64,000 bases of DNA, taken from contig CM074129.1 in the NCBI GenBank assembly GCA_037178625.1, positions 2,418,001 to 2,482,000 on the forward strand. The letters are read 5' to 3'. Position 1 is the first letter of the stretch, and each line of letters starts with the position of its first letter. A model generated the notes under the pieces. The model was not told where the DNA came from. It saw only the letters and a list, made by a program, of their open reading frames with translations, and made no database searches. Made by a program: the position numbers and the translations under genes. Below are positions 1 to 64,000 of the stretch, one piece after another. The stretch is from Skeletonema tropicum (Eukaryota; Bacillariophyta; Thalassiosirophyceae; Thalassiosirales; Thalassiosiraceae).

Positions 1-1603
1 TGTAGCACCACAGTTGCATTGGAAAATTCGCCGGTAGTCCGCTGAAGCCCGAAATGATGTGTGCTTTCGCTGTTTGAATTGCTCGCTCGGCAATATTACG
101 TCGATGTTGATTACTGGGTACAAGTTCGTACGCTCCAACTTGTCTGACTATTTCCTCTTTGTATTTCGCTGATGCTTCATTGTCTAGTATTTGCAATTTT
201 GGGTGGATGCCTGCTGCTTTGATTCGCGTCATGATTGCTCTGTAGGCCTTGATCATATCTCCTTCTTTTCTAGATTTCATTGGTTCCATTAGAATAGCAT
301 TGCTCTTCGATTCGTAACATACCATGATGTATTCATTTCCTCTTACTGACATGACAGGAAGTTTACCCGTCTGATCTGTGAACATCGCTTGTTCACGCAT
401 TTCCTGCATGGAATAGACACCTACGTATAGAAGTGCTTCAGTTGTCTCCGGCTCCGTCGATGCTGACGTATTCTCCTGTTCGGCTTCGACTGCCGATGCT
501 GTCTGCGTTGACCTGATGCCTTGTCTCTGCCCTTTGCTATGCCCTTTCATTGTTTCGTCGCTTTCTGGGAAGTATTTTCGTACTGCTGTTGCCGTGAGTC
601 CCGGCCAAGATGCATATGCATTCCGATTGATCGCTTCGATCCAAGTCTTCTTTGTGGGAAAACCTGCTGCTGCATGGAGATACTTAATGGTTTGTTCTGT
701 CGACGGGAGTTCATACACGTTGTGTATTGCTTCAGTTGTTTTGGGACATTGGACAAGCAGGGTTTGGGTGTTTTCATTCGTCACCGTCTCCCGGAGTGGT
801 ATGCGCCACAACCCTGTGTCTCGGCATCTGTAGCCTTTCAAGACGGCCTCTTTGCTAATTGTGATCTTGGTTGTCCGGTTATCGTAGATATCTACCCCTT
901 CCTTCGTGAAAATAGTTGTGTAATCTTCATCTGCAATCTTGCCGACACTTACGAGATTGTTCGTTACCCCTGGAAGTTCATGCGCTGTTGTTGCTGTGCC
1001 TCGAAGCGGAATGTCAAATTTGACTTCTTTTGTTGCGGGTTGTATTCTTCCTAATGCTGATTGGAAAAGTTTGGACGATTCTCGTCCGGTGTCAATTGTT
1101 GGTGCCATAGGATGACTTGCGGATGCTGTTGCCCCTGTGTCAAGGGCTGCTGTTGCATAATGACTATCGGCCAATTCAAGCAGAGTGTAATAGTTGTTTT
1201 GGAGTAGTTGGTTCTCAGATGTCATCTTGTTCTTCTCTAAACTGTTAACGATTGTGTGTCTCTCCGACCACCTTCCTGCCTGCCATTTTCCCAAACGAAT
1301 CCAGCCGTCATTCTCCTCTTCTTCAGGGCACCTTGCTTTACTGTGCTGTGCCGTTAGCTCGCAATTGTTGTGTTTGTGCTTTCCGCCACCCCTTAAATTT
1401 TCACCATTCCTCATGAGTTCGTGGATATCATCCGGTATCTTCATGAGTTCAGAGGCTATATCTGCCAGGGTCTGCACTCGTGCTGCGTTCTTTTGTTGCA
1501 CGGCCTCCATCGTCAGCTCCAGAATGAGCTGCATGAGCTGCACTTTCCCCGTTTTCATTTTCAACTGCCATTGCAGCAAATCTATGTACTCTTTCGAGTT
1601 CAT
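1..1603 (-). mobile_element. Ty1/copia-type retrotransposon Gag-Pol, 5' part, cut by window edge
   Basis: One frame is open on the minus strand from an ATG at 1603 to base 1, about 534 codons, with an upstream stop at 1628-1630. In order it shows a lysine- and histidine-rich Gag tail; an aspartic protease motif LDTGAT near residue 154 (about 1130-1146); a pre-integrase stretch with YLHAAAGFPT near 650-690; and an integrase core with FTDQTGK (about 375), ILDNEAS (about 190) and the AERAIQT glutamate (about 90). These are the D, D and E positions of a copia integrase, and the order PR-INT is that of Ty1/copia. Reverse transcriptase and RNase H would lie beyond the left edge. No lesion is visible, so the element may be young. 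The Gag part before the protease, about 150 residues, is short for the family, so an upstream start or frameshift is possible. Family assignment is firm; the CoDi subgroup is inferred from the integrase wording. Confidence 0.85.
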
Positions 1604-2382
1604 TTTTGTTGTTGTGGACTCATACGTTTAATCATGTATGCTAAAACACTACTACTACTTGGTAATGATCTTCTAGTACATGATTAAACGATAAAGTGAC
1701 CTTGTCGGTTAGTTTGTTGTTTATGCACTTGGATGAAATTGGCGAGGAGTCCTCGATCGGTGTCGTGTTTACCGGAAAGTTTCCTGGAAACCGGAGATTG
1801 CTATCAGCTAGTCTCCAACAGTATCGTGTGTTATATTCTCTGGCCTATTGGAACGTCCGCTGTCCTTTGTTATCGATTACGGATGAACTGCTTTTGCTTG
1901 CGTTGAATGAGCGTTGAGAGTTGATTGATTTTTGATTTTTTGCTCCTTTGGCAGTTTGTTGCTGAGGCCCGTCGCCCCCGTTTTTGGAGCTTTGTCGAGT
2001 GTCGAGCAGAGAGATGATAAAAATAAGACTTCCGACTTCCCCAAGCGAGCTCAAGAGATATAATATGTGGTAGGCACAGTTGTTATTTGATTTGCAATGC
2101 AATGCAAGCTACAGGGCGGGGCCGCTTCGCGTACATAGACTTGAACAGCTGCCAAACTTTTTCTCTTATCTTCCAGCTAGTACAAGCAAGGGTGAGAGAG
2201 TAGTTCTTGAACTCAATGTACTTTTAGTTGTTTATGGGTATGGCACGAGGAGATGACGACGACATTTACAGATTGATGGAGTGATGTTGGCCAGAGTTAA
2301 GCACAAGTACATCTGCTAAAAATAACATATTTCATGTATGGCACACTCATTCTCTAGAGACTCTTGAATGACATTCAACTTT
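1604..2382. other. region upstream of the retroelement, no gene seen
   Basis: This should hold the leader, primer-binding site and 5' LTR of the minus-strand retroelement. I could not find a TG...CA bounded repeat because its partner lies outside the window, and no convincing primer-binding site was seen. Open frames here are short and look random. Confidence 0.4.
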
Positions 2383-2877
2383 TCAAACAGATGTTGATTC
2401 CACCTTATCATCAACAGCATCAGATTTAGCTGCTGCAGCAGCTGCGGCTGATTTACCCTCCACAGCTGCAACTGGTTTGCCCTCCAAATTCGAATTGGCA
2501 GAAGCTGCAGGGATCCAAGGGGAGGTAGGAAACAGCATCGGACTCCCAAAACCCGCAATATTCGTCATGACTGCTCCAGACCTCTGATATACAAAATTAT
2601 TGTTCTGCCAATACTCCATCACAAACTTTTGATAAAATGGATTGTTTACCGGAGGAGGTGGTGGAGGTGGCGGTGGTAATTTAGGATCATATACTAAGAC
2701 TCCCTTTTTTGGTCGGCCTACTCTTGGATGCTTTGTTGACAGCTTTGCTGATGGTGGTAAAGTTGGTCGACCTTTCTTTTTAACAGGTAATGAAGCCTTC
2801 TTCTCAGGCGATGCTGATTTGGGAGATGGTAATTCTCTCTTCTTGCCGCCCTCGGGTGTCTTGGCAGGTGTCGGCAT
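2383..2877 (-). CDS. AT-hook-like basic nuclear protein, unknown
   Basis: 164 residues from the ATG at 2877. The frame stays open further upstream, but only from a GTG. The N-terminal half is rich in Lys, Pro and Ser and holds two short basic motifs of AT-hook type, KKGRPTL and RVGRPKKG, both with the central GRP that enters the minor groove of AT-rich DNA. A run of nine prolines follows, then a Trp/Tyr/Phe-containing stretch (FYQKFVMEYWQNNN), and an alanine-rich acidic tail. This suggests a small nuclear DNA-binding protein. No catalytic domain is seen and I do not recognise a named family. The ORF is short and low-complexity, so a chance frame is not fully excluded. Confidence 0.55.
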   Translation of the reverse strand: MPTPAKTPEGGKKRELPSPKSASPEKKASLPVKKKGRPTLPPSAKLSTKHPRVGRPKKGVLVYDPKLPPPPPPPPPVNNPFYQKFVMEYWQNNNFVYQRSGAVMTNIAGFGSPMLFPTSPWIPAASANSNLEGKPVAAVEGKSAAAAAAAKSDAVDDKVESTSV

Positions 2878-3063
2878 GATATTATTTTTTGTTCTCTGAT
2901 GTGAGCACAATCTTTTATGATGCAACACCACAAAGTCAAATGATGGGCGCTGCGATCTTCTCCGTCTACTTTTACTGACGTCGCCAACTGCTCCAACTGC
3001 TCCAACTGCTCCTTCTACGATATTGCTAGCTGTTATCGTTAACCTAAATAGGACGTTGTCCAC

Positions 3064-3603
3064 GATGCGTTAGACTGCGTTCTTCATCATCGTAGCTCTA
3101 AGTAGGCGTCGTTCGAAAGTTGAAACGGTTGATAGCGAACCTGATGCGCCCCATCATCCCCCCTTTTTGCTCCCCCCATCTGGGAGGTCTAATTGGGACG
3201 AGCTCCTGACGAGCTCCCACTTTATTTCTAACCTATTGGCCACATAACCGCGGATATTTTGGCCTCTTTTTGGCAGCAATCGGATATGGATCGGATATAA
3301 AATATCCGATGTTTATTTGTGACTACAGCATCAATTTCTAGCCCAGTAATCATTATCTACCAATTGATTGAACAGGCTTCTAAAGTATTCTGATCTTCAT
3401 AGTTTGCATGAATATCATCTTTAAATTAATTGTTACAATGAATAAATGCCCTACACCTCGGCAATTCAACAAGATAAATCCTTCCCGAGTTGCTTTTTTT
3501 GCTGAACCTGCCACTGTCCATGCCGTCATGAGAAACAAGACTTAGCAACACTCTTGTGCTTTTATTATATCATAAACAAGCGTAATGACAAGCAGCAACA
3601 ACT
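3064..3603. other. intergenic, no gene seen
   Basis: No coding frame of quality. Around 3238-3320 there are several CGGATAT/ATATCCG words. A 15-bp stretch GGCCACATAACCGCG at about 3239 recurs in inverted form near 3943-3957 (see findings). Confidence 0.4.
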
Positions 3604-3712
3604 CATGAGCATCTTGACGACGATAGATACGATATGGTAGAATGTTGTGATGCCAGCCAGCCCGCACTGGACCTCTCAGACCAGCTACGACATTGTAGCA
3701 TGCAACCTTGCC
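3604..3712 (-). repeat. single diverged copy of the 184-bp tRNA-like repeat
   Basis: The reverse complement matches the tandem units at 9061-10265. It contains CGTAGCTGGTCTGAGAGGTC, then GGCTGGC, then CATATCGTATCTATCGTC. It lies in the opposite orientation to the large block, which indicates a dispersed family. An ORF crossing it on the plus strand is not considered a gene. Confidence 0.7.
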
Positions 3713-4589
3713 CTCTCTCCAATTGTATCTCGTAGTTGCACGAGTGTTTTCGTCTCCAAGATGGTTCGTGCTGTGAGCTCTGACTTATCTCTAGATACAA
3801 GCTCTGTCTCGTCTTCTCGCTCTGGATTAGCATATACAATCGTAGGGCTCACGTGGGTTCTAGGGGGCTGCCCCGGGAAATTGCACTATATTAAATGTGG
3901 CCGGACCGATAAGAAATTTTTCGGATATATCGGCACCCCCCAGCGGATATGTGGCCATGGGGTTATTTATTTCCCTTTCTGCGATCTAATATTGATGCAA
4001 GCTCAATGCACTCTCTCTCTATCTCTCTCTATCTCACCTTTACTCAGGTTGGACAAGCAGCAAGATGGAGAGTCACATTCGAGGCGATAAAGACATGTTT
4101 GCCTTGCTCGAGGAAATGGGTGGTGGCGGGTGGCGGTGGAGAAGCAGCATCTCTTACGACTGATGACAAAAATGCACTCGTCGGCAGCACAATCAAAAAT
4201 ACCTTCACCATGCCTCGCACTCTCAAGCAGGCATTTCAATTGAAAGTTCAAGTCTGACTTCTATGATCTATTTCGTAACTGTGTGCCGAGCATTGCTGCT
4301 GCGGCTGCGGCTACATCAAAAGTATCTACAAATAAGCATGGGTTTGAGAAGTGCATCGGTAGTGGCGTGGTAGAGAGGCGTTGCCGCCTGTGGATAAGAT
4401 CTATTCGACTATGAAAAGCCTTGCAGAAACGAACGTGGATTAAGTTAAGAAAGACGACGCGGTGGGTATAAGCAATGAAAAGCATGCCTTCATTCTGCAA
4501 TACATATTCAGCTCTCAACCCTTCAAAAAGATAAGTACTGCAAAAGTTGCACAAAAAGATGATGTACTTGGCAGAAGATACTTATGCTA
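3713..4589. other. intergenic or decayed upstream part of the PCIF1-like gene
   Basis: Short open frames only. A TATGCTAACTTTCTATCAG stretch just before 4600 looks like a branch point and 3' splice site. If so, an upstream exon of the PCIF1-like gene once lay here, but I cannot recognise it. A TCTC-rich run sits at about 4013-4035. Confidence 0.3.
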
Positions 4590-4599
4590 ACTTTCTATC

Positions 4600-5790
4600 A
4601 GACTTCAGTTCGAAAATTAGCAGAAGAGCAACAGCAATTGAACAAGGGTAGGAGAAGAAAAGGTGGCAAAGATAAAAGTGGCAGTATGCCGAAAATCACA
4701 TAAATTGATGACGATGACGTTGCAACTATTGCTGGTCGCAAGAAGAATGATGCTGACAGACAAGCGAGGGTTACTTTTGGTGGACTCTCAATGAAGATCG
4801 ATATTGAACACATGCAAAAGCTAGAGAGACTACACAAGCGCACTTTGTCCAATATTTTAGGAGCTCATGAGCCGTCAAGCTTTTCGCGCTTGCTATTCAC
4901 ATCGTTGTTGCGGTATGATGCGCTAGAGGGAGCGGGATTGCAGTCGGCGATTCCACATTCAGTATTTCGCTTCTTCTTTCGCTTTGCCATTCAACTGCTA
5001 TGAGGAGAGAGATATCAGTGATTCTGAATTTGGCAGTGCGTTTGGAGAAACCGATGCTTCTTCGGCGTGGACTTTCTGAGCAAGGGAGGTTGCTTTCAAG
5101 CAAGTCAGAGTTTATGGAGTGTATGTACCAACAAATGCATCACTTTCTGTCTATGACTGATGAAGTTAATGACACTACCGATGACGAGATACAGTTTGCA
5201 ATCTTCGTCCCAGCATGGGCCGAAAGTTCTAGTTGGCAATCGCTGATGTCCTCTACTTACGTATCAAAACATTGCTTGATTGACCAAAAGAAGCACTATT
5301 ATGCTGAGGGCACGTAACACCGTCGATCACAACGAGGAACTAAAGCAAAGGATGAGATGGAAAAGGAAGCTATCGTATTGCATCTTTTGACACCAGCGTA
5401 TTCTTTTTGCAGAACGCTGCAGCAAAGAAGAAGTGGCCATCGGGAGATGAAGTTCAAGAAGGTTTGGAAAAGGCGTTTGCATTAAGCGAAGATAACAAAG
5501 TGCAGAGAAGCAGTGTCAATCCTAAGAAGTCAAGTCAGGAACGTGCTAATCGACAAGCCAAGAAGCAAACGACGACTCAACAAAAAAGAAGGCTATCAAA
5601 CAGCAACAACCCGAGAAAAAGAAACGAAAAAAAGAGTTCTACTGCTGGAAAGAAGAAAACATTAATATCTGGTGGTGAAGATGAAATGAATATCTTGAAC
5701 TCTCTTGGATTCTTCGATAATGGAGGAGGTGAAGGAAAGCAAAAAATAAGAGTAGACGTGAAATTAAGAAGCATCGATAGGATGAACTAA
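4600..5790 (+). pseudogene. PCIF1-like (cap-specific m6Am methyltransferase family) pseudogene
   Basis: Fragments in all three plus frames, in collinear order, resemble the C-terminal PCIF1 domain, whose intact members methylate the cap-adjacent adenosine of mRNA. Seen: a lysine-rich lead with KLERLHKRTLSNILGAHEPS; GAGLQSAIPHSVFRFF (4930-4975); SFALPFNCYEE (4975-5005); FFGVDFLSKGGCFQAS (5058-5105); the helix FMECMYQQMHHFLS (5111 on); FAIFVPAWAESSSWQS (about 5197-5245); and finally SVFFLQNAAAKKKWPS (about 5395-5440) with a basic tail. Lesions: in-frame TAA at 4701-4703; a deletion or shift near 4960-4975; shifts near 5046-5058, 5103-5110 and 5361-5366; TAA at 5315-5317. The shift at 5103-5110 falls where the catalytic NPPF motif should be. 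Introns would not explain these breaks. Family call rests on motif order only. Confidence 0.6.
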
Positions 5791-6139
5791 AAATATCTAT
5801 GCGTCTCATTCCACACATTGTACCGAAAACGTAGCCCGTATGAGGCGCATTATCTACTTTCACCTCCATTCGTGCAACCCCCGACAATTTCGCTGGAGAG
5901 GCAGCAAAGCCAACCATGATTGAATGAGTGGCTGTGAGAGCTCGAGATGTTGCCAATACGCGCCATGTTTGATAAGCATTTGTCGCGCAGATCGCAGGGA
6001 AAAAAGTTGTTGGGTGATGCATCGCGCCTTAGGTGCTATTGATTCCGACGCACGTACCTAAATCTGAATCCTCGTTTTCTATCTTTTTTTTAGGGGCTTT
6101 TCCCTCGATTGGATTTGGAGCGGAGGCTGGATGGAGGCT
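5791..6139. other. intergenic, nothing recognised
   Basis: No gene, RNA or repeat recognised between the pseudogene and the small transposon. Confidence 0.4.
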
Positions 6140-6148
6140 GTGAGCTGT

Positions 6149-6361
6149 AGGCGTATCGGGATAGTGGGCGCTTTTCATACCCTCTTGTGGGCGGTGCCCA
6201 CGTGGGGCCCACAACTGCAAAAAATCAGGTGAAAATGAGCTGAATTGCGGGCAAAATCCCCGAATATCGACACAAAATCACCCAAAATCTCCCGTCAAGC
6301 CTCCTGTCAAACCAGTCCCTCTTGTGGGCACGCCCACGCGCCCACTATCCCGATACGCCTA
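6149..6361. mobile_element. non-autonomous DNA transposon (MITE) with perfect 23-bp TIRs
   Basis: The ends 6149-6171 (AGGCGTATCGGG...) and 6338-6360 (...CCCGATACGCCT) are perfect inverted repeats of 23 bp. Direct copies of GTGAGCTGT lie at 6140-6148 and 6362-6370, so a 9-bp target-site duplication is visible (one base, 6361, lies between the right TIR and its copy). Nine-base duplications fit Mutator-like elements, but the family is an inference. The 213-bp interior is non-coding, with CCCTCTTGTGGGC occurring near both ends. It sits about 80 bp upstream of the glycosyltransferase start, inside that gene's probable promoter or 5' UTR. Confidence 0.8.
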
Positions 6362-6447
6362 GTGAGCTGTGAGTTTGTTCCATCAAGAAGTGAAAGTGGG
6401 AAGTGAAGTGATGATTTGTAGTTAGGAGAGCGGGGAGTGAGAATGAG

Positions 6448-8874
6448 ATGATAGATGGCAACATAAAGTCAATGGTAATGATTTGGCTGGCGTTGTTTCG
6501 CTGCGCAGGAGCATTCATAGCCACGATTGATAATCGTCATGCTGAAGATGCATCAATAAGAAGTCATCGTGGCACTTCATCATTAGCTCATCCATCATTC
6601 GTCAGACGAATTCATGATGCAATCAAACCTTCTTCCTCCTCCCTATTTGCAACAGTGACAAATACTCGAGGAGGTGACAGTAATGACAATAATTACACAC
6701 CCACTGAAAACAGCAGCAGCAATCAGCAATTCGATTCTCTCGTGGAGAAAGCCCAGCAACATCTACGCGAGAAGGATGCAGATCGAGCATTTGCCACTCT
6801 GGCTCAAGCATATGGGATCGATCCGACTTCTACGACAATTGCAGCTTTGTTTGAATCTTGTTTGGGTCTCAAGGTTGAGCTGGCAGAGGAATTGTATTCG
6901 ACATGGAAGAATGATGCTGGACGTGCTCTGTCGGAAGCAGAATTGACGAATTTATTTCAAGATAGAATGGGTTTGTCCTCTCTGTTTATCGATAAAGAGG
7001 AGTATGATGAAGCTGGTATACAGTTGCGTAAAGCAATTGAAGAGGCGCAGTATTGGTTGGGTTCTTCGTTGCAATTATCCGATACATCAGCAACTACAAC
7101 ATTATCTTCTGATCAACTTGATTTAACAAACACTCAATTCAAACACTGGCAGCCAAGTATCGATCGTGCACAGTATTTACTCTACCGAACCAACGCTGCA
7201 TGCTGCCAATGGGGTACCTACTTTCAAGACGGACAACAATTGAGTCAATCATTATCACACAATCTATCTCCATCGGGACATGTGCAGCGAATACTTCATC
7301 CCTTCGATGCATTAAAGTTCCCTTGTATATCCTTGGAGCTTGCATCTAAAATTGCACAGAGTTATGCTGCTCGTGCTTTGGAATCGCATGGGCTGGTAGT
7401 AGACATGGAAGAAGAAACGATGGATAAACAACATAGCATCCGACGACCAACTGTTACAGTGAATAGAAAGGAACTACCAACACTAGAGCAAAAAATCAGA
7501 ATTGGATACATCAGTCCAGACTTTACATCACGTCATCCCCTCGCCTTTCTTATGCAGCATGTATTTCGATATCATGACAAATCACAGTTCTCAGTATATA
7601 TTTACTCTCTATCCTCCAAAGTTGATGACGGACCAGAAGTCCAAGCAATCAAAGAATCGTGCGATCAATTTACCTACTTGTCTCCGTCGGCAATGTCACC
7701 TATGGAGTTGTATCAACGTATGGTACAAGATGAATTGGATATTATTGTTGATCTGTGTGGTTACGCTGGTACTTCTATCATGGCAGAGATAATGGCATCA
7801 CGCTGTCTTTTGCAGCAGGTGAATGACGAGAGTAGTAGCAATGCTGGTGGGAATGGAGCAGATGGCAGTACACGTCTTCCGATGCATGTGTCATACATGG
7901 GATTCCCAGGCAGCGTAGGTTCATCTCGGATATGGGACTATTCCGTCTTTGACCAAGTTGTCATCCCTCCAGATGATGAGTTCGGAATTCGAAAGCATTA
8001 CAATGAAGCATTGGTGTACATGCCACATTGTTACTTTGTGAACAGTCACAAAACTGTGTTGGGGGGAGAAGGCGATGGAATCATCTTGGCCAATGAAGAA
8101 GAGAGAATACAGTTGCGTTCCAAATATGGCATCCATCCGAATGCATTCGTGTATTGTTGTCACAGCAGACCAGACAAGATTGATCCATCAACATTCCGGA
8201 CATGGATAAGCGCCTTGTCTACTGCTCGGTCTGAATACTTCGCTAAACATTCCGACGAAAGAAACTTGGATAGCTCAAAAAGTGGAGCACCAGTGCTTTG
8301 GCTTCTTCGATCAGGAAAGGAAATGGAGGAGAACTTGCGTCAACTCGTAAAGAAAGACTTTGGAGAAAGTATGGAAGATGCATTGCTGTTTGCCGATGTC
8401 TCTGAGCGGAATGAGCATTTGAGACGACTTGGTTGCGCCGATGTCTTCCTGGACACGCCTGCATATAATGCTCACACGTTAGGCTGTGATGCTTTATACC
8501 TTGGATTGCCCATGATTTCAATTCTTCGCAATGATGGTTCGAGTGATAGTCAAGCTGACAGTATATGCGATGATCAGTCTACAATCGCCACGGACAAACT
8601 AGCATCTAGAGTAGGAGCCAGTTTGTTACGTTCGGCTGGAATGGAAGATTTGATTTATCCCGACATGAGCGATTATGAGGATGCAATGGTCAAATGTGCA
8701 ACAAATACAGAATGGTTCGAATCAATACGAAACCGGCTTCGCGAGTCTGTGCCGGTGTCGCCATTGTTCGACACTGAAAGGTGGGTGCGAAACTTAGAAG
8801 CATCATTCATGCATATGAAATCTATGAATGACAAGACCGGCATACTCCCCGATATAATAGTAACAGATCCTTAA
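6448..8874 (+). CDS. SPINDLY/OGT-like O-glycosyltransferase (GT41)
   Basis: 808 residues, intron-free. GT41 enzymes transfer GlcNAc from UDP-GlcNAc, or fucose from GDP-fucose in SPINDLY, to Ser/Thr of proteins; the donor here cannot be decided. The N-terminal third (about residues 85-330) is helical and TPR-like but degenerate. The catalytic region starts near residue 350 with IRIGYISPDF, HPLAFLMQH (the histidine conserved in OGT), LDIIVDLCGYAGTS, VSYMGFPGSVG, LVYMPHCYFVN, DKIDPSTF (with the lysine equivalent to the donor-phosphate contact in OGT), VLWLLRSG and DVFLDTPAYNAHTLGCDAL. The start is ambiguous between 6448 and 6472. Either way the N-terminus has a short hydrophobic segment (MVMIWLALF) followed by CAGAF, which resembles a secretory or plastid signal and is unusual for this normally nucleocytosolic family. 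Confidence 0.85.
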   Translation: MIDGNIKSMVMIWLALFRCAGAFIATIDNRHAEDASIRSHRGTSSLAHPSFVRRIHDAIKPSSSSLFATVTNTRGGDSNDNNYTPTENSSSNQQFDSLVEKAQQHLREKDADRAFATLAQAYGIDPTSTTIAALFESCLGLKVELAEELYSTWKNDAGRALSEAELTNLFQDRMGLSSLFIDKEEYDEAGIQLRKAIEEAQYWLGSSLQLSDTSATTTLSSDQLDLTNTQFKHWQPSIDRAQYLLYRTNAACCQWGTYFQDGQQLSQSLSHNLSPSGHVQRILHPFDALKFPCISLELASKIAQSYAARALESHGLVVDMEEETMDKQHSIRRPTVTVNRKELPTLEQKIRIGYISPDFTSRHPLAFLMQHVFRYHDKSQFSVYIYSLSSKVDDGPEVQAIKESCDQFTYLSPSAMSPMELYQRMVQDELDIIVDLCGYAGTSIMAEIMASRCLLQQVNDESSSNAGGNGADGSTRLPMHVSYMGFPGSVGSSRIWDYSVFDQVVIPPDDEFGIRKHYNEALVYMPHCYFVNSHKTVLGGEGDGIILANEEERIQLRSKYGIHPNAFVYCCHSRPDKIDPSTFRTWISALSTARSEYFAKHSDERNLDSSKSGAPVLWLLRSGKEMEENLRQLVKKDFGESMEDALLFADVSERNEHLRRLGCADVFLDTPAYNAHTLGCDALYLGLPMISILRNDGSSDSQADSICDDQSTIATDKLASRVGASLLRSAGMEDLIYPDMSDYEDAMVKCATNTEWFESIRNRLRESVPVSPLFDTERWVRNLEASFMHMKSMNDKTGILPDIIVTDP

Positions 8875-9060
8875 TTCGAAACAACAATAGCAAACGATCA
8901 CTCGTCAACAATACTTTTCTCGTGAATGTTACATTTGAAGCATAGAAGAATGTAGAACAGATTCTAAGGCCGGCAACACCGTCATCAAATATAAGTAGCA
9001 AAGATATAATACAATCGATCCACAATAAACCACGTCTAAGCTAACATCATCAACATACAG

Positions 9061-10265
9061 ATAAGCGTAGCTGATCTGAGAGGTCCAATTGGGGCTGGCC
9101 TGCAGCACTACATTCAACCATATCGTATCTATCGTCATCATTATGCGCACGAGCCGTTGCTAGCGGCCCCCAATCCTTGGTGGAGATAGCCACGAAAGAT
9201 ATTGGCGCAGCTCAGTCGGGTAGCGCTTGTGGAGGCGATGCTACAACCTCGTAGCTGATCTGAGAGGTCCAATTGTGGCTGGCCCGCAGGGCTAAATTCA
9301 ACCATATCGTATCTATCGTCATCATTATGCGTGTTACAATTACGGTAAAAGAAGTGTTTAGTGGATGCCGTTCCAACCGTCTGCTTAGACGTACGTTATA
9401 TGAAACAACACCATACAGTAAAGGGGGTTTTACTATTTACTTCTATGTAGTGTGTGTTCGGGGAACAAGAGCGTTGGTCGACGTGCCGTCGAGAGTCGAG
9501 CTAGAACAAGCCAAGTAAGGAGTAAGCGGTCCCGGTATGACTACCGCTGGAACAAACTCCTATATCGTCTATTCTAACAATGAGCACGAGCCGTTGCTAG
9601 CGGCCCCAAATCTTCAGTGGAGATAGCCACGAAGGATATTGCCACTGCTCAGTCGGATAGGGTGTGTGGAGGCGATGTTACAACCTCGTAGCTGATCTGA
9701 GAGGTCCAATTGTTGCAGGGCTACATTCAACCATATCGTATCTATCGTCATCATTATGCGCACGAGCCGTTGCTAGCGGCCCCCAATCCTTGGTGGAGAT
9801 AGCCACGAAAGATATTGGCACTGCTCAGTCGGGTAGCGCTTGTAAAGGCGATGCTACAACCTCGTAGCTGATCTGAGAGGTCCAATTGTGGCTGGCCTGC
9901 AGCACTACATTCAACCATATCGTATCTATCGTCATCATTATGCGCACGAGCCGTTGCTAGCGGCCCCAAATCTTCGGTGGAGATAGCCACAAAGGATATT
10001 GGCACTGCTCAGTCGGATAGGGTGTGTGGAGGCGATGTGACAAGCTCGTAGCTGATCTGAGAGGTCCAATTGTGGTTGGCCTGCAGGGCTACATTCAACC
10101 ATATCGTATCTATCGTCATCATTATGCGCACGAGCCGTTGCTAACGGCCCCAAATCCTTGGTGCAGATAGCCACGAAAGATATTGGCACTGCTCAGTCGG
10201 GTAGCGCTTGTGGAGGCGATGCTACAACCTCGTAGCTGATCTGAGAGGTCCAATTGGTGCTGTCT
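9061..10265 (+). repeat. tandem block of about 184-bp tRNA-like (SINE-type) repeats
   Basis: The word GTAGCTGATCTGAGAGGTCC starts near 9067, 9251, 9690, 9864, 10048 and 10231. Spacing is 174-184 bp, apart from one interval lengthened by the solo LTR at 9332-9579. Each full unit carries GCTCAGTCGGGTAGCGC, which looks like a tRNA D-arm/A box, and about 50 bases on GAGGTCCAATTG, which resembles a B box. Units also share CATATCGTATCTATCGTC and GAGCCGTTGCTAGCGGCCCC. This suggests a tRNA-derived SINE or satellite. A further decayed piece lies near 10490-10550. Related copies occur at 3604-3712 and 59157-59633. Confidence 0.75.
9332..9579. mobile_element. solo LTR, 248 bp, nested in the tandem repeat
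   Basis: The insert begins TGTTAC and ends TAACA, a TG...CA terminus with a 5-bp inverted TGTTA/TAACA. It interrupts a repeat unit between CATT and CACGAGCC. The flanks ATGCG (9327-9331) and ATGAG (9580-9584) are a 5-bp target duplication with one mismatch. No internal retroelement sequence is present, so this is a recombined solo LTR. Comparing its ends with the copia element at 1-1603 was not possible, because that element's LTRs are not in view. Confidence 0.75.
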
Positions 10266-10771
10266 GGAGCACCACAACATACGATTCTTTATACGGATGA
10301 GTTGCATCTTTAAGCGCAATTTTTTTTAGCCTTAGCGTTGATTCTTATTTTCTTTGTCTGGATAACGTATACGGTAGTGATTCTGCAGCCGTGCAGATGA
10401 TACTTTGACACCAACGCATTCTCATGTGCGCATTATCATCTTGATTCTGCCTAACTGATTTGTTTATACTATTACATCGTGATACATTAGCACTGCTCAG
10501 ACAAACTGTCTAGTAGAAGCCGTGCTACGAAGCCGGGTGTGGTATACATTATTTATTCGAACCTCATTTAGTTGGATTTTTTCACCTTCATTGCGACTTG
10601 TACATTGCGTCGTTCCTGAAGCATTAATTTTGACTCATGTTTTGAATCAGTTTTTGTCGAGGATGGGCAAATTTACAATCGATGTATACCCAAAGCACTA
10701 GCCTTGAGGCACCTCTACGATTTCTGCAAACAGTTAGATCCACCCGCCCCATATATTTTACCTGTGAACCC
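10266..10771. other. intergenic, decayed repeat fragment
   Basis: Holds a partial tRNA-like repeat near 10490-10550 (GCACTGCTCAGAC ... GAAGCCGTGCTACGAAGCC) and the 3' flank of the following minus-strand gene. Nothing else recognised. Confidence 0.4.
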
Positions 10772-13195
10772 TCACACATATCTTCCAAGATGAGGAGCAC
10801 CATACCCTCCTGCTCCACCAGACATATCACCGTAAGACGGTGGTGGTGATACTTGCATTTCAAGGTCATTGAGACCATTGCCAAATTCGGTACGAGCTGC
10901 TGCTCGTCTTCCAAATCGAATCACGACGAAGATGATACCACCGGCAATAACAACAAACATCCAGGCCGTACTGCCCGAACTCGACGCTTCGTTGCTGCTA
11001 ACACTGCTGTTATGACCTCTAGCTGGCCTGTCACCATGATGTGATCCGTGCGTACTATTGTGCTTATTCCCGACAGGAGCAGAAACAGGTGGTCCATGAT
11101 TGGACGTGGGATGAGTCGGTCCGGGCTGCGGACTCGCATGGTGAGATGTTGTTGGTGGAGTCTTGCTCGCATTGCCGGTTGAACTACAGCCATTGGCATC
11201 TTCTATGCATTTGCAATCATTTCCATCATATGGCATATTATTTTGCACGTAGTCTATCCACATGCTTCGCACTGTCTGACCCTTACTAACGGTCTTCAAC
11301 GAACTCTTCACCCCAAGATCATCCATGATTGAAACGATTTTTGCTGCATCCTTCGACAGAGTATGCAGGCTGTACCTAAGAGAGCTATCTATTTCTGCAG
11401 ATTCTCCTGATGTAGACAAACCTACGATGTCAGTGGCGTTCTCGAAAATCCTTTTGTCCTCTTTACCCATTTCTTTCATTATACGCGTAACGTCACTTCC
11501 TGAAATACTTCCAAGTGACTGGATATCGTAGTCTCGTGGCACCACTGTATATATATCACCTATTGTCACCACTCCAGGAAAGAGATCGTATCCAACAAAT
11601 GACTCCAGATATTGTAACAGAATATTGTGGCTCGAATGGTAGTGGCTGAGGAAAGTTTTTGGCATGACTTCGTTCAAGTACATTTCAAGCAACTCCATTT
11701 CATTGTAAAGTTTCGCAGCGCATCCTACTACGTGACCAGCATTCGTATGTTCAAACGTCCGAGCAATATACTCTGAGAGTTCTTTGCCATCATGCGTATG
11801 ATATTCATCTACACTCATATCAACGCTTTGTGCCAAGTATTCTTCATTAGCAGGAATGAAGTTATGTGCAAAATTGCCCGTCTCGGGTTCAAATGAAACA
11901 AATCCAACAGTATCAAGAAATCTACCAGCCTCAATGGACGACGAATGAGAGTCCAACTCAGCAAATGATCGGATGTGAGTATGCCCAGTGATAAATTGCA
12001 CCACCATTGTCTCTCCACACAGCTTTCTCAATTTGGAGAGCAGCAATGTCACCAAATCATCCCGTACATCCATATGCGACAACACTACCACTGTATTAAA
12101 TTGTGGTTGGTGTTTACATGATGCAAAGAGAGATGTGAACCAACCCTCTTCCATGACATCTTGAACATCCGTGACAGTGATTCCTGCGGCAGACTCATCC
12201 GTGTTCAAATTGTAAAGAAAGCCGAGTACCAATACACTCCCTTGATTACCCTCCAGCAGCAGGTAATTATTTCCCAGTGGCTCCAAGTTACTCTCATCAG
12301 CACCACTTTGACGAACATTGCTAGTTACCAACCGATCGCCCCACTCATCAAACAACCCTCCCGGTTCTTCCAGTTTCTCCAACGATATAGAATTGAAAAT
12401 CTCATGATCACCCAAAGTCACAGCATTAAACGGCATACGTTCCAAAATTCCCACAAGATGCTCTGGAGGATCATCTCCCAAAATGGTACCATGCAAGAAG
12501 TCTCCATTGTTGACAAGATAGATATCTGGTTTTGATTCAAGTTGCTCTATCTGTTGTTGTAATCGTTGGTAGAAACTCAAGATGTTGCCGTAATCTGCAT
12601 CCATGCTTGGTTCATGCCGTTTGTGTCCTTGGACCCATGAATGCACGTCAGTTAGTATGACAATATTGATTGATTGGATATTGAGAGAAACATCGATAGG
12701 AGTGGTAGAAGTTGTGGTGGGAGATATAGTGATTTGATCTTTGCCTGGTGAGATGGATGGTGCATTGGTGGACAATATACTAGGTGTTTCAGTGACGTTG
12801 TTTCCGATAGTAGGGCTGCTGCTAGGTAATTCTGTTGCAGCCAAAGAAATATTTGAAGGCAGAGGTAGTGTCGCATTGTCTGGCGAAGGATCCTCCAATG
12901 AAGTTGTAGAATTTTCAGCAGTGCCAGTAATATTCATATTGAGGAGGTCAACCGTATCTTCTACTTCATTTACAGCATCTTCATCTTCCTGCACCTCTGT
13001 CACATTGCCAGCCGTCATGTTGGCTGCTGGCAAAAAAATATCCGTGCCATTAATCATTGGCAACGGAACTTCTTCCATCTCTTCGGTTTCGGTTTCGGCG
13101 ATTCGATGTTGTGTAGTTTTCACCTGAACGTCATTTTTTCCTTCACAAGATGTGATGAGGATTGTAAATAGGAAAATTCTCAGAATAGAAGTCAT
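10772..13195 (-). CDS. membrane-anchored 5'-nucleotidase-like metallophosphoesterase
   Basis: 807 residues. A signal peptide (MTSILRIFLFTILITSC) leads into an acidic, Thr/Ser/Asn-rich linker to about residue 165. The calcineurin-like metal-binding motifs follow in order: TDVHSW, NNGDFLHGT, LGDHEIF, VVLSHMD and FITGHTHIR, so the dinuclear metal site is complete. The second part (about 450-660) resembles the 5'-nucleotidase C-terminal domain. A Pro/His/Ser-rich stalk then leads to one transmembrane helix (AWMFVVIAGGIIFVVI) and a short tail with PPPSY, a possible WW-domain ligand. It is therefore probably a type I membrane ecto-enzyme releasing phosphate from nucleotides or other organic phosphates outside the cell; the substrate is not determined. 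It is divergently transcribed from copy 1 of the array. Confidence 0.8.
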   Translation of the reverse strand: MTSILRIFLFTILITSCEGKNDVQVKTTQHRIAETETEEMEEVPLPMINGTDIFLPAANMTAGNVTEVQEDEDAVNEVEDTVDLLNMNITGTAENSTTSLEDPSPDNATLPLPSNISLAATELPSSSPTIGNNVTETPSILSTNAPSISPGKDQITISPTTTSTTPIDVSLNIQSINIVILTDVHSWVQGHKRHEPSMDADYGNILSFYQRLQQQIEQLESKPDIYLVNNGDFLHGTILGDDPPEHLVGILERMPFNAVTLGDHEIFNSISLEKLEEPGGLFDEWGDRLVTSNVRQSGADESNLEPLGNNYLLLEGNQGSVLVLGFLYNLNTDESAAGITVTDVQDVMEEGWFTSLFASCKHQPQFNTVVVLSHMDVRDDLVTLLLSKLRKLCGETMVVQFITGHTHIRSFAELDSHSSSIEAGRFLDTVGFVSFEPETGNFAHNFIPANEEYLAQSVDMSVDEYHTHDGKELSEYIARTFEHTNAGHVVGCAAKLYNEMELLEMYLNEVMPKTFLSHYHSSHNILLQYLESFVGYDLFPGVVTIGDIYTVVPRDYDIQSLGSISGSDVTRIMKEMGKEDKRIFENATDIVGLSTSGESAEIDSSLRYSLHTLSKDAAKIVSIMDDLGVKSSLKTVSKGQTVRSMWIDYVQNNMPYDGNDCKCIEDANGCSSTGNASKTPPTTSHHASPQPGPTHPTSNHGPPVSAPVGNKHNSTHGSHHGDRPARGHNSSVSSNEASSSGSTAWMFVVIAGGIIFVVIRFGRRAAARTEFGNGLNDLEMQVSPPPSYGDMSGGAGGYGAPHLGRYV

Positions 13196-14001
13196 GATGA
13201 CAATGGCCTTGACAGTTGTTGCGTTCGCTATTTTTCACGCGAAGTAACGTAATGTGGCGTTTTGATGGCTTCCAATAATTATTTATGCCGTATGAGGTTA
13301 CATTAGGGAAGGATTTCATCTTCATTCTCTCGATCTTGGATTTTATTTGAAATTTGAAAGGAGATCGCTGGATCGCTGGTATTCGCTGCGGTATTGGAAG
13401 TGAGAAAACGGAGAAAGTAAACGAGATGAAGATACATAGATGGGAAAAGAACGAAAGAAGTTCGTGCATTCAGCGCTGCACGACTCTCTCTCTCTACATA
13501 AGTAGAGCGAGAGGAGAAGATATATACGATGAGGCAATTGGATAGGCAAGTTCATGCATTCAGCGCTGCACGACTACTCTAAAGGATCAAGAAGATGCCT
13601 GGCTGAGGGAAGATCAAGACCAAGCTCACAGTTCATGCATTCAGCGCTGAACGGCTACTCTCGAGAATCAAGAGTATTAGATGCACTGGATGAGAAAAAA
13701 TCAAGATCAAGCTCATAGTTCATACATTCGCATTCAGCGCTGCATGACTACTCTGGAGGATCAAGAAGATGAGGCAAGTACTCCTCTAGTTAGCAAGCAA
13801 GTTCATGCATTCGGCGCTGCACGAAAGACTACTCTCTAGAGGATCAAGATAATACTGATACGATGTCTGGCTGAGGCAAGATCAAGATCAAGTTCATACA
13901 CTTCCACACAAACAGAAATTGAAGACATAAAAACAACTACAACTACACCAACATTCTAAACATCGATTAGACGAACTACCAACTCATAACATTATCCAGC
14001 C
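13196..14001. promoter_or_regulatory. divergent intergenic region: phosphoesterase and array copy 1
   Basis: 806 bp shared by two genes read outward. From about 13373 (CGCTGCGGTATTGGAAGTG) it is homologous to the spacers inside the array, but it is longer and more diverged, so it is likely the ancestral promoter. The last 100 bases before the ATG at 14002 (ACAACTACAACTACACCAAC..., ending CCAGCC) are nearly identical in all copies and are probably the 5' UTR. Confidence 0.6.
13461..13870 (+). repeat. five imperfect promoter repeats upstream of array copy 1
   Basis: TTCATGCATTCAGCGCTGCA or a close variant starts at about 13461, 13551, 13631, 13719 and 13801. Each is followed by ACTACTCT, GAGGATCAAGA and, in most, GATCAAGATCAAG. 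The spacing is about 80-90 bp. The core holds the palindrome AGCGCT next to TGCATT. Other units of the array keep only two such repeats. Confidence 0.75.
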
Positions 14002-14721
14002 ATGAACCTTTCTCATTCATCTGCACTTTTGCTTCTCCTTTTATCCAATGCACACGTTGCTTTTGCTTCAGGAATCCGTGGGGGCCCCCCTCAGAGCATT
14101 GAAAAGGAACGAGCTACCCCGGGCCCGGGCGTCTCTCGGCGGTTGGAAGCTGAGATGGACGAACTTGTATCTGAGGCAAATGACCGAGACTTGAAGGCAG
14201 ATAATGCTGAACTTAAGAGCAGCATTGGCATTGAGCTTGAGGCTATTGAAGAGACTCCCCAAGCCCAAGGCACGGCGATGACCCCAGTGTCTGTAAACGA
14301 GCCTGGTGATGACGAAGAACACCAGTGGCCACTACTCGAAGACATCGAGGCCCAGGAAGTATCCTTTGATGACGTCGACGTAGAACATGGGCATGGACGT
14401 GAGCTGGGAGGCTCAGACTGCGGAATTTATGCAGATCATGAATATTACTTCCACCCCAGAGCTGGCGAGTGCTACAACCTTGGTGGGACCTGGTGGAATA
14501 ATAAGGTGACTTGGATCCGTGCCTCTTCTGGAACGTGTGTTGAGGTATGGGAGCACCATGGGAGCGGAAGCTACAAGAAACACTGCGGGAGTGACTGGCT
14601 CAAGCTTGGGAGCAGTCTGTCAAGGGAGGTATCACGAGTGTGCTGTCCAGCAAAGCACCACGGGCATTGGAATGGGCATGGTCATTGGAATGGGCATTGG
14701 AATGGGCATGGACATAAGTAA
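14002..14721 (+). CDS. secreted crystallin-like six-Cys precursor, array copy 1
   Basis: 239 residues; reference description for the family. Residues 1-23 are a signal peptide (MNLSHSSALLLLLLSN...AFA). An R-X-L tripeptide, RRL (46-48), precedes an acidic pro-region to about residue 130. A second R-X-L, REL (about 133), precedes the mature part. Here six cysteines (near 140, 157, 179, 195, 214, 215) and the motif NNKVTWIR, which fits the N/D-N/D-X-X-S/T calcium-site pattern of beta/gamma-crystallin Greek keys, define a compact domain of about 80 residues. The tail is HGHWNG repeats ending HGHK. R-X-L cleavage is known for several diatom biosilica precursors; its use here is inferred. Function is unknown: wall or biosilica matrix, metal binding, inhibitor or defence are all possible. 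Unlike other copies it has two extra residues (GI) after KSSI. Confidence 0.9.
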   Translation: MNLSHSSALLLLLLSNAHVAFASGIRGGPPQSIEKERATPGPGVSRRLEAEMDELVSEANDRDLKADNAELKSSIGIELEAIEETPQAQGTAMTPVSVNEPGDDEEHQWPLLEDIEAQEVSFDDVDVEHGHGRELGGSDCGIYADHEYYFHPRAGECYNLGGTWWNNKVTWIRASSGTCVEVWEHHGSGSYKKHCGSDWLKLGSSLSREVSRVCCPAKHHGHWNGHGHWNGHWNGHGHK

Positions 14722-15518
14722 TGATGTTAGCAGTTTGAGAGCAGAACGAATAGTATAGAGAAGAAATCCTTCTAGAGTTACAAATGAAGAACGGACAAAA
14801 GAGAAGAAATCCTTTTAGAAGATAATGATAAGTAGGTGCGATACAAAAATTAGCCTGCTCCAGCTTTGTCCAGAATTTTGGTTGGTGCGGGGTATCATTG
14901 GATACACCAGCCGACATAGTGCACTTTAGCTCTTGGTTTCCTCTGTCAAGCAAGAGCAAATCATACATTGGCCAGTCTTAAAATCGTTCAAGTGATCAAG
15001 CTTTTATGTTACTCATTATAATTATATTCTTCACACTGACAAGATATCATGTATAATCCAAATTCTTTGCGTCTACAATACTGCTTGCTTCAGTTTCAAA
15101 CTGAAAAGGATGAATGAGACAATGCTCGCTACATACTATGTACTCTAAACTGGTAGTCGCTGCGGTATTGGAAGTGCGGGAACGGAAGAAAGTGGAAGAG
15201 AGGCAGCAGGGGAAAAGAGTCAGATGGCGGGGCACCAGATCAGAGTTCGTGCTTTTATTCAGCGCTGCACGACTCTATATATGCAATGAGGCAAGTACTC
15301 CTCTAGTTAGCAAGCAAGTTCATGCATTCGGCGCTGCACGAACGACTACTCTCTAGAGGATCAAGATAATACTGATACGATGTCTGGCTGAGGCAAGATC
15401 AAGATCAAGCTCATACACTTCCACACAAATAGAAATTGAAGACATAAAAACAACTACAACTACACCAACATTCTAAACATCGATTAGACGAACTACCAAC
15501 TCATAACATTATCCAGCC
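14722..15518. other. array spacer (representative of all spacers)
   Basis: 3' UTR of copy 1 with GAAGAAATCCTT twice; then TTACTCATTATAATTATATTC; then a fragment matching the 3' end of the GGPP synthase gene (15025-15103); then GTAGTCGCTGCGGTATTGG; then two promoter repeats, the first TTCAGCGCTGCACGACTC and the second TTCATGCATTCGGCGCTGCACG. TATATAT lies at about 15276, 243 bp before the next ATG, and is replaced by AGACTCTATGC in spacers after copy 6. The last 100 bases are the conserved 5' UTR. Other spacers differ only by small indels. Confidence 0.7.
15025..15103 (-). pseudogene. GGPP synthase 3'-end fragment inside the array spacer
   Basis: The minus strand reads the last codons of the synthase at 41407 (AKNLDYT then stop) and its 3' flank (CAGTGTGAAGAATATAA), with a few changes and a 3-bp-multiple insertion. 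About 60 bp of coding end are kept. The same fragment recurs in each long spacer; the three short spacers after copies 10, 11 and 12 lack it. It records where the duplicated block originally ended. Confidence 0.8.
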
Positions 15519-16232
15519 ATGAACCTTTCTCATTCATCTGCACTTTTGCTTCTCCTTTTATCCAATGCACACGTTGCTTTTGCTTCAGGAATCCGTGGGG
15601 GCCCCCCTCAGAGCATTGAAAAGGAACGAGCTACCCCGGGCCCGGACGTCTCTCGGCGGTTGGAAGCTGAGATGGACGAACTTGTATCTGAGGCAAATGA
15701 CCGAGACTTGAAGGCAGATAATGCTGAACTTAAGAGCAGCATTGAGCTTGAGGCTATTGAAGAGACTCCCCAAGCCCAAGGCACGGCGATGACCCCAGTG
15801 TCTGTAAACGAGCCTGGTGATGACGAAGAACACCAGTGGCCACTACTCGAAGACATCGAGGCCCAGGAAGTATCCTTTGATGACGTCGACGTAGAACATG
15901 GGCATGGACGTGAGCTGGGAGGCTCAGACTGCGGAATTTATGCAGATCATGAATATTACTTCCACCCCAGAGCTGGCGAGTGCTACAACCTTGGTGGGAC
16001 CTGGTGGAATAATAAGGTGACTTGGATCCGTGCCTCTTCTGGAACGTGTGTTGAGGTATGGGAGCACCATGGGAGCGGAAGCTACAAGAAACACTGCGGG
16101 AGTGACTGGCTCAAGCTTGGGAGCAGTCTGTCAAGGGAGGTATCACGAGTGTGCTGTCCAGCAAAGCACCATGGGCATTGGAATGGGCATGGTCATTGGA
16201 ATGGGCATTGGAATGGGCATGGACATAAGTAA
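15519..16232 (+). CDS. array copy 2, crystallin-like six-Cys precursor
   Basis: 237 residues. Differs from the consensus by Gly to Asp just before the first R-X-L site (GPDVSRRL). It has the longer tail with three HWNG units. Confidence 0.88.
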   Translation: MNLSHSSALLLLLLSNAHVAFASGIRGGPPQSIEKERATPGPDVSRRLEAEMDELVSEANDRDLKADNAELKSSIELEAIEETPQAQGTAMTPVSVNEPGDDEEHQWPLLEDIEAQEVSFDDVDVEHGHGRELGGSDCGIYADHEYYFHPRAGECYNLGGTWWNNKVTWIRASSGTCVEVWEHHGSGSYKKHCGSDWLKLGSSLSREVSRVCCPAKHHGHWNGHGHWNGHWNGHGHK

Positions 16233-17029
16233 TGATGTTAGCAGTTTGAGAGCAGAACGAATAGTATAGAGAAGAAATCCTTCTAGAGTTACAAATGAAG
16301 AACGGACAAAAGAGAAGAAATCCTTTTAGAAGATAATGATAAGTAGGTGCGATACAAAAATTAGCCTGCTCCAGCTTTGTCCAGAATTTTGGTTGGTGCG
16401 GGGTATCATTGGATACACCAGCCGACATAGTGCACTTTAGCTCTTGGTTTCCTCTGTCAAGCAAGAGCAAATCATACATTGGCCAGTCTTAAAATCGTTC
16501 AAGTGATCAAGCTTTTATGTTACTCATTATAATTATATTCTTCACACTGACAAGATATCATGTATAATCCAAATTCTTTGCGTCTACAATACTGCTTGCT
16601 TCAGTTTCAAACTGAAAAGGATGAATGAGACAATGCTCGCTACATACTATGTACTCTAAACTGGTAGTCGCTGCGGTATTGGAAGTGCGGGAACGGAAGA
16701 AAGTGGAAGAGAGGCAGCAGGGGAAAAGAGTCAGATGGCGGGGCACCAGATCAGAGTTCGTGCTTTTATTCAGCGCTGCACGACTCTATATATGCAATGA
16801 GGCAAGTACTCCTCTAGTTAGCAAGCAAGTTCATGCATTCGGCGCTGCACGAACGACTACTCTCTAGAGGATCAAGATAATACTGATACGATGTCTGGCT
16901 GAGGCAAGATCAAGATCAAGCTCATACACTTCCACACAAATAGAAATTGAAGACATAAAAACAACTACAACTACACCAACATTCTAAACATCGATTAGAC
17001 GAACTACCAACTCATAACATTATCCAGCC

Positions 17030-17731
17030 ATGAACCTTTCTCATTCATCTGCACTTTTGCTTCTCCTTTTATCCAATGCACACGTTGCTTTTGCTTCAGG
17101 AATCCGTGGGGGCCCCCCTCAGAGCATTGAAAAGGAACGAGCTACCCCGGGCCCGGGCGTCTCTCGGCGGTTGGAAGCTGAGATGGACGAACTTGTATCT
17201 GAGGCAAATGACCGAGACTTGAAGGCAGATAATGCTGAACTTAAGAGCAGCATTGAGCTTGAGGCTATTGAAGAGACTCCCCAAGCCCAAGGCACGGCGA
17301 TGACCCCAGTGTCTGTAAACGAGCCTGGTGATGACGAAGAACACCAGTGGCCACTACTCGAAGACATCGAGGCCCAGGAAGTATCCTTTGATGACGACGA
17401 CGTAGAACATGGGCATGGACGTGAGCTGGGAGGCTCAGACTGCGGAATTTATGCAGATCATGAATATTACTTCCACCCCAGAGCTGGCGAGTGCTACAAC
17501 CTTGGTGGGACCTGGTGGAATAATAAGGTGACTTGGATCCGTGCCTCTTCTGGAACGTGTGTTGAGGTATGGGAGCACCATGGGAGCGGAAGCTACAAGA
17601 AACACTGCGGGAGTGACTGGCTCAAGCTTGGGAGCAGTCTGTCAAGGGAGGTATCACGAGTGTGCTGTCCAGCAAAGCACCATGGGCATTGGAATGGGCA
17701 TGGTCATTGGAATGGGCATGGACATAAGTAA
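17030..17731 (+). CDS. array copy 3, crystallin-like six-Cys precursor
   Basis: 233 residues. Carries DDDDVEH in place of DDVDVEH (GTC to GAC in the acidic pro-region) and the shorter tail with two HWNG units. Confidence 0.88.
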   Translation: MNLSHSSALLLLLLSNAHVAFASGIRGGPPQSIEKERATPGPGVSRRLEAEMDELVSEANDRDLKADNAELKSSIELEAIEETPQAQGTAMTPVSVNEPGDDEEHQWPLLEDIEAQEVSFDDDDVEHGHGRELGGSDCGIYADHEYYFHPRAGECYNLGGTWWNNKVTWIRASSGTCVEVWEHHGSGSYKKHCGSDWLKLGSSLSREVSRVCCPAKHHGHWNGHGHWNGHGHK

Positions 17732-18528
17732 TGATGTTAGCAGTTTGAGAGCAGAACGAATAGTATAGAGAAGAAATCCTTCTAGAGTTACAAATGAAGA
17801 ACGGACAAAAGAGAAGAAATCCTTTTAGAAGATAATGATAAGTAGGTGCGATACAAAAATTAGCCTGCTCCAGCTTTGTCCAGAATTTTGGTTGGTGCGG
17901 GGTATCATTGGATACACCAGCCGACATAGTGCACTTTAGCTCTTGGTTTCCTCTGTCAAGCAAGAGCAAATCATACATTGGCCAGTCTTAAAATCGTTCA
18001 AGTGATCAAGCTTTTATGTTACTCATTATAATTATATTCTTCACACTGACAAGATATCATGTATAATCCAAATTCTTTGCGTCTACAATACTGCTTGCTT
18101 CAGTTTCAAACTGAAAAGGATGAATGAGACAATGCTCGCTACATACTATGTACTCTAAACTGGTAGTCGCTGCGGTATTGGAAGTGCGGGAACGGAAGAA
18201 AGTGGAAGAGAGGCAGCAGGGGAAAAGAGTCAGATGGCGGGGCACCAGATCAGAGTTCGTGCTTTTATTCAGCGCTGCACGACTCTATATATGCAATGAG
18301 GCAAGTACTCCTCTAGTTAGCAAGCAAGTTCATGCATTCGGCGCTGCACGAACGACTACTCTCTAGAGGATCAAGATAATACTGATACGATGTCTGGCTG
18401 AGGCAAGATCAAGATCAAGCTCATACACTTCCACACAAACAGAAATTGAAGACATAAAAACAACTACAACTACACCAACATTCTAAACATCGATTAGACG
18501 AACTACCAACTCATAACATTATCCAGCC

Positions 18529-19230
18529 ATGAACCTTTCTCATTCATCTGCACTTTTGCTTCTCCTTTTATCCAATGCACACGTTGCTTTTGCTTCAGGA
18601 ATCCGTGGGGGCCCCCCTCAGAGCATTGAAAAGGAACGAGCTACCCCGGGCCCGGGCGTCTCTCGGCGGTTGGAAGCTGAGATGGACGAACTTGTATCTG
18701 AGGCAAATGACCGAGACTTGAAGGCAGATAATGCTGAACTTAAGAGCAGCATTGAGCTTGAGGCTATTGAAGAGACTCCCCAAGCCCAAGGCACGGCGAT
18801 GACCCCAGTGTCTGTAAACGAGCCTGGTGATGACGAAGAACACCAGTGGCCACTACTCGAAGACATCGAGGCCCAGGAAGTATCCTTTGATGACGACGAC
18901 GTAGAACATGGGCATGGACGTGAGCTGGGAGGCTCAGACTGCGGAATTTATGCAGATCATGAATATTACTTCCACCCCAGAGCTGGCGAGTGCTACAACC
19001 TTGGTGGGACCTGGTGGAATAATAAGGTGACTTGGATCCGTGCCTCTTCTGGAACGTGTGTTGAGGTATGGGAGCACCATGGGAGCGGAAGCTACAAGAA
19101 ACACTGCGGGAGTGACTGGCTCAAGCTTGGGAGCAGTCTGTCAAGGGAGGTATCACGAGTGTGCTGTCCAGCAAAGCACCATGGGCATTGGAATGGGCAT
19201 GGTCATTGGAATGGGCATGGACATAAGTAA
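18529..19230 (+). CDS. array copy 4, crystallin-like six-Cys precursor
   Basis: 233 residues, protein identical to copy 3 (DDDDVEH, short tail). Confidence 0.88.
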   Translation: MNLSHSSALLLLLLSNAHVAFASGIRGGPPQSIEKERATPGPGVSRRLEAEMDELVSEANDRDLKADNAELKSSIELEAIEETPQAQGTAMTPVSVNEPGDDEEHQWPLLEDIEAQEVSFDDDDVEHGHGRELGGSDCGIYADHEYYFHPRAGECYNLGGTWWNNKVTWIRASSGTCVEVWEHHGSGSYKKHCGSDWLKLGSSLSREVSRVCCPAKHHGHWNGHGHWNGHGHK

Positions 19231-20030
19231 TGATGTTAGCAGTTTGAGAGCAGAACGAATAGTATAGAGAAGAAATCCTTCTAGAGTTACAAATGAAGAA
19301 CGGACAAAAGAGAAGAAATCCTTTTAGAAGATAATGATAAGTAGGTGCGATACAAAAATTAGCCTGCTCCAGCTTTGTCCAGAATTTTGGTTGGTGCGGG
19401 GTATCATTGGATACACCAGCCGACATAGTGCACTTTAGCTCTTGGTTTCCTCTGTCAAGCAAGAGCAAATCATACATTGGCCAGTCTTAAAATCGTTCAA
19501 GTGATCAAGCTTTTATGTTACTCATTATAATTATATTCTTCACACTGACAAGATATCATGTATAATCCAAATTCTTTGCGTCTACAATACTGCTTGCTTC
19601 AGTTTCAAACTGAAAAGGATGAATGAGACAATGCTCGCTACATACTATGTACTCTAAACTGGTAGTCGCTGCGGTATTGGAAGTGCGGGAACGGAAGAAA
19701 GTGGAAGAGAGGCAGCAGGGGAAAAGAGTCAGATGGCGGGGCACCAGATCAGAGTTCGTGCTTTTATTCAGCGCTGCACGACTCATACTATATGCAATGG
19801 AGGCAAGTACTCCTCTAGTTAGCAAGCAAGTTCATGCATTCGGCGCTGCACGAACGACTACTCTCTAGAGGATCAAGATAATACTGATACGATGTCTGGC
19901 TGAGGCAAGATCAAGATCAAGCTCATACACTTCCACACAAACAGAAATTGAAGACATAAAAACAACTACAACTACACCAACATTCTAAACATCGATTAGA
20001 CGAACTACCAACTCATAACATTATCCAGCC

Positions 20031-20744
20031 ATGAACCTTTCTCATTCATCTGCACTTTTGCTTCTCCTTTTATCCAATGCACACGTTGCTTTTGCTTCAG
20101 GAATCCGTGGGGGCCCCCCTCAGAGCATTGAAAAGGAACGAGCTACCCCGGGCCCGGGCGTCTCTCGGCGGTTGGAAGCTGAGATGGACGAACTTGTATC
20201 TGAGGCAAATGACCGAGACTTGAAGGCAGATAATGCTGAACTTAAGAGCAGCATTGAGCTTGAGGCTATTGAAGAGACTCCCCAAGCCCAAGGCACGGCG
20301 ATGACCCCAGTGTCTGTAAACGAGCCTGGTGATGACGAAGAACACCAGTGGCCACTACTCGAAGACATCGAGGCCCAGGAAGTATCCTTTGATGACGACG
20401 ACGTAGAACATGGGCATGGACGTGAGCTGGGAGGCTCAGACTGCGGAATTTATGCAGATCATGAATATTACTTCCACCCCAGAGCTGGCGAGTGCTACAA
20501 CCTTGGTGGGACCTGGTGGAATAATAAGGTGACTTGGATCCGTGCCTCTTCTGGAACGTGTGTTGAGGTATGGGAGCACCATGGGAGCGGAAGCTACAAG
20601 AAACACTGCGGGAGTGACTGGCTCAAGCTTGGGAGCAGTCTGTCAAGGGAGGTATCACGAGTGTGCTGTCCAGCAAAGCACCATGGGCATTGGAATGGGC
20701 ATGGTCATTGGAATGGTCATTGGAATGGGCATGGACATAAGTAA
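20031..20744 (+). CDS. array copy 5, crystallin-like six-Cys precursor
   Basis: 237 residues. DDDDVEH as in copies 3 and 4 but with the three-HWNG tail. Its upstream spacer has a changed TATA-like stretch (CTCATACTATATGC). Confidence 0.88.
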   Translation: MNLSHSSALLLLLLSNAHVAFASGIRGGPPQSIEKERATPGPGVSRRLEAEMDELVSEANDRDLKADNAELKSSIELEAIEETPQAQGTAMTPVSVNEPGDDEEHQWPLLEDIEAQEVSFDDDDVEHGHGRELGGSDCGIYADHEYYFHPRAGECYNLGGTWWNNKVTWIRASSGTCVEVWEHHGSGSYKKHCGSDWLKLGSSLSREVSRVCCPAKHHGHWNGHGHWNGHWNGHGHK

Positions 20745-21543
20745 TGATGTTAGCAGTTTGAGAGCAGAACGAATAGTATAGAGAAGAAATCCTTCTAGAG
20801 TTACAAATGAAGAACGGACAAAAGAGAAGAAATCCTTTTAGAAGATAATGATAAGTAGGTGCGATACAAAAATTAGCCTGCTCCAGCTTTGTCCAGAATT
20901 TTGGTTGGTGCGGGGTATCATTGGATACACCAGCCGACATAGTGCACTTTAGCTCTTGGTTTCCTCTGTCAAGCAAGAGCAAATCATACATTGGCCAGTC
21001 TTAAAATCGTTCAAGTGATCAAGCTTTTATGTTACTCATTATAATTATATTCTTCACACTGACAAGATATCATGTATAATCCAAATTCTTTGCGTCTACA
21101 ATACTGCTTGCTTCAGTTTCAAACTGAAAAGGATGAATGAGACAATGCTCGCTACATACTATGTACTCTAAACTGGTAGTCGCTGCGGTATTGGAAGTGC
21201 GGGAACGGAAGAAAGTGGAAGAGAGGCAGCAGGGGAAAAGAGTCAGATGGCGGGGCACCAGATCAGAGTTCGTGCTTTTATTCAGCGCTGCACGACTCAG
21301 ACTATATGCAATGAGGCAAGTACTCCTCTAGTTAGCAAGCAAGTTCATGCATTCGGCGCTGCACGAACGACTACTCTCTAGAGGATCAAGATAATACTGA
21401 TACGATGTCTGGCTGAGGCAAGATCAAGATCAAGCTCATACACTTCCACACAAACAGAAATTGAAGACATAAAAACAACTACAACTACACCAACATTCTA
21501 AACATCGATTAGACGAACTACCAACTCATAACATTATCCAGCC

Positions 21544-22258
21544 ATGAACCTTTCTCATTCATCTGCACTTTTGCTTCTCCTTTTATCCAATGCACACGTT
21601 GCTTTTGCTTCAGGAATCCGTGGGGGCCCCCCTCAGAGCATTGAAAAGGAACGAGCTACCCCGGGCCCGGGCGTCTCTCGGCGGTTGGAAGCTGAGATGG
21701 ACGAACTTGTATCTGAGGCAAATGACCGAGACTTGAAGGCAGATAATGCTGAACTTAAGAGCAGCATTGAGCTTGAGGCTATTGAAGAGACTCCCCAAGC
21801 CCAAGGCACGGCGATGACCCCAGTGTCTGTAAACGAGCCTGGTGATGACGAAGAACACCAGTGGCCACTACTCGAAGACATCGAGGCCCAGGAAGTATCC
21901 TTTGATGACGTACGACGTAGAACATGGGCATGGACGTGAGCTGGGAGGCTCAGACTGCGGAATTTATGCAGATCATGAATATTACTTCCACCCCAGAGCT
22001 GGCGAGTGCTACAACCTTGGTGGGACCTGGTGGAATAATAAGGTGACTTGGATCCGTGCCTCTTCTGGAACGTGTGTTGAGGTATGGGAGCACCATGGGA
22101 GCGGAAGCTACAAGAAACACTGCGGGAGTGACTGGCTCAAGCTTGGGAGCAGTCTGTCAAGGGAGGTATCACGAGTGTGCTGTCCAGCAAAGCACCATGG
22201 GCATTGGAATGGGCATGGTCATTGGAATGGGCATTGGAATGGGCATGGACATAAGTAA
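21544..22258 (+). pseudogene. array copy 6, frameshifted
   Basis: An extra A in GACGTACGACG (about 21909-21914) shifts the frame in the acidic pro-region and gives a stop at 21939 after 131 residues, losing the whole Cys domain. Everything after the shift is unchanged. The same insertion occurs in copy 12. Confidence 0.85.
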
Positions 22259-23065
22259 TGATGTTAGCAGTTTGAGAGCAGAACGAATAGTATAGAGAAG
22301 AAATCCTTCTAGAGTTACAAACTGAAGAACGGACAAAAGAGAAGAAATCCTTTTAGAAGATAATGATAAGTAGGTGCGATACAAAAATTAGCCTGCTCCA
22401 GCTTTGTCCAGAATTTTGGTTGGTGCGGGGTATCATTGGATACACCAGCCGACATAGTGCACTTTAGCTCTTGGTTTCCTCTGTCAAGCAAGAGCAAATC
22501 ATACATTGGCCAGTCTTAAAATCGTTCAAGTGATCAAGCTTTTATGTTACTCATTATAATTATATTCTTCACACTGACAAGATATCATGTATAATCCAAA
22601 TTCTTTGCGTCTACAATACTGCTTGCTTCAGTTTCAAACTGAAAAGGATGAATGAGACAATGCTCGCTACATACTATGTACTCTAAACTGGTAGTCGCTG
22701 CGGTATTGGAAGTGCGGGAACGGAAGAAAGTGGAAGAGAGGCAGCAGGGGAAAAGAGTCAGATGGCGGGGCACCAGATCATGAGTTCGTGCTTTTATTCA
22801 GCGCTGCAAGACCAAGACTCTATGCAATGAGGCAAGTACTCCTCTAGTTAGCAAGCAAGTTCATGCATTCGGCGCTGCACGAACGACTACTCTCTAGAGG
22901 ATCAAGATAATACTGATACGATGTCTGGCTGAGGCAAGATCAAGATCAAGCTCATACACTTCCACACAAACAGAAATTGAAGACATAAAAACAACTACAA
23001 CTACAACTACACCAACATTCTAAACATCGATTAGACGAACTACCAACTCATAACATTATCCAGCC

Positions 23066-23779
23066 ATGAACCTTTCTCATTCATCTGCACTTTTGCTTCT
23101 CCTTTTATCCAATGCACACGTTGCTTTTGCTTCAGGAATCCGTGGGGGCCCCCCTCAGAGCATTGAAAAGGAACGAGCTACCCCGGGCCCGGGCGTCTCT
23201 CGGCGGTTGGAAGCTGAGATGGACGAACTTGTATCTGAGGCAAATGACCGAGACTTGAAGGCAGATAATGCTGAACTTAAGAGCAGCATTGAGCTTGAGG
23301 CTATTGAAGAGACTCCCCAAGCCCAAGGCACGGCGATGACCCCAGTGTCTGTAAACGAGCCTGGTGATGACGAAGAACACCAGTGGCCACTACTCGAAGA
23401 CATCGAGGCCCAGGAAGTATCCTTTGATGACGTCGACGTAGAACATGGGCATGGACGTGAGCTGGGAGGCTCAGACTGCGGAATTTATGCAGATCATGAA
23501 TATTACTTCCACCCCAGAGCTGGCGAGTGCTACAACCTTGGTGGGACCTGGTGGAATAATAAGGTGACTTGGATCCGTGCCTCTTCTGGAACGTGTGTTG
23601 AGGTATGGGAGCACCATGGGAGCGGAAGCTACAAGAAACACTGCGGGAGTGACTGGCTCAAGCTTGGGAGCAGTCTGTCAAGGGAGGTATCACGAGTGTG
23701 CTGTCCAGCAAAGCACCATGGGCATTGGAATGGGCATGGTCATTGGAATGGGCATTGGAATGGGCATGGACATAAGTAA
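23066..23779 (+). CDS. array copy 7, crystallin-like six-Cys precursor
   Basis: 237 residues, matching the consensus. Its 5' UTR has one extra ACAACT repeat and its 3' UTR has AACGAAG for AATGAAG, shared with copies 8 and 15. Confidence 0.88.
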   Translation: MNLSHSSALLLLLLSNAHVAFASGIRGGPPQSIEKERATPGPGVSRRLEAEMDELVSEANDRDLKADNAELKSSIELEAIEETPQAQGTAMTPVSVNEPGDDEEHQWPLLEDIEAQEVSFDDVDVEHGHGRELGGSDCGIYADHEYYFHPRAGECYNLGGTWWNNKVTWIRASSGTCVEVWEHHGSGSYKKHCGSDWLKLGSSLSREVSRVCCPAKHHGHWNGHGHWNGHWNGHGHK

Positions 23780-24582
23780 TGATGTTAGCAGTTTGAGAGC
23801 AGAACGAATAGTATAGAGAAGAAATCCTTCTAGAGTTACAAACGAAGAACGGACAAAAGAGAAGAAATCCTTTTAGAAGATAATGATAAGTAGGTGCGAT
23901 ACAAAAATTAGCCTGCTCCAGCTTTGTCCAGAATTTTGGTTGGTGCGGGGTATCATTGGATACACCAGCCGACATAGTGCACTTTAGCTCTTGGTTTCCT
24001 CTGTCAAGCAAGAGCAAATCATACATTGGCCAGTCTTAAAATCGTTCAAGTGATCAAGCTTTTATGTTACTCATTATAATTATATTCTTCACACTGACAA
24101 GATATCATGTATAATCAAAATTCTTTGCGTCTACAATACTGCTTGCTTCAGTTTCAAACTGAAAAGGATGAATGAGACAATGCTCGCTACATACTATGTA
24201 CTCTAAACTGGTAGTCGCTGCGGTATTGGAAGTGCGGGAACGGAAGAAAGTGGAAGAGAGGCAGCAGGGGAAAAGAGTCAGATGGCGGGGCACCAGATCT
24301 AGAGTTCGTGCTTTTATTCAGCGCTGCAATAAGACCAAGACTCTATGCAATGAGGCAAGTACTCCTCTAGTTAGCAAGCAAGTTCATGCATTCGGCGCTG
24401 CACGAACGACTACTCTCTAGAGGATCAAGATAATACTGATACGATGTCTGGCTGAGGCAAGATCAAGATCAAGCTCATACACTTCCACACAAATAGAAAT
24501 TGAAGACATAAAAACAACTACAACTACACCAACATTCTAAACATCGATTAGACGAACTACCAACTCATAACATTATCCAGCC

Positions 24583-25284
24583 ATGAACCTTTCTCATTCA
24601 TCTGCACTTTTGCTTCTCCTTTTATCCAATGCACACGTTGCTTTTGCTTCAGGAATCCGTGGGGGCCCCCCTCAGAGCATTGAAAAGGAACGAGCTACCC
24701 CGGGCCCGGGCGTCTCTCGGCGGTTGGAAGCTGAGATGGACGAACTTGTATCTGAGGCAAATGACCGAGACTTGAAGGCAGATAATGCTGAACTTAAGAG
24801 CAGCATTGAGCTTGAGGCTATTGAAGAGACTCCCCAAGCCCAAGGCACGGCGATGACCCCAGTGTCTGTAAACGAGCCTGGTGATGACGAAGAACACCAG
24901 TGGCCACTACTCGAAGACATCGAGGCCCAGGAAGTATCCTTTGATGACGTCGACGTAGAACATGGGCATGGACGTGAGCTGGGAGGCTCAGACTGCGGAA
25001 TTTATGCAGATCATGAATATTACTTCCACCCCAGAGCTGGCGAGTGCTACAACCTTGGTGGGACCTGGTGGAATAATAAGGTGACTTGGATCCGTGCCTC
25101 TTCTGGAACGTGTGTTGAGGTATGGGAGCACCATGGGAGCGGAAGCTACAAGAAACACTGCGGGAGTGACTGGCTCAAGCTTGGGAGCAGTCTGTCAAGG
25201 GAGGTATCACGAGTGTGCTGTCCAGCAAAGCACCATGGGCATTGGAATGGGCATGGTCATTGGAATGGGCATGGACATAAGTAA
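24583..25284 (+). CDS. array copy 8, crystallin-like six-Cys precursor
   Basis: 233 residues with the two-HWNG tail; otherwise consensus. The upstream spacer has the CAATAAGACCAAGACTC variant. Confidence 0.88.
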   Translation: MNLSHSSALLLLLLSNAHVAFASGIRGGPPQSIEKERATPGPGVSRRLEAEMDELVSEANDRDLKADNAELKSSIELEAIEETPQAQGTAMTPVSVNEPGDDEEHQWPLLEDIEAQEVSFDDVDVEHGHGRELGGSDCGIYADHEYYFHPRAGECYNLGGTWWNNKVTWIRASSGTCVEVWEHHGSGSYKKHCGSDWLKLGSSLSREVSRVCCPAKHHGHWNGHGHWNGHGHK

Positions 25285-26085
25285 TGATGTTAGCAGTTTG
25301 AGAGCAGAACGAATAGTATAGAGAAGAAATCCTTCTAGAGTTACAAACGAAGAACGGACAAAAGAGAAGAAATCCTTTTAGAAGATAATGATAAGTAGGT
25401 GCGATACAAAAATTAGCCTGCTCCAGCTTTGTCCAGAATTTTGGTTGGTGCGGGGTATCATTGGATACACCAGCCGACATAGTGCACTTTAGCTCTTGGT
25501 TTCCTCTGCCAAGCAAGAGCAAATCATACATTGGCCAGTCTTAAAATCGTTCAAGTGATCAAGCTTTATGTTACTCATTATAATTATATTCTTCACACTG
25601 ACAAGATATCATGTATAATCAAAATTCTTTGCGTCTACAATACTGCTTGCTTCAGTTTCAAACTGAAAAGGATGAATGAGACAATGCTCGCTACATACTA
25701 TGTACTCTAAACTGGTAGTCGCTGCGGTATTGGAAGTGCGGGAACGGAAGAAAGTGGAAGAGAGGCAGCAGGGGAAAAGAGTCAGATGGCGGGGCACCAG
25801 ATCAGAGTTCGTGCTTTTATTCAGCGCTGCAATAAGACCAAGACTCTATGCAATGAGGCAAGTACTCCTCTAGTTAGCAAGCAAGTTCATGCATTCGGCG
25901 CTGCACGAACGACTACTCTCTAGAGGATCAAGATAATACTGATACGATGTCTGGCTGAGGCAAGATCAAGATCAAGCTCATACACTTCCACACAAATAGA
26001 AATTGAAGACATAAAAACAACTACAACTACACCAACATTCTAAACATCGATTAGACGAACTACCAACTCATAACATTATCCAGCC

Positions 26086-26787
26086 ATGAACCTTTCTCAT
26101 TCATCTGCACTTTTGCTTCTCCTTTTATCCAATGCACACGTTGCTTTTGCTTCAGGAATCCGTGGGGGCCCCCCTCAGAGCATTGAAAAGGAACGAGCTA
26201 CCCCGGGCCCGGGCGTCTCTCGGCGGTTGGAAGCTGAGATGGACGAACTTGTATCTGAGGCAAATGACCGAGACTTGAAGGCAGATAATGCTGAACTTAA
26301 GAGCAGCATTGAGCTTGAGGCTATTGAAGAGACTCCCCAAGCCCAAGGCACGGCGATGACCCCAGTGTCTGTAAACGAGCCTGGTGATGACGAAGAACAC
26401 CAGTGGCCACTACTCGAAGACATCGAGGCCCAGGAAGTATCCTTTGATGACGTCGACGTAGAACATGGGCATGGACGTGAGCTGGGAGGCTCAGACTGCG
26501 GAATTTATGCAGATCATGAATATTACTTCCACCCCAGAGCTGGCGAGTGCTACAACCTTGGTGGGACCTGGTGGAATAATAAGGTGACTTGGATCCGTGC
26601 CTCTTCTGGAACGTGTGTTGAGGTATGGGAGCACCATGGGAGCGGAAGCTACAAGAAACACTGCGGGAGTGACTGGCTCAAGCTTGGGAGCAGTCTGTCA
26701 AGGGAGGTATCACGAGTGTGCTGTCCAGCAAAGCACCATGGGCATTGGAATGGGCATGGTCATTGGAATGGGCATGGACATAAGTAA
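26086..26787 (+). CDS. array copy 9, crystallin-like six-Cys precursor
   Basis: 233 residues, protein identical to copies 8 and 16. Starts exactly 10,291 bp before copy 16. Confidence 0.88.
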   Translation: MNLSHSSALLLLLLSNAHVAFASGIRGGPPQSIEKERATPGPGVSRRLEAEMDELVSEANDRDLKADNAELKSSIELEAIEETPQAQGTAMTPVSVNEPGDDEEHQWPLLEDIEAQEVSFDDVDVEHGHGRELGGSDCGIYADHEYYFHPRAGECYNLGGTWWNNKVTWIRASSGTCVEVWEHHGSGSYKKHCGSDWLKLGSSLSREVSRVCCPAKHHGHWNGHGHWNGHGHK

Positions 26788-27581
26788 TGATGTTAGCAGT
26801 TTGAGAGCAGAACGAATAGTATAGAGAAGAAATCCTTCTAGAGTTACAAATGAAGAACGGACAAAAGAGAAGAAATCCTTTTAGAAGATAATGATAAGTA
26901 GGTGCGATACAAAAATTAGCCTGCTCCAGCTTTGTCCAGAATTTTGGTTGGTGCGGGGTATCATTGGATACACCAGCCGACATAGTGCACTTTAGCTCTT
27001 GGTTTCCTCTGTCAAGCAAGAGCAAATCATACATTGGCCAGTCTTAAAATCGTTCAAGTGATCAAGCTTTTATGTTACTCATTATAATTATATTCTTCAC
27101 ACTGACAAGATATCATGTATAATCCAAATTCTTTGCGTCTACAATACTGCTTGCTTCAGTTTCAAACTGAAAAGGATGAATGAGACAATGCTCGCTACAT
27201 ACTATGTACTCTAAACTGGTAGTCGCTGCGGTATTGGAAGTGCGGGAACGGAAGAAAGTGGAAGAGAGGCAGCAGGGGAAAAGAGTCAGATGGCGGGGCA
27301 CCAGATCTGAGTTCGTGCTTTTATTCAGCGCTGCAATAAGACCAAGACTCTATGCAATGAGGCAAGTACTCCGCAAGCAAGTTCATGCATTCGGCGCTGC
27401 ACGAACGACTACTCTCTAGAGGATCAAGATAATACTGATACGATGTCTGGCTGAGGCAAGATCAAGATCAAGCTCATACACTTCCACACAAATAGAAATT
27501 GAAGACATAAAAACAACTACAACTACACCAACATTCTAAACATCGATTAGACGAACTACCAACTCATAACATTATCCAGCC

Positions 27582-28295
27582 ATGAACCTTTCTCATTCAT
27601 CTGCACTTTTGCTTCTCCTTTTATCCAATGCACACGTTGCTTTTGCTTCAGGAATCCGTGGGGGCCCCCCTCAGAGCATTGAAAAGGAACGAGCTACCCC
27701 GGGCCCGGGCGTCTCTCGGCGGTTGGAAGCTGAGATGGACGAACTTGTATCTGAGGCAAATGACCGAGACTTGAAGGCAGATAATGCTGAACTTAAGAGC
27801 AGCATTGAGCTTGAGGCTATTGAAGAGACTCCCCAAGCCCAAGGCACGGCGATGACCCCAGTGTCTGTAAACGAGCCTGGTGATGACGAAGAACACCAGT
27901 GGCCACTACTCGAAGACATCGAGGCCCAGAAAGTATCCTTTGATGACGTCGACGTAGAACATGGGCATGGACGTGAGCTGGGAGGCTCAGACTGCGGAAT
28001 TTATGCAGATCATGAATATTACTTCCACCCCAGAGCTGGCGAGTGCTACAACCTTGGTGGGACCTGGTGGAATAATAAGGTGACTTGGATCCGTGCCTCT
28101 TCTGGAACGTGTGTTGAGGTATGGGAGCACCATGGGAGCGGAAGCTACAAGAAACACTGCGGGAGTGACTGGCTCAAGCTTGGGAGCAGTCTGTCAAGGG
28201 AGGTATCACGAGTGTGCTGTCCAGCAAAGCACCATGGGCATTGGAATGGGCATGGTCATTGGAATGGGCATTGGAATGGGCATGGACATAAGTAA
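27582..28295 (+). CDS. array copy 10, crystallin-like six-Cys precursor
   Basis: 237 residues with a private-looking Glu to Lys change (AQKVSF) that recurs only in copy 17, 10,291 bp away. The spacer before it lacks CTCTAGTTAG; the spacer after it lacks 97 bp, including the GGPP synthase fragment. Confidence 0.88.
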   Translation: MNLSHSSALLLLLLSNAHVAFASGIRGGPPQSIEKERATPGPGVSRRLEAEMDELVSEANDRDLKADNAELKSSIELEAIEETPQAQGTAMTPVSVNEPGDDEEHQWPLLEDIEAQKVSFDDVDVEHGHGRELGGSDCGIYADHEYYFHPRAGECYNLGGTWWNNKVTWIRASSGTCVEVWEHHGSGSYKKHCGSDWLKLGSSLSREVSRVCCPAKHHGHWNGHGHWNGHWNGHGHK

Positions 28296-28998
28296 TGATG
28301 TTAGCAGTTTGAGAGCAGAACGAATAGTATAGAGAAGAAATCCTTCTAGAGTTACAAATGAAGAACGGACAAAAGAGAAGAAATCCTTTTAGAAGATAAT
28401 GATAAGTAGGTGCGATACAAAAATTAGCCTGCTCCAGCTTTGTCCAGAATTTTGGTTGGTGCGGGGTATCATTGGATACACCAGCCGACATAGTGCACTT
28501 TAGCTCTTGGTTTCCTCTGTCAAGCAAGAGCAAATCATACATTGGCCAGTCTTAAAATCGTTCAAGTGATCAAGCTTTTATGTTACTCATTATAATTATA
28601 TGCTCGCTACATACTATGTACTCTAAACTGGTAGTCGCTGCGGTATTGGAAGTGCGGGAACGGAAGAAAGTGGAAGAGAGGCAGCAGGGGAAAAGAGTCA
28701 GATGGCGGGGCACCAGATCAGAGTTCGTGCTTTTATTCAGCGCTGCAAGACCAAGACTCTATGCAATGAGGCAAGTACTCCTCTAGTTAGCAAGCAAGTT
28801 CATGCATTCGGCGCTGCACGAACGACTACTCTCTAGAGGATCAAGATAATACTGATACGATGTCTGGCTGAGGCAAGATCAAGATCAAGCTCATACACTT
28901 CCACACAAACAGAAATTGAAGACATAAAAACAACTACAACTACACCAACATTCTAAACATCGATTAGACGAACTACCAACTCATAACATTATCCAGCC

Positions 28999-29711
28999 AT
29001 GAACCTTTCTCATTCATCTGCACTTTTGCTTCTCCTTTTATCCAATGCACACTTGCTTTTGCTTCAGGAATCCGTGGGGGCCCCCCTCAGAGCATTGAAA
29101 AGGAACGAGCTACCCCGGGCCCGGGCGTCTCTCGGCGGTTGGAAGCTGAGATGGACGAACTTGTATCTGAGGCAAATGACCGAGACTTGAAGGCAGATAA
29201 TGCTGAACTTAAGAGCAGCATTGAGCTTGAGGCTATTGAAGAGACTCCCCAAGCCCAAGGCACGGCGATGACCCCAGTGTCTGTAAACGAGCCTGGTGAT
29301 GACGAAGAACACCAGTGGCCACTACTCGAAGACATCGAGGCCCAGGAAGTATCCTTTGATGACGTCGACGTAGAACATGGGCATGGACGTGAGCTGGGAG
29401 GCTCAGACTGCGGAATTTATGCAGATCATGAATATTACTTCCACCCCAGAGCTGGCGAGTGCTACAACCTTGGTGGGACCTGGTGGAATAATAAGGTGAC
29501 TTGGATCCGTGCCTCTTCTGGAACGTGTGTTGAGGTATGGGAGCACCATGGGAGCGGAAGCTACAAGAAACACTGCGGGAGTGACTGGCTCAAGCTTGGG
29601 AGCAGTCTGTCAAGGGAGGTATCACGAGTGTGCTGTCCAGCAAAGCACCATGGGCATTGGAATGGGCATGGGCATTGGAATGGGCATTGGAATGGGCATG
29701 GACATAAGTAA
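28999..29711 (+). pseudogene. array copy 11, frameshifted after the signal peptide
   Basis: One G is missing in the codon after the 18th (CACACTTGC for CACACGTTGC), so the frame is lost inside the signal peptide and ends after 63 residues. The rest is intact from an internal ATG at 29139, but that start would give a protein without a signal peptide. The same deletion is in copies 12 and 17. Confidence 0.85.
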
Positions 29712-30414
29712 TGATGTTAGCAGTTTGAGAGCAGAACGAATAGTATAGAGAAGAAATCCTTCTAGAGTTACAAATGAAGAACGGACAAAAGAGAAGAAAT
29801 CCTTTTAGAAGATAATGATAAGTAGGTGCGATACAAAAATTAGCCTGCTCCAGCTTTGTCCAGAATTTTGGTTGGTGCGGGGTATCATTGGATACACCAG
29901 CCGACATAGTGCACTTTAGCTCTTGGTTTCCTCTGTCAAGCAAGAGCAAATCATACATTGGCCAGTCTTAAAATCGTTCAAGTGATCAAGCTTTTATGTT
30001 ACTCATTATAATTATATGCTCGCTACATACTATGTACTCTAAACTGGTAGTCGCTGCGGTATTGGAAGTGCGGGAACGGAAGAAAGTGGAAGAGAGGCAG
30101 CAGGGGAAAAGAGTCAGATGGCGGGGCACCAGATCAGAGTTCGTGCTTTTATTCAGCGCTGCAAGACCAAGACTCTATGCAATGAGGCAAGTACTCCTCT
30201 AGTTAGCAAGCAAGTTCATGCATTCGGCGCTGCACGAACGACTACTCTCTAGAGGATCAAGATAATACTGATACGATGTCTGGCTGAGGCAAGATCAAGA
30301 TCAAGCTCATACACTTCCACACAAACAGAAATTGAAGACATAAAAACAACTACAACTACACCAACATTCTAAACATCGATTAGACGAACTACCAACTCAT
30401 AACATTATCCAGCC

Positions 30415-31115
30415 ATGAACCTTTCTCATTCATCTGCACTTTTGCTTCTCCTTTTATCCAATGCACACTTGCTTTTGCTTCAGGAATCCGTGGGGGCCCC
30501 CTCAGAGCATTGAAAAGGAACGAGCTACCCCGGGCCCGGGCGTCTCTCGGCGGTTGGAAGCTGAGATGGACGAACTTGTATCTGAGGCAAATGACCGAGA
30601 CTTGAAGGCAGATAATGCTGAACTTAAGAGCAGCATTGAGCTTGAGGCTATTGAAGAGACTCCCCAAGCCCAAGGCACGGCGATGACCCCAGTGTCTGTA
30701 AACGAGCCTGGTGATGACGAAGAACACCAGTGGCCACTACTCGAAGACATCGAGGCCCAGGAAGTATCCTTTGATGACGTACGACGTAGAACATGGGCAT
30801 GGACGTGAGCTGGGAGGCTCAGACTGCGGAATTTATGCAGATCATGAATATTACTTCCACCCCAGAGCTGGCGAGTGCTACAACCTTGGTGGGACCTGGT
30901 GGAATAATAAGGTGACTTGGATCCGTGCCTCTTCTGGAACGTGTGTTGAGGTATGGGAGCACCATGGGAGCGGAAGCTACAAGAAACACTGCGGGAGTGA
31001 CTGGCTCAAGCTTGGGAGCAGTCTGTCAAGGGAGGTATCACGAGTGTGCTGTCCAGCAAAGCACCATGGGCATTGGAATGGGCATGGGCATTGGAATGGG
31101 CATGGACATAAGTAA
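30415..31115 (+). pseudogene. array copy 12, three small lesions
   Basis: Combines the G deletion of copies 11 and 17, the C deletion in the GGGGGCCCCC run of copy 14, and the A insertion of copy 6. The net shift leaves no secreted product. It is the clearest mosaic in the array. Confidence 0.85.
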
Positions 31116-31818
31116 TGATGTTAGCAGTTTGAGAGCAGAACGAATAGTATAGAGAAGAAATCCTTCTAGAGTTACAAATGAAGAACGGACAAAAGAGAAG
31201 AAATCCTTTTAGAAGATAATGATAAGTAGGTGCGATACAAAAATTAGCCTGCTCCAGCTTTGTCCAGAATTTTGGTTGGTGCGGGGTATCATTGGATACA
31301 CCAGCCGACATAGTGCACTTTAGCTCTTGGTTTCCTCTGTCAAGCAAGAGCAAATCATACATTGGCCAGTCTTAAAATCGTTCAAGTGATCAAGCTTTTA
31401 TGTTACTCATTATAATTATATGCTCGCTACATACTATGTACTCTAAACTGGTAGTCGCTGCGGTATTGGAAGTGCGGGAACGGAAGAAAGTGGAAGAGAG
31501 GCAGCAGGGGAAAAGAGTCAGATGGCGGGGCACCAGATCAGAGTTCGTGCTTTTATTCAGCGCTGCAAGACCAAGACTCTATGCAATGAGGCAAGCACTC
31601 CTCTAGTTAGCAAGCAAGTTCATGCATTCGGCGCTGCACGAACGACTACTCTCTAGAGGATCAAGATAATACTGATACGATGTCTGGCTGAGGCAAGATC
31701 AAGATCAAGCTCATACACTTCCACACAAACAGAAATTGAAGACATAAAAACAACTACAACTACACCAACATTCTAAACATCGATTAGACGAACTACCAAC
31801 TCATAACATTATCCAGCC

Positions 31819-32532
31819 ATGAACCTTTCTCATTCATCTGCACTTTTGCTTCTCCTTTTATCCAATGCACACGTTGCTTTTGCTTCAGGAATCCGTGGGG
31901 GCCCCCCTCAGAGCATTGAAAAGGAACGAGCTACCCCGGGCCCGGGCGTCTCTCGGCGGTTGGAAGCTGAGATGGACGAACTTGTATCTGAGGCAAATGA
32001 CCGAGACTTGAAGGCAGATAATGCTGAACTTAAGAGCAGCATTGAGCTTGAGGCTATTGAAGAGACTCCCCAAGCCCAAGGCACGGCGATGACCCCAGTG
32101 TCTGTAAACGAGCCTGGTGATGACGAAGAACACCAGTGGCCACTACTCGAAGACATCGAGGCCCAGGAAGTATCCTTTGATGACGTCGACGTAGAACATG
32201 GGCATGGACGTGAGCTGGGAGGCTCAGACTGCGGAATTTATGCAGATCATGAATATTACTTCCACCCCAGAGCTGGCGAGTGCTACAACCTTGGTGGGAC
32301 CTGGTGGAATAATAAGGTGACTTGGATCCGTGCCTCTTCTGGAACGTGTGTTGAGGTATGGGAGCACCATGGGAGCGGAAGCTACAAGAAACACTGCGGG
32401 AGTGACTGGCTCAAGCTTGGGAGCAGTCTGTCAAGGGAGGTATCACGAGTGTGCTGTCCAGCAAAGCACCATGGGCATTGGAATGGGCATGGGCATTGGA
32501 ATGGTCATTGGAATGGACATGGACATAAGTAA
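31819..32532 (+). CDS. array copy 13, crystallin-like six-Cys precursor
   Basis: 237 residues, consensus protein, although flanked by damaged copies 12 and 14. The spacer upstream is the short type. Confidence 0.88.
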   Translation: MNLSHSSALLLLLLSNAHVAFASGIRGGPPQSIEKERATPGPGVSRRLEAEMDELVSEANDRDLKADNAELKSSIELEAIEETPQAQGTAMTPVSVNEPGDDEEHQWPLLEDIEAQEVSFDDVDVEHGHGRELGGSDCGIYADHEYYFHPRAGECYNLGGTWWNNKVTWIRASSGTCVEVWEHHGSGSYKKHCGSDWLKLGSSLSREVSRVCCPAKHHGHWNGHGHWNGHWNGHGHK

Positions 32533-33331
32533 TGATGTTAGCAGTTTGAGAGCAGAACGAATAGTATAGAGAAGAAATCCTTCTAGAGTTACAAATGAAG
32601 AACGGACAAAAGAGAAGAAATCCTTTTAGAAGATAATGATAAGTAGGTGCGATACAAAAATTAGCCTGCTCCAGCTTTGTCCAGAATTTTGGTTGGTGCG
32701 GGGTATCATTGGATACACCAGCCGACATAGTGCACTTTAGCTCTTGGTTTCCTCTGTCAAGCAAGAGCAAATCATACATTGGCCAGTCTTAAAATCGTTC
32801 AAGTGATCAAGCTTTTATGTTACTCATTATAATTATATTCTTCACACTGACAAGATATCATGTATAATCCAAATTCTTTGCGTCTACAATACTGCTTGCT
32901 TCAGTTTCAAACTGAAAAGGATGAATGAGACAATGCTCGCTACATACTATGTACTCTAAACTGGTAGTCGCTGCGGTATTGGAAGTGCGGGAACGGAAGA
33001 AAGTGGAAGAGAGGCAGCAGGGGAAAAGAGTCAGATGGCGGGGCACCAGATCAGAGTTCGTGCTTTTATTCAGCGCTGCAAGACCAAGACTCTATGCAAT
33101 GAGGCAAGTACTCCTCTAGTTAGCAAGCAAGTTCATGCATTCGGCGCTGCACGAACGACTACTCTCTAGAGGATCAAGATAATACTGATACGATGTCTGG
33201 CTGAGGCAAGATCAAGATCAAGCTCATACACTTCCACACAAACAGAAATTGAAGACATAAAAACAACTACAACTACACCAACATTCTAAACATCGATTAG
33301 ACGAACTACCAACTCATAACATTATCCAGCC

Positions 33332-34056
33332 ATGAACCTTTCTCATTCATCTGCACTTTTGCTTCTCCTTTTATCCAATGCACACGTTGCTTTTGCTTCA
33401 GGAATCCGTGGGGGCCCCCTCAGAGCATTGAAAAGGAACGAGCTACCCCGGGCCCGGGCGTCTCTCGGCGGTTGGAAGCTGAGATGGACGAACTTGTATC
33501 TGAGGCAAATGACCGAGACTTGAAGGCAGATAATGCTGAACTTAAGAGCAGCATTGAGCTTGAGGCTATTGAAGAGACTCCCCAAGCCCAAGGCACGGCG
33601 ATGACCCCAGTGTCTGTAAACGAGCCTGGTGATGACGAAGAACACCAGTGGCCACTACTCGAAGACATCGAGGCCCAGGAAGTATCCTTTGATGACGTCG
33701 ACGTAGAACATGGGCATGGACGTGAGCTGGGAGGCTCAGACTGCGGAATTTATGCAGATCATGAATATTACTTCCACCCCAGAGCTGGCGAGTGCTACAA
33801 CCTTGGTGGGACCTGGTGGAATAATAAGGTGACTTGGATCCGTGCCTCTTCTGGAACGTGTGTTGAGGTATGGGAGCACCATGGGAGCGGAAGCTACAAG
33901 AAACACTGCGGGAGTGACTGGCTCAAGCTTGGGAGCAGTCTGTCAAGGGAGGTATCACGAGTGTGCTGTCCAGCAAAGCACCATGGGCATTGGAATGGGC
34001 ATGGGCATTGGAATGGTCATTGGAATGGTCATTGGAATGGGCATGGACATAAGTAA
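33332..34056 (+). pseudogene. array copy 14, frameshifted, longest tail
   Basis: One C is missing from the GGGGGCCCCCC run, so the signal peptide reads into a wrong frame and ends after 63 residues. The Cys domain is intact further on. It has four HWNG units, the longest tail in the array. Confidence 0.85.
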
Positions 34057-34859
34057 TGATGTTAGCAGTTTGAGAGCAGAACGAATAGTATAGAGAAGAA
34101 ATCCTTCTAGAGTTACAAATGAAGAACGGACAAAAGAGAAGAAATCCTTTTAGAAGATAATGATAAGTAGGTGCGATACAAAAATTAGCCTGCTCCAGCT
34201 TTGTCCAGAATTTTGGTTGGTGCGGGGTATCATTGGATACACCAGCCGACATAGTGCACTTTAGCTCTTGGTTTCCTCTGTCAAGCAAGAGCAAATCATA
34301 CATTGGCCAGTCTTAAAATCGTTCAAGTGATCAAGCTTTTATGTTACTCATTATAATTATATTCTTCACACTGACAAGATATCATGTATAATCCAAATTC
34401 TTTGCGTCTACAATACTGCTTGCTTCAGTTTCAAACTGAAAAGGATGAATGAGACAATGCTCGCTACATATATACTATGTACTCTAAACTGGTAGTCGCT
34501 GCGGTATTGGAAGTGCGGGAACGGAAGAAAGTGGAAGAGAGGCAGCAGGGGAAAAGAGTCAGATGGCGGGGCACCAGATCAGAGTTCGTGCTTTTATTCA
34601 GCGCTGCAAGACCAAGACTCTATGCAATGAGGCAAGTACTCCTCTAGTTAGCAAGCAAGTTCATGCATTCGGCGCTGCACGAACGACTACTCTCTAGAGG
34701 ATCAAGATAATACTGATACGATGTCTGGCTGAGGCAAGATCAAGATCAAGCTCATACACTTCCACACAAACAGAAATTGAAGACATAAAAACAACTACAA
34801 CTACACCAACATTCTAAACATCGATTAGACGAACTACCAACTCATAACATTATCCAGCC

Positions 34860-35573
34860 ATGAACCTTTCTCATTCATCTGCACTTTTGCTTCTCCTTTT
34901 ATCCAATGCACACGTTGCTTTTGCTTCAGGAATCCGTGGGGGCCCCCCTCAGAGCATTGAAAAGGAACGAGCTACCCCGGGCCCGGGCGTCTCTCGGCGG
35001 TTGGAAGCTGAGATGGACGAACTTGTATCTGAGGCAAATGACCGAGACTTGAAGGCAGATAATGCTGAACTTAAGAGCAGCATTGAGCTTGAGGCTATTG
35101 AAGAGACTCCCCAAGCCCAAGGCACGGCGATGACCCCAGTGTCTGTAAACGAGCCTGGTGATGACGAAGAACACCAGTGGCCACTACTCGAAGACATCGA
35201 GGCCCAGGAAGTATCCTTTGATGACGTCGACGTAGAACATGGGCATGGACGTGAGCTGGGAGGCTCAGACTGCGGAATTTATGCAGATCATGAATATTAC
35301 TTCCACCCCAGAGCTGGCGAGTGCTACAACCTTGGTGGGACCTGGTGGAATAATAAGGTGACTTGGATCCGTGCCTCTTCTGGAACGTGTGTTGAGGTAT
35401 GGGAGCACCATGGGAGCGGAAGCTACAAGAAACACTGCGGGAGTGACTGGCTCAAGCTTGGGAGCAGTCTGTCAAGGGAGGTATCACGAGTGTGCTGTCC
35501 AGCAAAGCACCATGGGCATTGGAATGGGCATGGTCATTGGAATGGGCATTGGAATGGGCATGGACATAAGTAA
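34860..35573 (+). CDS. array copy 15, crystallin-like six-Cys precursor
   Basis: 237 residues, consensus protein. Its 3' flank shares AACGAAG and AATCAAAATTC with copies 7 and 8. Confidence 0.88.
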   Translation: MNLSHSSALLLLLLSNAHVAFASGIRGGPPQSIEKERATPGPGVSRRLEAEMDELVSEANDRDLKADNAELKSSIELEAIEETPQAQGTAMTPVSVNEPGDDEEHQWPLLEDIEAQEVSFDDVDVEHGHGRELGGSDCGIYADHEYYFHPRAGECYNLGGTWWNNKVTWIRASSGTCVEVWEHHGSGSYKKHCGSDWLKLGSSLSREVSRVCCPAKHHGHWNGHGHWNGHWNGHGHK

Positions 35574-36376
35574 TGATGTTAGCAGTTTGAGAGCAGAACG
35601 AATAGTATAGAGAAGAAATCCTTCTAGAGTTACAAACGAAGAAACGGACAAAAGAGAAGAAATCCTTTTAGAAGATAATGATAAGTAGGTGCGATACAAA
35701 AATTAGCCTGCTCCAGCTTTGTCCAGAATTTTGGTTGGTGCGGGGTATCATTGGATACACCAGCCGACATAGTGCACTTTAGCTCTTGGTTTCCTCTGTC
35801 AAGCAAGAGCAAATCATACATTGGCCAGTCTTAAAATCGTTCAAGTGATCAAGCTTTTATGTTACTCATTATAATTATATTCTTCACACTGACAAGATAT
35901 CATGTATAATCAAAATTCTTTGCGTCTACAATACTGCTTGCTTCAGTTTCAAACTGAAAAGGATGAATGAGACAATGCTCGCTACATACTATGTACTCTA
36001 AACTGGTAGTCGCTGCGGTATTGGAAGTGCGGGAACGGAAGAAAGTGGAAGAGAGGCAGCAGGGGAAAAGAGTCAGATGGCGGGGCACCAGATCTGAGTT
36101 CGTGCTTTTATTCAGCGCTGCAATAAGACCAAGACTCTATGCAATGAGGCAAGTACTCCTCTAGTTAGCAAGCAAGTTCATGCATTCGGCGCTGCACGAA
36201 CGACTACTCTCTAGAGGATCAAGATAATACTGATACGATGTCTGGCTGAGGCAAGATCAAGATCAAGCTCATACACTTCCACACAAATAGAAATTGAAGA
36301 CATAAAAACAACTACAACTACACCAACATTCTAAACATCGATTAGACGAACTACCAACTCATAACATTATCCAGCC

Positions 36377-37078
36377 ATGAACCTTTCTCATTCATCTGCA
36401 CTTTTGCTTCTCCTTTTATCCAATGCACACGTTGCTTTTGCTTCAGGAATCCGTGGGGGCCCCCCTCAGAGCATTGAAAAGGAACGAGCTACCCCGGGCC
36501 CGGGCGTCTCTCGGCGGTTGGAAGCTGAGATGGACGAACTTGTATCTGAGGCAAATGACCGAGACTTGAAGGCAGATAATGCTGAACTTAAGAGCAGCAT
36601 TGAGCTTGAGGCTATTGAAGAGACTCCCCAAGCCCAAGGCACGGCGATGACCCCAGTGTCTGTAAACGAGCCTGGTGATGACGAAGAACACCAGTGGCCA
36701 CTACTCGAAGACATCGAGGCCCAGGAAGTATCCTTTGATGACGTCGACGTAGAACATGGGCATGGACGTGAGCTGGGAGGCTCAGACTGCGGAATTTATG
36801 CAGATCATGAATATTACTTCCACCCCAGAGCTGGCGAGTGCTACAACCTTGGTGGGACCTGGTGGAATAATAAGGTGACTTGGATCCGTGCCTCTTCTGG
36901 AACGTGTGTTGAGGTATGGGAGCACCATGGGAGCGGAAGCTACAAGAAACACTGCGGGAGTGACTGGCTCAAGCTTGGGAGCAGTCTGTCAAGGGAGGTA
37001 TCACGAGTGTGCTGTCCAGCAAAGCACCATGGGCATTGGAATGGGCATGGTCATTGGAATGGGCATGGACATAAGTAA
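36377..37078 (+). CDS. array copy 16, crystallin-like six-Cys precursor
   Basis: 233 residues with the two-HWNG tail, same protein as copies 8 and 9. Confidence 0.88.
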   Translation: MNLSHSSALLLLLLSNAHVAFASGIRGGPPQSIEKERATPGPGVSRRLEAEMDELVSEANDRDLKADNAELKSSIELEAIEETPQAQGTAMTPVSVNEPGDDEEHQWPLLEDIEAQEVSFDDVDVEHGHGRELGGSDCGIYADHEYYFHPRAGECYNLGGTWWNNKVTWIRASSGTCVEVWEHHGSGSYKKHCGSDWLKLGSSLSREVSRVCCPAKHHGHWNGHGHWNGHGHK

Positions 37079-37872
37079 TGATGTTAGCAGTTTGAGAGCA
37101 GAACGAATAGTATAGAGAAGAAATCCTTCTAGAGTTACAAATGAAGAACGGACAAAAGAGAAGAAATCCTTTTAGAAGATAATGATAAGTAGGTGCGATA
37201 CAAAAATTAGCCTGCTCCAGCTTTGTCCAGAATTTTGGTTGGTGCGGGGTATCATTGGATACACCAGCCGACATAGTGCACTTTAGCTCTTGGTTTCCTC
37301 TGTCAAGCAAGAGCAAATCATACATTGGCCAGTCTTAAAATCGTTCAAGTGATCAAGCTTTTATGTTACTCATTATAATTATATTCTTCACACTGACAAG
37401 ATATCATGTATAATCCAAATTCTTTGCGTCTACAATACTGCTTGCTTCAGTTTCAAACTGAAAAGGATGAATGAGACAATGCTCGCTACATACTATGTAC
37501 TCTAAACTGGTAGTCGCTGCGGTATTGGAAGTGCGGGAACGGAAGAAAGTGGAAGAGAGGCAGCAGGGGAAAAGAGTCAGATGGCGGGGCACCAGATCTG
37601 AGTTCGTGCTTTTATTCAGCGCTGCAATAAGACCAAGACTCTATGCAATGAGGCAAGTACTCCGCAAGCAAGTTCATGCATTCGGCGCTGCACGAACGAC
37701 TACTCTCTAGAGGATCAAGATAATACTGATACGATGTCTGGCTGAGGCAAGATCAAGATCAAGCTCATACACTTCCACACAAACAGAAATTGAAGACATA
37801 AAAACAACTACAACTACACCAACATTCTAAACATCGATTAGACGAACTACCAACTCATAACATTATCCAGCC

Positions 37873-38592
37873 ATGAACCTTTCTCATTCATCTGCACTTT
37901 TGCTTCTCCTTTTATCCAATGCACACTTGCTTTTGCTTCAGGAATCCGTGGGGGCCCCCCTCAGAGCATTGAAAAGGAACGAGCTACCCCGGGCCCGGGC
38001 GTCTCTCGGCGGTTGGAAGCTGAGATGGACGAACTTGTATCTGAGGCAAATGACCGAGACTTGAAGGCAGATAATGCTGAACTTAAGAGCAGCATTGAGC
38101 TTGAGGCTATTGAAGAGACTCCCCAAGCCCAAGGCACGGCGATGACCCCAGTGTCTGTAAACGAGCCTGGTGATGACGAAGAACACCAGTGGCCACTACT
38201 CGAAGACATCGAGGCCCAGAAAGTATCCTTTGATGACGTCGACGTAGAACATGGGCATGGACGTGAGCTGGGAGGCTCAGACTGCGGAATTTATGCAGAT
38301 CATGAATATTACTTCCACCCCAGAGCTGGCGAGTGCTACAACCTTGGTGGGACCTGGTGGAATAATAAGGTGACTTGGATCCGTGCCTCTTCTGGAACGT
38401 GTGTTGAGGTATGGGAGCACCATGGGAGCGGAAGCTACAAGAAACACTGCGGGAGTGACTGGCTCAAGCTTGGGAGCAGTCTGTCAAGGGAGGTATCACG
38501 AGTGTGCTGTCCAGCAAAGCACCATGGGCATTGGAATGGCTGGCATTGATGGTCATTGGAATGGGCATTGGAATGGGCATGGACATAAGTAA
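37873..38592 (+). pseudogene. array copy 17, frameshifted, damaged tail
   Basis: Joins the G deletion of copy 11 with the Glu to Lys change of copy 10. In addition the tail holds GGCTGGCATTGATGG, which ends the domain frame early at 38549. Confidence 0.85.
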
Positions 38593-39392
38593 TGATGTTA
38601 GCAGTTTGAGAGCAGAACGAATAGTATAGAGAAGAAATCCTTCTAGAGTTACAAATGAAGAACGGACAAAAGAGAAGAAATCCTTTTAGAAGATAATGAT
38701 AAGTAGGTGCGATACAAAAATTAGCCTGCTCCAGCTTTGTCCAGAATTTTGGTTGGTGCGGGGTATCATTGGATACACCAGCCGACATAGTGCACTTTAG
38801 CTCTTGGTTTCCTCTGTCAAGCAAGAGCAAATCATACATTGGCCAGTCTTAAAATCGTTCAAGTGATCAAGCTTTTATGTTACTCATTATAATTATATTC
38901 TTCACACTGACAAGATATCATGTATAATCCAAATTCTTTGCGTCTACAATACTGCTTGCTTCAGTTTCAAACTGAAAAGGATGAATGAGACAATGCTCGC
39001 TACATACTATGTACTCTAAACTGGTAGTCGCTGCGGTATTGGAAGTGCGGGAACGGAAGAAAGTGGAAGAGAGGCAGCAGGGGAAAAGAGTCAGATGGCG
39101 GGGCACCAGATCTGAGTTCGTGCTTTTATTCAGCGCTGCAATAAGACCAAGACTCTATGCAATGAGGCAAGTACTCCGCAAGCAAGTTCATGCATTCGGC
39201 GCTGCACGAACGACTACTCTCTAGAGGATCAAGATAATACTGATACGATGTCTGGCTGAGGCAAGATCAAGATCAAGCTCATACACTTCCACACAAACAG
39301 AAATTGAAGACATAAAAACAACTACAACTACAACTACACCAACATTCTAAACATCGATTAGACGAACTACCAACTCATAACATTATCCAGCC

Positions 39393-40106
39393 ATGAACCT
39401 TTCTCATTCATCTGCACTTTTGCTTCTCCTTTTATCCAATGCACACGTTGCTTTTGCTTCAGGAATCCGTGGGGGGCCCCCTCAGAGCATTGAAAAGGAA
39501 CGAGCTATCCCGGGCCCGGGCGTCTCTCGGCGGTTGGAAGCTGAGATGGACGAACTTGTATCTGAGGCAAATGACCGAGACTTGAAGGCAGATAATGCTG
39601 AACTTAAGAGCAGCATTGAGCTTGAGGCTATTGAAGAGACTCCCCAAGCCCAAGGCACGGCGATGACCCCAGTGTCTGTAAACGAGCCTGGTGATGACGA
39701 AGAACACCAGTGGCCACTACTCGAAGACATCGAGGCCCAGGAAGTATCCTTTGATGACGTCGACGTAGAACATGGGCATGGACGTGAGCTGGGAGGCTCA
39801 GACTGCGGAATTTATGCAGATCATGAATATTACTTCCACCCCAGAGCTGGCGAGTGCTACAACCTTGGTGGGACCTGGTGGAATAATAAGGTGACTTGGA
39901 TCCGTGCCTCTTCTGGAACGTGTGTTGAGGTATGGGAGCACCATGGGAGCGGAAGCTACAAGAAACACTGCGGGAGTGACTGGCTCAAGCTTGGGAGCAG
40001 TCTGTCAAGGGAGGTATCACGAGTGTGCTGTCCAGCAAAGCACCATGGGCATTGGAATGGGCATGGGCATTGGAATGGGCATTGGAATGGACATGGACAT
40101 AAGTAA
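39393..40106 (+). CDS. array copy 18, crystallin-like six-Cys precursor
   Basis: 237 residues. Thr to Ile before the first R-X-L site (RAIPGPG). The GC run reads GGGGGGCCCCC instead of GGGGGCCCCCC, which keeps the frame. Tail of three HWNG units. Confidence 0.88.
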   Translation: MNLSHSSALLLLLLSNAHVAFASGIRGGPPQSIEKERAIPGPGVSRRLEAEMDELVSEANDRDLKADNAELKSSIELEAIEETPQAQGTAMTPVSVNEPGDDEEHQWPLLEDIEAQEVSFDDVDVEHGHGRELGGSDCGIYADHEYYFHPRAGECYNLGGTWWNNKVTWIRASSGTCVEVWEHHGSGSYKKHCGSDWLKLGSSLSREVSRVCCPAKHHGHWNGHGHWNGHWNGHGHK

Positions 40107-40913
40107 TGATGTTAGCAGTTTGAGAGCAGAACGAATAGTATAGAGAAGAAATCCTTCTAGAGTTACAAATGAAGAACGGACAAAAGAGAAGAAATCCTTT
40201 TAGAAGATAATGATAAGTAGGTGCGATACAAAAATTAGCCTGCTCCAGCTTTGTCCAGAATTTTGGTTGGTGCGGGGTATCATTGGATACACCAGCCGAC
40301 ATAGTGCACTTTAGCTCTTGGTTTCCTCTGTCAAGCAAGAGCAAATCATACATTGGCCAGTCTTAAAATCGTTCAAGTGATCAAGCTTTTATGTTACTCA
40401 TTATAATTATATTCTTCACACTGACAAGATATCATGTATAATCCAAATTCTTTGCGTCTACAATACTGCTTGCTTCAGTTTCAAACTGAAAAGGATGAAT
40501 GAGACAATGCTCGCTACATATATACTATGTACTCTAAACTGGTAGGTAGTCGCTGCGGTATTGGAAGTGCGGGAACGGAAGAAAGTGGAAGAGAGGCAGC
40601 AGGGGAAAAGAGTCAGATGGCGGGGCACCAGATCAGAGTTCGTGCTTTTATTCAGCGCTGCAAGACCAAGACTCTATGCAATGAGGCAAGTACTCCTCTA
40701 GTTAGCAAGCAAGTTCATGCATTCGGCGCTGCACGAACGACTACTCTCTAGAGGATCAAGATAATACTGATACGATGTCTGGCTGAGGCAAGATCAAGAT
40801 CAAGCTCATACACTTCCACACAAACAGAAATTGAAGACATAAAAACAACTACAACTACACCAACATTCTAAACATCGATTAGACGAACTACCAACTCATA
40901 ACATTATCCAGCC

Positions 40914-41040
40914 ATGAACCTTTCTCATTCATCTGCACTTTTGCTTCTCCTTTTATCCAATGCACACGATTCCTGAAGGTCCGACTTGTGAGAAAAACTT
41001 TTGTTTCACAGGAATCTGGCTTAAAGGAAAGCACAAGTAA
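40914..41040 (+). pseudogene. array copy 19, hybrid of array 5' end and an older gene 3' end
   Basis: The first 18 codons equal the array signal peptide, then after CACACG the sequence differs. In its own frame it stops after 20 codons. One base off, a 23-codon frame from 40969 runs to TAA at 41038-41040. It contains two cysteines (PTCEKNFCFTG) and ends KGKHK, like the array's HGHK end. The following 3' UTR (41041-41400) is homologous to the array UTR but clearly diverged. This is probably the residue of the gene originally beside GGPP synthase, joined to the last unit. Confidence 0.7.
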
Positions 41041-41406
41041 TGTCGTCTGTATATATTTGTGAAGAGTTTGAGAGCAGAATGAATACAACTAGGATATAGA
41101 TGAAAGAAGAACAGACAAATGAGAAGAAATCCTTTTAGAAGATTATGATAAGTAGTTTGAAACAATATTGATATTAGTTTGCTTTAGCTGTGTCTAGCAT
41201 TTCGGTTGGTGCTAAAGAAGAGCAACGGGACTGGTGTCTTCAACAGGTGCGGTGTATCATTGAATAAACCAGCCGACATAGTGCACTTTAGCTCATATTT
41301 GTTTGCTCTGTCAACCAAGCAGTACTTCATACATTGTCCAATCTTACAATCGTTCAAGTGATCAAGCATTTATGTTACTTGTTATATTCTTCACACTGAC
41401 AAGATA

Positions 41407-42441
41407 TTATGTATAATCCAAATTCTTTGCCTCTACTGCTTGCTTCAATTTCAAACTGCTTGGCATTTGGATATCTTTATCACCATTTCCTTCACCATCT
41501 AGCTCTCCAATCTTTTCAACTTGCACGTCAAGCATTTCGATAACTTTCAAAAGAGGCTCATTCCCGCCCAACTCTTCAATCTGTTTCACAATATCTTCCT
41601 TCAGCTGCGAACACTTTTCTCTGGTATATCTTAAACTACCTGCCTCCAACATTAACCGTTGTGCATATCTTTTCACATCTACATCCTCTGTTCGTTGCTT
41701 CAATATAGACAGTAACTGCACAGCTGCACTTGATCCTTCACCACCCGATCGTATGCAGTGTATGATTGGAAAGCTGAATTTTCCCTCAGTCAAATCCTCA
41801 CAGAAACTCTTGCTCTTCATATACTCATCATCTGCAAGATTGATCAAATCATCTCGAATCTGAAAGTACAATCCCAAGTTATTCACCAGTGGGACATAGT
41901 TGACATCTTTGTTCGTAGTTGCAAACGATTGCAATAATCCCACTGCCAATCGGAACAATCCACCAGTTTTGTCCAATATCATATTAAAATATTCCTCCTC
42001 GGTTGGGCATGAAACTGTATCTCTCCAATGTATATCATATCCCTGCCCGCGATGCAGATCCAACATTTCCTTGACAAAGACATTCATTGCCTCATCATTC
42101 TTTAGTGCATGACATCTTTCCAGCGCGAGAAAGTACACATAATTAGCAGTGTTGATGACTGGAGCAACACCAAAGATGGAGTGAGCTACAGGGATCCCCC
42201 GCCTTAGCTTGGAATTATCTTCAATATCATCGATTAGGAGAGAGGCATTGTGAAGATCGGCGATGATTGATTTGATTTCATTTGTGTAGTGTGATGGGAC
42301 GTGTAACCACAAGTTGAAGCAGTCGAGGAGTTTGCCGCGCACATCTTTGCCTGGGACACTATTTACGTAGTGATACGCCTCGATAAGCTCCTTTGGTGGT
42401 TGATGCTGTTGGTTCTGCTGCTGCTGTTTGTCTTCGGTCAT
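41407..42441 (-). CDS. geranylgeranyl diphosphate synthase (eukaryotic type)
   Basis: 344 residues, no intron. Condenses isopentenyl diphosphate with an allylic diphosphate to give GGPP, used for protein prenylation and, in plastids, carotenoids and chlorophyll. First Asp-rich motif DDIED at 71-75 inside SLLIDDIEDNSKLRRG; second is DDLIN in LYFQIRDDLIN. CPTEEEYFNMILDKTGGLF, SFCEDLTEGKFSFP and ILKQRTEDVDVKRYA follow the animal/fungal GGPS1 pattern closely, so this is the type III enzyme. There is no signal or transit peptide (a Gln-rich start, MTEDKQQQQNQ), so a cytosolic location is likely. Its last codons and 3' flank have been copied into the spacers of the neighbouring array. It is convergent with the array and divergent from the next gene. 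Confidence 0.92.
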   Translation of the reverse strand: MTEDKQQQQNQQHQPPKELIEAYHYVNSVPGKDVRGKLLDCFNLWLHVPSHYTNEIKSIIADLHNASLLIDDIEDNSKLRRGIPVAHSIFGVAPVINTANYVYFLALERCHALKNDEAMNVFVKEMLDLHRGQGYDIHWRDTVSCPTEEEYFNMILDKTGGLFRLAVGLLQSFATTNKDVNYVPLVNNLGLYFQIRDDLINLADDEYMKSKSFCEDLTEGKFSFPIIHCIRSGGEGSSAAVQLLSILKQRTEDVDVKRYAQRLMLEAGSLRYTREKCSQLKEDIVKQIEELGGNEPLLKVIEMLDVQVEKIGELDGEGNGDKDIQMPSSLKLKQAVEAKNLDYT

Positions 42442-42878
42442 GGTGAATAAAAATTATGACCATATAGGCCATGGTATGAAAGGGAAAGAATCTTGTAGTT
42501 CGGCTTGCTCGATATTCGAAGGCTCTCAGCTACCGCACAATTTTGCGGGTACTCACGTCGGAATTGGTATGATGAGCGGCTGGATCCATCCTTTTTGCAA
42601 ACAACGAAAGAGGCTGAAGGCTATCGAAGATATCGACAGCCTTGCAACAATCAGGTAGGTAGGACGACGCTGGTGGTATCCCCGTGAGCTGCTATATGAC
42701 TGTGCTGAATGATGATGCTATTATTGTGGTCTGTTGTGGTGGCTCGCATATATACGACTACTTGCTCTCGAGAATTCAAACCCCCAACACGTTGACACAT
42801 GTGATGTGTATCTTTGCTCATTGATCGCCTGCTGCCACCTTCTTTCACTCTCTCATATAATTCCAGAATCAAACTAAC
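42442..42878. promoter_or_regulatory. divergent promoter region, GGPP synthase and eIF4B-like gene
   Basis: 437 bp between two start codons read outward. No known element is recognised beyond A/T-rich stretches. A CTTTCACTCTCTCATATAATTCC pyrimidine-rich stretch precedes the eIF4B-like ATG. Confidence 0.5.
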
Positions 42879-43804
42879 ATGACTTGGGCCGACGAATCCG
42901 AAGAACGACTTGAACCAGCTCCAGCGGAGTACAGCGGGTCCGGCGTCCGTCCCCGTTTACAACTCAAGCCTCGATCAAAGGCAGCTCCTCAAGACAGTGG
43001 AGCTTCCCGAGGGGGGCAGCAGCTCTATCTTTGGTTCGGCCAAGCCTAGAGAGGCTGTCCTTGCATCGAAAGGTATTGACCCGACACTTGTTGATAAGCG
43101 TGTAGAACGCAAGGCTAGTGTGGCAAGGCTTACAGGTGAGTATTTTTACAAAGATTGGCCCTGGTTTTGACGCGATGGTGGTGTTGTCACAAGAACATTT
43201 TGTTAACCTCTATTCTTCTCTGCTCTTGCATACTTCTTGTCCAGCCGAGCAAGATCGTCAAGTTGAAGCTCTTCGTAAGGAACTGACTGAAGTGGAGGAA
43301 AAACTTCGTGAAGCAAATGAACAGGAACTTCCCGAGGAAGAATACCGCGTTGCAGCAGAAGAGAAGCGTGCAGAGTTGAACAAATTGATGAAAGAATTCA
43401 CCGAGTTGAACTTGAAGGGGCCTAGTTCTGATGTCAAAGCCGAAACTGGAGCAGATAGGGATGGTGGGAAGCCTCACGAGAGGAAGCACTATGAAAGGCC
43501 ATCGGAGCGTCGTCGCAGGTTGGAGGCAAAGCGTCGTGAGGAAGGTGGTGGAGGAGGATACGGTGGCCACAAATCTTACGATAATGAAAGAGGAGATGAC
43601 GATGCTTACAAATCTTTCGGCTCAAACCGCAACTATCAAGGAAGGGGTGGCGGATATGAACGCAACGATAGGGGTGGGTCCTACGGAGGTGGAGGAGAGA
43701 GGGGCAGCTATCGTGGTGGAGGTCGTGGAGGTAGCTACCGTGATGGAGGCCGCTCTTCCAACAATTACAACGAGAGGTATGCTTCAGATCGTTACAATTA
43801 CTAA
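42879..43804 (+). CDS. eIF4B-like RNA-binding translation factor, one intron, apparent +1 shift
   Basis: ATG at 42879 (MTWADESEERLEPAPAEYSG). RPRLQLKPRSKAAP and SSIFGSAKPREAVL match the short motifs characteristic of eIF4B, which stimulates the eIF4A helicase at the mRNA 5' end. Exon 1 ends at 43135; intron 43136-43244 (GTGAGT...CCAG, phase 1); exon 2 continues with a charged coiled coil (EQDRQVEALRKELTEVEEKL) and a long Gly/Arg/Tyr-rich RGG tail. The two halves of exon 1 are in different frames: a run of six G at about 43011-43016 has one base too many. Removing one G gives 271 residues. Either an assembly error or a recent mutation. No RRM domain is visible. Confidence 0.75.
43136..43244 (+). 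other. intron of the eIF4B-like gene
   Basis: 109 bp, donor GTGAGT, acceptor CTTGTCCAG after a pyrimidine-rich stretch. It joins ACA-G to CC-GAG, giving LTAEQDRQ, which keeps the coiled-coil frame. Confidence 0.8.
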
Positions 43805-43997
43805 CGGACAGTACTATCGGAAAGGATGGAGGATTGGTGACGGAGGAGTTGGAAAAAGCTTGTATAGTGATAGTCACTTGAGGGCATGTGTGCCTCTACC
43901 TTCATAAAGCGTCGCGGATATAATTCATAAGAGAACAAATTTGTGTTGCATTGACAATTAAAGGTTAAGTTGCCGTTATTGAATATGAAGAAAGTGT

Positions 43998-44864
43998 CTA
44001 TCTAACCCGTTTGCAAATGTCTTCCATCTCTCCGTATCTCTGAACACCAGAAATATCATCACCTTCAAGCCCAGCAACGATTGCATCAGCCAAAGTCTCT
44101 ACCCTCACAGTTTTGTCAACAAAAGGAATGCCGATTGCACTAGCCAAGTTGAACATAGGGATCACTGGCAAAACGTCAAATTTGGTCCAATCCCAGATAA
44201 GTGAAGGTCTGTAGATGGAAGAACGGATTACGCCCTTCTTGTCATTGCTGTCTTTCAGTCTCTGCTCCACTGCTCTCTTGGCAATCAAGTACTTGTTCAA
44301 CCATCCTGGTGCCAACTTTTCATCAATGGTCTTTCCGAAAGGAACATCAGGCCATCCTGCTTCAGCAGCAGAAACAAAGCAGAAAGGGAATTTATCTTTG
44401 TTCATGACATTCATGATACTAGTCTGCTTCTTTTCAATGCTGTCAATCACATTGAAGGCGGTGGAACGGGTGATGGCATCGTATGTTGAGGTTTCTCCAG
44501 GAACGCTTCCACTTCCAGAAACAATAATGTTCAAGTTTGATAGTCCACTGTCGACATCGAACAACAGTCCGATAGCATGTACAGCTGCGTCGGAATCTTT
44601 GATAAGATCGTCCACAGTTTTGGCATCGGTTGCATCGCCCTTAACCCAGTTTACCTGAGATAGCTCATTTGAATCAGGTTTGGGGTTAACGCCGCGACGG
44701 CTGACTGCAGTGACCGAATGTCCACGCTTGACAAGACGCTCACATACAGCGCTTCCAACATATCCTGTCCCTCCGAACACTGTAACTTTCATTGGTTTAG
44801 GCGCAGCGAGAGCAAGGGTGGTAAGAGGCGCGATGGCAAGTGTAATAGCAGATAGAACTTTCAT
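43998..44864 (-). CDS. NmrA/Coq11-like NAD(P)-binding oxidoreductase-fold protein
   Basis: 288 residues. After a hydrophobic leader (MKVLSAITLAIAPLTTLALAAP) comes the Rossmann motif VTVFGGTGYVGSAVCERLVKRG, then VNWVKGDATD, AVHAIGLL, CFVSAAEAGWP, YLIAKRAVEQ with a Tyr/Lys pair, and IYRPSLIWDW. This is an atypical short-chain dehydrogenase of the NmrA group; the spacing resembles yeast Coq11 and NDUFA9-like proteins, which act in ubiquinone or complex I assembly. The leader suggests import into the ER, plastid or mitochondrion and cannot be resolved by eye. It is convergent with the eIF4B-like gene, 193 bp away. Fold is certain, role is not. Confidence 0.75.
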   Translation of the reverse strand: MKVLSAITLAIAPLTTLALAAPKPMKVTVFGGTGYVGSAVCERLVKRGHSVTAVSRRGVNPKPDSNELSQVNWVKGDATDAKTVDDLIKDSDAAVHAIGLLFDVDSGLSNLNIIVSGSGSVPGETSTYDAITRSTAFNVIDSIEKKQTSIMNVMNKDKFPFCFVSAAEAGWPDVPFGKTIDEKLAPGWLNKYLIAKRAVEQRLKDSNDKKGVIRSSIYRPSLIWDWTKFDVLPVIPMFNLASAIGIPFVDKTVRVETLADAIVAGLEGDDISGVQRYGEMEDICKRVR

Positions 44865-45196
44865 GTTGATGTGTTGCTGTTATAGAAGAAATATGTTGTA
44901 TAATGAAGCTTAAGGGCGATTGCATTCATATCATCGATTGCGTCATGGTTGTGTGCTGCATCATCATCGTATGAAGATTTTTTGTTACTGAGTCACGATT
45001 ATTGGTACGTGAAAGAGTTACTTACGTACTTAGGTGATTGGTAGAGATAATATACTAATACTTACATATGCAATCGATAGGAATAAGTAAAGAAGCAAGA
45101 ATCTATTCTATGGCTTGTCATGAGTCATGGATTGTAATTGGTTGTTTGATCTATCTGATTAGGTTGCACAAAGTATGAGTTAATCTTTTCATGTTT
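44865..45196. other. intergenic, nothing recognised
   Basis: 332 bp, A/T-rich, holding the upstream region of the Rossmann protein and the 3' flank of the coiled-coil gene. Confidence 0.4.
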
Positions 45197-46594
45197 TTAA
45201 GAAGTTTCATCAACAATTTGTGGCTTTGATGTCGATTCATCAGTAGACTGTGGCTCTGTTTCATGTTTGTCCTCGTCTGCATTACCATCAGAAGATGAAG
45301 GAGACTCAGACGTCGATTCATCTATTTCCGTCACTTCTTCATTTTGTGGTCTCGTATCCAAGTCATCGGTCTTTGGTGATGCGTCCTCATCTTCAGCATT
45401 ATTGCACACTTCACCGTTATCGTTATTTACCTCTTGAATTTCAGATGATACAATCCCATTGTCATTTTCATCGTCATTTGCTGCAAGATCAGAGTCAGCG
45501 TCCTCCTTTATGGCCGCACTTTCGTCTTGATAATCGCCACAGGCCTTTTCATCTATAGTTGCATCTTCCGGTTGAGATGTAACACTCGATATTGCCCCCT
45601 CTTGATTGTCGGCGTCATCTGATTCTTCCACTCCTCCCTCATTTTTGCTAGGTTCTTCCACGGTTGATCCTTCCCCCGTTTGAACTGCATCGTCAGCAGC
45701 TTTGGAATTATCATCAGCTTTGGCATTATCTTCTTTCTGTTCTTCCCCATCTCCAGCTTGTGTCTGCTGTTTGTCTCCAACATCATCAGTCTCATCACTC
45801 TGCAATGCCTCCAGTCTAACACCCAAATCTTCCGTTTCCTTCTTAAGCGCCACAATCTGCCTCTCTCTATCCAACAAAGCTTGCAACAACTCCTTCTCCA
45901 CCCGTTCCTTCTCCTTCCCAATCTTTTCCATTTGTTCCAACAAATATTTCACCTCCAACGCCGCCTTCACCTCATCCTCATCATAAACCAAACCCAACTC
46001 CTCATATTCTTCCCTAACACTTTCCAACAGTTCCTCCTTTTCATCAATCTTCTTTTTCATCTCATCCTGCAACACTCGATGTTCATGATCCACCTTGGCC
46101 AACCCATTCATCAATTCAATCTCCCGTCTTGTCCGATCATCGACCATATGACTCAAATCCTCCTTCATGAAACGGATTAAACTACTACAATTCTCTTTCA
46201 CAAGTGCCAATTGACTCTCCATAACGCCCAGTGAGTGCATCGCCCGACATAGCTGGGCCTGTAGTCGAATCACATACGAACTTTCGACCTGATTACTATT
46301 CGCTGATCGCATAAGTGCTGCGTATTCGTGTACGCGAAGTCCTCCCCCACCCTTGACATTCTGTTCAAACTTGGCAAGTTTTTGTCGTTGCTCCAAGTGT
46401 TCCTCCTTGAGTTTTTTAATGGATTGGGAATGTTCTTCTCGTTGTTGTTTCCGTGTGAGTGATTTTTGATGCAGTTCCTTGGTGAGGGTGTGGATGGAAT
46501 CGGAGGTTTGGTGGAGTTGATTTGTTAGGTTGGCGATGTGACTGTCTCGTTCGAGGATCATTTCTTCGAGGAGAGAGTATTGATCGGTCATCAT
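45197..46594 (-). CDS. coiled-coil protein with long acidic tail, unknown
   Basis: 465 residues. Residues 1-85 and about 150-270 are heptad-rich coiled coil (LLEEMILERDSHIANLTNQL; EKERVEKELLQALLDRERQI). Between them lies GGGGLRVHEYAALMRS and a helical part with QLCRAMHSLGVMESQL. The remainder to the end is disordered and strongly acidic, rich in Asp, Glu, Ser and Thr. No enzymatic motif is seen and I do not recognise a family. A structural or scaffold role is possible. It is divergent from the plastid-targeted gene at 47114. Confidence 0.75.
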   Translation of the reverse strand: MMTDQYSLLEEMILERDSHIANLTNQLHQTSDSIHTLTKELHQKSLTRKQQREEHSQSIKKLKEEHLEQRQKLAKFEQNVKGGGGLRVHEYAALMRSANSNQVESSYVIRLQAQLCRAMHSLGVMESQLALVKENCSSLIRFMKEDLSHMVDDRTRREIELMNGLAKVDHEHRVLQDEMKKKIDEKEELLESVREEYEELGLVYDEDEVKAALEVKYLLEQMEKIGKEKERVEKELLQALLDRERQIVALKKETEDLGVRLEALQSDETDDVGDKQQTQAGDGEEQKEDNAKADDNSKAADDAVQTGEGSTVEEPSKNEGGVEESDDADNQEGAISSVTSQPEDATIDEKACGDYQDESAAIKEDADSDLAANDDENDNGIVSSEIQEVNNDNGEVCNNAEDEDASPKTDDLDTRPQNEEVTEIDESTSESPSSSDGNADEDKHETEPQSTDESTSKPQIVDETS

Positions 46595-47113
46595 GTTGTT
46601 GGTGGCGGTTGTGTGTTGCTGTTGTCTTTTTGGTAGTATGTGTTGTGAAATTATTGATTGATTGAAAGATTAAAGATACAAGTTCGTCCTCTTGCATATG
46701 CTAGTATTACCGACGATATATTTTGATGCCGCGAGTCAAAGTAGAGGAGCACAGCTTTCCTTGCTATAGACGCAATATTATAGGAGGATAGAGCGGCTGG
46801 GCAGGCTGCTCCTACTTACACTGCTTTTTCATCATGTTCATGGTTGATTCGGTTTGGATACCATAGCTTGGACTTGATTTTTGGGGTTTTTTGACTTTTG
46901 ACGGAGTTTGTCCTGTGACAGACATGTGTGATGTCATCAAAATACTTTTAATGACACCACACTGACGCACGCAGTTGAAGAGAAGATGGTCGTGGCGTGG
47001 GCGTGGGGCGTGGGGCGTGGGGCGTGGTGCACATTGCCTTTGCACCATGTCGAGAGACTCAATTCACCATACTTCATGCAGAACATTCAAGTAGGCAGGA
47101 CATCTCAAACACG
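46595..47113. promoter_or_regulatory. divergent promoter region with a G-quadruplex-type motif
   Basis: 519 bp between two starts read outward. At 46999-47022 the plus strand has four G runs separated by CGT (GGG then three times GGGG), a canonical G-quadruplex pattern about 92 bp before the ATG at 47114. Confidence 0.6.
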
Positions 47114-48098
47114 ATGACATCCACTACTAATGCTTTACTACGCCGGGTAGTAGGTTGCTGCGTCGTCCTTATGACGAGCACCTCATCAACCTGTCATGCA
47201 TTCATCCCTCAAGCACCATTATCATCAACTCATCAACAACCACATCATGGCGTAGCTCTGTCCATGTCAACCACTCTCTTCCAACCAACACAATCCTCAC
47301 TCGACAAACTAGACAATCTCAAACTTTCCATCAAAAAGCCACGGGGTGCCTCCATCGGTGTAGAATACTCTCGACTGAACAACGACCTAAGCGACGGTGA
47401 TCTCAAAATCCTTTCCATGCAACTACGACGATCCGCAAAGGCAGCAGCAATTTGGTCCTCGGATGTAGAATCCATTGCGAAACTTGTCAAGGAACAGGAG
47501 AGTGCGCGGGGAGACTTTCCTGGACCACTTCCTGTCATTTATTCTGGATCGTTGGTGGATGCAAGTGTTGTTAAGACATGTTGTTGATGGAGGTGTCACT
47601 GCCGTTGTAGCCGATTATGGAGAGAGTTTGGACGATGCGGTTACTGCGCTATTGAGTGATGTGGGTATCATTTGGAAAGTTTCGTCGTTGGATGAGATGA
47701 AGGAGTTGCAATCGGAAAATAATATGGGCAATGTGATTTTACTATCCAAAGAAGTCATTCCTACCAGTGTCGATGATGATGCAAGTGATGAACTCGCAGA
47801 ACACTTGAGCAACAACAAATCCAAAATTGTGACTATTGCACAAATACAATCCATGATGCCAGCCAATGCCGAAATACAATTGGGGAAACACCTCGCGAAA
47901 CTTGGAATAAATTCCTTGGTACTTGATGATGCATGTGTGGGTGATGAGGAAGATCTCAAGTATACAGCTTATGCCATTGAGGAATTGCAGAAGAAGAGTT
48001 CGAGTCAGTTTAGTATGACTGGATTGACCGGGAGTACAAATGGGCATTTTGGTGTAAGTTCTCATGGTGGAGAGGTCAAGTGGCGAAGAAATGCATAG
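47114..48098 (+). CDS. plastid-targeted protein of unknown function, apparent +1 shift
   Basis: ATG chosen at 47114 because it begins a signal peptide (MTSTTNALLRRVVGCCVVLM...) ending in TCHAFIPQAP. A Phe right after the cleavage site is the diatom plastid signal. The frame from 46997 has only a GTG start. The body has SIGVEYSRLNNDLSDGDLKI, then PLPVIYSGSLVDASVV, HVVDGGVTAVVADYGESLDD, VSSLDEMKELQ, LGKHLAKLGINSLVLDD and a C-terminal GLTGSTNGHFG. The alternating strands and helices could be a TIM barrel of the indole-glycerol-phosphate synthase type, but the key residues are not recognisable, so I do not assign it. The two halves are in different frames; one extra A at 47573-47574 explains this, and without it the protein has 327 residues. 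Confidence 0.65.
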
Positions 48099-48427
48099 TA
48101 AAAGTAAATCGCACAAGTGACAATAGAAATGGACAAATTAGTAGGAGAGTAGTAGCCAAACAAAACAAATTATTAAAGTTAACTTTTTTACAACACTCTT
48201 TCCAAGACATTATTTCCATTTTTCATTTCCAGATACTATATATGCGAATGACACAGACACAGAATAATAAACCCCACAATACCAGGTAAAATAGAGGGTT
48301 GTTGTGGGTGGTGTGTTTCCGAGATAAAACATGACATGGTGTTTAGTTGGCCTTCTCAGGAGATACAATAGCAGAGTTCACCTGTTGCTGCAAATTATTC
48401 TCAACATTGACGCTTGATTGTGAATGA
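48099..48427. other. intergenic between convergent genes
   Basis: A/T-rich 3' flanks of both neighbours; nothing else seen. Confidence 0.4.
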
Positions 48428-50954
48428 TTATGTCTCTCTGGACTTACTACCGTAGGCGTCGGATGCGTTTTTAGGTGGAACAAGAATCATTTTCATCCGA
48501 TTTGATTTTGGCTTGGGGATAGCTGACCTAGATCCACTTGCCACGCCTGCCAAATCCCGAACCAATACGTGTCGATCGGCGATGGTAGGAGGACTAGCGG
48601 GAGTAATGGCACCGGTTAGAAGAGTATTCTGGACAGGAGTGGGAGAAGGAGTCGACACTCTCCCAGACATCACTTTCCGAGGACTGACTGGTGGTCGCTG
48701 CCCTGCAATAGTGGTACTTGCATTCGTGATAGTTGGCCGAATCAAATTTTGAGGTGTTGTAATCCTATTCTCCTCGTGGTGATGTTCATCAAATGGACTC
48801 TCTTCTCGTTCCTCCACTCTCTCATATGCAACAAACATGACAGGTTGCTGACTACCGCCCCCAGACGAAGATGACGTAGCATTGCTAACACTCGCATTAC
48901 TGGCGCTCGCAGATGACGTAGTGCGAGCATCTGCACTGTGAGGAGATTGACTGCGTACTTCCTTCCTTGAAGCGAAGGCGAAGAATTTAGATATACTATC
49001 TTCCTTTTTTCACCACTGCTGCGTTTGTATTCCCTCCAACTTCAGGGGAACCATTACTCTGCTCATCAAAAGGAGCCTCATGAGCAGGGACAGAAGAACG
49101 ATTCAGAGAAACCGATGGCCCTCCTGGACTAAGTGTCAATCCTCCAATGTGGGGATTGATCGCACCCTCCCTTAGACACGGAGAGCTGCAACTACCAACA
49201 GAATTCGAGTGGACCGTGACATTGCCATCCATGTCAATCGACGCTGTTTCATAGTCTTCAACATTGCCCTCCTTCCCAGCTGGTCGTGGTGGACGAACAT
49301 TTTTCATCTGACTCTCTCTCACAAAATCCCTAATCTCAGAATTTGTTGTGCTGCTAGCCATTGATTCCCTTGCACACGAGTCTCCACCTCCTGGGGAAGA
49401 AGCCGCGGAACTACTACTTTTACTGCGCATATTTGCAGCACTTGAGATGGAATTGGAGTTGCTAGAAATGGTGCTAAGACCCCCACGGGAGTCTGGTGAT
49501 CCATTACTACTAGAGCTTGTCGTTCCAGCGTTTGGAGACTGATGAGGAGTGGACGATGTGGTATATGAGGAGGGACTACTATCAATGACAGCTTTTGAAC
49601 TTCTTGCCGGTGACTTAAACTTGAATTTCGCAGCAACAGCACCCACAGCAGAGATCTTGGGTGCTATGGGAGAATGACTATAAGTCCGAGCCTTCTCATC
49701 GAATGGCACTTGCGACTTTTTCCCTGCTCGACTTGGAGGTCGTTTAGATTCTGTCTTCGGTCCTACTTCGACACTGGGCTGATTTATCACCTCATCAATA
49801 GATCCGTCGTCGTCACTGTCCGTAAAGTTCAATTCTAGCCCAGGATCTTCATGATGAACTTCATTGTCAACTGGAATAGACTTGGATACCGCCTTTTTCG
49901 GTTTCCCCAACACACCCAACTTTGAGGGAGGCGACACCCTTTCTATTTTGGGTGGAGCAGTCTTGCCCTCCACCGCAATTGATATTTCCACCCCGTCATC
50001 ATTATTTGTTATAATGGTGGCGGGCATAGAAGAAGCATCCTCTGCATCACTCAGACTGGGTCTTGCAGGATTCTCCCTTCCACTTCTACGCCTCGTAGTA
50101 TGTAATTTGGTAGTCTGCAGTTTCTCACGTGCCTTCAACAAGAAGCCACGCGTCATGTTATTTGAAGGAGCGGAAGATGTCCTCCCAGTTGCTTTCACGC
50201 CAGAATCCACATCATGCTCTTCAATAATTTCACTCCCAACCAAACTTCCACTCCCTGCACTACTCAGGCTACGTTGACAGTTCCATGTGACAGGATGAAA
50301 GGCAGAAAAGCCCGGATCACTTTGGGTGTAGGTAGTATTCGGACGAGATGCCGATGCAGTGCTAAATCTTCCAAACGCAGATCCAGCCCTACCAAAGGCG
50401 GAGCGTGGATTTGAGGATGATTCAGGTGTGGATAACGTCCGTGATAAAATAGGGACAGGTGCACTTGGCATCTGCTGCAAATTGCCCGTAGAGAGGTTCC
50501 TCTCGACATGTGATGTGTTGGATGGATCATCATATTCACCTCCCCCTTCTCCTGAAATGGAAGCCATTCGAGGCCTTAGAGACGTAGACGGCAGCGAAGG
50601 TAGGGAGCATGAGTGTGTCATGGGGATTGGTTGTTCCAAATGAGAAAAATGCGGAGGGTCATTGCGATCCACCTCCCCGCCACTGGAGGCCACTCCTGTA
50701 AAAGCACCCCCTGATGTTGCGGGTACCAAGGCTGCCGCCTTCCCTCGATGTTGAACCGTTTGACTTGGCGCAGGCAAATCACGGATAAAACTATCTCTAC
50801 TGCCACTAGAGTTAGCAGCAGCAGCCATCGAACGATTATCCTTGGCGGCACCTACCCTGGCGGAGCCATCCTCGGAGGTTGCCTTTTGAGAAGCCGATGC
50901 CGACGCCGATGCTATTGCCGACTTGGACTGGCTCTTCTTTTTCTTCCCCGACAT
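48428..50954 (-). CDS. long Ser-rich, probably disordered protein, apparent frameshift
   Basis: ATG at 50954 (MSGKKKKSQSKSAIASAS). The upstream frame to 51029 has only a GTG. The first open part ends at 48996 with NAAVVKKGR. One base off, the frame continues with KEDSISKFFAFASRKEVRSQ and PVMFVAYERVEEREESPFDE to a stop at 48428. Dropping one T of the six at 49005-49010 (plus strand) joins them to about 841 residues. It is rich in Ser, Pro, Gly and Asn, with basic patches (KKKKSQSK, TTKLHTTRRRSGREN) and acidic patches (LNFTDSDDDGSID). The spread of SP/TP sites suggests phosphorylation. No domain is recognised. A scaffold or regulatory protein is possible but unsupported. Confidence 0.65.
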
Positions 50955-52134
50955 TATTATTATATTGTTAGACTTTGTTTGAATGCTACACGACGTTACC
51001 TCTCTAATTGATGGGCGGGCTTTTATCACTGCAAATATTTATTCCAACTTCCGAGGACACAAGACGCGAAAACAATGATTTTTTGCACTCAGCGACTCTC
51101 ACACTCTACAATGACATTTTCACCGCCGAAAAAGGCCACCACGAAGTTACTAAGGGTCTGAAGTCTGAAGAGGTGTTAGAGGCAATCGCAATTGGGTTCA
51201 GACCGACGGATTGGTTGTTTTTATTTCGTGGTTTGTAGGAGAGTTTACCTGGTGCACACAACTCAAGAGAGTGCATGTTACAGCGCCTTTGCGCTTCGCT
51301 GCCTCATTTTCACTTGATATCTGGCGCAAAAATTAATATTGCGCGAGAAGATCGGCGCAGGCAGAAGAAATTTGACCTTTTTGGGCTTTTCAGTATGCGA
51401 ATGTCACTTTTGGGGGGGCTTCTCGTGTGCGTTGAGAGAACGAAGTACCTAAGCTTCGTGCAATAACATCTAGTGACAAATTCAATATTGCATCAGAAAC
51501 TTATTTTAATAGCCCTTTATAGCTTGTTTTCGCAAGAGAGAACCTGTAAAACATATACAGAGGAATAGAATAATATGTAAGAAAGCGGTACACGTTGAAT
51601 CCATTGTGACTCCCAATTCATCGGTTAAATTACTCTAATTTATCCTGCATAGGAATTCAATACATGCGTCAGCGTCATGGATCCACAGAAGCTGCCCGCG
51701 GGAGTAATCGCTCATGGGGGCGGGCAATTATCGCGGACGGGCAATTACTGGAACAGGCAACTGCTAGCTAGTGTCCGGGATTTATGTCCGGCATTATGGG
51801 CGGGCAATTATCATGGACGGGCAAGTAATAGAGCGGGCAACTTCTGTAGACCCACTGTACAGATCTTGGCGTTGCGCCATCCATCCATTTCAACTCCTCC
51901 CATCTCCTTTTCCTTGACCACCTCAGTGAAACAGAAGGGGAAGAAAGTTGAATGTATTTTCAAACCCTTGACAACCATCAACTTGCATCAACTTCCAATC
52001 CTTGTGTCAAAGGTTCAGCACTTGTGTGATTTTGGGCGGGCTTCGGCGGCACCTTCCATCGTCATTATTCACAAAACAAAGCGGTTCCTTTGCCAATAAG
52101 TAGGGACGATTAGAGAGATCCAATACACAGCAAA
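50955..52134. other. intergenic with a short repeated GC-rich motif
   Basis: 1.18 kb. GCGGGCAATTATCGCGGACG (from about 51719) recurs as GCGGGCAATTATCATGGACG (from about 51800), within two imperfect copies of about 45 bp, 81 bp apart. The last 200 bases are the promoter and 5' UTR of the glutamate synthase gene. An open frame across 51677-52099 is judged non-coding. Confidence 0.5.
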
Positions 52135-55100
52135 ATGAGACTGAGTAGTGCAGCTCTGATAGCGGTTATCGCTTCGTCCGCTTCCTCGTACATTTCTTCT
52201 TTTCAAGTACAACATGGGCTCACCCAGCGACACAGCGCTGTGGAGCGCGTGTCATCGTTGCAGGCTTTCAAACTAAAGGAGGGAGAGACCAAGAATATGT
52301 TTGAAGGACCAACACCATTGGTGAAGGAGAGAGATGCCTGCGGTGTTGGATTCATTGCTAATACCCAGTCTGGTGGTAAGTTGAATGCATAGTCATGTTA
52401 AACGTATGTCAAATGCGAGAAAAGCCGATGAATCTTCAGAGCCAAGGAGTTTACAGATGAAGGAAACAACCAAGCAAGCACATATAGATGCAGTTGTCGC
52501 ATTTAATTTCTTTCGCCCTGCATGTTCTCACATTTGTTCATATACATCAACACATCTTATGTTTACAGAGGAATTTGGTACACACAAAGTTCTTCAGCAA
52601 GGTCTCACCGCTCTTGACTGCATGGAGCACCGTGGTGCATGTGGAGGTGATGGTATTTCCGGTGATGGTGCAGGTATTATGACTCAAATCCCTTGGAAGC
52701 TCTTCTCCGAATATCGCTCTGAAAACTGTCCAAAGCCCGGTGTGGGTATGGTCTTCCTACCTCAACAAGAGGACCGTAGGAATGCAGTTAAGGAAGTAAT
52801 CGAGAAAGTATGTGCAGCAAATGAATTGGAGTTTTTGGGATGGAGAGAGGTTCCAGTCGATCCTGAAGCGCTTGGACCTCAGGCCAGAGATGCTGTTCCA
52901 TCCATGTGGCAAATGTTTGTCAAGGCCCCCCAACGTTTAGAAGATGATGAAGAGACACGTGATGGTTTCGAACGCACTCTATACCTCGTGCGCCGTCGTA
53001 TTCTTGTTGAACTTGAAAAGGAAGGTCTCAAATGGGAAGATGCTAACAGTGAAACATACTTTGCTTCCTTCTCTTCTGCAACGATTGTGTACAAGGGTAT
53101 GGTACAGGGTTGTGTCTTGCCTCAATTCTATAAGGATTTGCAGAATGAAGATTACACAACCAAATTTGTCATCTACCATCGTCGATTTTCAACCAATACC
53201 AACCCCAAATGGCCACTAGCACAGCCTATGCGCGTCGTTGGACACAACGGTGAGATCAACACTCTTGTCGGTAATGTCAACTGGGTCAAGGCCAGAGAAA
53301 AGTCCAAGACTCTCCCAGAATCTGAGTTGAACGATCTTGTCGATGCTGATAACACAGATAACATTGTCATGATGTGCAACACTCAGGATGTTCCAAATGT
53401 TTTGGAGCCTCTTGTTGATTTGGGTCGTTCTGATTCTGCCAACCTTGATGCTGTGTTTGAGCTCATGACCAAGTCTCGCCACCGTGCTCCCTGTGCACTC
53501 ATGTCGTTGGTCCCGACTGCCTACGAAAACGAACCCGCCTTGAGCAACAACCCTGAGATTGTCGATTTCTACAAGTTCCACGGAGGATTGTTGGAAGCTT
53601 GGGACGGCCCAGCCCTCTTGGTTTACTCCGATGGTAAGAGTATCGGTGCCTCTTTGGATAGAAATGGTCTTCGCCCTGCTCGTTACTCGATCACCAGTGA
53701 TGGTACTGTTTACATGATGAGTGAGACTGGTGTTGTTGATTTGGACGAATCAGATATTGTTCAGAAAGGACGTCTTGGACCTGGTCAGATGATCAATGTT
53801 GACTTAACCACTGGTGAATTTAAGGACAACATTGCTATCAAGTCCGAAATCGCTTCTCGCCACCCCTACGGCGAATGGGTCAAGCAGGGACGCAAGGACG
53901 TAACAAAGATGTCCTTTTCTGACGAACGCCTTTACGATGATGCTACCACTACCTTCGCTCAGGGAACTTTCGGATGGGGACTTGAGGATATTGGTATGCA
54001 AATCCAAGACATGGCTGGATCTGCCAAGGAGACAACTTACTCGATGGGTGATGATGCACCAATTGCCGTTCTCTCCGAACGCCCCCACACAACTTACAAC
54101 TATTTCAAGCAACGCTTCGCTCAAGTAACCAACCCTCCTATCGATCCTCTTCGTGAGGGTGTTGTTATGTCTGTGGCTATGACACTTGGAAAGAAGGAGA
54201 GTATCTACAAGGTTTCTGAGAAGGGTGCTCGCCTCATTCATCTCGAGTCTCCCGTATTGAACTCCAACGAAATGGACAGGATTGCTTCCTTTGCCGAGCC
54301 CGAGAATGGAGGTTTCCAACAATCGACTATTTCTACTAGATATTCTCTCGCTGATGGTCCTGATGGAATTAAGGCCGCGATTGATGCTATCTGCGATAAG
54401 GCTGTAGAGGACGTCCGTAACGGTGTTGAGGTTTTGATTTTGAGTGATAAGTCTGCCGACCAAGCTGAGCTGGATGGGACAACCTACATCCCACCCATGG
54501 TTGCTGTCGGAGCTGTTCACCATCGTCTCATCGACGAAGGTCTTCGTATGGACACTGGTCTCGTTATCGAAACTGGAAGTGCCTGGTCTACTCACCACTT
54601 TGCCTGTCTTGTCGGATATGGTGCCAACGCAGTCCACCCCTACCTTGCTCTTGAGACAGTCAAGCAATGGCACGGATCTAAGAGGACTCAAAGCATGATG
54701 AAGTCTGGTAAGCTCACTAGTTCTACATTGGATGAGGCTCAACAAAACTACCGTAAGGCAGTTGAGAACGGTCTCCTTAAGATTTTGTCCAAGATGGGTA
54801 TTTCTCTCCTTTCATCGTACCAAGGAGCTCAAATCTTTGAGGCCATGGGACTCGGTGAAGAGGTCATCAACACTAGTTTTAAGGGAACTACGAGCCGTAT
54901 TGGAGGAGTCAATCTCAGCGACATTGCAATGGAGACTGCTATGATGAGGCCAGAATCTGCTGACGAGAAGGCTAAGCTCATCAACTATGGTTACTACAAG
55001 CCTGTGCCCAACCGGGGAGAATACCACGTCAACTCTTCTGATCTCGCCAAACTTCTTCACAATGCTATTGGTCTTGACAAAACTGTGAGCGCTGCTACCA

Positions 55101-57355
55101 ACCGTGACGAGGCAGAGAATGATGGCGTCAAACCCAAGAGTGTTGCCAACTACGAAATCTTCAAAAAGAGTTTGGAATCCGCTCCTTTGGCCAACATTCG
55201 TGATCTTCTTGACTTCGAATCTGACCGTGAGAGCATCTCAATTGATGAGGTTGAGCCTGCTGCTGAAATTATGAAGCGTTTCTGTACTGGTGCCATGTCC
55301 CTTGGTGCTTTGAGTCGTGAGGCCCATGAGACTCTTGCCATTGCTGTCAACCGTGTTGGAGGAAAGTCGAACTCCGGAGAGGGTGGAGAAGATACTGTTC
55401 GTATCAAGGATCTTAGCGACGTCGATGAGAAGGGACGCAGTCCAACATACCCCCACCTTGCTGGTCTTAAGAACGGTGACTCTGCCAACTCTTACATTCA
55501 CCAAGTTGCAAGTGGACGTTTCGGAGTTACTCCCGAGTTCTTGACTACCGCTAAGCAATTGGAGATCAAGATGGCTCAAGGAGCCAAGCCCGGAGAAGGA
55601 GGACAGCTTCCTGGTCCCAAGGTCTCTGACTACATTGCTGGTCTCCGTGCCAGTAAGCCTGGTGTCACCCTCATTTCTCCTCCTCCCCATCACGATATCT
55701 ACAGTATTGAGGATCTTGCTCAACTCATCCACGATTTGCACGCTATCAACGAGAGCGCCGGTGTTTCTGTCAAGCTTGTATCTTCCATCGGTATTGGAAC
55801 TGTCGCTTGTGGTGTTGCTAAGGCGCAAGCTGATGTCATTCAGATCTCTGGAGGTGATGGTGGTACTGGTGCCTCTCCTCTCTCATCCATCAAGCATGCT
55901 GGTATGCCTTGGGAGATGGGACTTTCTGAAGCTCACTCCGCTCTTTTGACCAACGGACTTCGTGACCGTGTCACATTGAGAGTTGATGGAGGTATTCGTA
56001 CTGGAAGAGATATTGCTATTGCCGCTATGATGGGTGCAGAAGAGTTTGGTTTCGGAACTATTGCTATGATTGCTGAGGGTTGTGTCATGGCCCGTGTTTG
56101 CCATCTCAACACTTGCCCCGTTGGTGTTACTAGTCAGAAGGAAGAGCTTCGTAAGAAGTTCCCTGGAACTCCTGAGCACGTTGTTAACTTCTTCATGTTT
56201 GTTGCTGAAGAGATCCGTGAGCTCATGGCCCACCTTGGTTACTCCAAGTTCGAAGATTTGATCGGACGTGCTGATCTTCTCACGGAGAGTGAAGATCAAC
56301 TCGCACGTATTGCCAAGACCAAGGGAGTTTCCTTGTCTGGTTTCTTCGGAAGCATCCCCGAAAGTAAGGACGACCGTGCCTTCCTTCGCGCCACTCCTGC
56401 CGAAGGTGGTGGAATCAAGGATGAGGTTGTGCACGTGAACGGAGGCAGCTCTGACTTGGATCGTGAAATGTGCAACCACGAAGATGTCAAGGCCGCTATT
56501 GAAAACAACTCTGGAGACACCGCTGTCAGTTTCAACATCAAGAATACTGACCGTAGTACCGGTGCTATGTTGGCTGGAGATATTTCACGCAAATACGGAA
56601 ACAAGGGTCTCAACGGTAACTTGAACGTTAATATTTTCGGAAGTGCTGGACAATCATTTGGTGCTTTCACTCTTCCAGGAATGAAACTTAGACTGACTGG
56701 TGAGGCTAACGATTACGTTGGAAAGGGAATGCACGGAGGAGAGATCGTGGTCCTTCCCGAGGCTGATGCTGGTTTTGTTGCCGCTGACTCTAGTATTGTA
56801 GGAAACGCCTGTCTGTATGGAGCAACTGGTGGTGACTTCCACGCCAATGGACGTGCAGGAGAACGTTTCTGCGTACGAAACAGTGGAGCTTACGCTGTCT
56901 GCGAGGGAACTGGAGATCACTGCTGCGAGTACATGACTGGAGGTGTTGTTGTTGCACTTGGAACTGTCGGAAGGAATGTTGGAGCCGGTATGACTGGTGG
57001 TATTGGATATTTCTACGACGAAGATGGTCGCTTTAACGAGCGTGTCAATGAAGAGATTGTCAAGTTCCAACGCATTGTCACCCCTGCAGGAGAGCTTCAA
57101 TTGAGAAATATGATTGAACGTCACTTCGAGAAGACTGGAAGTGAGAAGGCCGAGGCCATTTTGGATAACTGGGACGAGGAGAAAGCCAAGTTCTGGCAAG
57201 TTTACCCACCATCAGAAGCTCAGAGTGCTGTTGTTTCTGAGTCTATTGTTGGTGAAACCGTAAAGGTATCTGCCACCGCGCCAAGTGAAGAGCTTTGCTT
57301 TCTTCCAGTTGGGGCAGGACTAAACCCCGACCAAACAACTCGATGTGCTGATTAA
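52135..57355 (+). CDS. ferredoxin-dependent glutamate synthase (Fd-GOGAT), plastid
   Basis: 1675 residues from two exons (52135-52375 and 52569-57355). Makes two glutamates from glutamine and 2-oxoglutarate with reduced ferredoxin, the second half of ammonium assimilation in the plastid. The N-terminus (MRLSSAALIAVIASSASSYISSFQ) is a signal peptide with Phe after the likely cleavage site, then a basic transit stretch. Cys69 in KERDACGVGF is the likely amidotransferase nucleophile after processing. The glutaminase domain is followed by the linking domain, the FMN-binding synthase domain (HHDIYSIEDLAQLI, ISGGDGGTGASP) and the [3Fe-4S] cysteines C-x5-C-x4-C at about 1252-1263 (CVMARVCHLNTC). The C-terminal GXGXG helix domain holds GGDFHANGRAGERFCVRNSG. 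There is no NAD(P)H-oxidising small-subunit domain, so ferredoxin is the donor. Codon use is strongly biased, as expected for a highly expressed gene. Confidence 0.95.
52376..52568 (+). other. intron of the Fd-GOGAT gene
   Basis: 193 bp, donor GTAAGT, acceptor TTATGTTTACAG, phase 1. Splicing gives NTQSGEEFGTHKVLQQG; reading through would end at 52392. Confidence 0.85.
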
Positions 57356-57449
57356 ATGACATTTACAATAGAAAGAAAACGTGTATACATTGCTAAGATA
57401 CTAAGAAACGTTTAAACAGAATGGCTACTGTAGATTTACATCTCTGGTT
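57356..57449. other. short convergent intergenic
   Basis: 94 bp between convergent stops, A/T-rich, likely holding both 3' ends. Confidence 0.4.
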
Positions 57450-58349
57450 TTACGCGTCGATACTATGACAAATGCAATCAACCGCTGCCGCAAAAGATGG
57501 AAGAGTCGAAGTCGGCTCAACCCCATTAGTTTTGTGGCCGAGCTCATCTCCATTTGTGTATTTTCCTGTTTGCACCAAAACCGCACCTCCCAAGCCAGCA
57601 TCAAGTGCTCCCTTGACATCACCTATAACATCATCACCTATCATGACAACATTGGCAGGATCCACCCCCAAGGATGATACTGCTGCATGATAAAATGCAG
57701 CAGATGGTTTGCCAACTACATGAGCAGTGACTCCAGCAGTCTCCTCAAGGAGGGTAATGAATCCTCCAGGACCTAGAGACAGCTGATGATCTGCATCACG
57801 ATAATATTTGGCACGGTGTATAGCGATCAGACTTGGCTTATTTCCACCATTAGCATGTTCAAAAAGCGCATTCTCTTTTTTCAACTTGGATAGCAGTCGA
57901 AATGCTCCATTTAACTTGTCGTAGCAAAACTTGCTAGGTGCAAGACCAACGAGGACACAATTTGGATCAGTCATTTCAACTCCATCAAAATCATTCTCTA
58001 CCAAGTCATCTTCTACCAGACAATAAGGACGTAGCCCATTGGTTAGGAGATATTGTCGCGTTGCACTGATACTTGTCATTATAGCATCTCGGCTTGGAAT
58101 ACATGATTCATCAAAGCCCATTTCACGCAACTGATGTAGCAGTGTCTCGGATGATACCTTAGACGTGTTTGTCAAGAATAATACCTTGAATATCTTCTCA
58201 CCTGTTTTGTATTGCATTAGCTTTCGACACGCATTGATGGCTCCAGGAATAGCTTCATCACCTATGTGTAAGGTACCCGAAATATCAATCAAAGCTGCTT
58301 TGATCGGCTTGTTGTTTGCTAGTATTAATTTGGTTGCCTTGGCCATCAT
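57450..58349 (-). CDS. HAD-superfamily phosphatase (HDHD2/LHPP-like)
   Basis: 299 residues from the ATG at 58349 (MMAKATKLILAN). The longer frame begins at a TTG. HAD motif I is unusual: ALIDISGTLHIGD has DISGT where most HADs have DxDGT, exactly the variant of HDHD2 and LHPP. Motif II is VLFLTNTSK. The cap domain has CVLVGLAPSKFCYDKL. Motif III lysine is in VVGKPSAAFYHAA, and motif IV is MIGDDVIGDVKGALDAG. All catalytic Asp, Thr and Lys positions are present. Relatives hydrolyse pyrophosphate, phosphohistidine or phospholysine; the substrate here is open. No targeting signal. Confidence 0.85.
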   Translation of the reverse strand: MMAKATKLILANNKPIKAALIDISGTLHIGDEAIPGAINACRKLMQYKTGEKIFKVLFLTNTSKVSSETLLHQLREMGFDESCIPSRDAIMTSISATRQYLLTNGLRPYCLVEDDLVENDFDGVEMTDPNCVLVGLAPSKFCYDKLNGAFRLLSKLKKENALFEHANGGNKPSLIAIHRAKYYRDADHQLSLGPGGFITLLEETAGVTAHVVGKPSAAFYHAAVSSLGVDPANVVMIGDDVIGDVKGALDAGLGGAVLVQTGKYTNGDELGHKTNGVEPTSTLPSFAAAVDCICHSIDA

Positions 58350-58372
58350 TTTTAGGAAAAGTAGACGTAGTA

Positions 58373-58666
58373 TCAATCTGATTTGTCACTGGTAGAGTTA
58401 ATTTGCTGTTGCTCCTGCTGCTGACGCTCCTCTTCATCAGCTTCCAAAAGTAGAAAATGTTGCCTAGCTCTGGTAATCGCAAGCACAACCGCAACGCCAG
58501 CGACACTGACTAGTCTTGAAGTAGGGAACGGGTCCACCACAAAGAGACCTACACAAACAACTAATGTGAACTTGGCTACCAGTTCAAAGGGCAGGTAGGA
58601 TAATGACGCAAGAAGTGAGGCAAGGATGAAGTTGCTGCCGACAGTTCGAGCTCCTCTGCTTGCCAT
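58373..58666 (-). CDS. small membrane protein, unknown
   Basis: 97 residues with two or three hydrophobic segments (FILASLLASLSYLPFELVAKF, LVVCVGLFVVDPF, VAGVAVVLAITRA) and a Gln/Glu-rich soluble tail ending SDKSD. It lies just upstream of the HAD gene on the same strand with only 23 bp between the stop and that gene's ATG. The order fits ordinary compact packing rather than an operon. No family recognised. Confidence 0.6.
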   Translation of the reverse strand: MASRGARTVGSNFILASLLASLSYLPFELVAKFTLVVCVGLFVVDPFPTSRLVSVAGVAVVLAITRARQHFLLLEADEEERQQQEQQQINSTSDKSD

Positions 58667-58809
58667 GATAGTTAGGGTCGGATGCGGGGCACTTTTTTGC
58701 TTTTTATGGTATCTGTTTTTCCTCCATCATCCACAACATGCAATTTATTGAAGAGCTCTCGATATTCATAAGTAGGTAGTTGGCCGGGTGGCGGGCAGCT
58801 GGTTGCGGG
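58667..58809. other. promoter of the small membrane protein and left flank of the composite element
   Basis: 143 bp. GGTTGCGGG at 58801-58809 is repeated at 60392-60400 on the far side of the element. Confidence 0.4.
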
Positions 58810-58970
58810 GGCACCACGAAAATGCACGTCCGGGATGTACGTCCCCTGCACGTCCACTTTCTTGTGATGTACGTCCTTGAAGGGTTATCCTTTAAATATT
58901 TATTGGTAACTTTACTCTTATGTATAACAGCCTCATTCTACTGCTTATTGCTTATTGGTAAGTCCTATTA

Positions 58971-59089
58971 ACACAGCCAAAGCCATTAAATAAACCTCGA
59001 TTTATGAGGTGGTAGACGCAAGGATTAACCAAGCATCTAAGTCCCAGTCGCTGCTTGTTGTTTTGGCAAATTGATCTCTTTCACCTCAC
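58971..59089 (+). repeat. 119-bp direct repeat, left copy
   Basis: From ACACAGCCAAAGCC to TTTCACCTCAC. Differs from the copy at 59658-59776 at a single base. It contains the small hairpin CCTCGATTTATGAGG. The two copies flank the tRNA-like repeats. Confidence 0.85.
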
Positions 59090-59156
59090 GGTTATGGGTA
59101 GTATTCGTCTGCTTACAAGTCCAACGTAGGATAGCAGAGCGTTTCAACATGTACCA

Positions 59157-59633
59157 TCGCTTCTACTGCCGAAATCAGTCTAAGAAGTGCAAATGTGCTT
59201 GTGCCCTATCACCGCCAAACATAATGGGCCTCTAGAAGCGGCTCAAGCGCATACTGACGACGATACATACGATTTGGTAGTTTGAGGTGCTGCCGGCCGG
59301 GCCAAGTTGGTCCTCCCAGATCAGCTACGAGGCTGTAGCATCGCTTCTACTGCAGAAATTTGTCTGAGCAGTGCAAATGTGCTTGCGTTTTATCACCGCC
59401 GAACATAATGGGCCTCTAGAAGCGGCTCAACGCTTACTGACGACGATACATACGATATGATTCGAAGTGGTGCTGCCGGCTGGGCCAACGTGGACCTCTC
59501 AGATCAGCTAAGAGGCTGTAGCATCGCTTCTACTTATACATTCCGTCTGAGCAGTGCAAATGTGCTTGTGCCCTATCACCGCCAAACATAATGGGCCTTT
59601 AGAAGCGGCTCAAGCGCATACTGACGAGGATGT
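59157..59633 (-). repeat. about 2.6 tandem units of the 184-bp tRNA-like repeat
   Basis: Units begin near 59157, 59341 and 59523 (CGCTTCTACT), a 183-184 bp period. The reverse complement reads GCACTGCTCAGAC, GATGCTACAGCCTCGTAGCTG, then TCGTATGTATCGTCGTCAGT, as in the 9-10 kb block. Units diverge by roughly 10-15 percent, more than that block. Confidence 0.75.
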
Positions 59634-59657
59634 TGCTGAGACTTTATTTGAAAACAG

Positions 59658-59776
59658 ACACAGCCAAAGCCATTAAATAAACCTCGATTTATGAGGTGGT
59701 AGACGCAAGGATTAACCAAGCATCTAAGGCCCAGTCGCTGCTTGTTGTTTTGGCAAATTGATCTCTTTCACCTCAC
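59658..59776 (+). repeat. 119-bp direct repeat, right copy
   Basis: Pair of 58971-59089; the only difference is G for T in CTAAGGCCCAGTCGC. Confidence 0.85.
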
Positions 59777-60050
59777 TCACAACCGCTGGACCGAAAAGCT
59801 AAGGGACACTATCAACAGCAGAAAAAGTAGAATAATCCATAGGATGTCATGTTGAATGTGCCAGCCAAGTTGTTGATGGGCCGGTGCGTGTTGGTGGTTG
59901 GTGATGCATCGAAGGAGCATCGAAGGTTCGTTTTGAGAGGATGTGAGATGTGAGTGCATGCCGTCACTGCCTTCCCCGCCATACTTAGAGGGCTATGGGT
60001 ACTGCTACAATGGGCAGTGCCGTTTTGATAAATTGCAAAACAACAAGAAT

Positions 60051-60370
60051 TACACATGACGTGCATTTGGCATGCACATGACGTACATTTGGCATGTTGA
60101 GTTTGGGCGAAGATCCCGGTGGACGTGAATTTCAGTGGGATCTAATGGCGGTTTGAACGGTGATTGTATAATCGCTATTTATGCGCTAAATTTGGACGTA
60201 CATTTGGCATACACATGACGTGCATTTGGCAAAAAACTAATAGTTATTGGATACACATGACATGAAACTGCAGAAAAAAGCGTTACACATGACGTGCATT
60301 TGGCATGCACATGACGTACATTTGGCATCCACATGACGTACATTTGGCATCCACATGACGTACATCCCCG
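60051..60370 (+). repeat. clustered 21-bp TGACGTAC/TGACGTGC repeats
   Basis: ACATGACGTACATTTGGCAT or its GTGCATTTGG variant occurs in three clusters: 60051-60098, 60193-60230 and 60283-60370, the last with four to five head-to-tail units. Each has a TGACGT core, the recognition word of bZIP factors and of the CO2/cAMP-responsive element described in diatom carbonic anhydrase promoters. The clusters may equally be subterminal repeats of the enclosing element. Confidence 0.75.
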
Positions 60371-60918
60371 GGCGTGCATTTTCCTCAGCTCGGTTGCGGG
60401 TGGCGGCCAGCAGGCAGATAGAGGGGGGCGGCTGCCTTCTCATTTTCATTTGCCATCTGTTAGCTGTCAAATTTCTGTCGCAACGACACTGGTGATCAAT
60501 CAGAACTCTTGGGAGAAGACACACAAGTTGGTGACCCGCCTCTCTAAATTCTCCAATCCTACGCAATTTCATTTCACTTTTACCATCGATCCAGCATCGA
60601 TCCATTCATTCTACCATAAGAAACAAAGATCTCAAGGTGGTAAGTACAACTTCTTGCATGTCGCCGCTATGTCCACTGCGTTCATCTAGATCTCATCGCA
60701 TCTCATTCCCTTTGCCGTCCTCAGTCCACAGCTAGCTACAAAATCAAGTAACATGAAAAAGAATCATCCACAGAAATTAGATACAAGAGAGCCAGCAACG
60801 AATCAGCTCATTGGTGCATCAGGCAGCCCAACCTACGTGTCCGTTTCTTCCGTCTTGTCTTCGGCAACTACCTCAATCATCGTTGACAGAGAGTGACAAC
60901 GCAAACGATACTAATATC

Positions 60919-62481
60919 ATGTGGTGTAGACGTTTGTCCCTCCCGTTCAAGAGAGTGTCAGGCAGATACTACTTTTCATCACTTGACAGCGACCCGATAT
61001 GCGAATTAGCTTCTTCCACTCTTCGATATGGACCATCCTCCACAGCTGAAGTAGGACATGATCTAGCGTACATGAATGCCAAACGCATCTTACTCTTTGT
61101 TGATCCACACATTGCAAAATTAGATCCTTTTGACACTCTCTTATCCTCCATTGAACAACATGCCCCAGCTGGACATGTGCTAGATATCTACGACGAAATT
61201 AGAGTGGAGCCAAACAATCATAGTTTCAAACATGCAATCAAATTCATGGCGGAGAAAACAAACAATCATGGATCGTATGATGTCATCATTGCGTTGGGAG
61301 GAGGATCAACAATTGATACAGCCAAGGCGGCAAATCTTTATACGTGTTATCCACCAGAAGATTTTTATGACTATGTCAATCCTCCCTTGGGTAAGGGATT
61401 GCCAGTTCCTGGCCCTATAACTCCGTTGATTGCCCTACCGACCACATCAGGAACTGGAAGTGAAACTACAGGTGTAGGTAAGTTGATGAAAACTTGGAAT
61501 AGGCTGAGCTGATCTTGTTGTTTCTCGCTTGATCTCATGTCACATCTCTCTCTCTCTCTCTCTCTACAGCCATATTTGATGATGTTCCTACCAAAAGTAA
61601 AACAGGCATAGCACATCGTCGATTGAAACCGACACTGGGAGTAGTCGACCCTAACATACAACATGAAGTCTATGCCCTCAAGCGTTGCAAAGTACTCTGG
61701 AATAGATGTCTTGTGTCATGCCCTGGAGAGTTACACAGCTATACCTTACACAGAACGTCCCAGTGGACGACCTGCTTCGCCAATATTACGCCCAGCTTAC
61801 CAAGGATCAAACCCAATCAGCGACATTTGGAGCCTTCACGCACTTCGAGAGTGTAGCCAATATCTACCAAGGATTGTCAGTGATCCTGCTGGAGATGTCG
61901 AAGCACGAGCAAAGATGTGCTTGGCAGCAAGCACAGCAGGCATGGGCTTTGGAAATGCAGGAGTGCACTTATGTCATGGTATGTCGTATGCAATAGCTAG
62001 TCAAGTGAAGAAGTTCTGGGTAGATGGCTATCCCAAAAAGTTGAACACTGACGATGAAAATGATCACGGATTAGTACCTCACGGACTATCTGTGGCCATC
62101 AGTGCACCAACGGTATTTCGATTTACAGGCAACATAGACAAGAGTGATCCGCTTCAAAAGTATGCATCAGATCGCCATGTGGAATGTGCGACAATACTAG
62201 CAAATGCAAGGCTGCAACGTAGAGGCAACACTGGGCAAGAAATTCTTTCTCAAACAGCAATGAGAGACCGACCTGGAGATGCACTTGCGAATGAGCTATT
62301 AGAGCTCATGCACGAGTTGGATATTCCCATAGGTATTCGGTCTTTGGGATATGGTGAGGCTGATGTTGAAGAATTGGCCAAGGGCACTTTGCCTCAACAC
62401 AGAGTGACCAATTTGTCTCCTCGTCAACCTGTAGGCTTGGAGGAATTGACGAACTTGTTCAATGAGGCATTGGATTATTAA
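60919..62481 (+). CDS. hydroxyacid-oxoacid transhydrogenase (ADHFE1-type Fe-ADH), apparent +1 shift
   Basis: The ATG at 60919 begins MWCRRLSLPFKRVSGRYYFSS, a basic amphipathic mitochondrial presequence. Exon 1 ends 61477, intron 61478-61569, exon 2 to 62481. The enzyme couples oxidation of 4-hydroxybutyrate to reduction of 2-oxoglutarate, no free cofactor needed. Landmarks: TLRYGPSSTAEVG, VIIALGGGSTIDTAKAANLY, PTTSGTGSETTGVAIFDD, KTGIAHRRLKPTLGVVDP, DVLCHALESYTAIPY, RPAYQGSNPISDIW, GFGNAGVHLCHGMSY (metal His) and GLVPHGLSVAI (metal His). The frame breaks between EVYAL and SVAKYSGIDVLCHA because of one extra A at 61680-61681. Without it, 489 residues, close to the human length. Assembly error or recent mutation. 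Confidence 0.85.
61478..61569 (+). other. intron of the transhydrogenase gene
   Basis: 92 bp, donor GTAAGT, acceptor CTCTCTCTCTACAG after a (TC)n tract of about 20 bases that could vary in length. Phase 1, giving TTGVAIFDD. Confidence 0.85.
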
Positions 62482-63069
62482 GATACAGAACTAATGCTAA
62501 TGAAGACTAATGATTATTCTCGCCAAGCCTGATATCACTCCTGGTCAGTGAAATAACAAAACTCCTCTTCTGCAGGAAGGTAGCAGCAATATTTGATGGG
62601 CTTACCTGCAATTCAAGTTCGTTTTGTAAATCTCTGTAAATTTCTTTCTTACCAACTTTCTAACATTACTAACATTATTCTTGCTTGATTCGCGGTCTTC
62701 ACTCTAATAGTTGACTGTCGTGGCTGATGTTTGAATGTCCAAGACCCAAGACATTATTTTTGGAATCTGGGAGCGAGCTCTGCCTGGTGCGGTGAGCTGG
62801 ACAGGGAAGTCGACAAAACGAGAAAGGTACCAAAAGAAGAAAGAAGTCAAAGCCCAAGAAAATGCCGTTGGCCACAAGACAAACCCAAAACTTAGCCAAA
62901 ATTTCTTTCATTGGCAGCAAATAACAATAACGTCAACATAATATCAATGTTGTAACATTATTAGACCATTATTGCACCATCACTTCAACACAAGCGTAGT
63001 GACAGTGAATAGGATTATATAGACAAACCTCTCTAGCAACAACGAAAAAAAGGGCAATAATACGATACA
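62482..63069. other. intergenic, promoter of the last gene
   Basis: 588 bp without a recognisable gene. AACATTATT-type words recur near 62660-62680 and 62950-62970. Confidence 0.4.
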
Positions 63070-64000
63070 ATGGCAGACGATTCCACTCCGATTCTGGCCC
63101 ACCCCGGAGGCAGTGTCTGGCAATTCTTCATCTTCACCATCCCCCTCTTCGGAGTATATTGCTACTTTCTCTATCTGGCAATTACTCGTCCAGATATTGC
63201 CGATCCAGATAATGAGAAGTTCTACGAGGCACGTATTCGCCTCACAGACATTCTATATGTGTACCTCACGACTTGGGTCCTTTATTTTACACTGATGACG
63301 TACATGACATATTTTGTGTCCAAGCGTAGAAGGTTAAGCAAACGGTATGAGAAGGAGGCTATTACCATACTAGGAGATGTGCTGTACGATGATGAAAATC
63401 GTTACGGGCATTGCGGTTGGCTCGTCAACACTCTATTATGCCACAAAAATGATTATGGACATGTAGTGTACGATCTCGAGAAGGTTGCGAATCATCCCGC
63501 GTGTGATTTCCATGGAGAAAATTTGAAGGGGAAGATAAAAAAGAAGGTGAGGGTATACCATCGCTACCCGAGAGAGCAGGTTAGCATCCTTGTGTTACCA
63601 CAGTATCCGAAATCCGGCCAGCCAAAGATTGACTTGGAAGCTGATTGGGCGAGTTTTAGTGAAACGTATCTGGTGTCGGAGGGTTATAATGAAGCAGCGG
63701 AGAATGACAGATCGTCCACCCGATCAGTAATGATGAGAGATCGATCAGTGGGCATCACATTGATATGTCTAGGGTGGCTTATGTTTCTGTTATCTGCATC
63801 AATCTTTGTATGTCTTCAGATTGGTGAAATTTCGGATGTCTACGAGGATGAAAGTTCCTACGTGGCATGGACAACCTTCATAATAGTCATGGGGGGAGTA
63901 ACGCCTGTGGTGGGAATTGGAGGTAATCTCATTCGATGGAAGATGTATGAACGATGGATTTTGAAAAGTGGAAAGACAAAAAAGCCAGGTGAAAGTGTAA
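63070..64000 (+). CDS. multi-pass membrane protein, unknown, cut by window edge
   Basis: Open from ATG 63070 (MADDSTPILAHPGGSVWQFF) to the last base, 310 codons without stop. Two hydrophobic segments at the start (FFIFTIPLFGVYCYFLYLAI about 19-38, YVYLTTWVLYFTLMTYMTYF about 60-80) enclose an acidic loop. A soluble region of about 150 residues with basic runs (GKIKKKVRVYHRYPREQ) follows, then two more segments (ITLICLGWLMFLLSASIFVCL and FIIVMGGVTPVVGIGGNLI) and a basic tail. No family is recognised. Position between housekeeping genes gives no hint of role. Confidence 0.7.
   Translation, partial: MADDSTPILAHPGGSVWQFFIFTIPLFGVYCYFLYLAITRPDIADPDNEKFYEARIRLTDILYVYLTTWVLYFTLMTYMTYFVSKRRRLSKRYEKEAITILGDVLYDDENRYGHCGWLVNTLLCHKNDYGHVVYDLEKVANHPACDFHGENLKGKIKKKVRVYHRYPREQVSILVLPQYPKSGQPKIDLEADWASFSETYLVSEGYNEAAENDRSSTRSVMMRDRSVGITLICLGWLMFLLSASIFVCLQIGEISDVYEDESSYVAWTTFIIVMGGVTPVVGIGGNLIRWKMYERWILKSGKTKKPGESV

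Follow-up and report, generated by a model that had tools for sequence, protein, structure and literature searches.

The window analysed here, i.e. a stretch of 64,000 nucleotides from Skeletonema tropicum, contains a tandem array of 18 gene-length copies of one gene, all on the plus strand with starts from 14002 to 39393, as the initial annotation had reported. Since the repeats are 1.5 kb long and near-identical, chance is ruled out as their origin. The description as 18 genes holds for the units but not for all reading frames: intact ORFs, which encode 239, 237 or 233 amino acids, are present in 13 of the 18, and the frames of copies 6, 11, 12, 14 and 17 are broken. The features of the locus are the following:

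13459..13843, plus: upstream element, five reiterations ahead of copy 1, core TTCRGCGCTGCACGA or close to TTCRGCGCTGCACGA
14002..14721, plus: copy 1, intact ORF, 239 aa
15519..16232, plus: copy 2 (reference), intact ORF, 237 aa
17030..17731, plus: copy 3, intact ORF, 233 aa
18529..19230, plus: copy 4, intact ORF, 233 aa
20031..20744, plus: copy 5, intact ORF, 237 aa
21544..22258, plus: copy 6, frame lost in the pro-region, just ahead of the mature domain
23066..23779, plus: copy 7, intact ORF, 237 aa
24583..25284, plus: copy 8, intact ORF, 233 aa
26086..26787, plus: copy 9, intact ORF, 233 aa
27582..28295, plus: copy 10, intact ORF, 237 aa, with 96-bp spacer deletion
28999..29711, plus: copy 11, frame lost within the signal peptide, with 96-bp spacer deletion
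30415..31115, plus: copy 12, several frame breaks, with 96-bp spacer deletion
31819..32532, plus: copy 13, intact ORF, 237 aa
33332..34056, plus: copy 14, frame lost just past the signal peptide
34860..35573, plus: copy 15, intact ORF, 237 aa, unit differs from copy 7 at 2 positions
36377..37078, plus: copy 16, intact ORF, 233 aa, unit differs from copy 9 at 1 position
37873..38592, plus: copy 17, frame lost within the signal peptide, tail changed too
39393..40106, plus: copy 18, intact ORF, 237 aa
40914..41040, plus: truncated 19th unit, 55 bp of gene start, then a paralog relic
41382..41458, no strand assigned: stretch overlapping the 3' end of the polyprenyl synthase ORF, with copies inside array units
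41407-42441, minus: polyprenyl synthase ORF, neighbour of the array

Array layout and paralogs

The 18 units measure 1404-1528 bp, and those that align without a break are 97.6-99.5% identical to copy 2; copies 10-12, which have the spacer deletion in common, align to it in two pieces with 97.8-99.8% identity. The relic in the 19th unit, whose start at 40914 explains why the array had been taken to end at 41040, corresponds to the last codons of the C-terminal domain of the paralogs in a different frame (CEKNFCFTGIWLKGKHK). Near-identical tandem units are a recognised assembly problem, and a collapse of rDNA copies is described in the available part of a report on a long-read diatom assembly (PMC8147415). 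An assembly artefact, with a true copy number that is smaller or larger, is nevertheless hardly credible here: the assembled units differ pairwise at 1 to 19 positions, so that no two are alike and the array is not a single unit printed 18 times, they share variants in a nested manner, the array ends in a relic, and it lies internal to a 4.9-Mb contig.

The exact core of the upstream element occurs once in each of the 19 units, 192-198 bp 5' of the start codon, and the reiterations that precede copy 1 are spaced 77-93 bp apart. A genome search recovered five paralogs outside the array, which were not visible to the initial annotation: four lie in tandem ~93 kb upstream on the opposite strand, and the fifth resides on contig C9. 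All five have an extra C-terminal domain. A copy of the stretch at 41382..41458 is found in 15 of the 18 array units and in three of the four units of the distant paralog array. Silicon transporters are present in the same genome, in agreement with a diatom host; the RuBisCO match obtained there is a nuclear RuBisCO-like gene and not rbcL.

The precursor and its crystallin-type domain

The protein encoded by copy 2 consists of a signal-peptide-like start (residues 1-22, judged by eye), a pro-region (23-133), a mature beta/gamma-crystallin domain (134-215) and a His/Trp tail (216-237). The elements listed in the initial annotation, namely a signal peptide, an acidic pro-region (net charge -23 across residues 49-133), a six-Cys domain, an NNKVT motif and an HGHWNG tail, can each be recognised in the sequence, the first of them as a putative one. 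The two R-X-L sites it had counted exist, but the number is three (RRL46, RDL62 and REL131 all precede the domain), and REL131 is the sole tripeptide for which each of the 13 compared proteins has an equivalent. An R-X-L-type pro-peptide, as had been proposed, is thus suggested by the sequence; a signal-peptide-like start followed by R-X-L ahead of the mature part is what characterises the R-X-L-processed wall proteins of diatoms. The silica-associated precursors among these, as described in the available parts of two papers, are the silaffins, silacidins, cingulins, frustulins and Sin1 (PMC4557024, PMC5525289); they appear to share this order of elements with the array precursor. Unlike them, the array protein is predicted to be a folded Cys-rich crystallin-type domain. 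The idea that the pro-region is a specific charge mask for the His tail was dropped, because the tail-less paralogs retain a similar acidic pro-region.

Crystallin-fold domains are well known from lenses, bacteria and slime moulds. The beta/gamma-crystallin fold suggested for the mature domain agrees with structure prediction (from an alignment that took in protein P0025) and structure comparison by VIA-align: the model has the paired four-strand Greek keys of the superfamily, and crystallins were matched. The domain profile scores 30.6 against the crystallin half of P0025 (maximum 23.5 in 200 shuffles; reversed 7.4), and sequence similarity to an accepted beta/gamma-crystallin member exceeds chance. 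P0025 itself exceeds the cut-off of PF03995 (peptidase inhibitor family I36), a family for which there was no match in the window protein or in the genome (where the controls were positive). The Pfam and NCBIfam scans of the window protein gave no match, and PDB sequence searches with the window protein, a paralog and the domain profile returned chance-like matches only. PF08964 (DdCAD-1 / Crystall_3) matches seven of eight isolated domains (best E 6.1e-5) and 11 of 13 full-length proteins, the latter all under the curated cut-off (best 22.3 vs 27.3 bits); the full-length window protein and P0004 have no match. A genome search with PF08964 also had no match, yet its controls were equally silent and it is hence uninformative. 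Among the 61 pattern matches on viral contigs none is a relative, and of two domain-search matches on C7 the one inspected is, in our reading, out of frame within an AMP-binding-type gene; both were discarded.

The strict calcium motif of calcium-binding beta/gamma-crystallins, N/D-N/D-x-x-S/T-S, occurs in none of the 13 domains (the domain counts exclude P0046, a fragment of 104 residues that covers just the pro-region). All 13 have W-(N/D)-(N/D)-(K/R)-(V/I)-T in key 1, with the final Ser absent; P0025 carries two full motifs. This bears on a possible role in cell-cell or cell-substrate adhesion akin to that of Dictyostelium DdCAD-1, which belongs to PF08964. As adhesion by DdCAD-1 requires calcium, the absence of the motif argues against such a role, and in structure comparisons (VIA-align) DdCAD-1 fits the predicted domain no better than other crystallins do; we regard adhesion as quite improbable. 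With the microbial beta/gamma-crystallins in general (Flavobacterium 3hzb, clostrillin, Neurospora APP, Protein S and DdCAD-1) the array domain shares the predicted eight-strand fold, a length of 80-90 residues and one W-N/D-N/D-x-x-T loop; unlike these, the array protein has six invariant Cys, has lost the strict calcium motif, and combines an R-X-L precursor with a His/Trp tail.

The second domain of the paralogs comprises ~125 residues and is rich in Cys and Trp. In an alignment of 38 sequences, 37 positions are conserved at >=90%, 20 of which are Gly, Cys or Trp. This undescribed domain of secreted type had no Pfam or PDB match in the scans made.

Copy number, codon usage and selection

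The initial annotation had inferred a highly expressed, exported product tied to the wall, metals or biotic interaction. Codon usage does not support high expression, and the proposed wall, metal or biotic ties stay conjectural. The codon index of the array gene (0.334) is background-like and lacks the bias of a dosage-type array of highly expressed genes: 17 light-harvesting ORFs score 0.62-0.78, 11 other window genes 0.27-0.53, and the array gene recoded with window usage 0.366 +/- 0.028. By our own count from the genome search, light-harvesting clusters are present on C5 (8 equal-scoring copies), C17 (9), C6 (14 matches) and C13 (12). Such tandem arrays, together with the five broken copies, make the form of the array less exceptional than it appears. 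The copy number might then be a functionless by-product of unequal crossing-over in an array-prone genome, with one or a few copies doing the work. Such an origin would fit the clusters, the background codon usage, the broken copies and the repetition of neighbouring units (copy 7 resembles 15, copy 9 resembles 16), but we consider it doubtful, as the arrayed light-harvesting genes are strongly codon-biased, so that arrays in this genome accompany high expression in at least one case, and as all units retain the element at -192 to -198 and 13 copies are still intact.

Between array and paralogs the crystallin domain has a dN/dS of 0.29-0.32, which indicates purifying rather than diversifying selection, and its 246 bp are identical in all 18 copies. 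That selection has frozen the domain within the array is an idea we do not rely on (0 substitutions where ~3.7 would be expected, by our arithmetic, at the rate seen in the unit without domain and tail; chance ~0.025), because the signal is weak and the identity extends to the broken copies.

Candidate functions and relation to known systems

The selection data also bear on a role in defence or biotic interaction, in which the secreted Cys-rich domain would target bacteria, fungi and viruses, or enzymes that these produce, and would be silenced by the pro-peptide before export. This role is suggested by the company the domains keep: the same domain is fused to CAP in P0044 and P0045 (PF00188, 2.6e-14 and 8.7e-22) and joined to an apparent Kazal inhibitor start in P0005 (E 0.021, under the cut-off), and the second domain of the paralogs recurs next to hevein chitin-binding domains in P0017 and P0021 and next to EGF repeats in P0033. 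Peptidase inhibitors moreover exist among proteins with a crystallin fold (PF03995, the cut-off of which P0025 passes), and broken copies and copy-number change suit fast-evolving interaction genes; the locus would then be a diatom interaction locus of variable copy number. The purifying change between array and paralogs, the invariance of the domain across the 18 copies and the negative PF03995 searches all point the other way, which makes defence somewhat unlikely.

The explanation that we tentatively prefer, while granting it slightly less than an even chance, is that of a secreted, processed crystallin-fold module that binds surfaces, the array being derived from a two-domain ancestor. The predicted fold, the kinship to the two-domain paralogs and the conserved site are demonstrated here; that the protein is cut, where it resides, what it binds and which way its history ran are inferred. 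The precursor from an intact copy would enter the secretory pathway via its signal peptide, and a cut after the conserved R-E-L would remove the 111-residue pro-region to leave a mature protein of 104 residues, i.e. the crystallin domain with its six conserved Cys (probably in disulfides) and without the strict calcium motif, followed by the tail of 22 residues, 8 of them His and 3 Trp. Outside the cell this small, stable protein may be active at the cell surface or wall: its crystallin face would bind a component of the diatom wall or mucilage, either a glycan or a protein. The tail, presumably positively charged at acidic pH and metal-binding at neutral pH, would tether the molecule to silica, to metal or to acidic polymers. 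In the ancestor, located beside the polyprenyl synthase gene, the C-terminal domain would have been lost and the tail acquired, and the gene would then have multiplied through unequal crossing-over and gene conversion.

A bolder and, in our estimation, unlikely extension is a new diatom family in which a beta/gamma-crystallin, a type of protein familiar chiefly from lenses, has become a processed, Cys-braced wall- or silica-binding protein with an exchangeable C-terminal cassette (His/Trp tail, CAP, Kazal-like, or the ~125-residue Cys/Trp-rich domain), one version of which was amplified 18-fold here. If the family does sit in the wall, diatom biosilica research would gain a folded protein amenable to production and assay, with a clear processing site. 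The available text on glass sponges describes an Aphrocallistes protein that pairs Cys-rich TIL domains with a His-repeat end (PMC10282587); this protein and glassin have a His-rich part, as does the array protein, the tail of which is, however, just 22 residues long. The link to silica is one of analogy rather than of demonstrated homology.

The statement that no diatom array of this type has been described agrees with our literature searches, in which there was none among the matches listed; nor did the matches listed from open-licence literature (in one search mostly for 'crystalline') describe a diatom beta/gamma-crystallin. The nearest counterpart in form is provided by the tandem single-exon gene blocks of the dinoflagellate Polarella glacialis which, as far as the accessible part of that report describes them (PMC7245778), are like the array in being unidirectional and uninterrupted, with near-identical copies and conserved spacers; the array differs in being located in a diatom, in having the upstream element in every unit and in a codon usage without sign of high expression.

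Tandem array and variation among its copies

A blastn search with copy 2 of the array gene as query bore out the tandem array described in the initial annotation, namely 18 gene-length copies on the plus strand of the window, followed by the mere beginning of a 19th.

Starts of the array units in the window (blastn with copy 2)
14002, 15519, 17030, 18529, 20031, 21544 (+): copies 1-6
23066, 24583, 26086, 27582, 28999, 30415 (+): copies 7-12
31819, 33332, 34860, 36377, 37873, 39393 (+): copies 13-18
40914: 19th unit, 55-bp gene beginning only

The units are 1404-1528 bp long and pairs of them differ by 1 to 19 changes (2 between copies 7 and 15, 1 between copies 9 and 16), and a 96-bp spacer deletion is common to copies 10-12. 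The shared variants imply that the units were copied from one another, and the way in which they are shared matches what is expected for unequal crossing-over plus gene conversion. The ORF is intact in 13 of the 18 copies and broken in copies 6, 11, 12, 14 and 17. Some small changes recur identically in two or three of the broken copies, which favours real, spreading variants over random read errors; one recurrent change, located in a C homopolymer, may be a sequencing error. We conclude that the window holds a real tandem array, whose product, a probably secreted precursor with a beta/gamma-crystallin fold, represents a novel form of an established fold. The literature matches listed included no report of a diatom beta/gamma-crystallin; the dinoflagellate single-exon arrays described in PMC7245778 resemble this array by analogy only. 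Two other tandem repeats in the window (9580-10256 and 59150-59631) have periods of 184 and 183 bp.

Precursor anatomy and the R-X-L site

In copy 2, residues 1-22 look, by eye, like a signal peptide. The pro-region (residues 23-133), of which the latter part (49-133) carries a net charge of -23, ends in R-E-L (131-133) directly N-terminal to the mature part. The latter comprises 104 residues, among them 6 Cys, 13 His and 8 Trp. The HGHWNG tail (8 His, 3 Trp) makes up the final 22. Tail length varies among the copies, and no substitution in the crystallin domain was found over 246 bp in all 18.

Two R-X-L sites had been proposed initially. These were compared in 13 proteins, i.e. the window protein, the paralog on contig C9, one of four paralogs on contig C3 and the related database proteins P0001-P0008, P0044 and P0045; as eight of the 13 are close relatives, independent support for the pre-domain site comes from about six lineages. 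Directly before the crystallin domain, R-X-L occurs in 12 proteins and R-X-M in one (P0006), and the distance from Arg to the first Cys is exactly 7 residues in 12 and 9 in P0004. The pre-domain site thus stands in all 13 (as R-X-L/M), whereas none of the other 12 has a site corresponding to RRL46 at the same position; P0008 and P0044 have a different early R-X-L. In the more distant P0025, R-X-L before the crystallin domain is absent. R-X-L is proposed as an endopeptidase recognition motif in diatom silica proteins (PMC4557024) and called a potential cleavage site (PMC9650480), the pro-stretch of Sin1 ends in RRL, and such pro domains are removed in silaffins (both PMC5525289).

Paralogs, the second domain and the origin of the array

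Paralogs and second domain
C3:2332384-2339007, strand opposite to the array, ~93 kb upstream: four tandem paralogs (L009)
C9:989107-990132: single paralog (L010)
L010:2274-2633, L009 (four copies) and 37 of the database proteins: second domain

The ORF is intact in the C9 paralog (342 aa) and in two of the four on C3 (both 341 aa), and a second domain of ~125 residues is present in all five. Identity with the array is 90.5-92.4% through codon 216 and the alignment resumes ~10 bp past the stop codon, which implies that the tail occupies the former place of the second domain. Between array and paralogs, dN/dS is 0.29-0.32 for the crystallin domain and 0.38-0.42 overall, the overall value including tail codons of doubtful alignment. 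The truncated 19th unit consists of a gene-like start, a terminal piece of the second domain (CEKNFCFTGIWLKGKHK) in another frame, and the 3' flank of that domain; the relic is matched at the protein level with E 0.015 and, as DNA, to L009 with E 9e-106. Similarity to the array units extends to 41458, within the end of the adjoining polyprenyl synthase ORF, the conserved part of which is spared (PF00348 spans residues 17-263 of 344), and the synthase-end piece is carried by 15 of the 18 array units and, in the distant paralog array, by 3 units. From the relic and this piece we infer the direction of the history, namely that a two-domain gene probably once adjoined the synthase here, with the breakpoint inherited by both arrays.

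The second domain follows the pattern C-x3-GG-x-C ... GCGG ... GWEGCC ... GWYCEKD ... TGIWLKG and gave no match in Pfam and PDB scans; we regard it as an undescribed domain of secreted type. It accompanies the crystallin domain in P0006, P0007, P0008 (in part) and P0025, and elsewhere its partners include EGF repeats and hevein chitin-binding modules; one relative belongs to Discostella pseudostelligera (Thalassiosirales). The crystallin domain is further combined with a CAP domain (P0044, P0045) and with the start of a Kazal-like stretch (P0005, match below cut-off). Hevein, EGF, CAP and Kazal-type partners are typically secreted modules of surfaces and biotic interactions, and a defence role of the precursor is a serious rival to the best reading of the sequence, in which the product would bind the wall or surface with the His/Trp tail as anchor. 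The His-rich silica proteins of glass sponges (PMC10282587) are comparable by analogy only.

Upstream element, codon usage and genome setting

The element TTCRGCGCTGCACGA occurs 35 times genome-wide, exclusively within the three loci of the crystallin family, the window accounting for 26 occurrences and the paralog loci for 6 and 3; its reversed form, used as control, occurs 0 times. One copy lies 192-198 bp before every start in the window (19/19, including the relic), three exact copies precede the first gene at each locus, and two further degenerate ones lie upstream of array copy 1. The element marks common descent of the three loci and perhaps also common control; the genome-wide search tied the family to no other genes.

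High expression, as initially suggested, finds no sign in codon usage. Relative to 17 light-harvesting ORFs, the codon index of the array gene is 0.334, as against 0.616-0.777 for the reference itself and 0.271-0.532 for 11 other window genes; recoding the protein gives 0.366 +/- 0.028 with window usage and 0.728 +/- 0.029 with light-harvesting usage, and a rougher reference set agrees.

The surrounding genome (78.4 Mb, 125 contigs) encodes silicon transporters (PF03842, best E 2.7e-245) and has 128 light-harvesting matches (PF00504), so that the diatom assignment holds.

Light-harvesting arrays and clusters
C5:1065804-1084116: 8 matches, fairly regular spacing
C17:594099-613483: 9 matches, fairly regular spacing
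C6:1656346-1771088: 14 matches, irregular spacing
C13:111482-395098: 12 matches, irregular spacing, mixed strands

Equal scores are frequent among these clustered genes, and tandem copying is, given such clusters, not peculiar to the crystallin gene. Five silicon transporter genes, four of them on one strand, lie within ~31 kb at C9:400091-430881. Near 2701780 on C11, a nuclear ORF (L014:1-2016, minus strand) has a RuBisCO-like start followed by a part that, read by eye, is transketolase-like.
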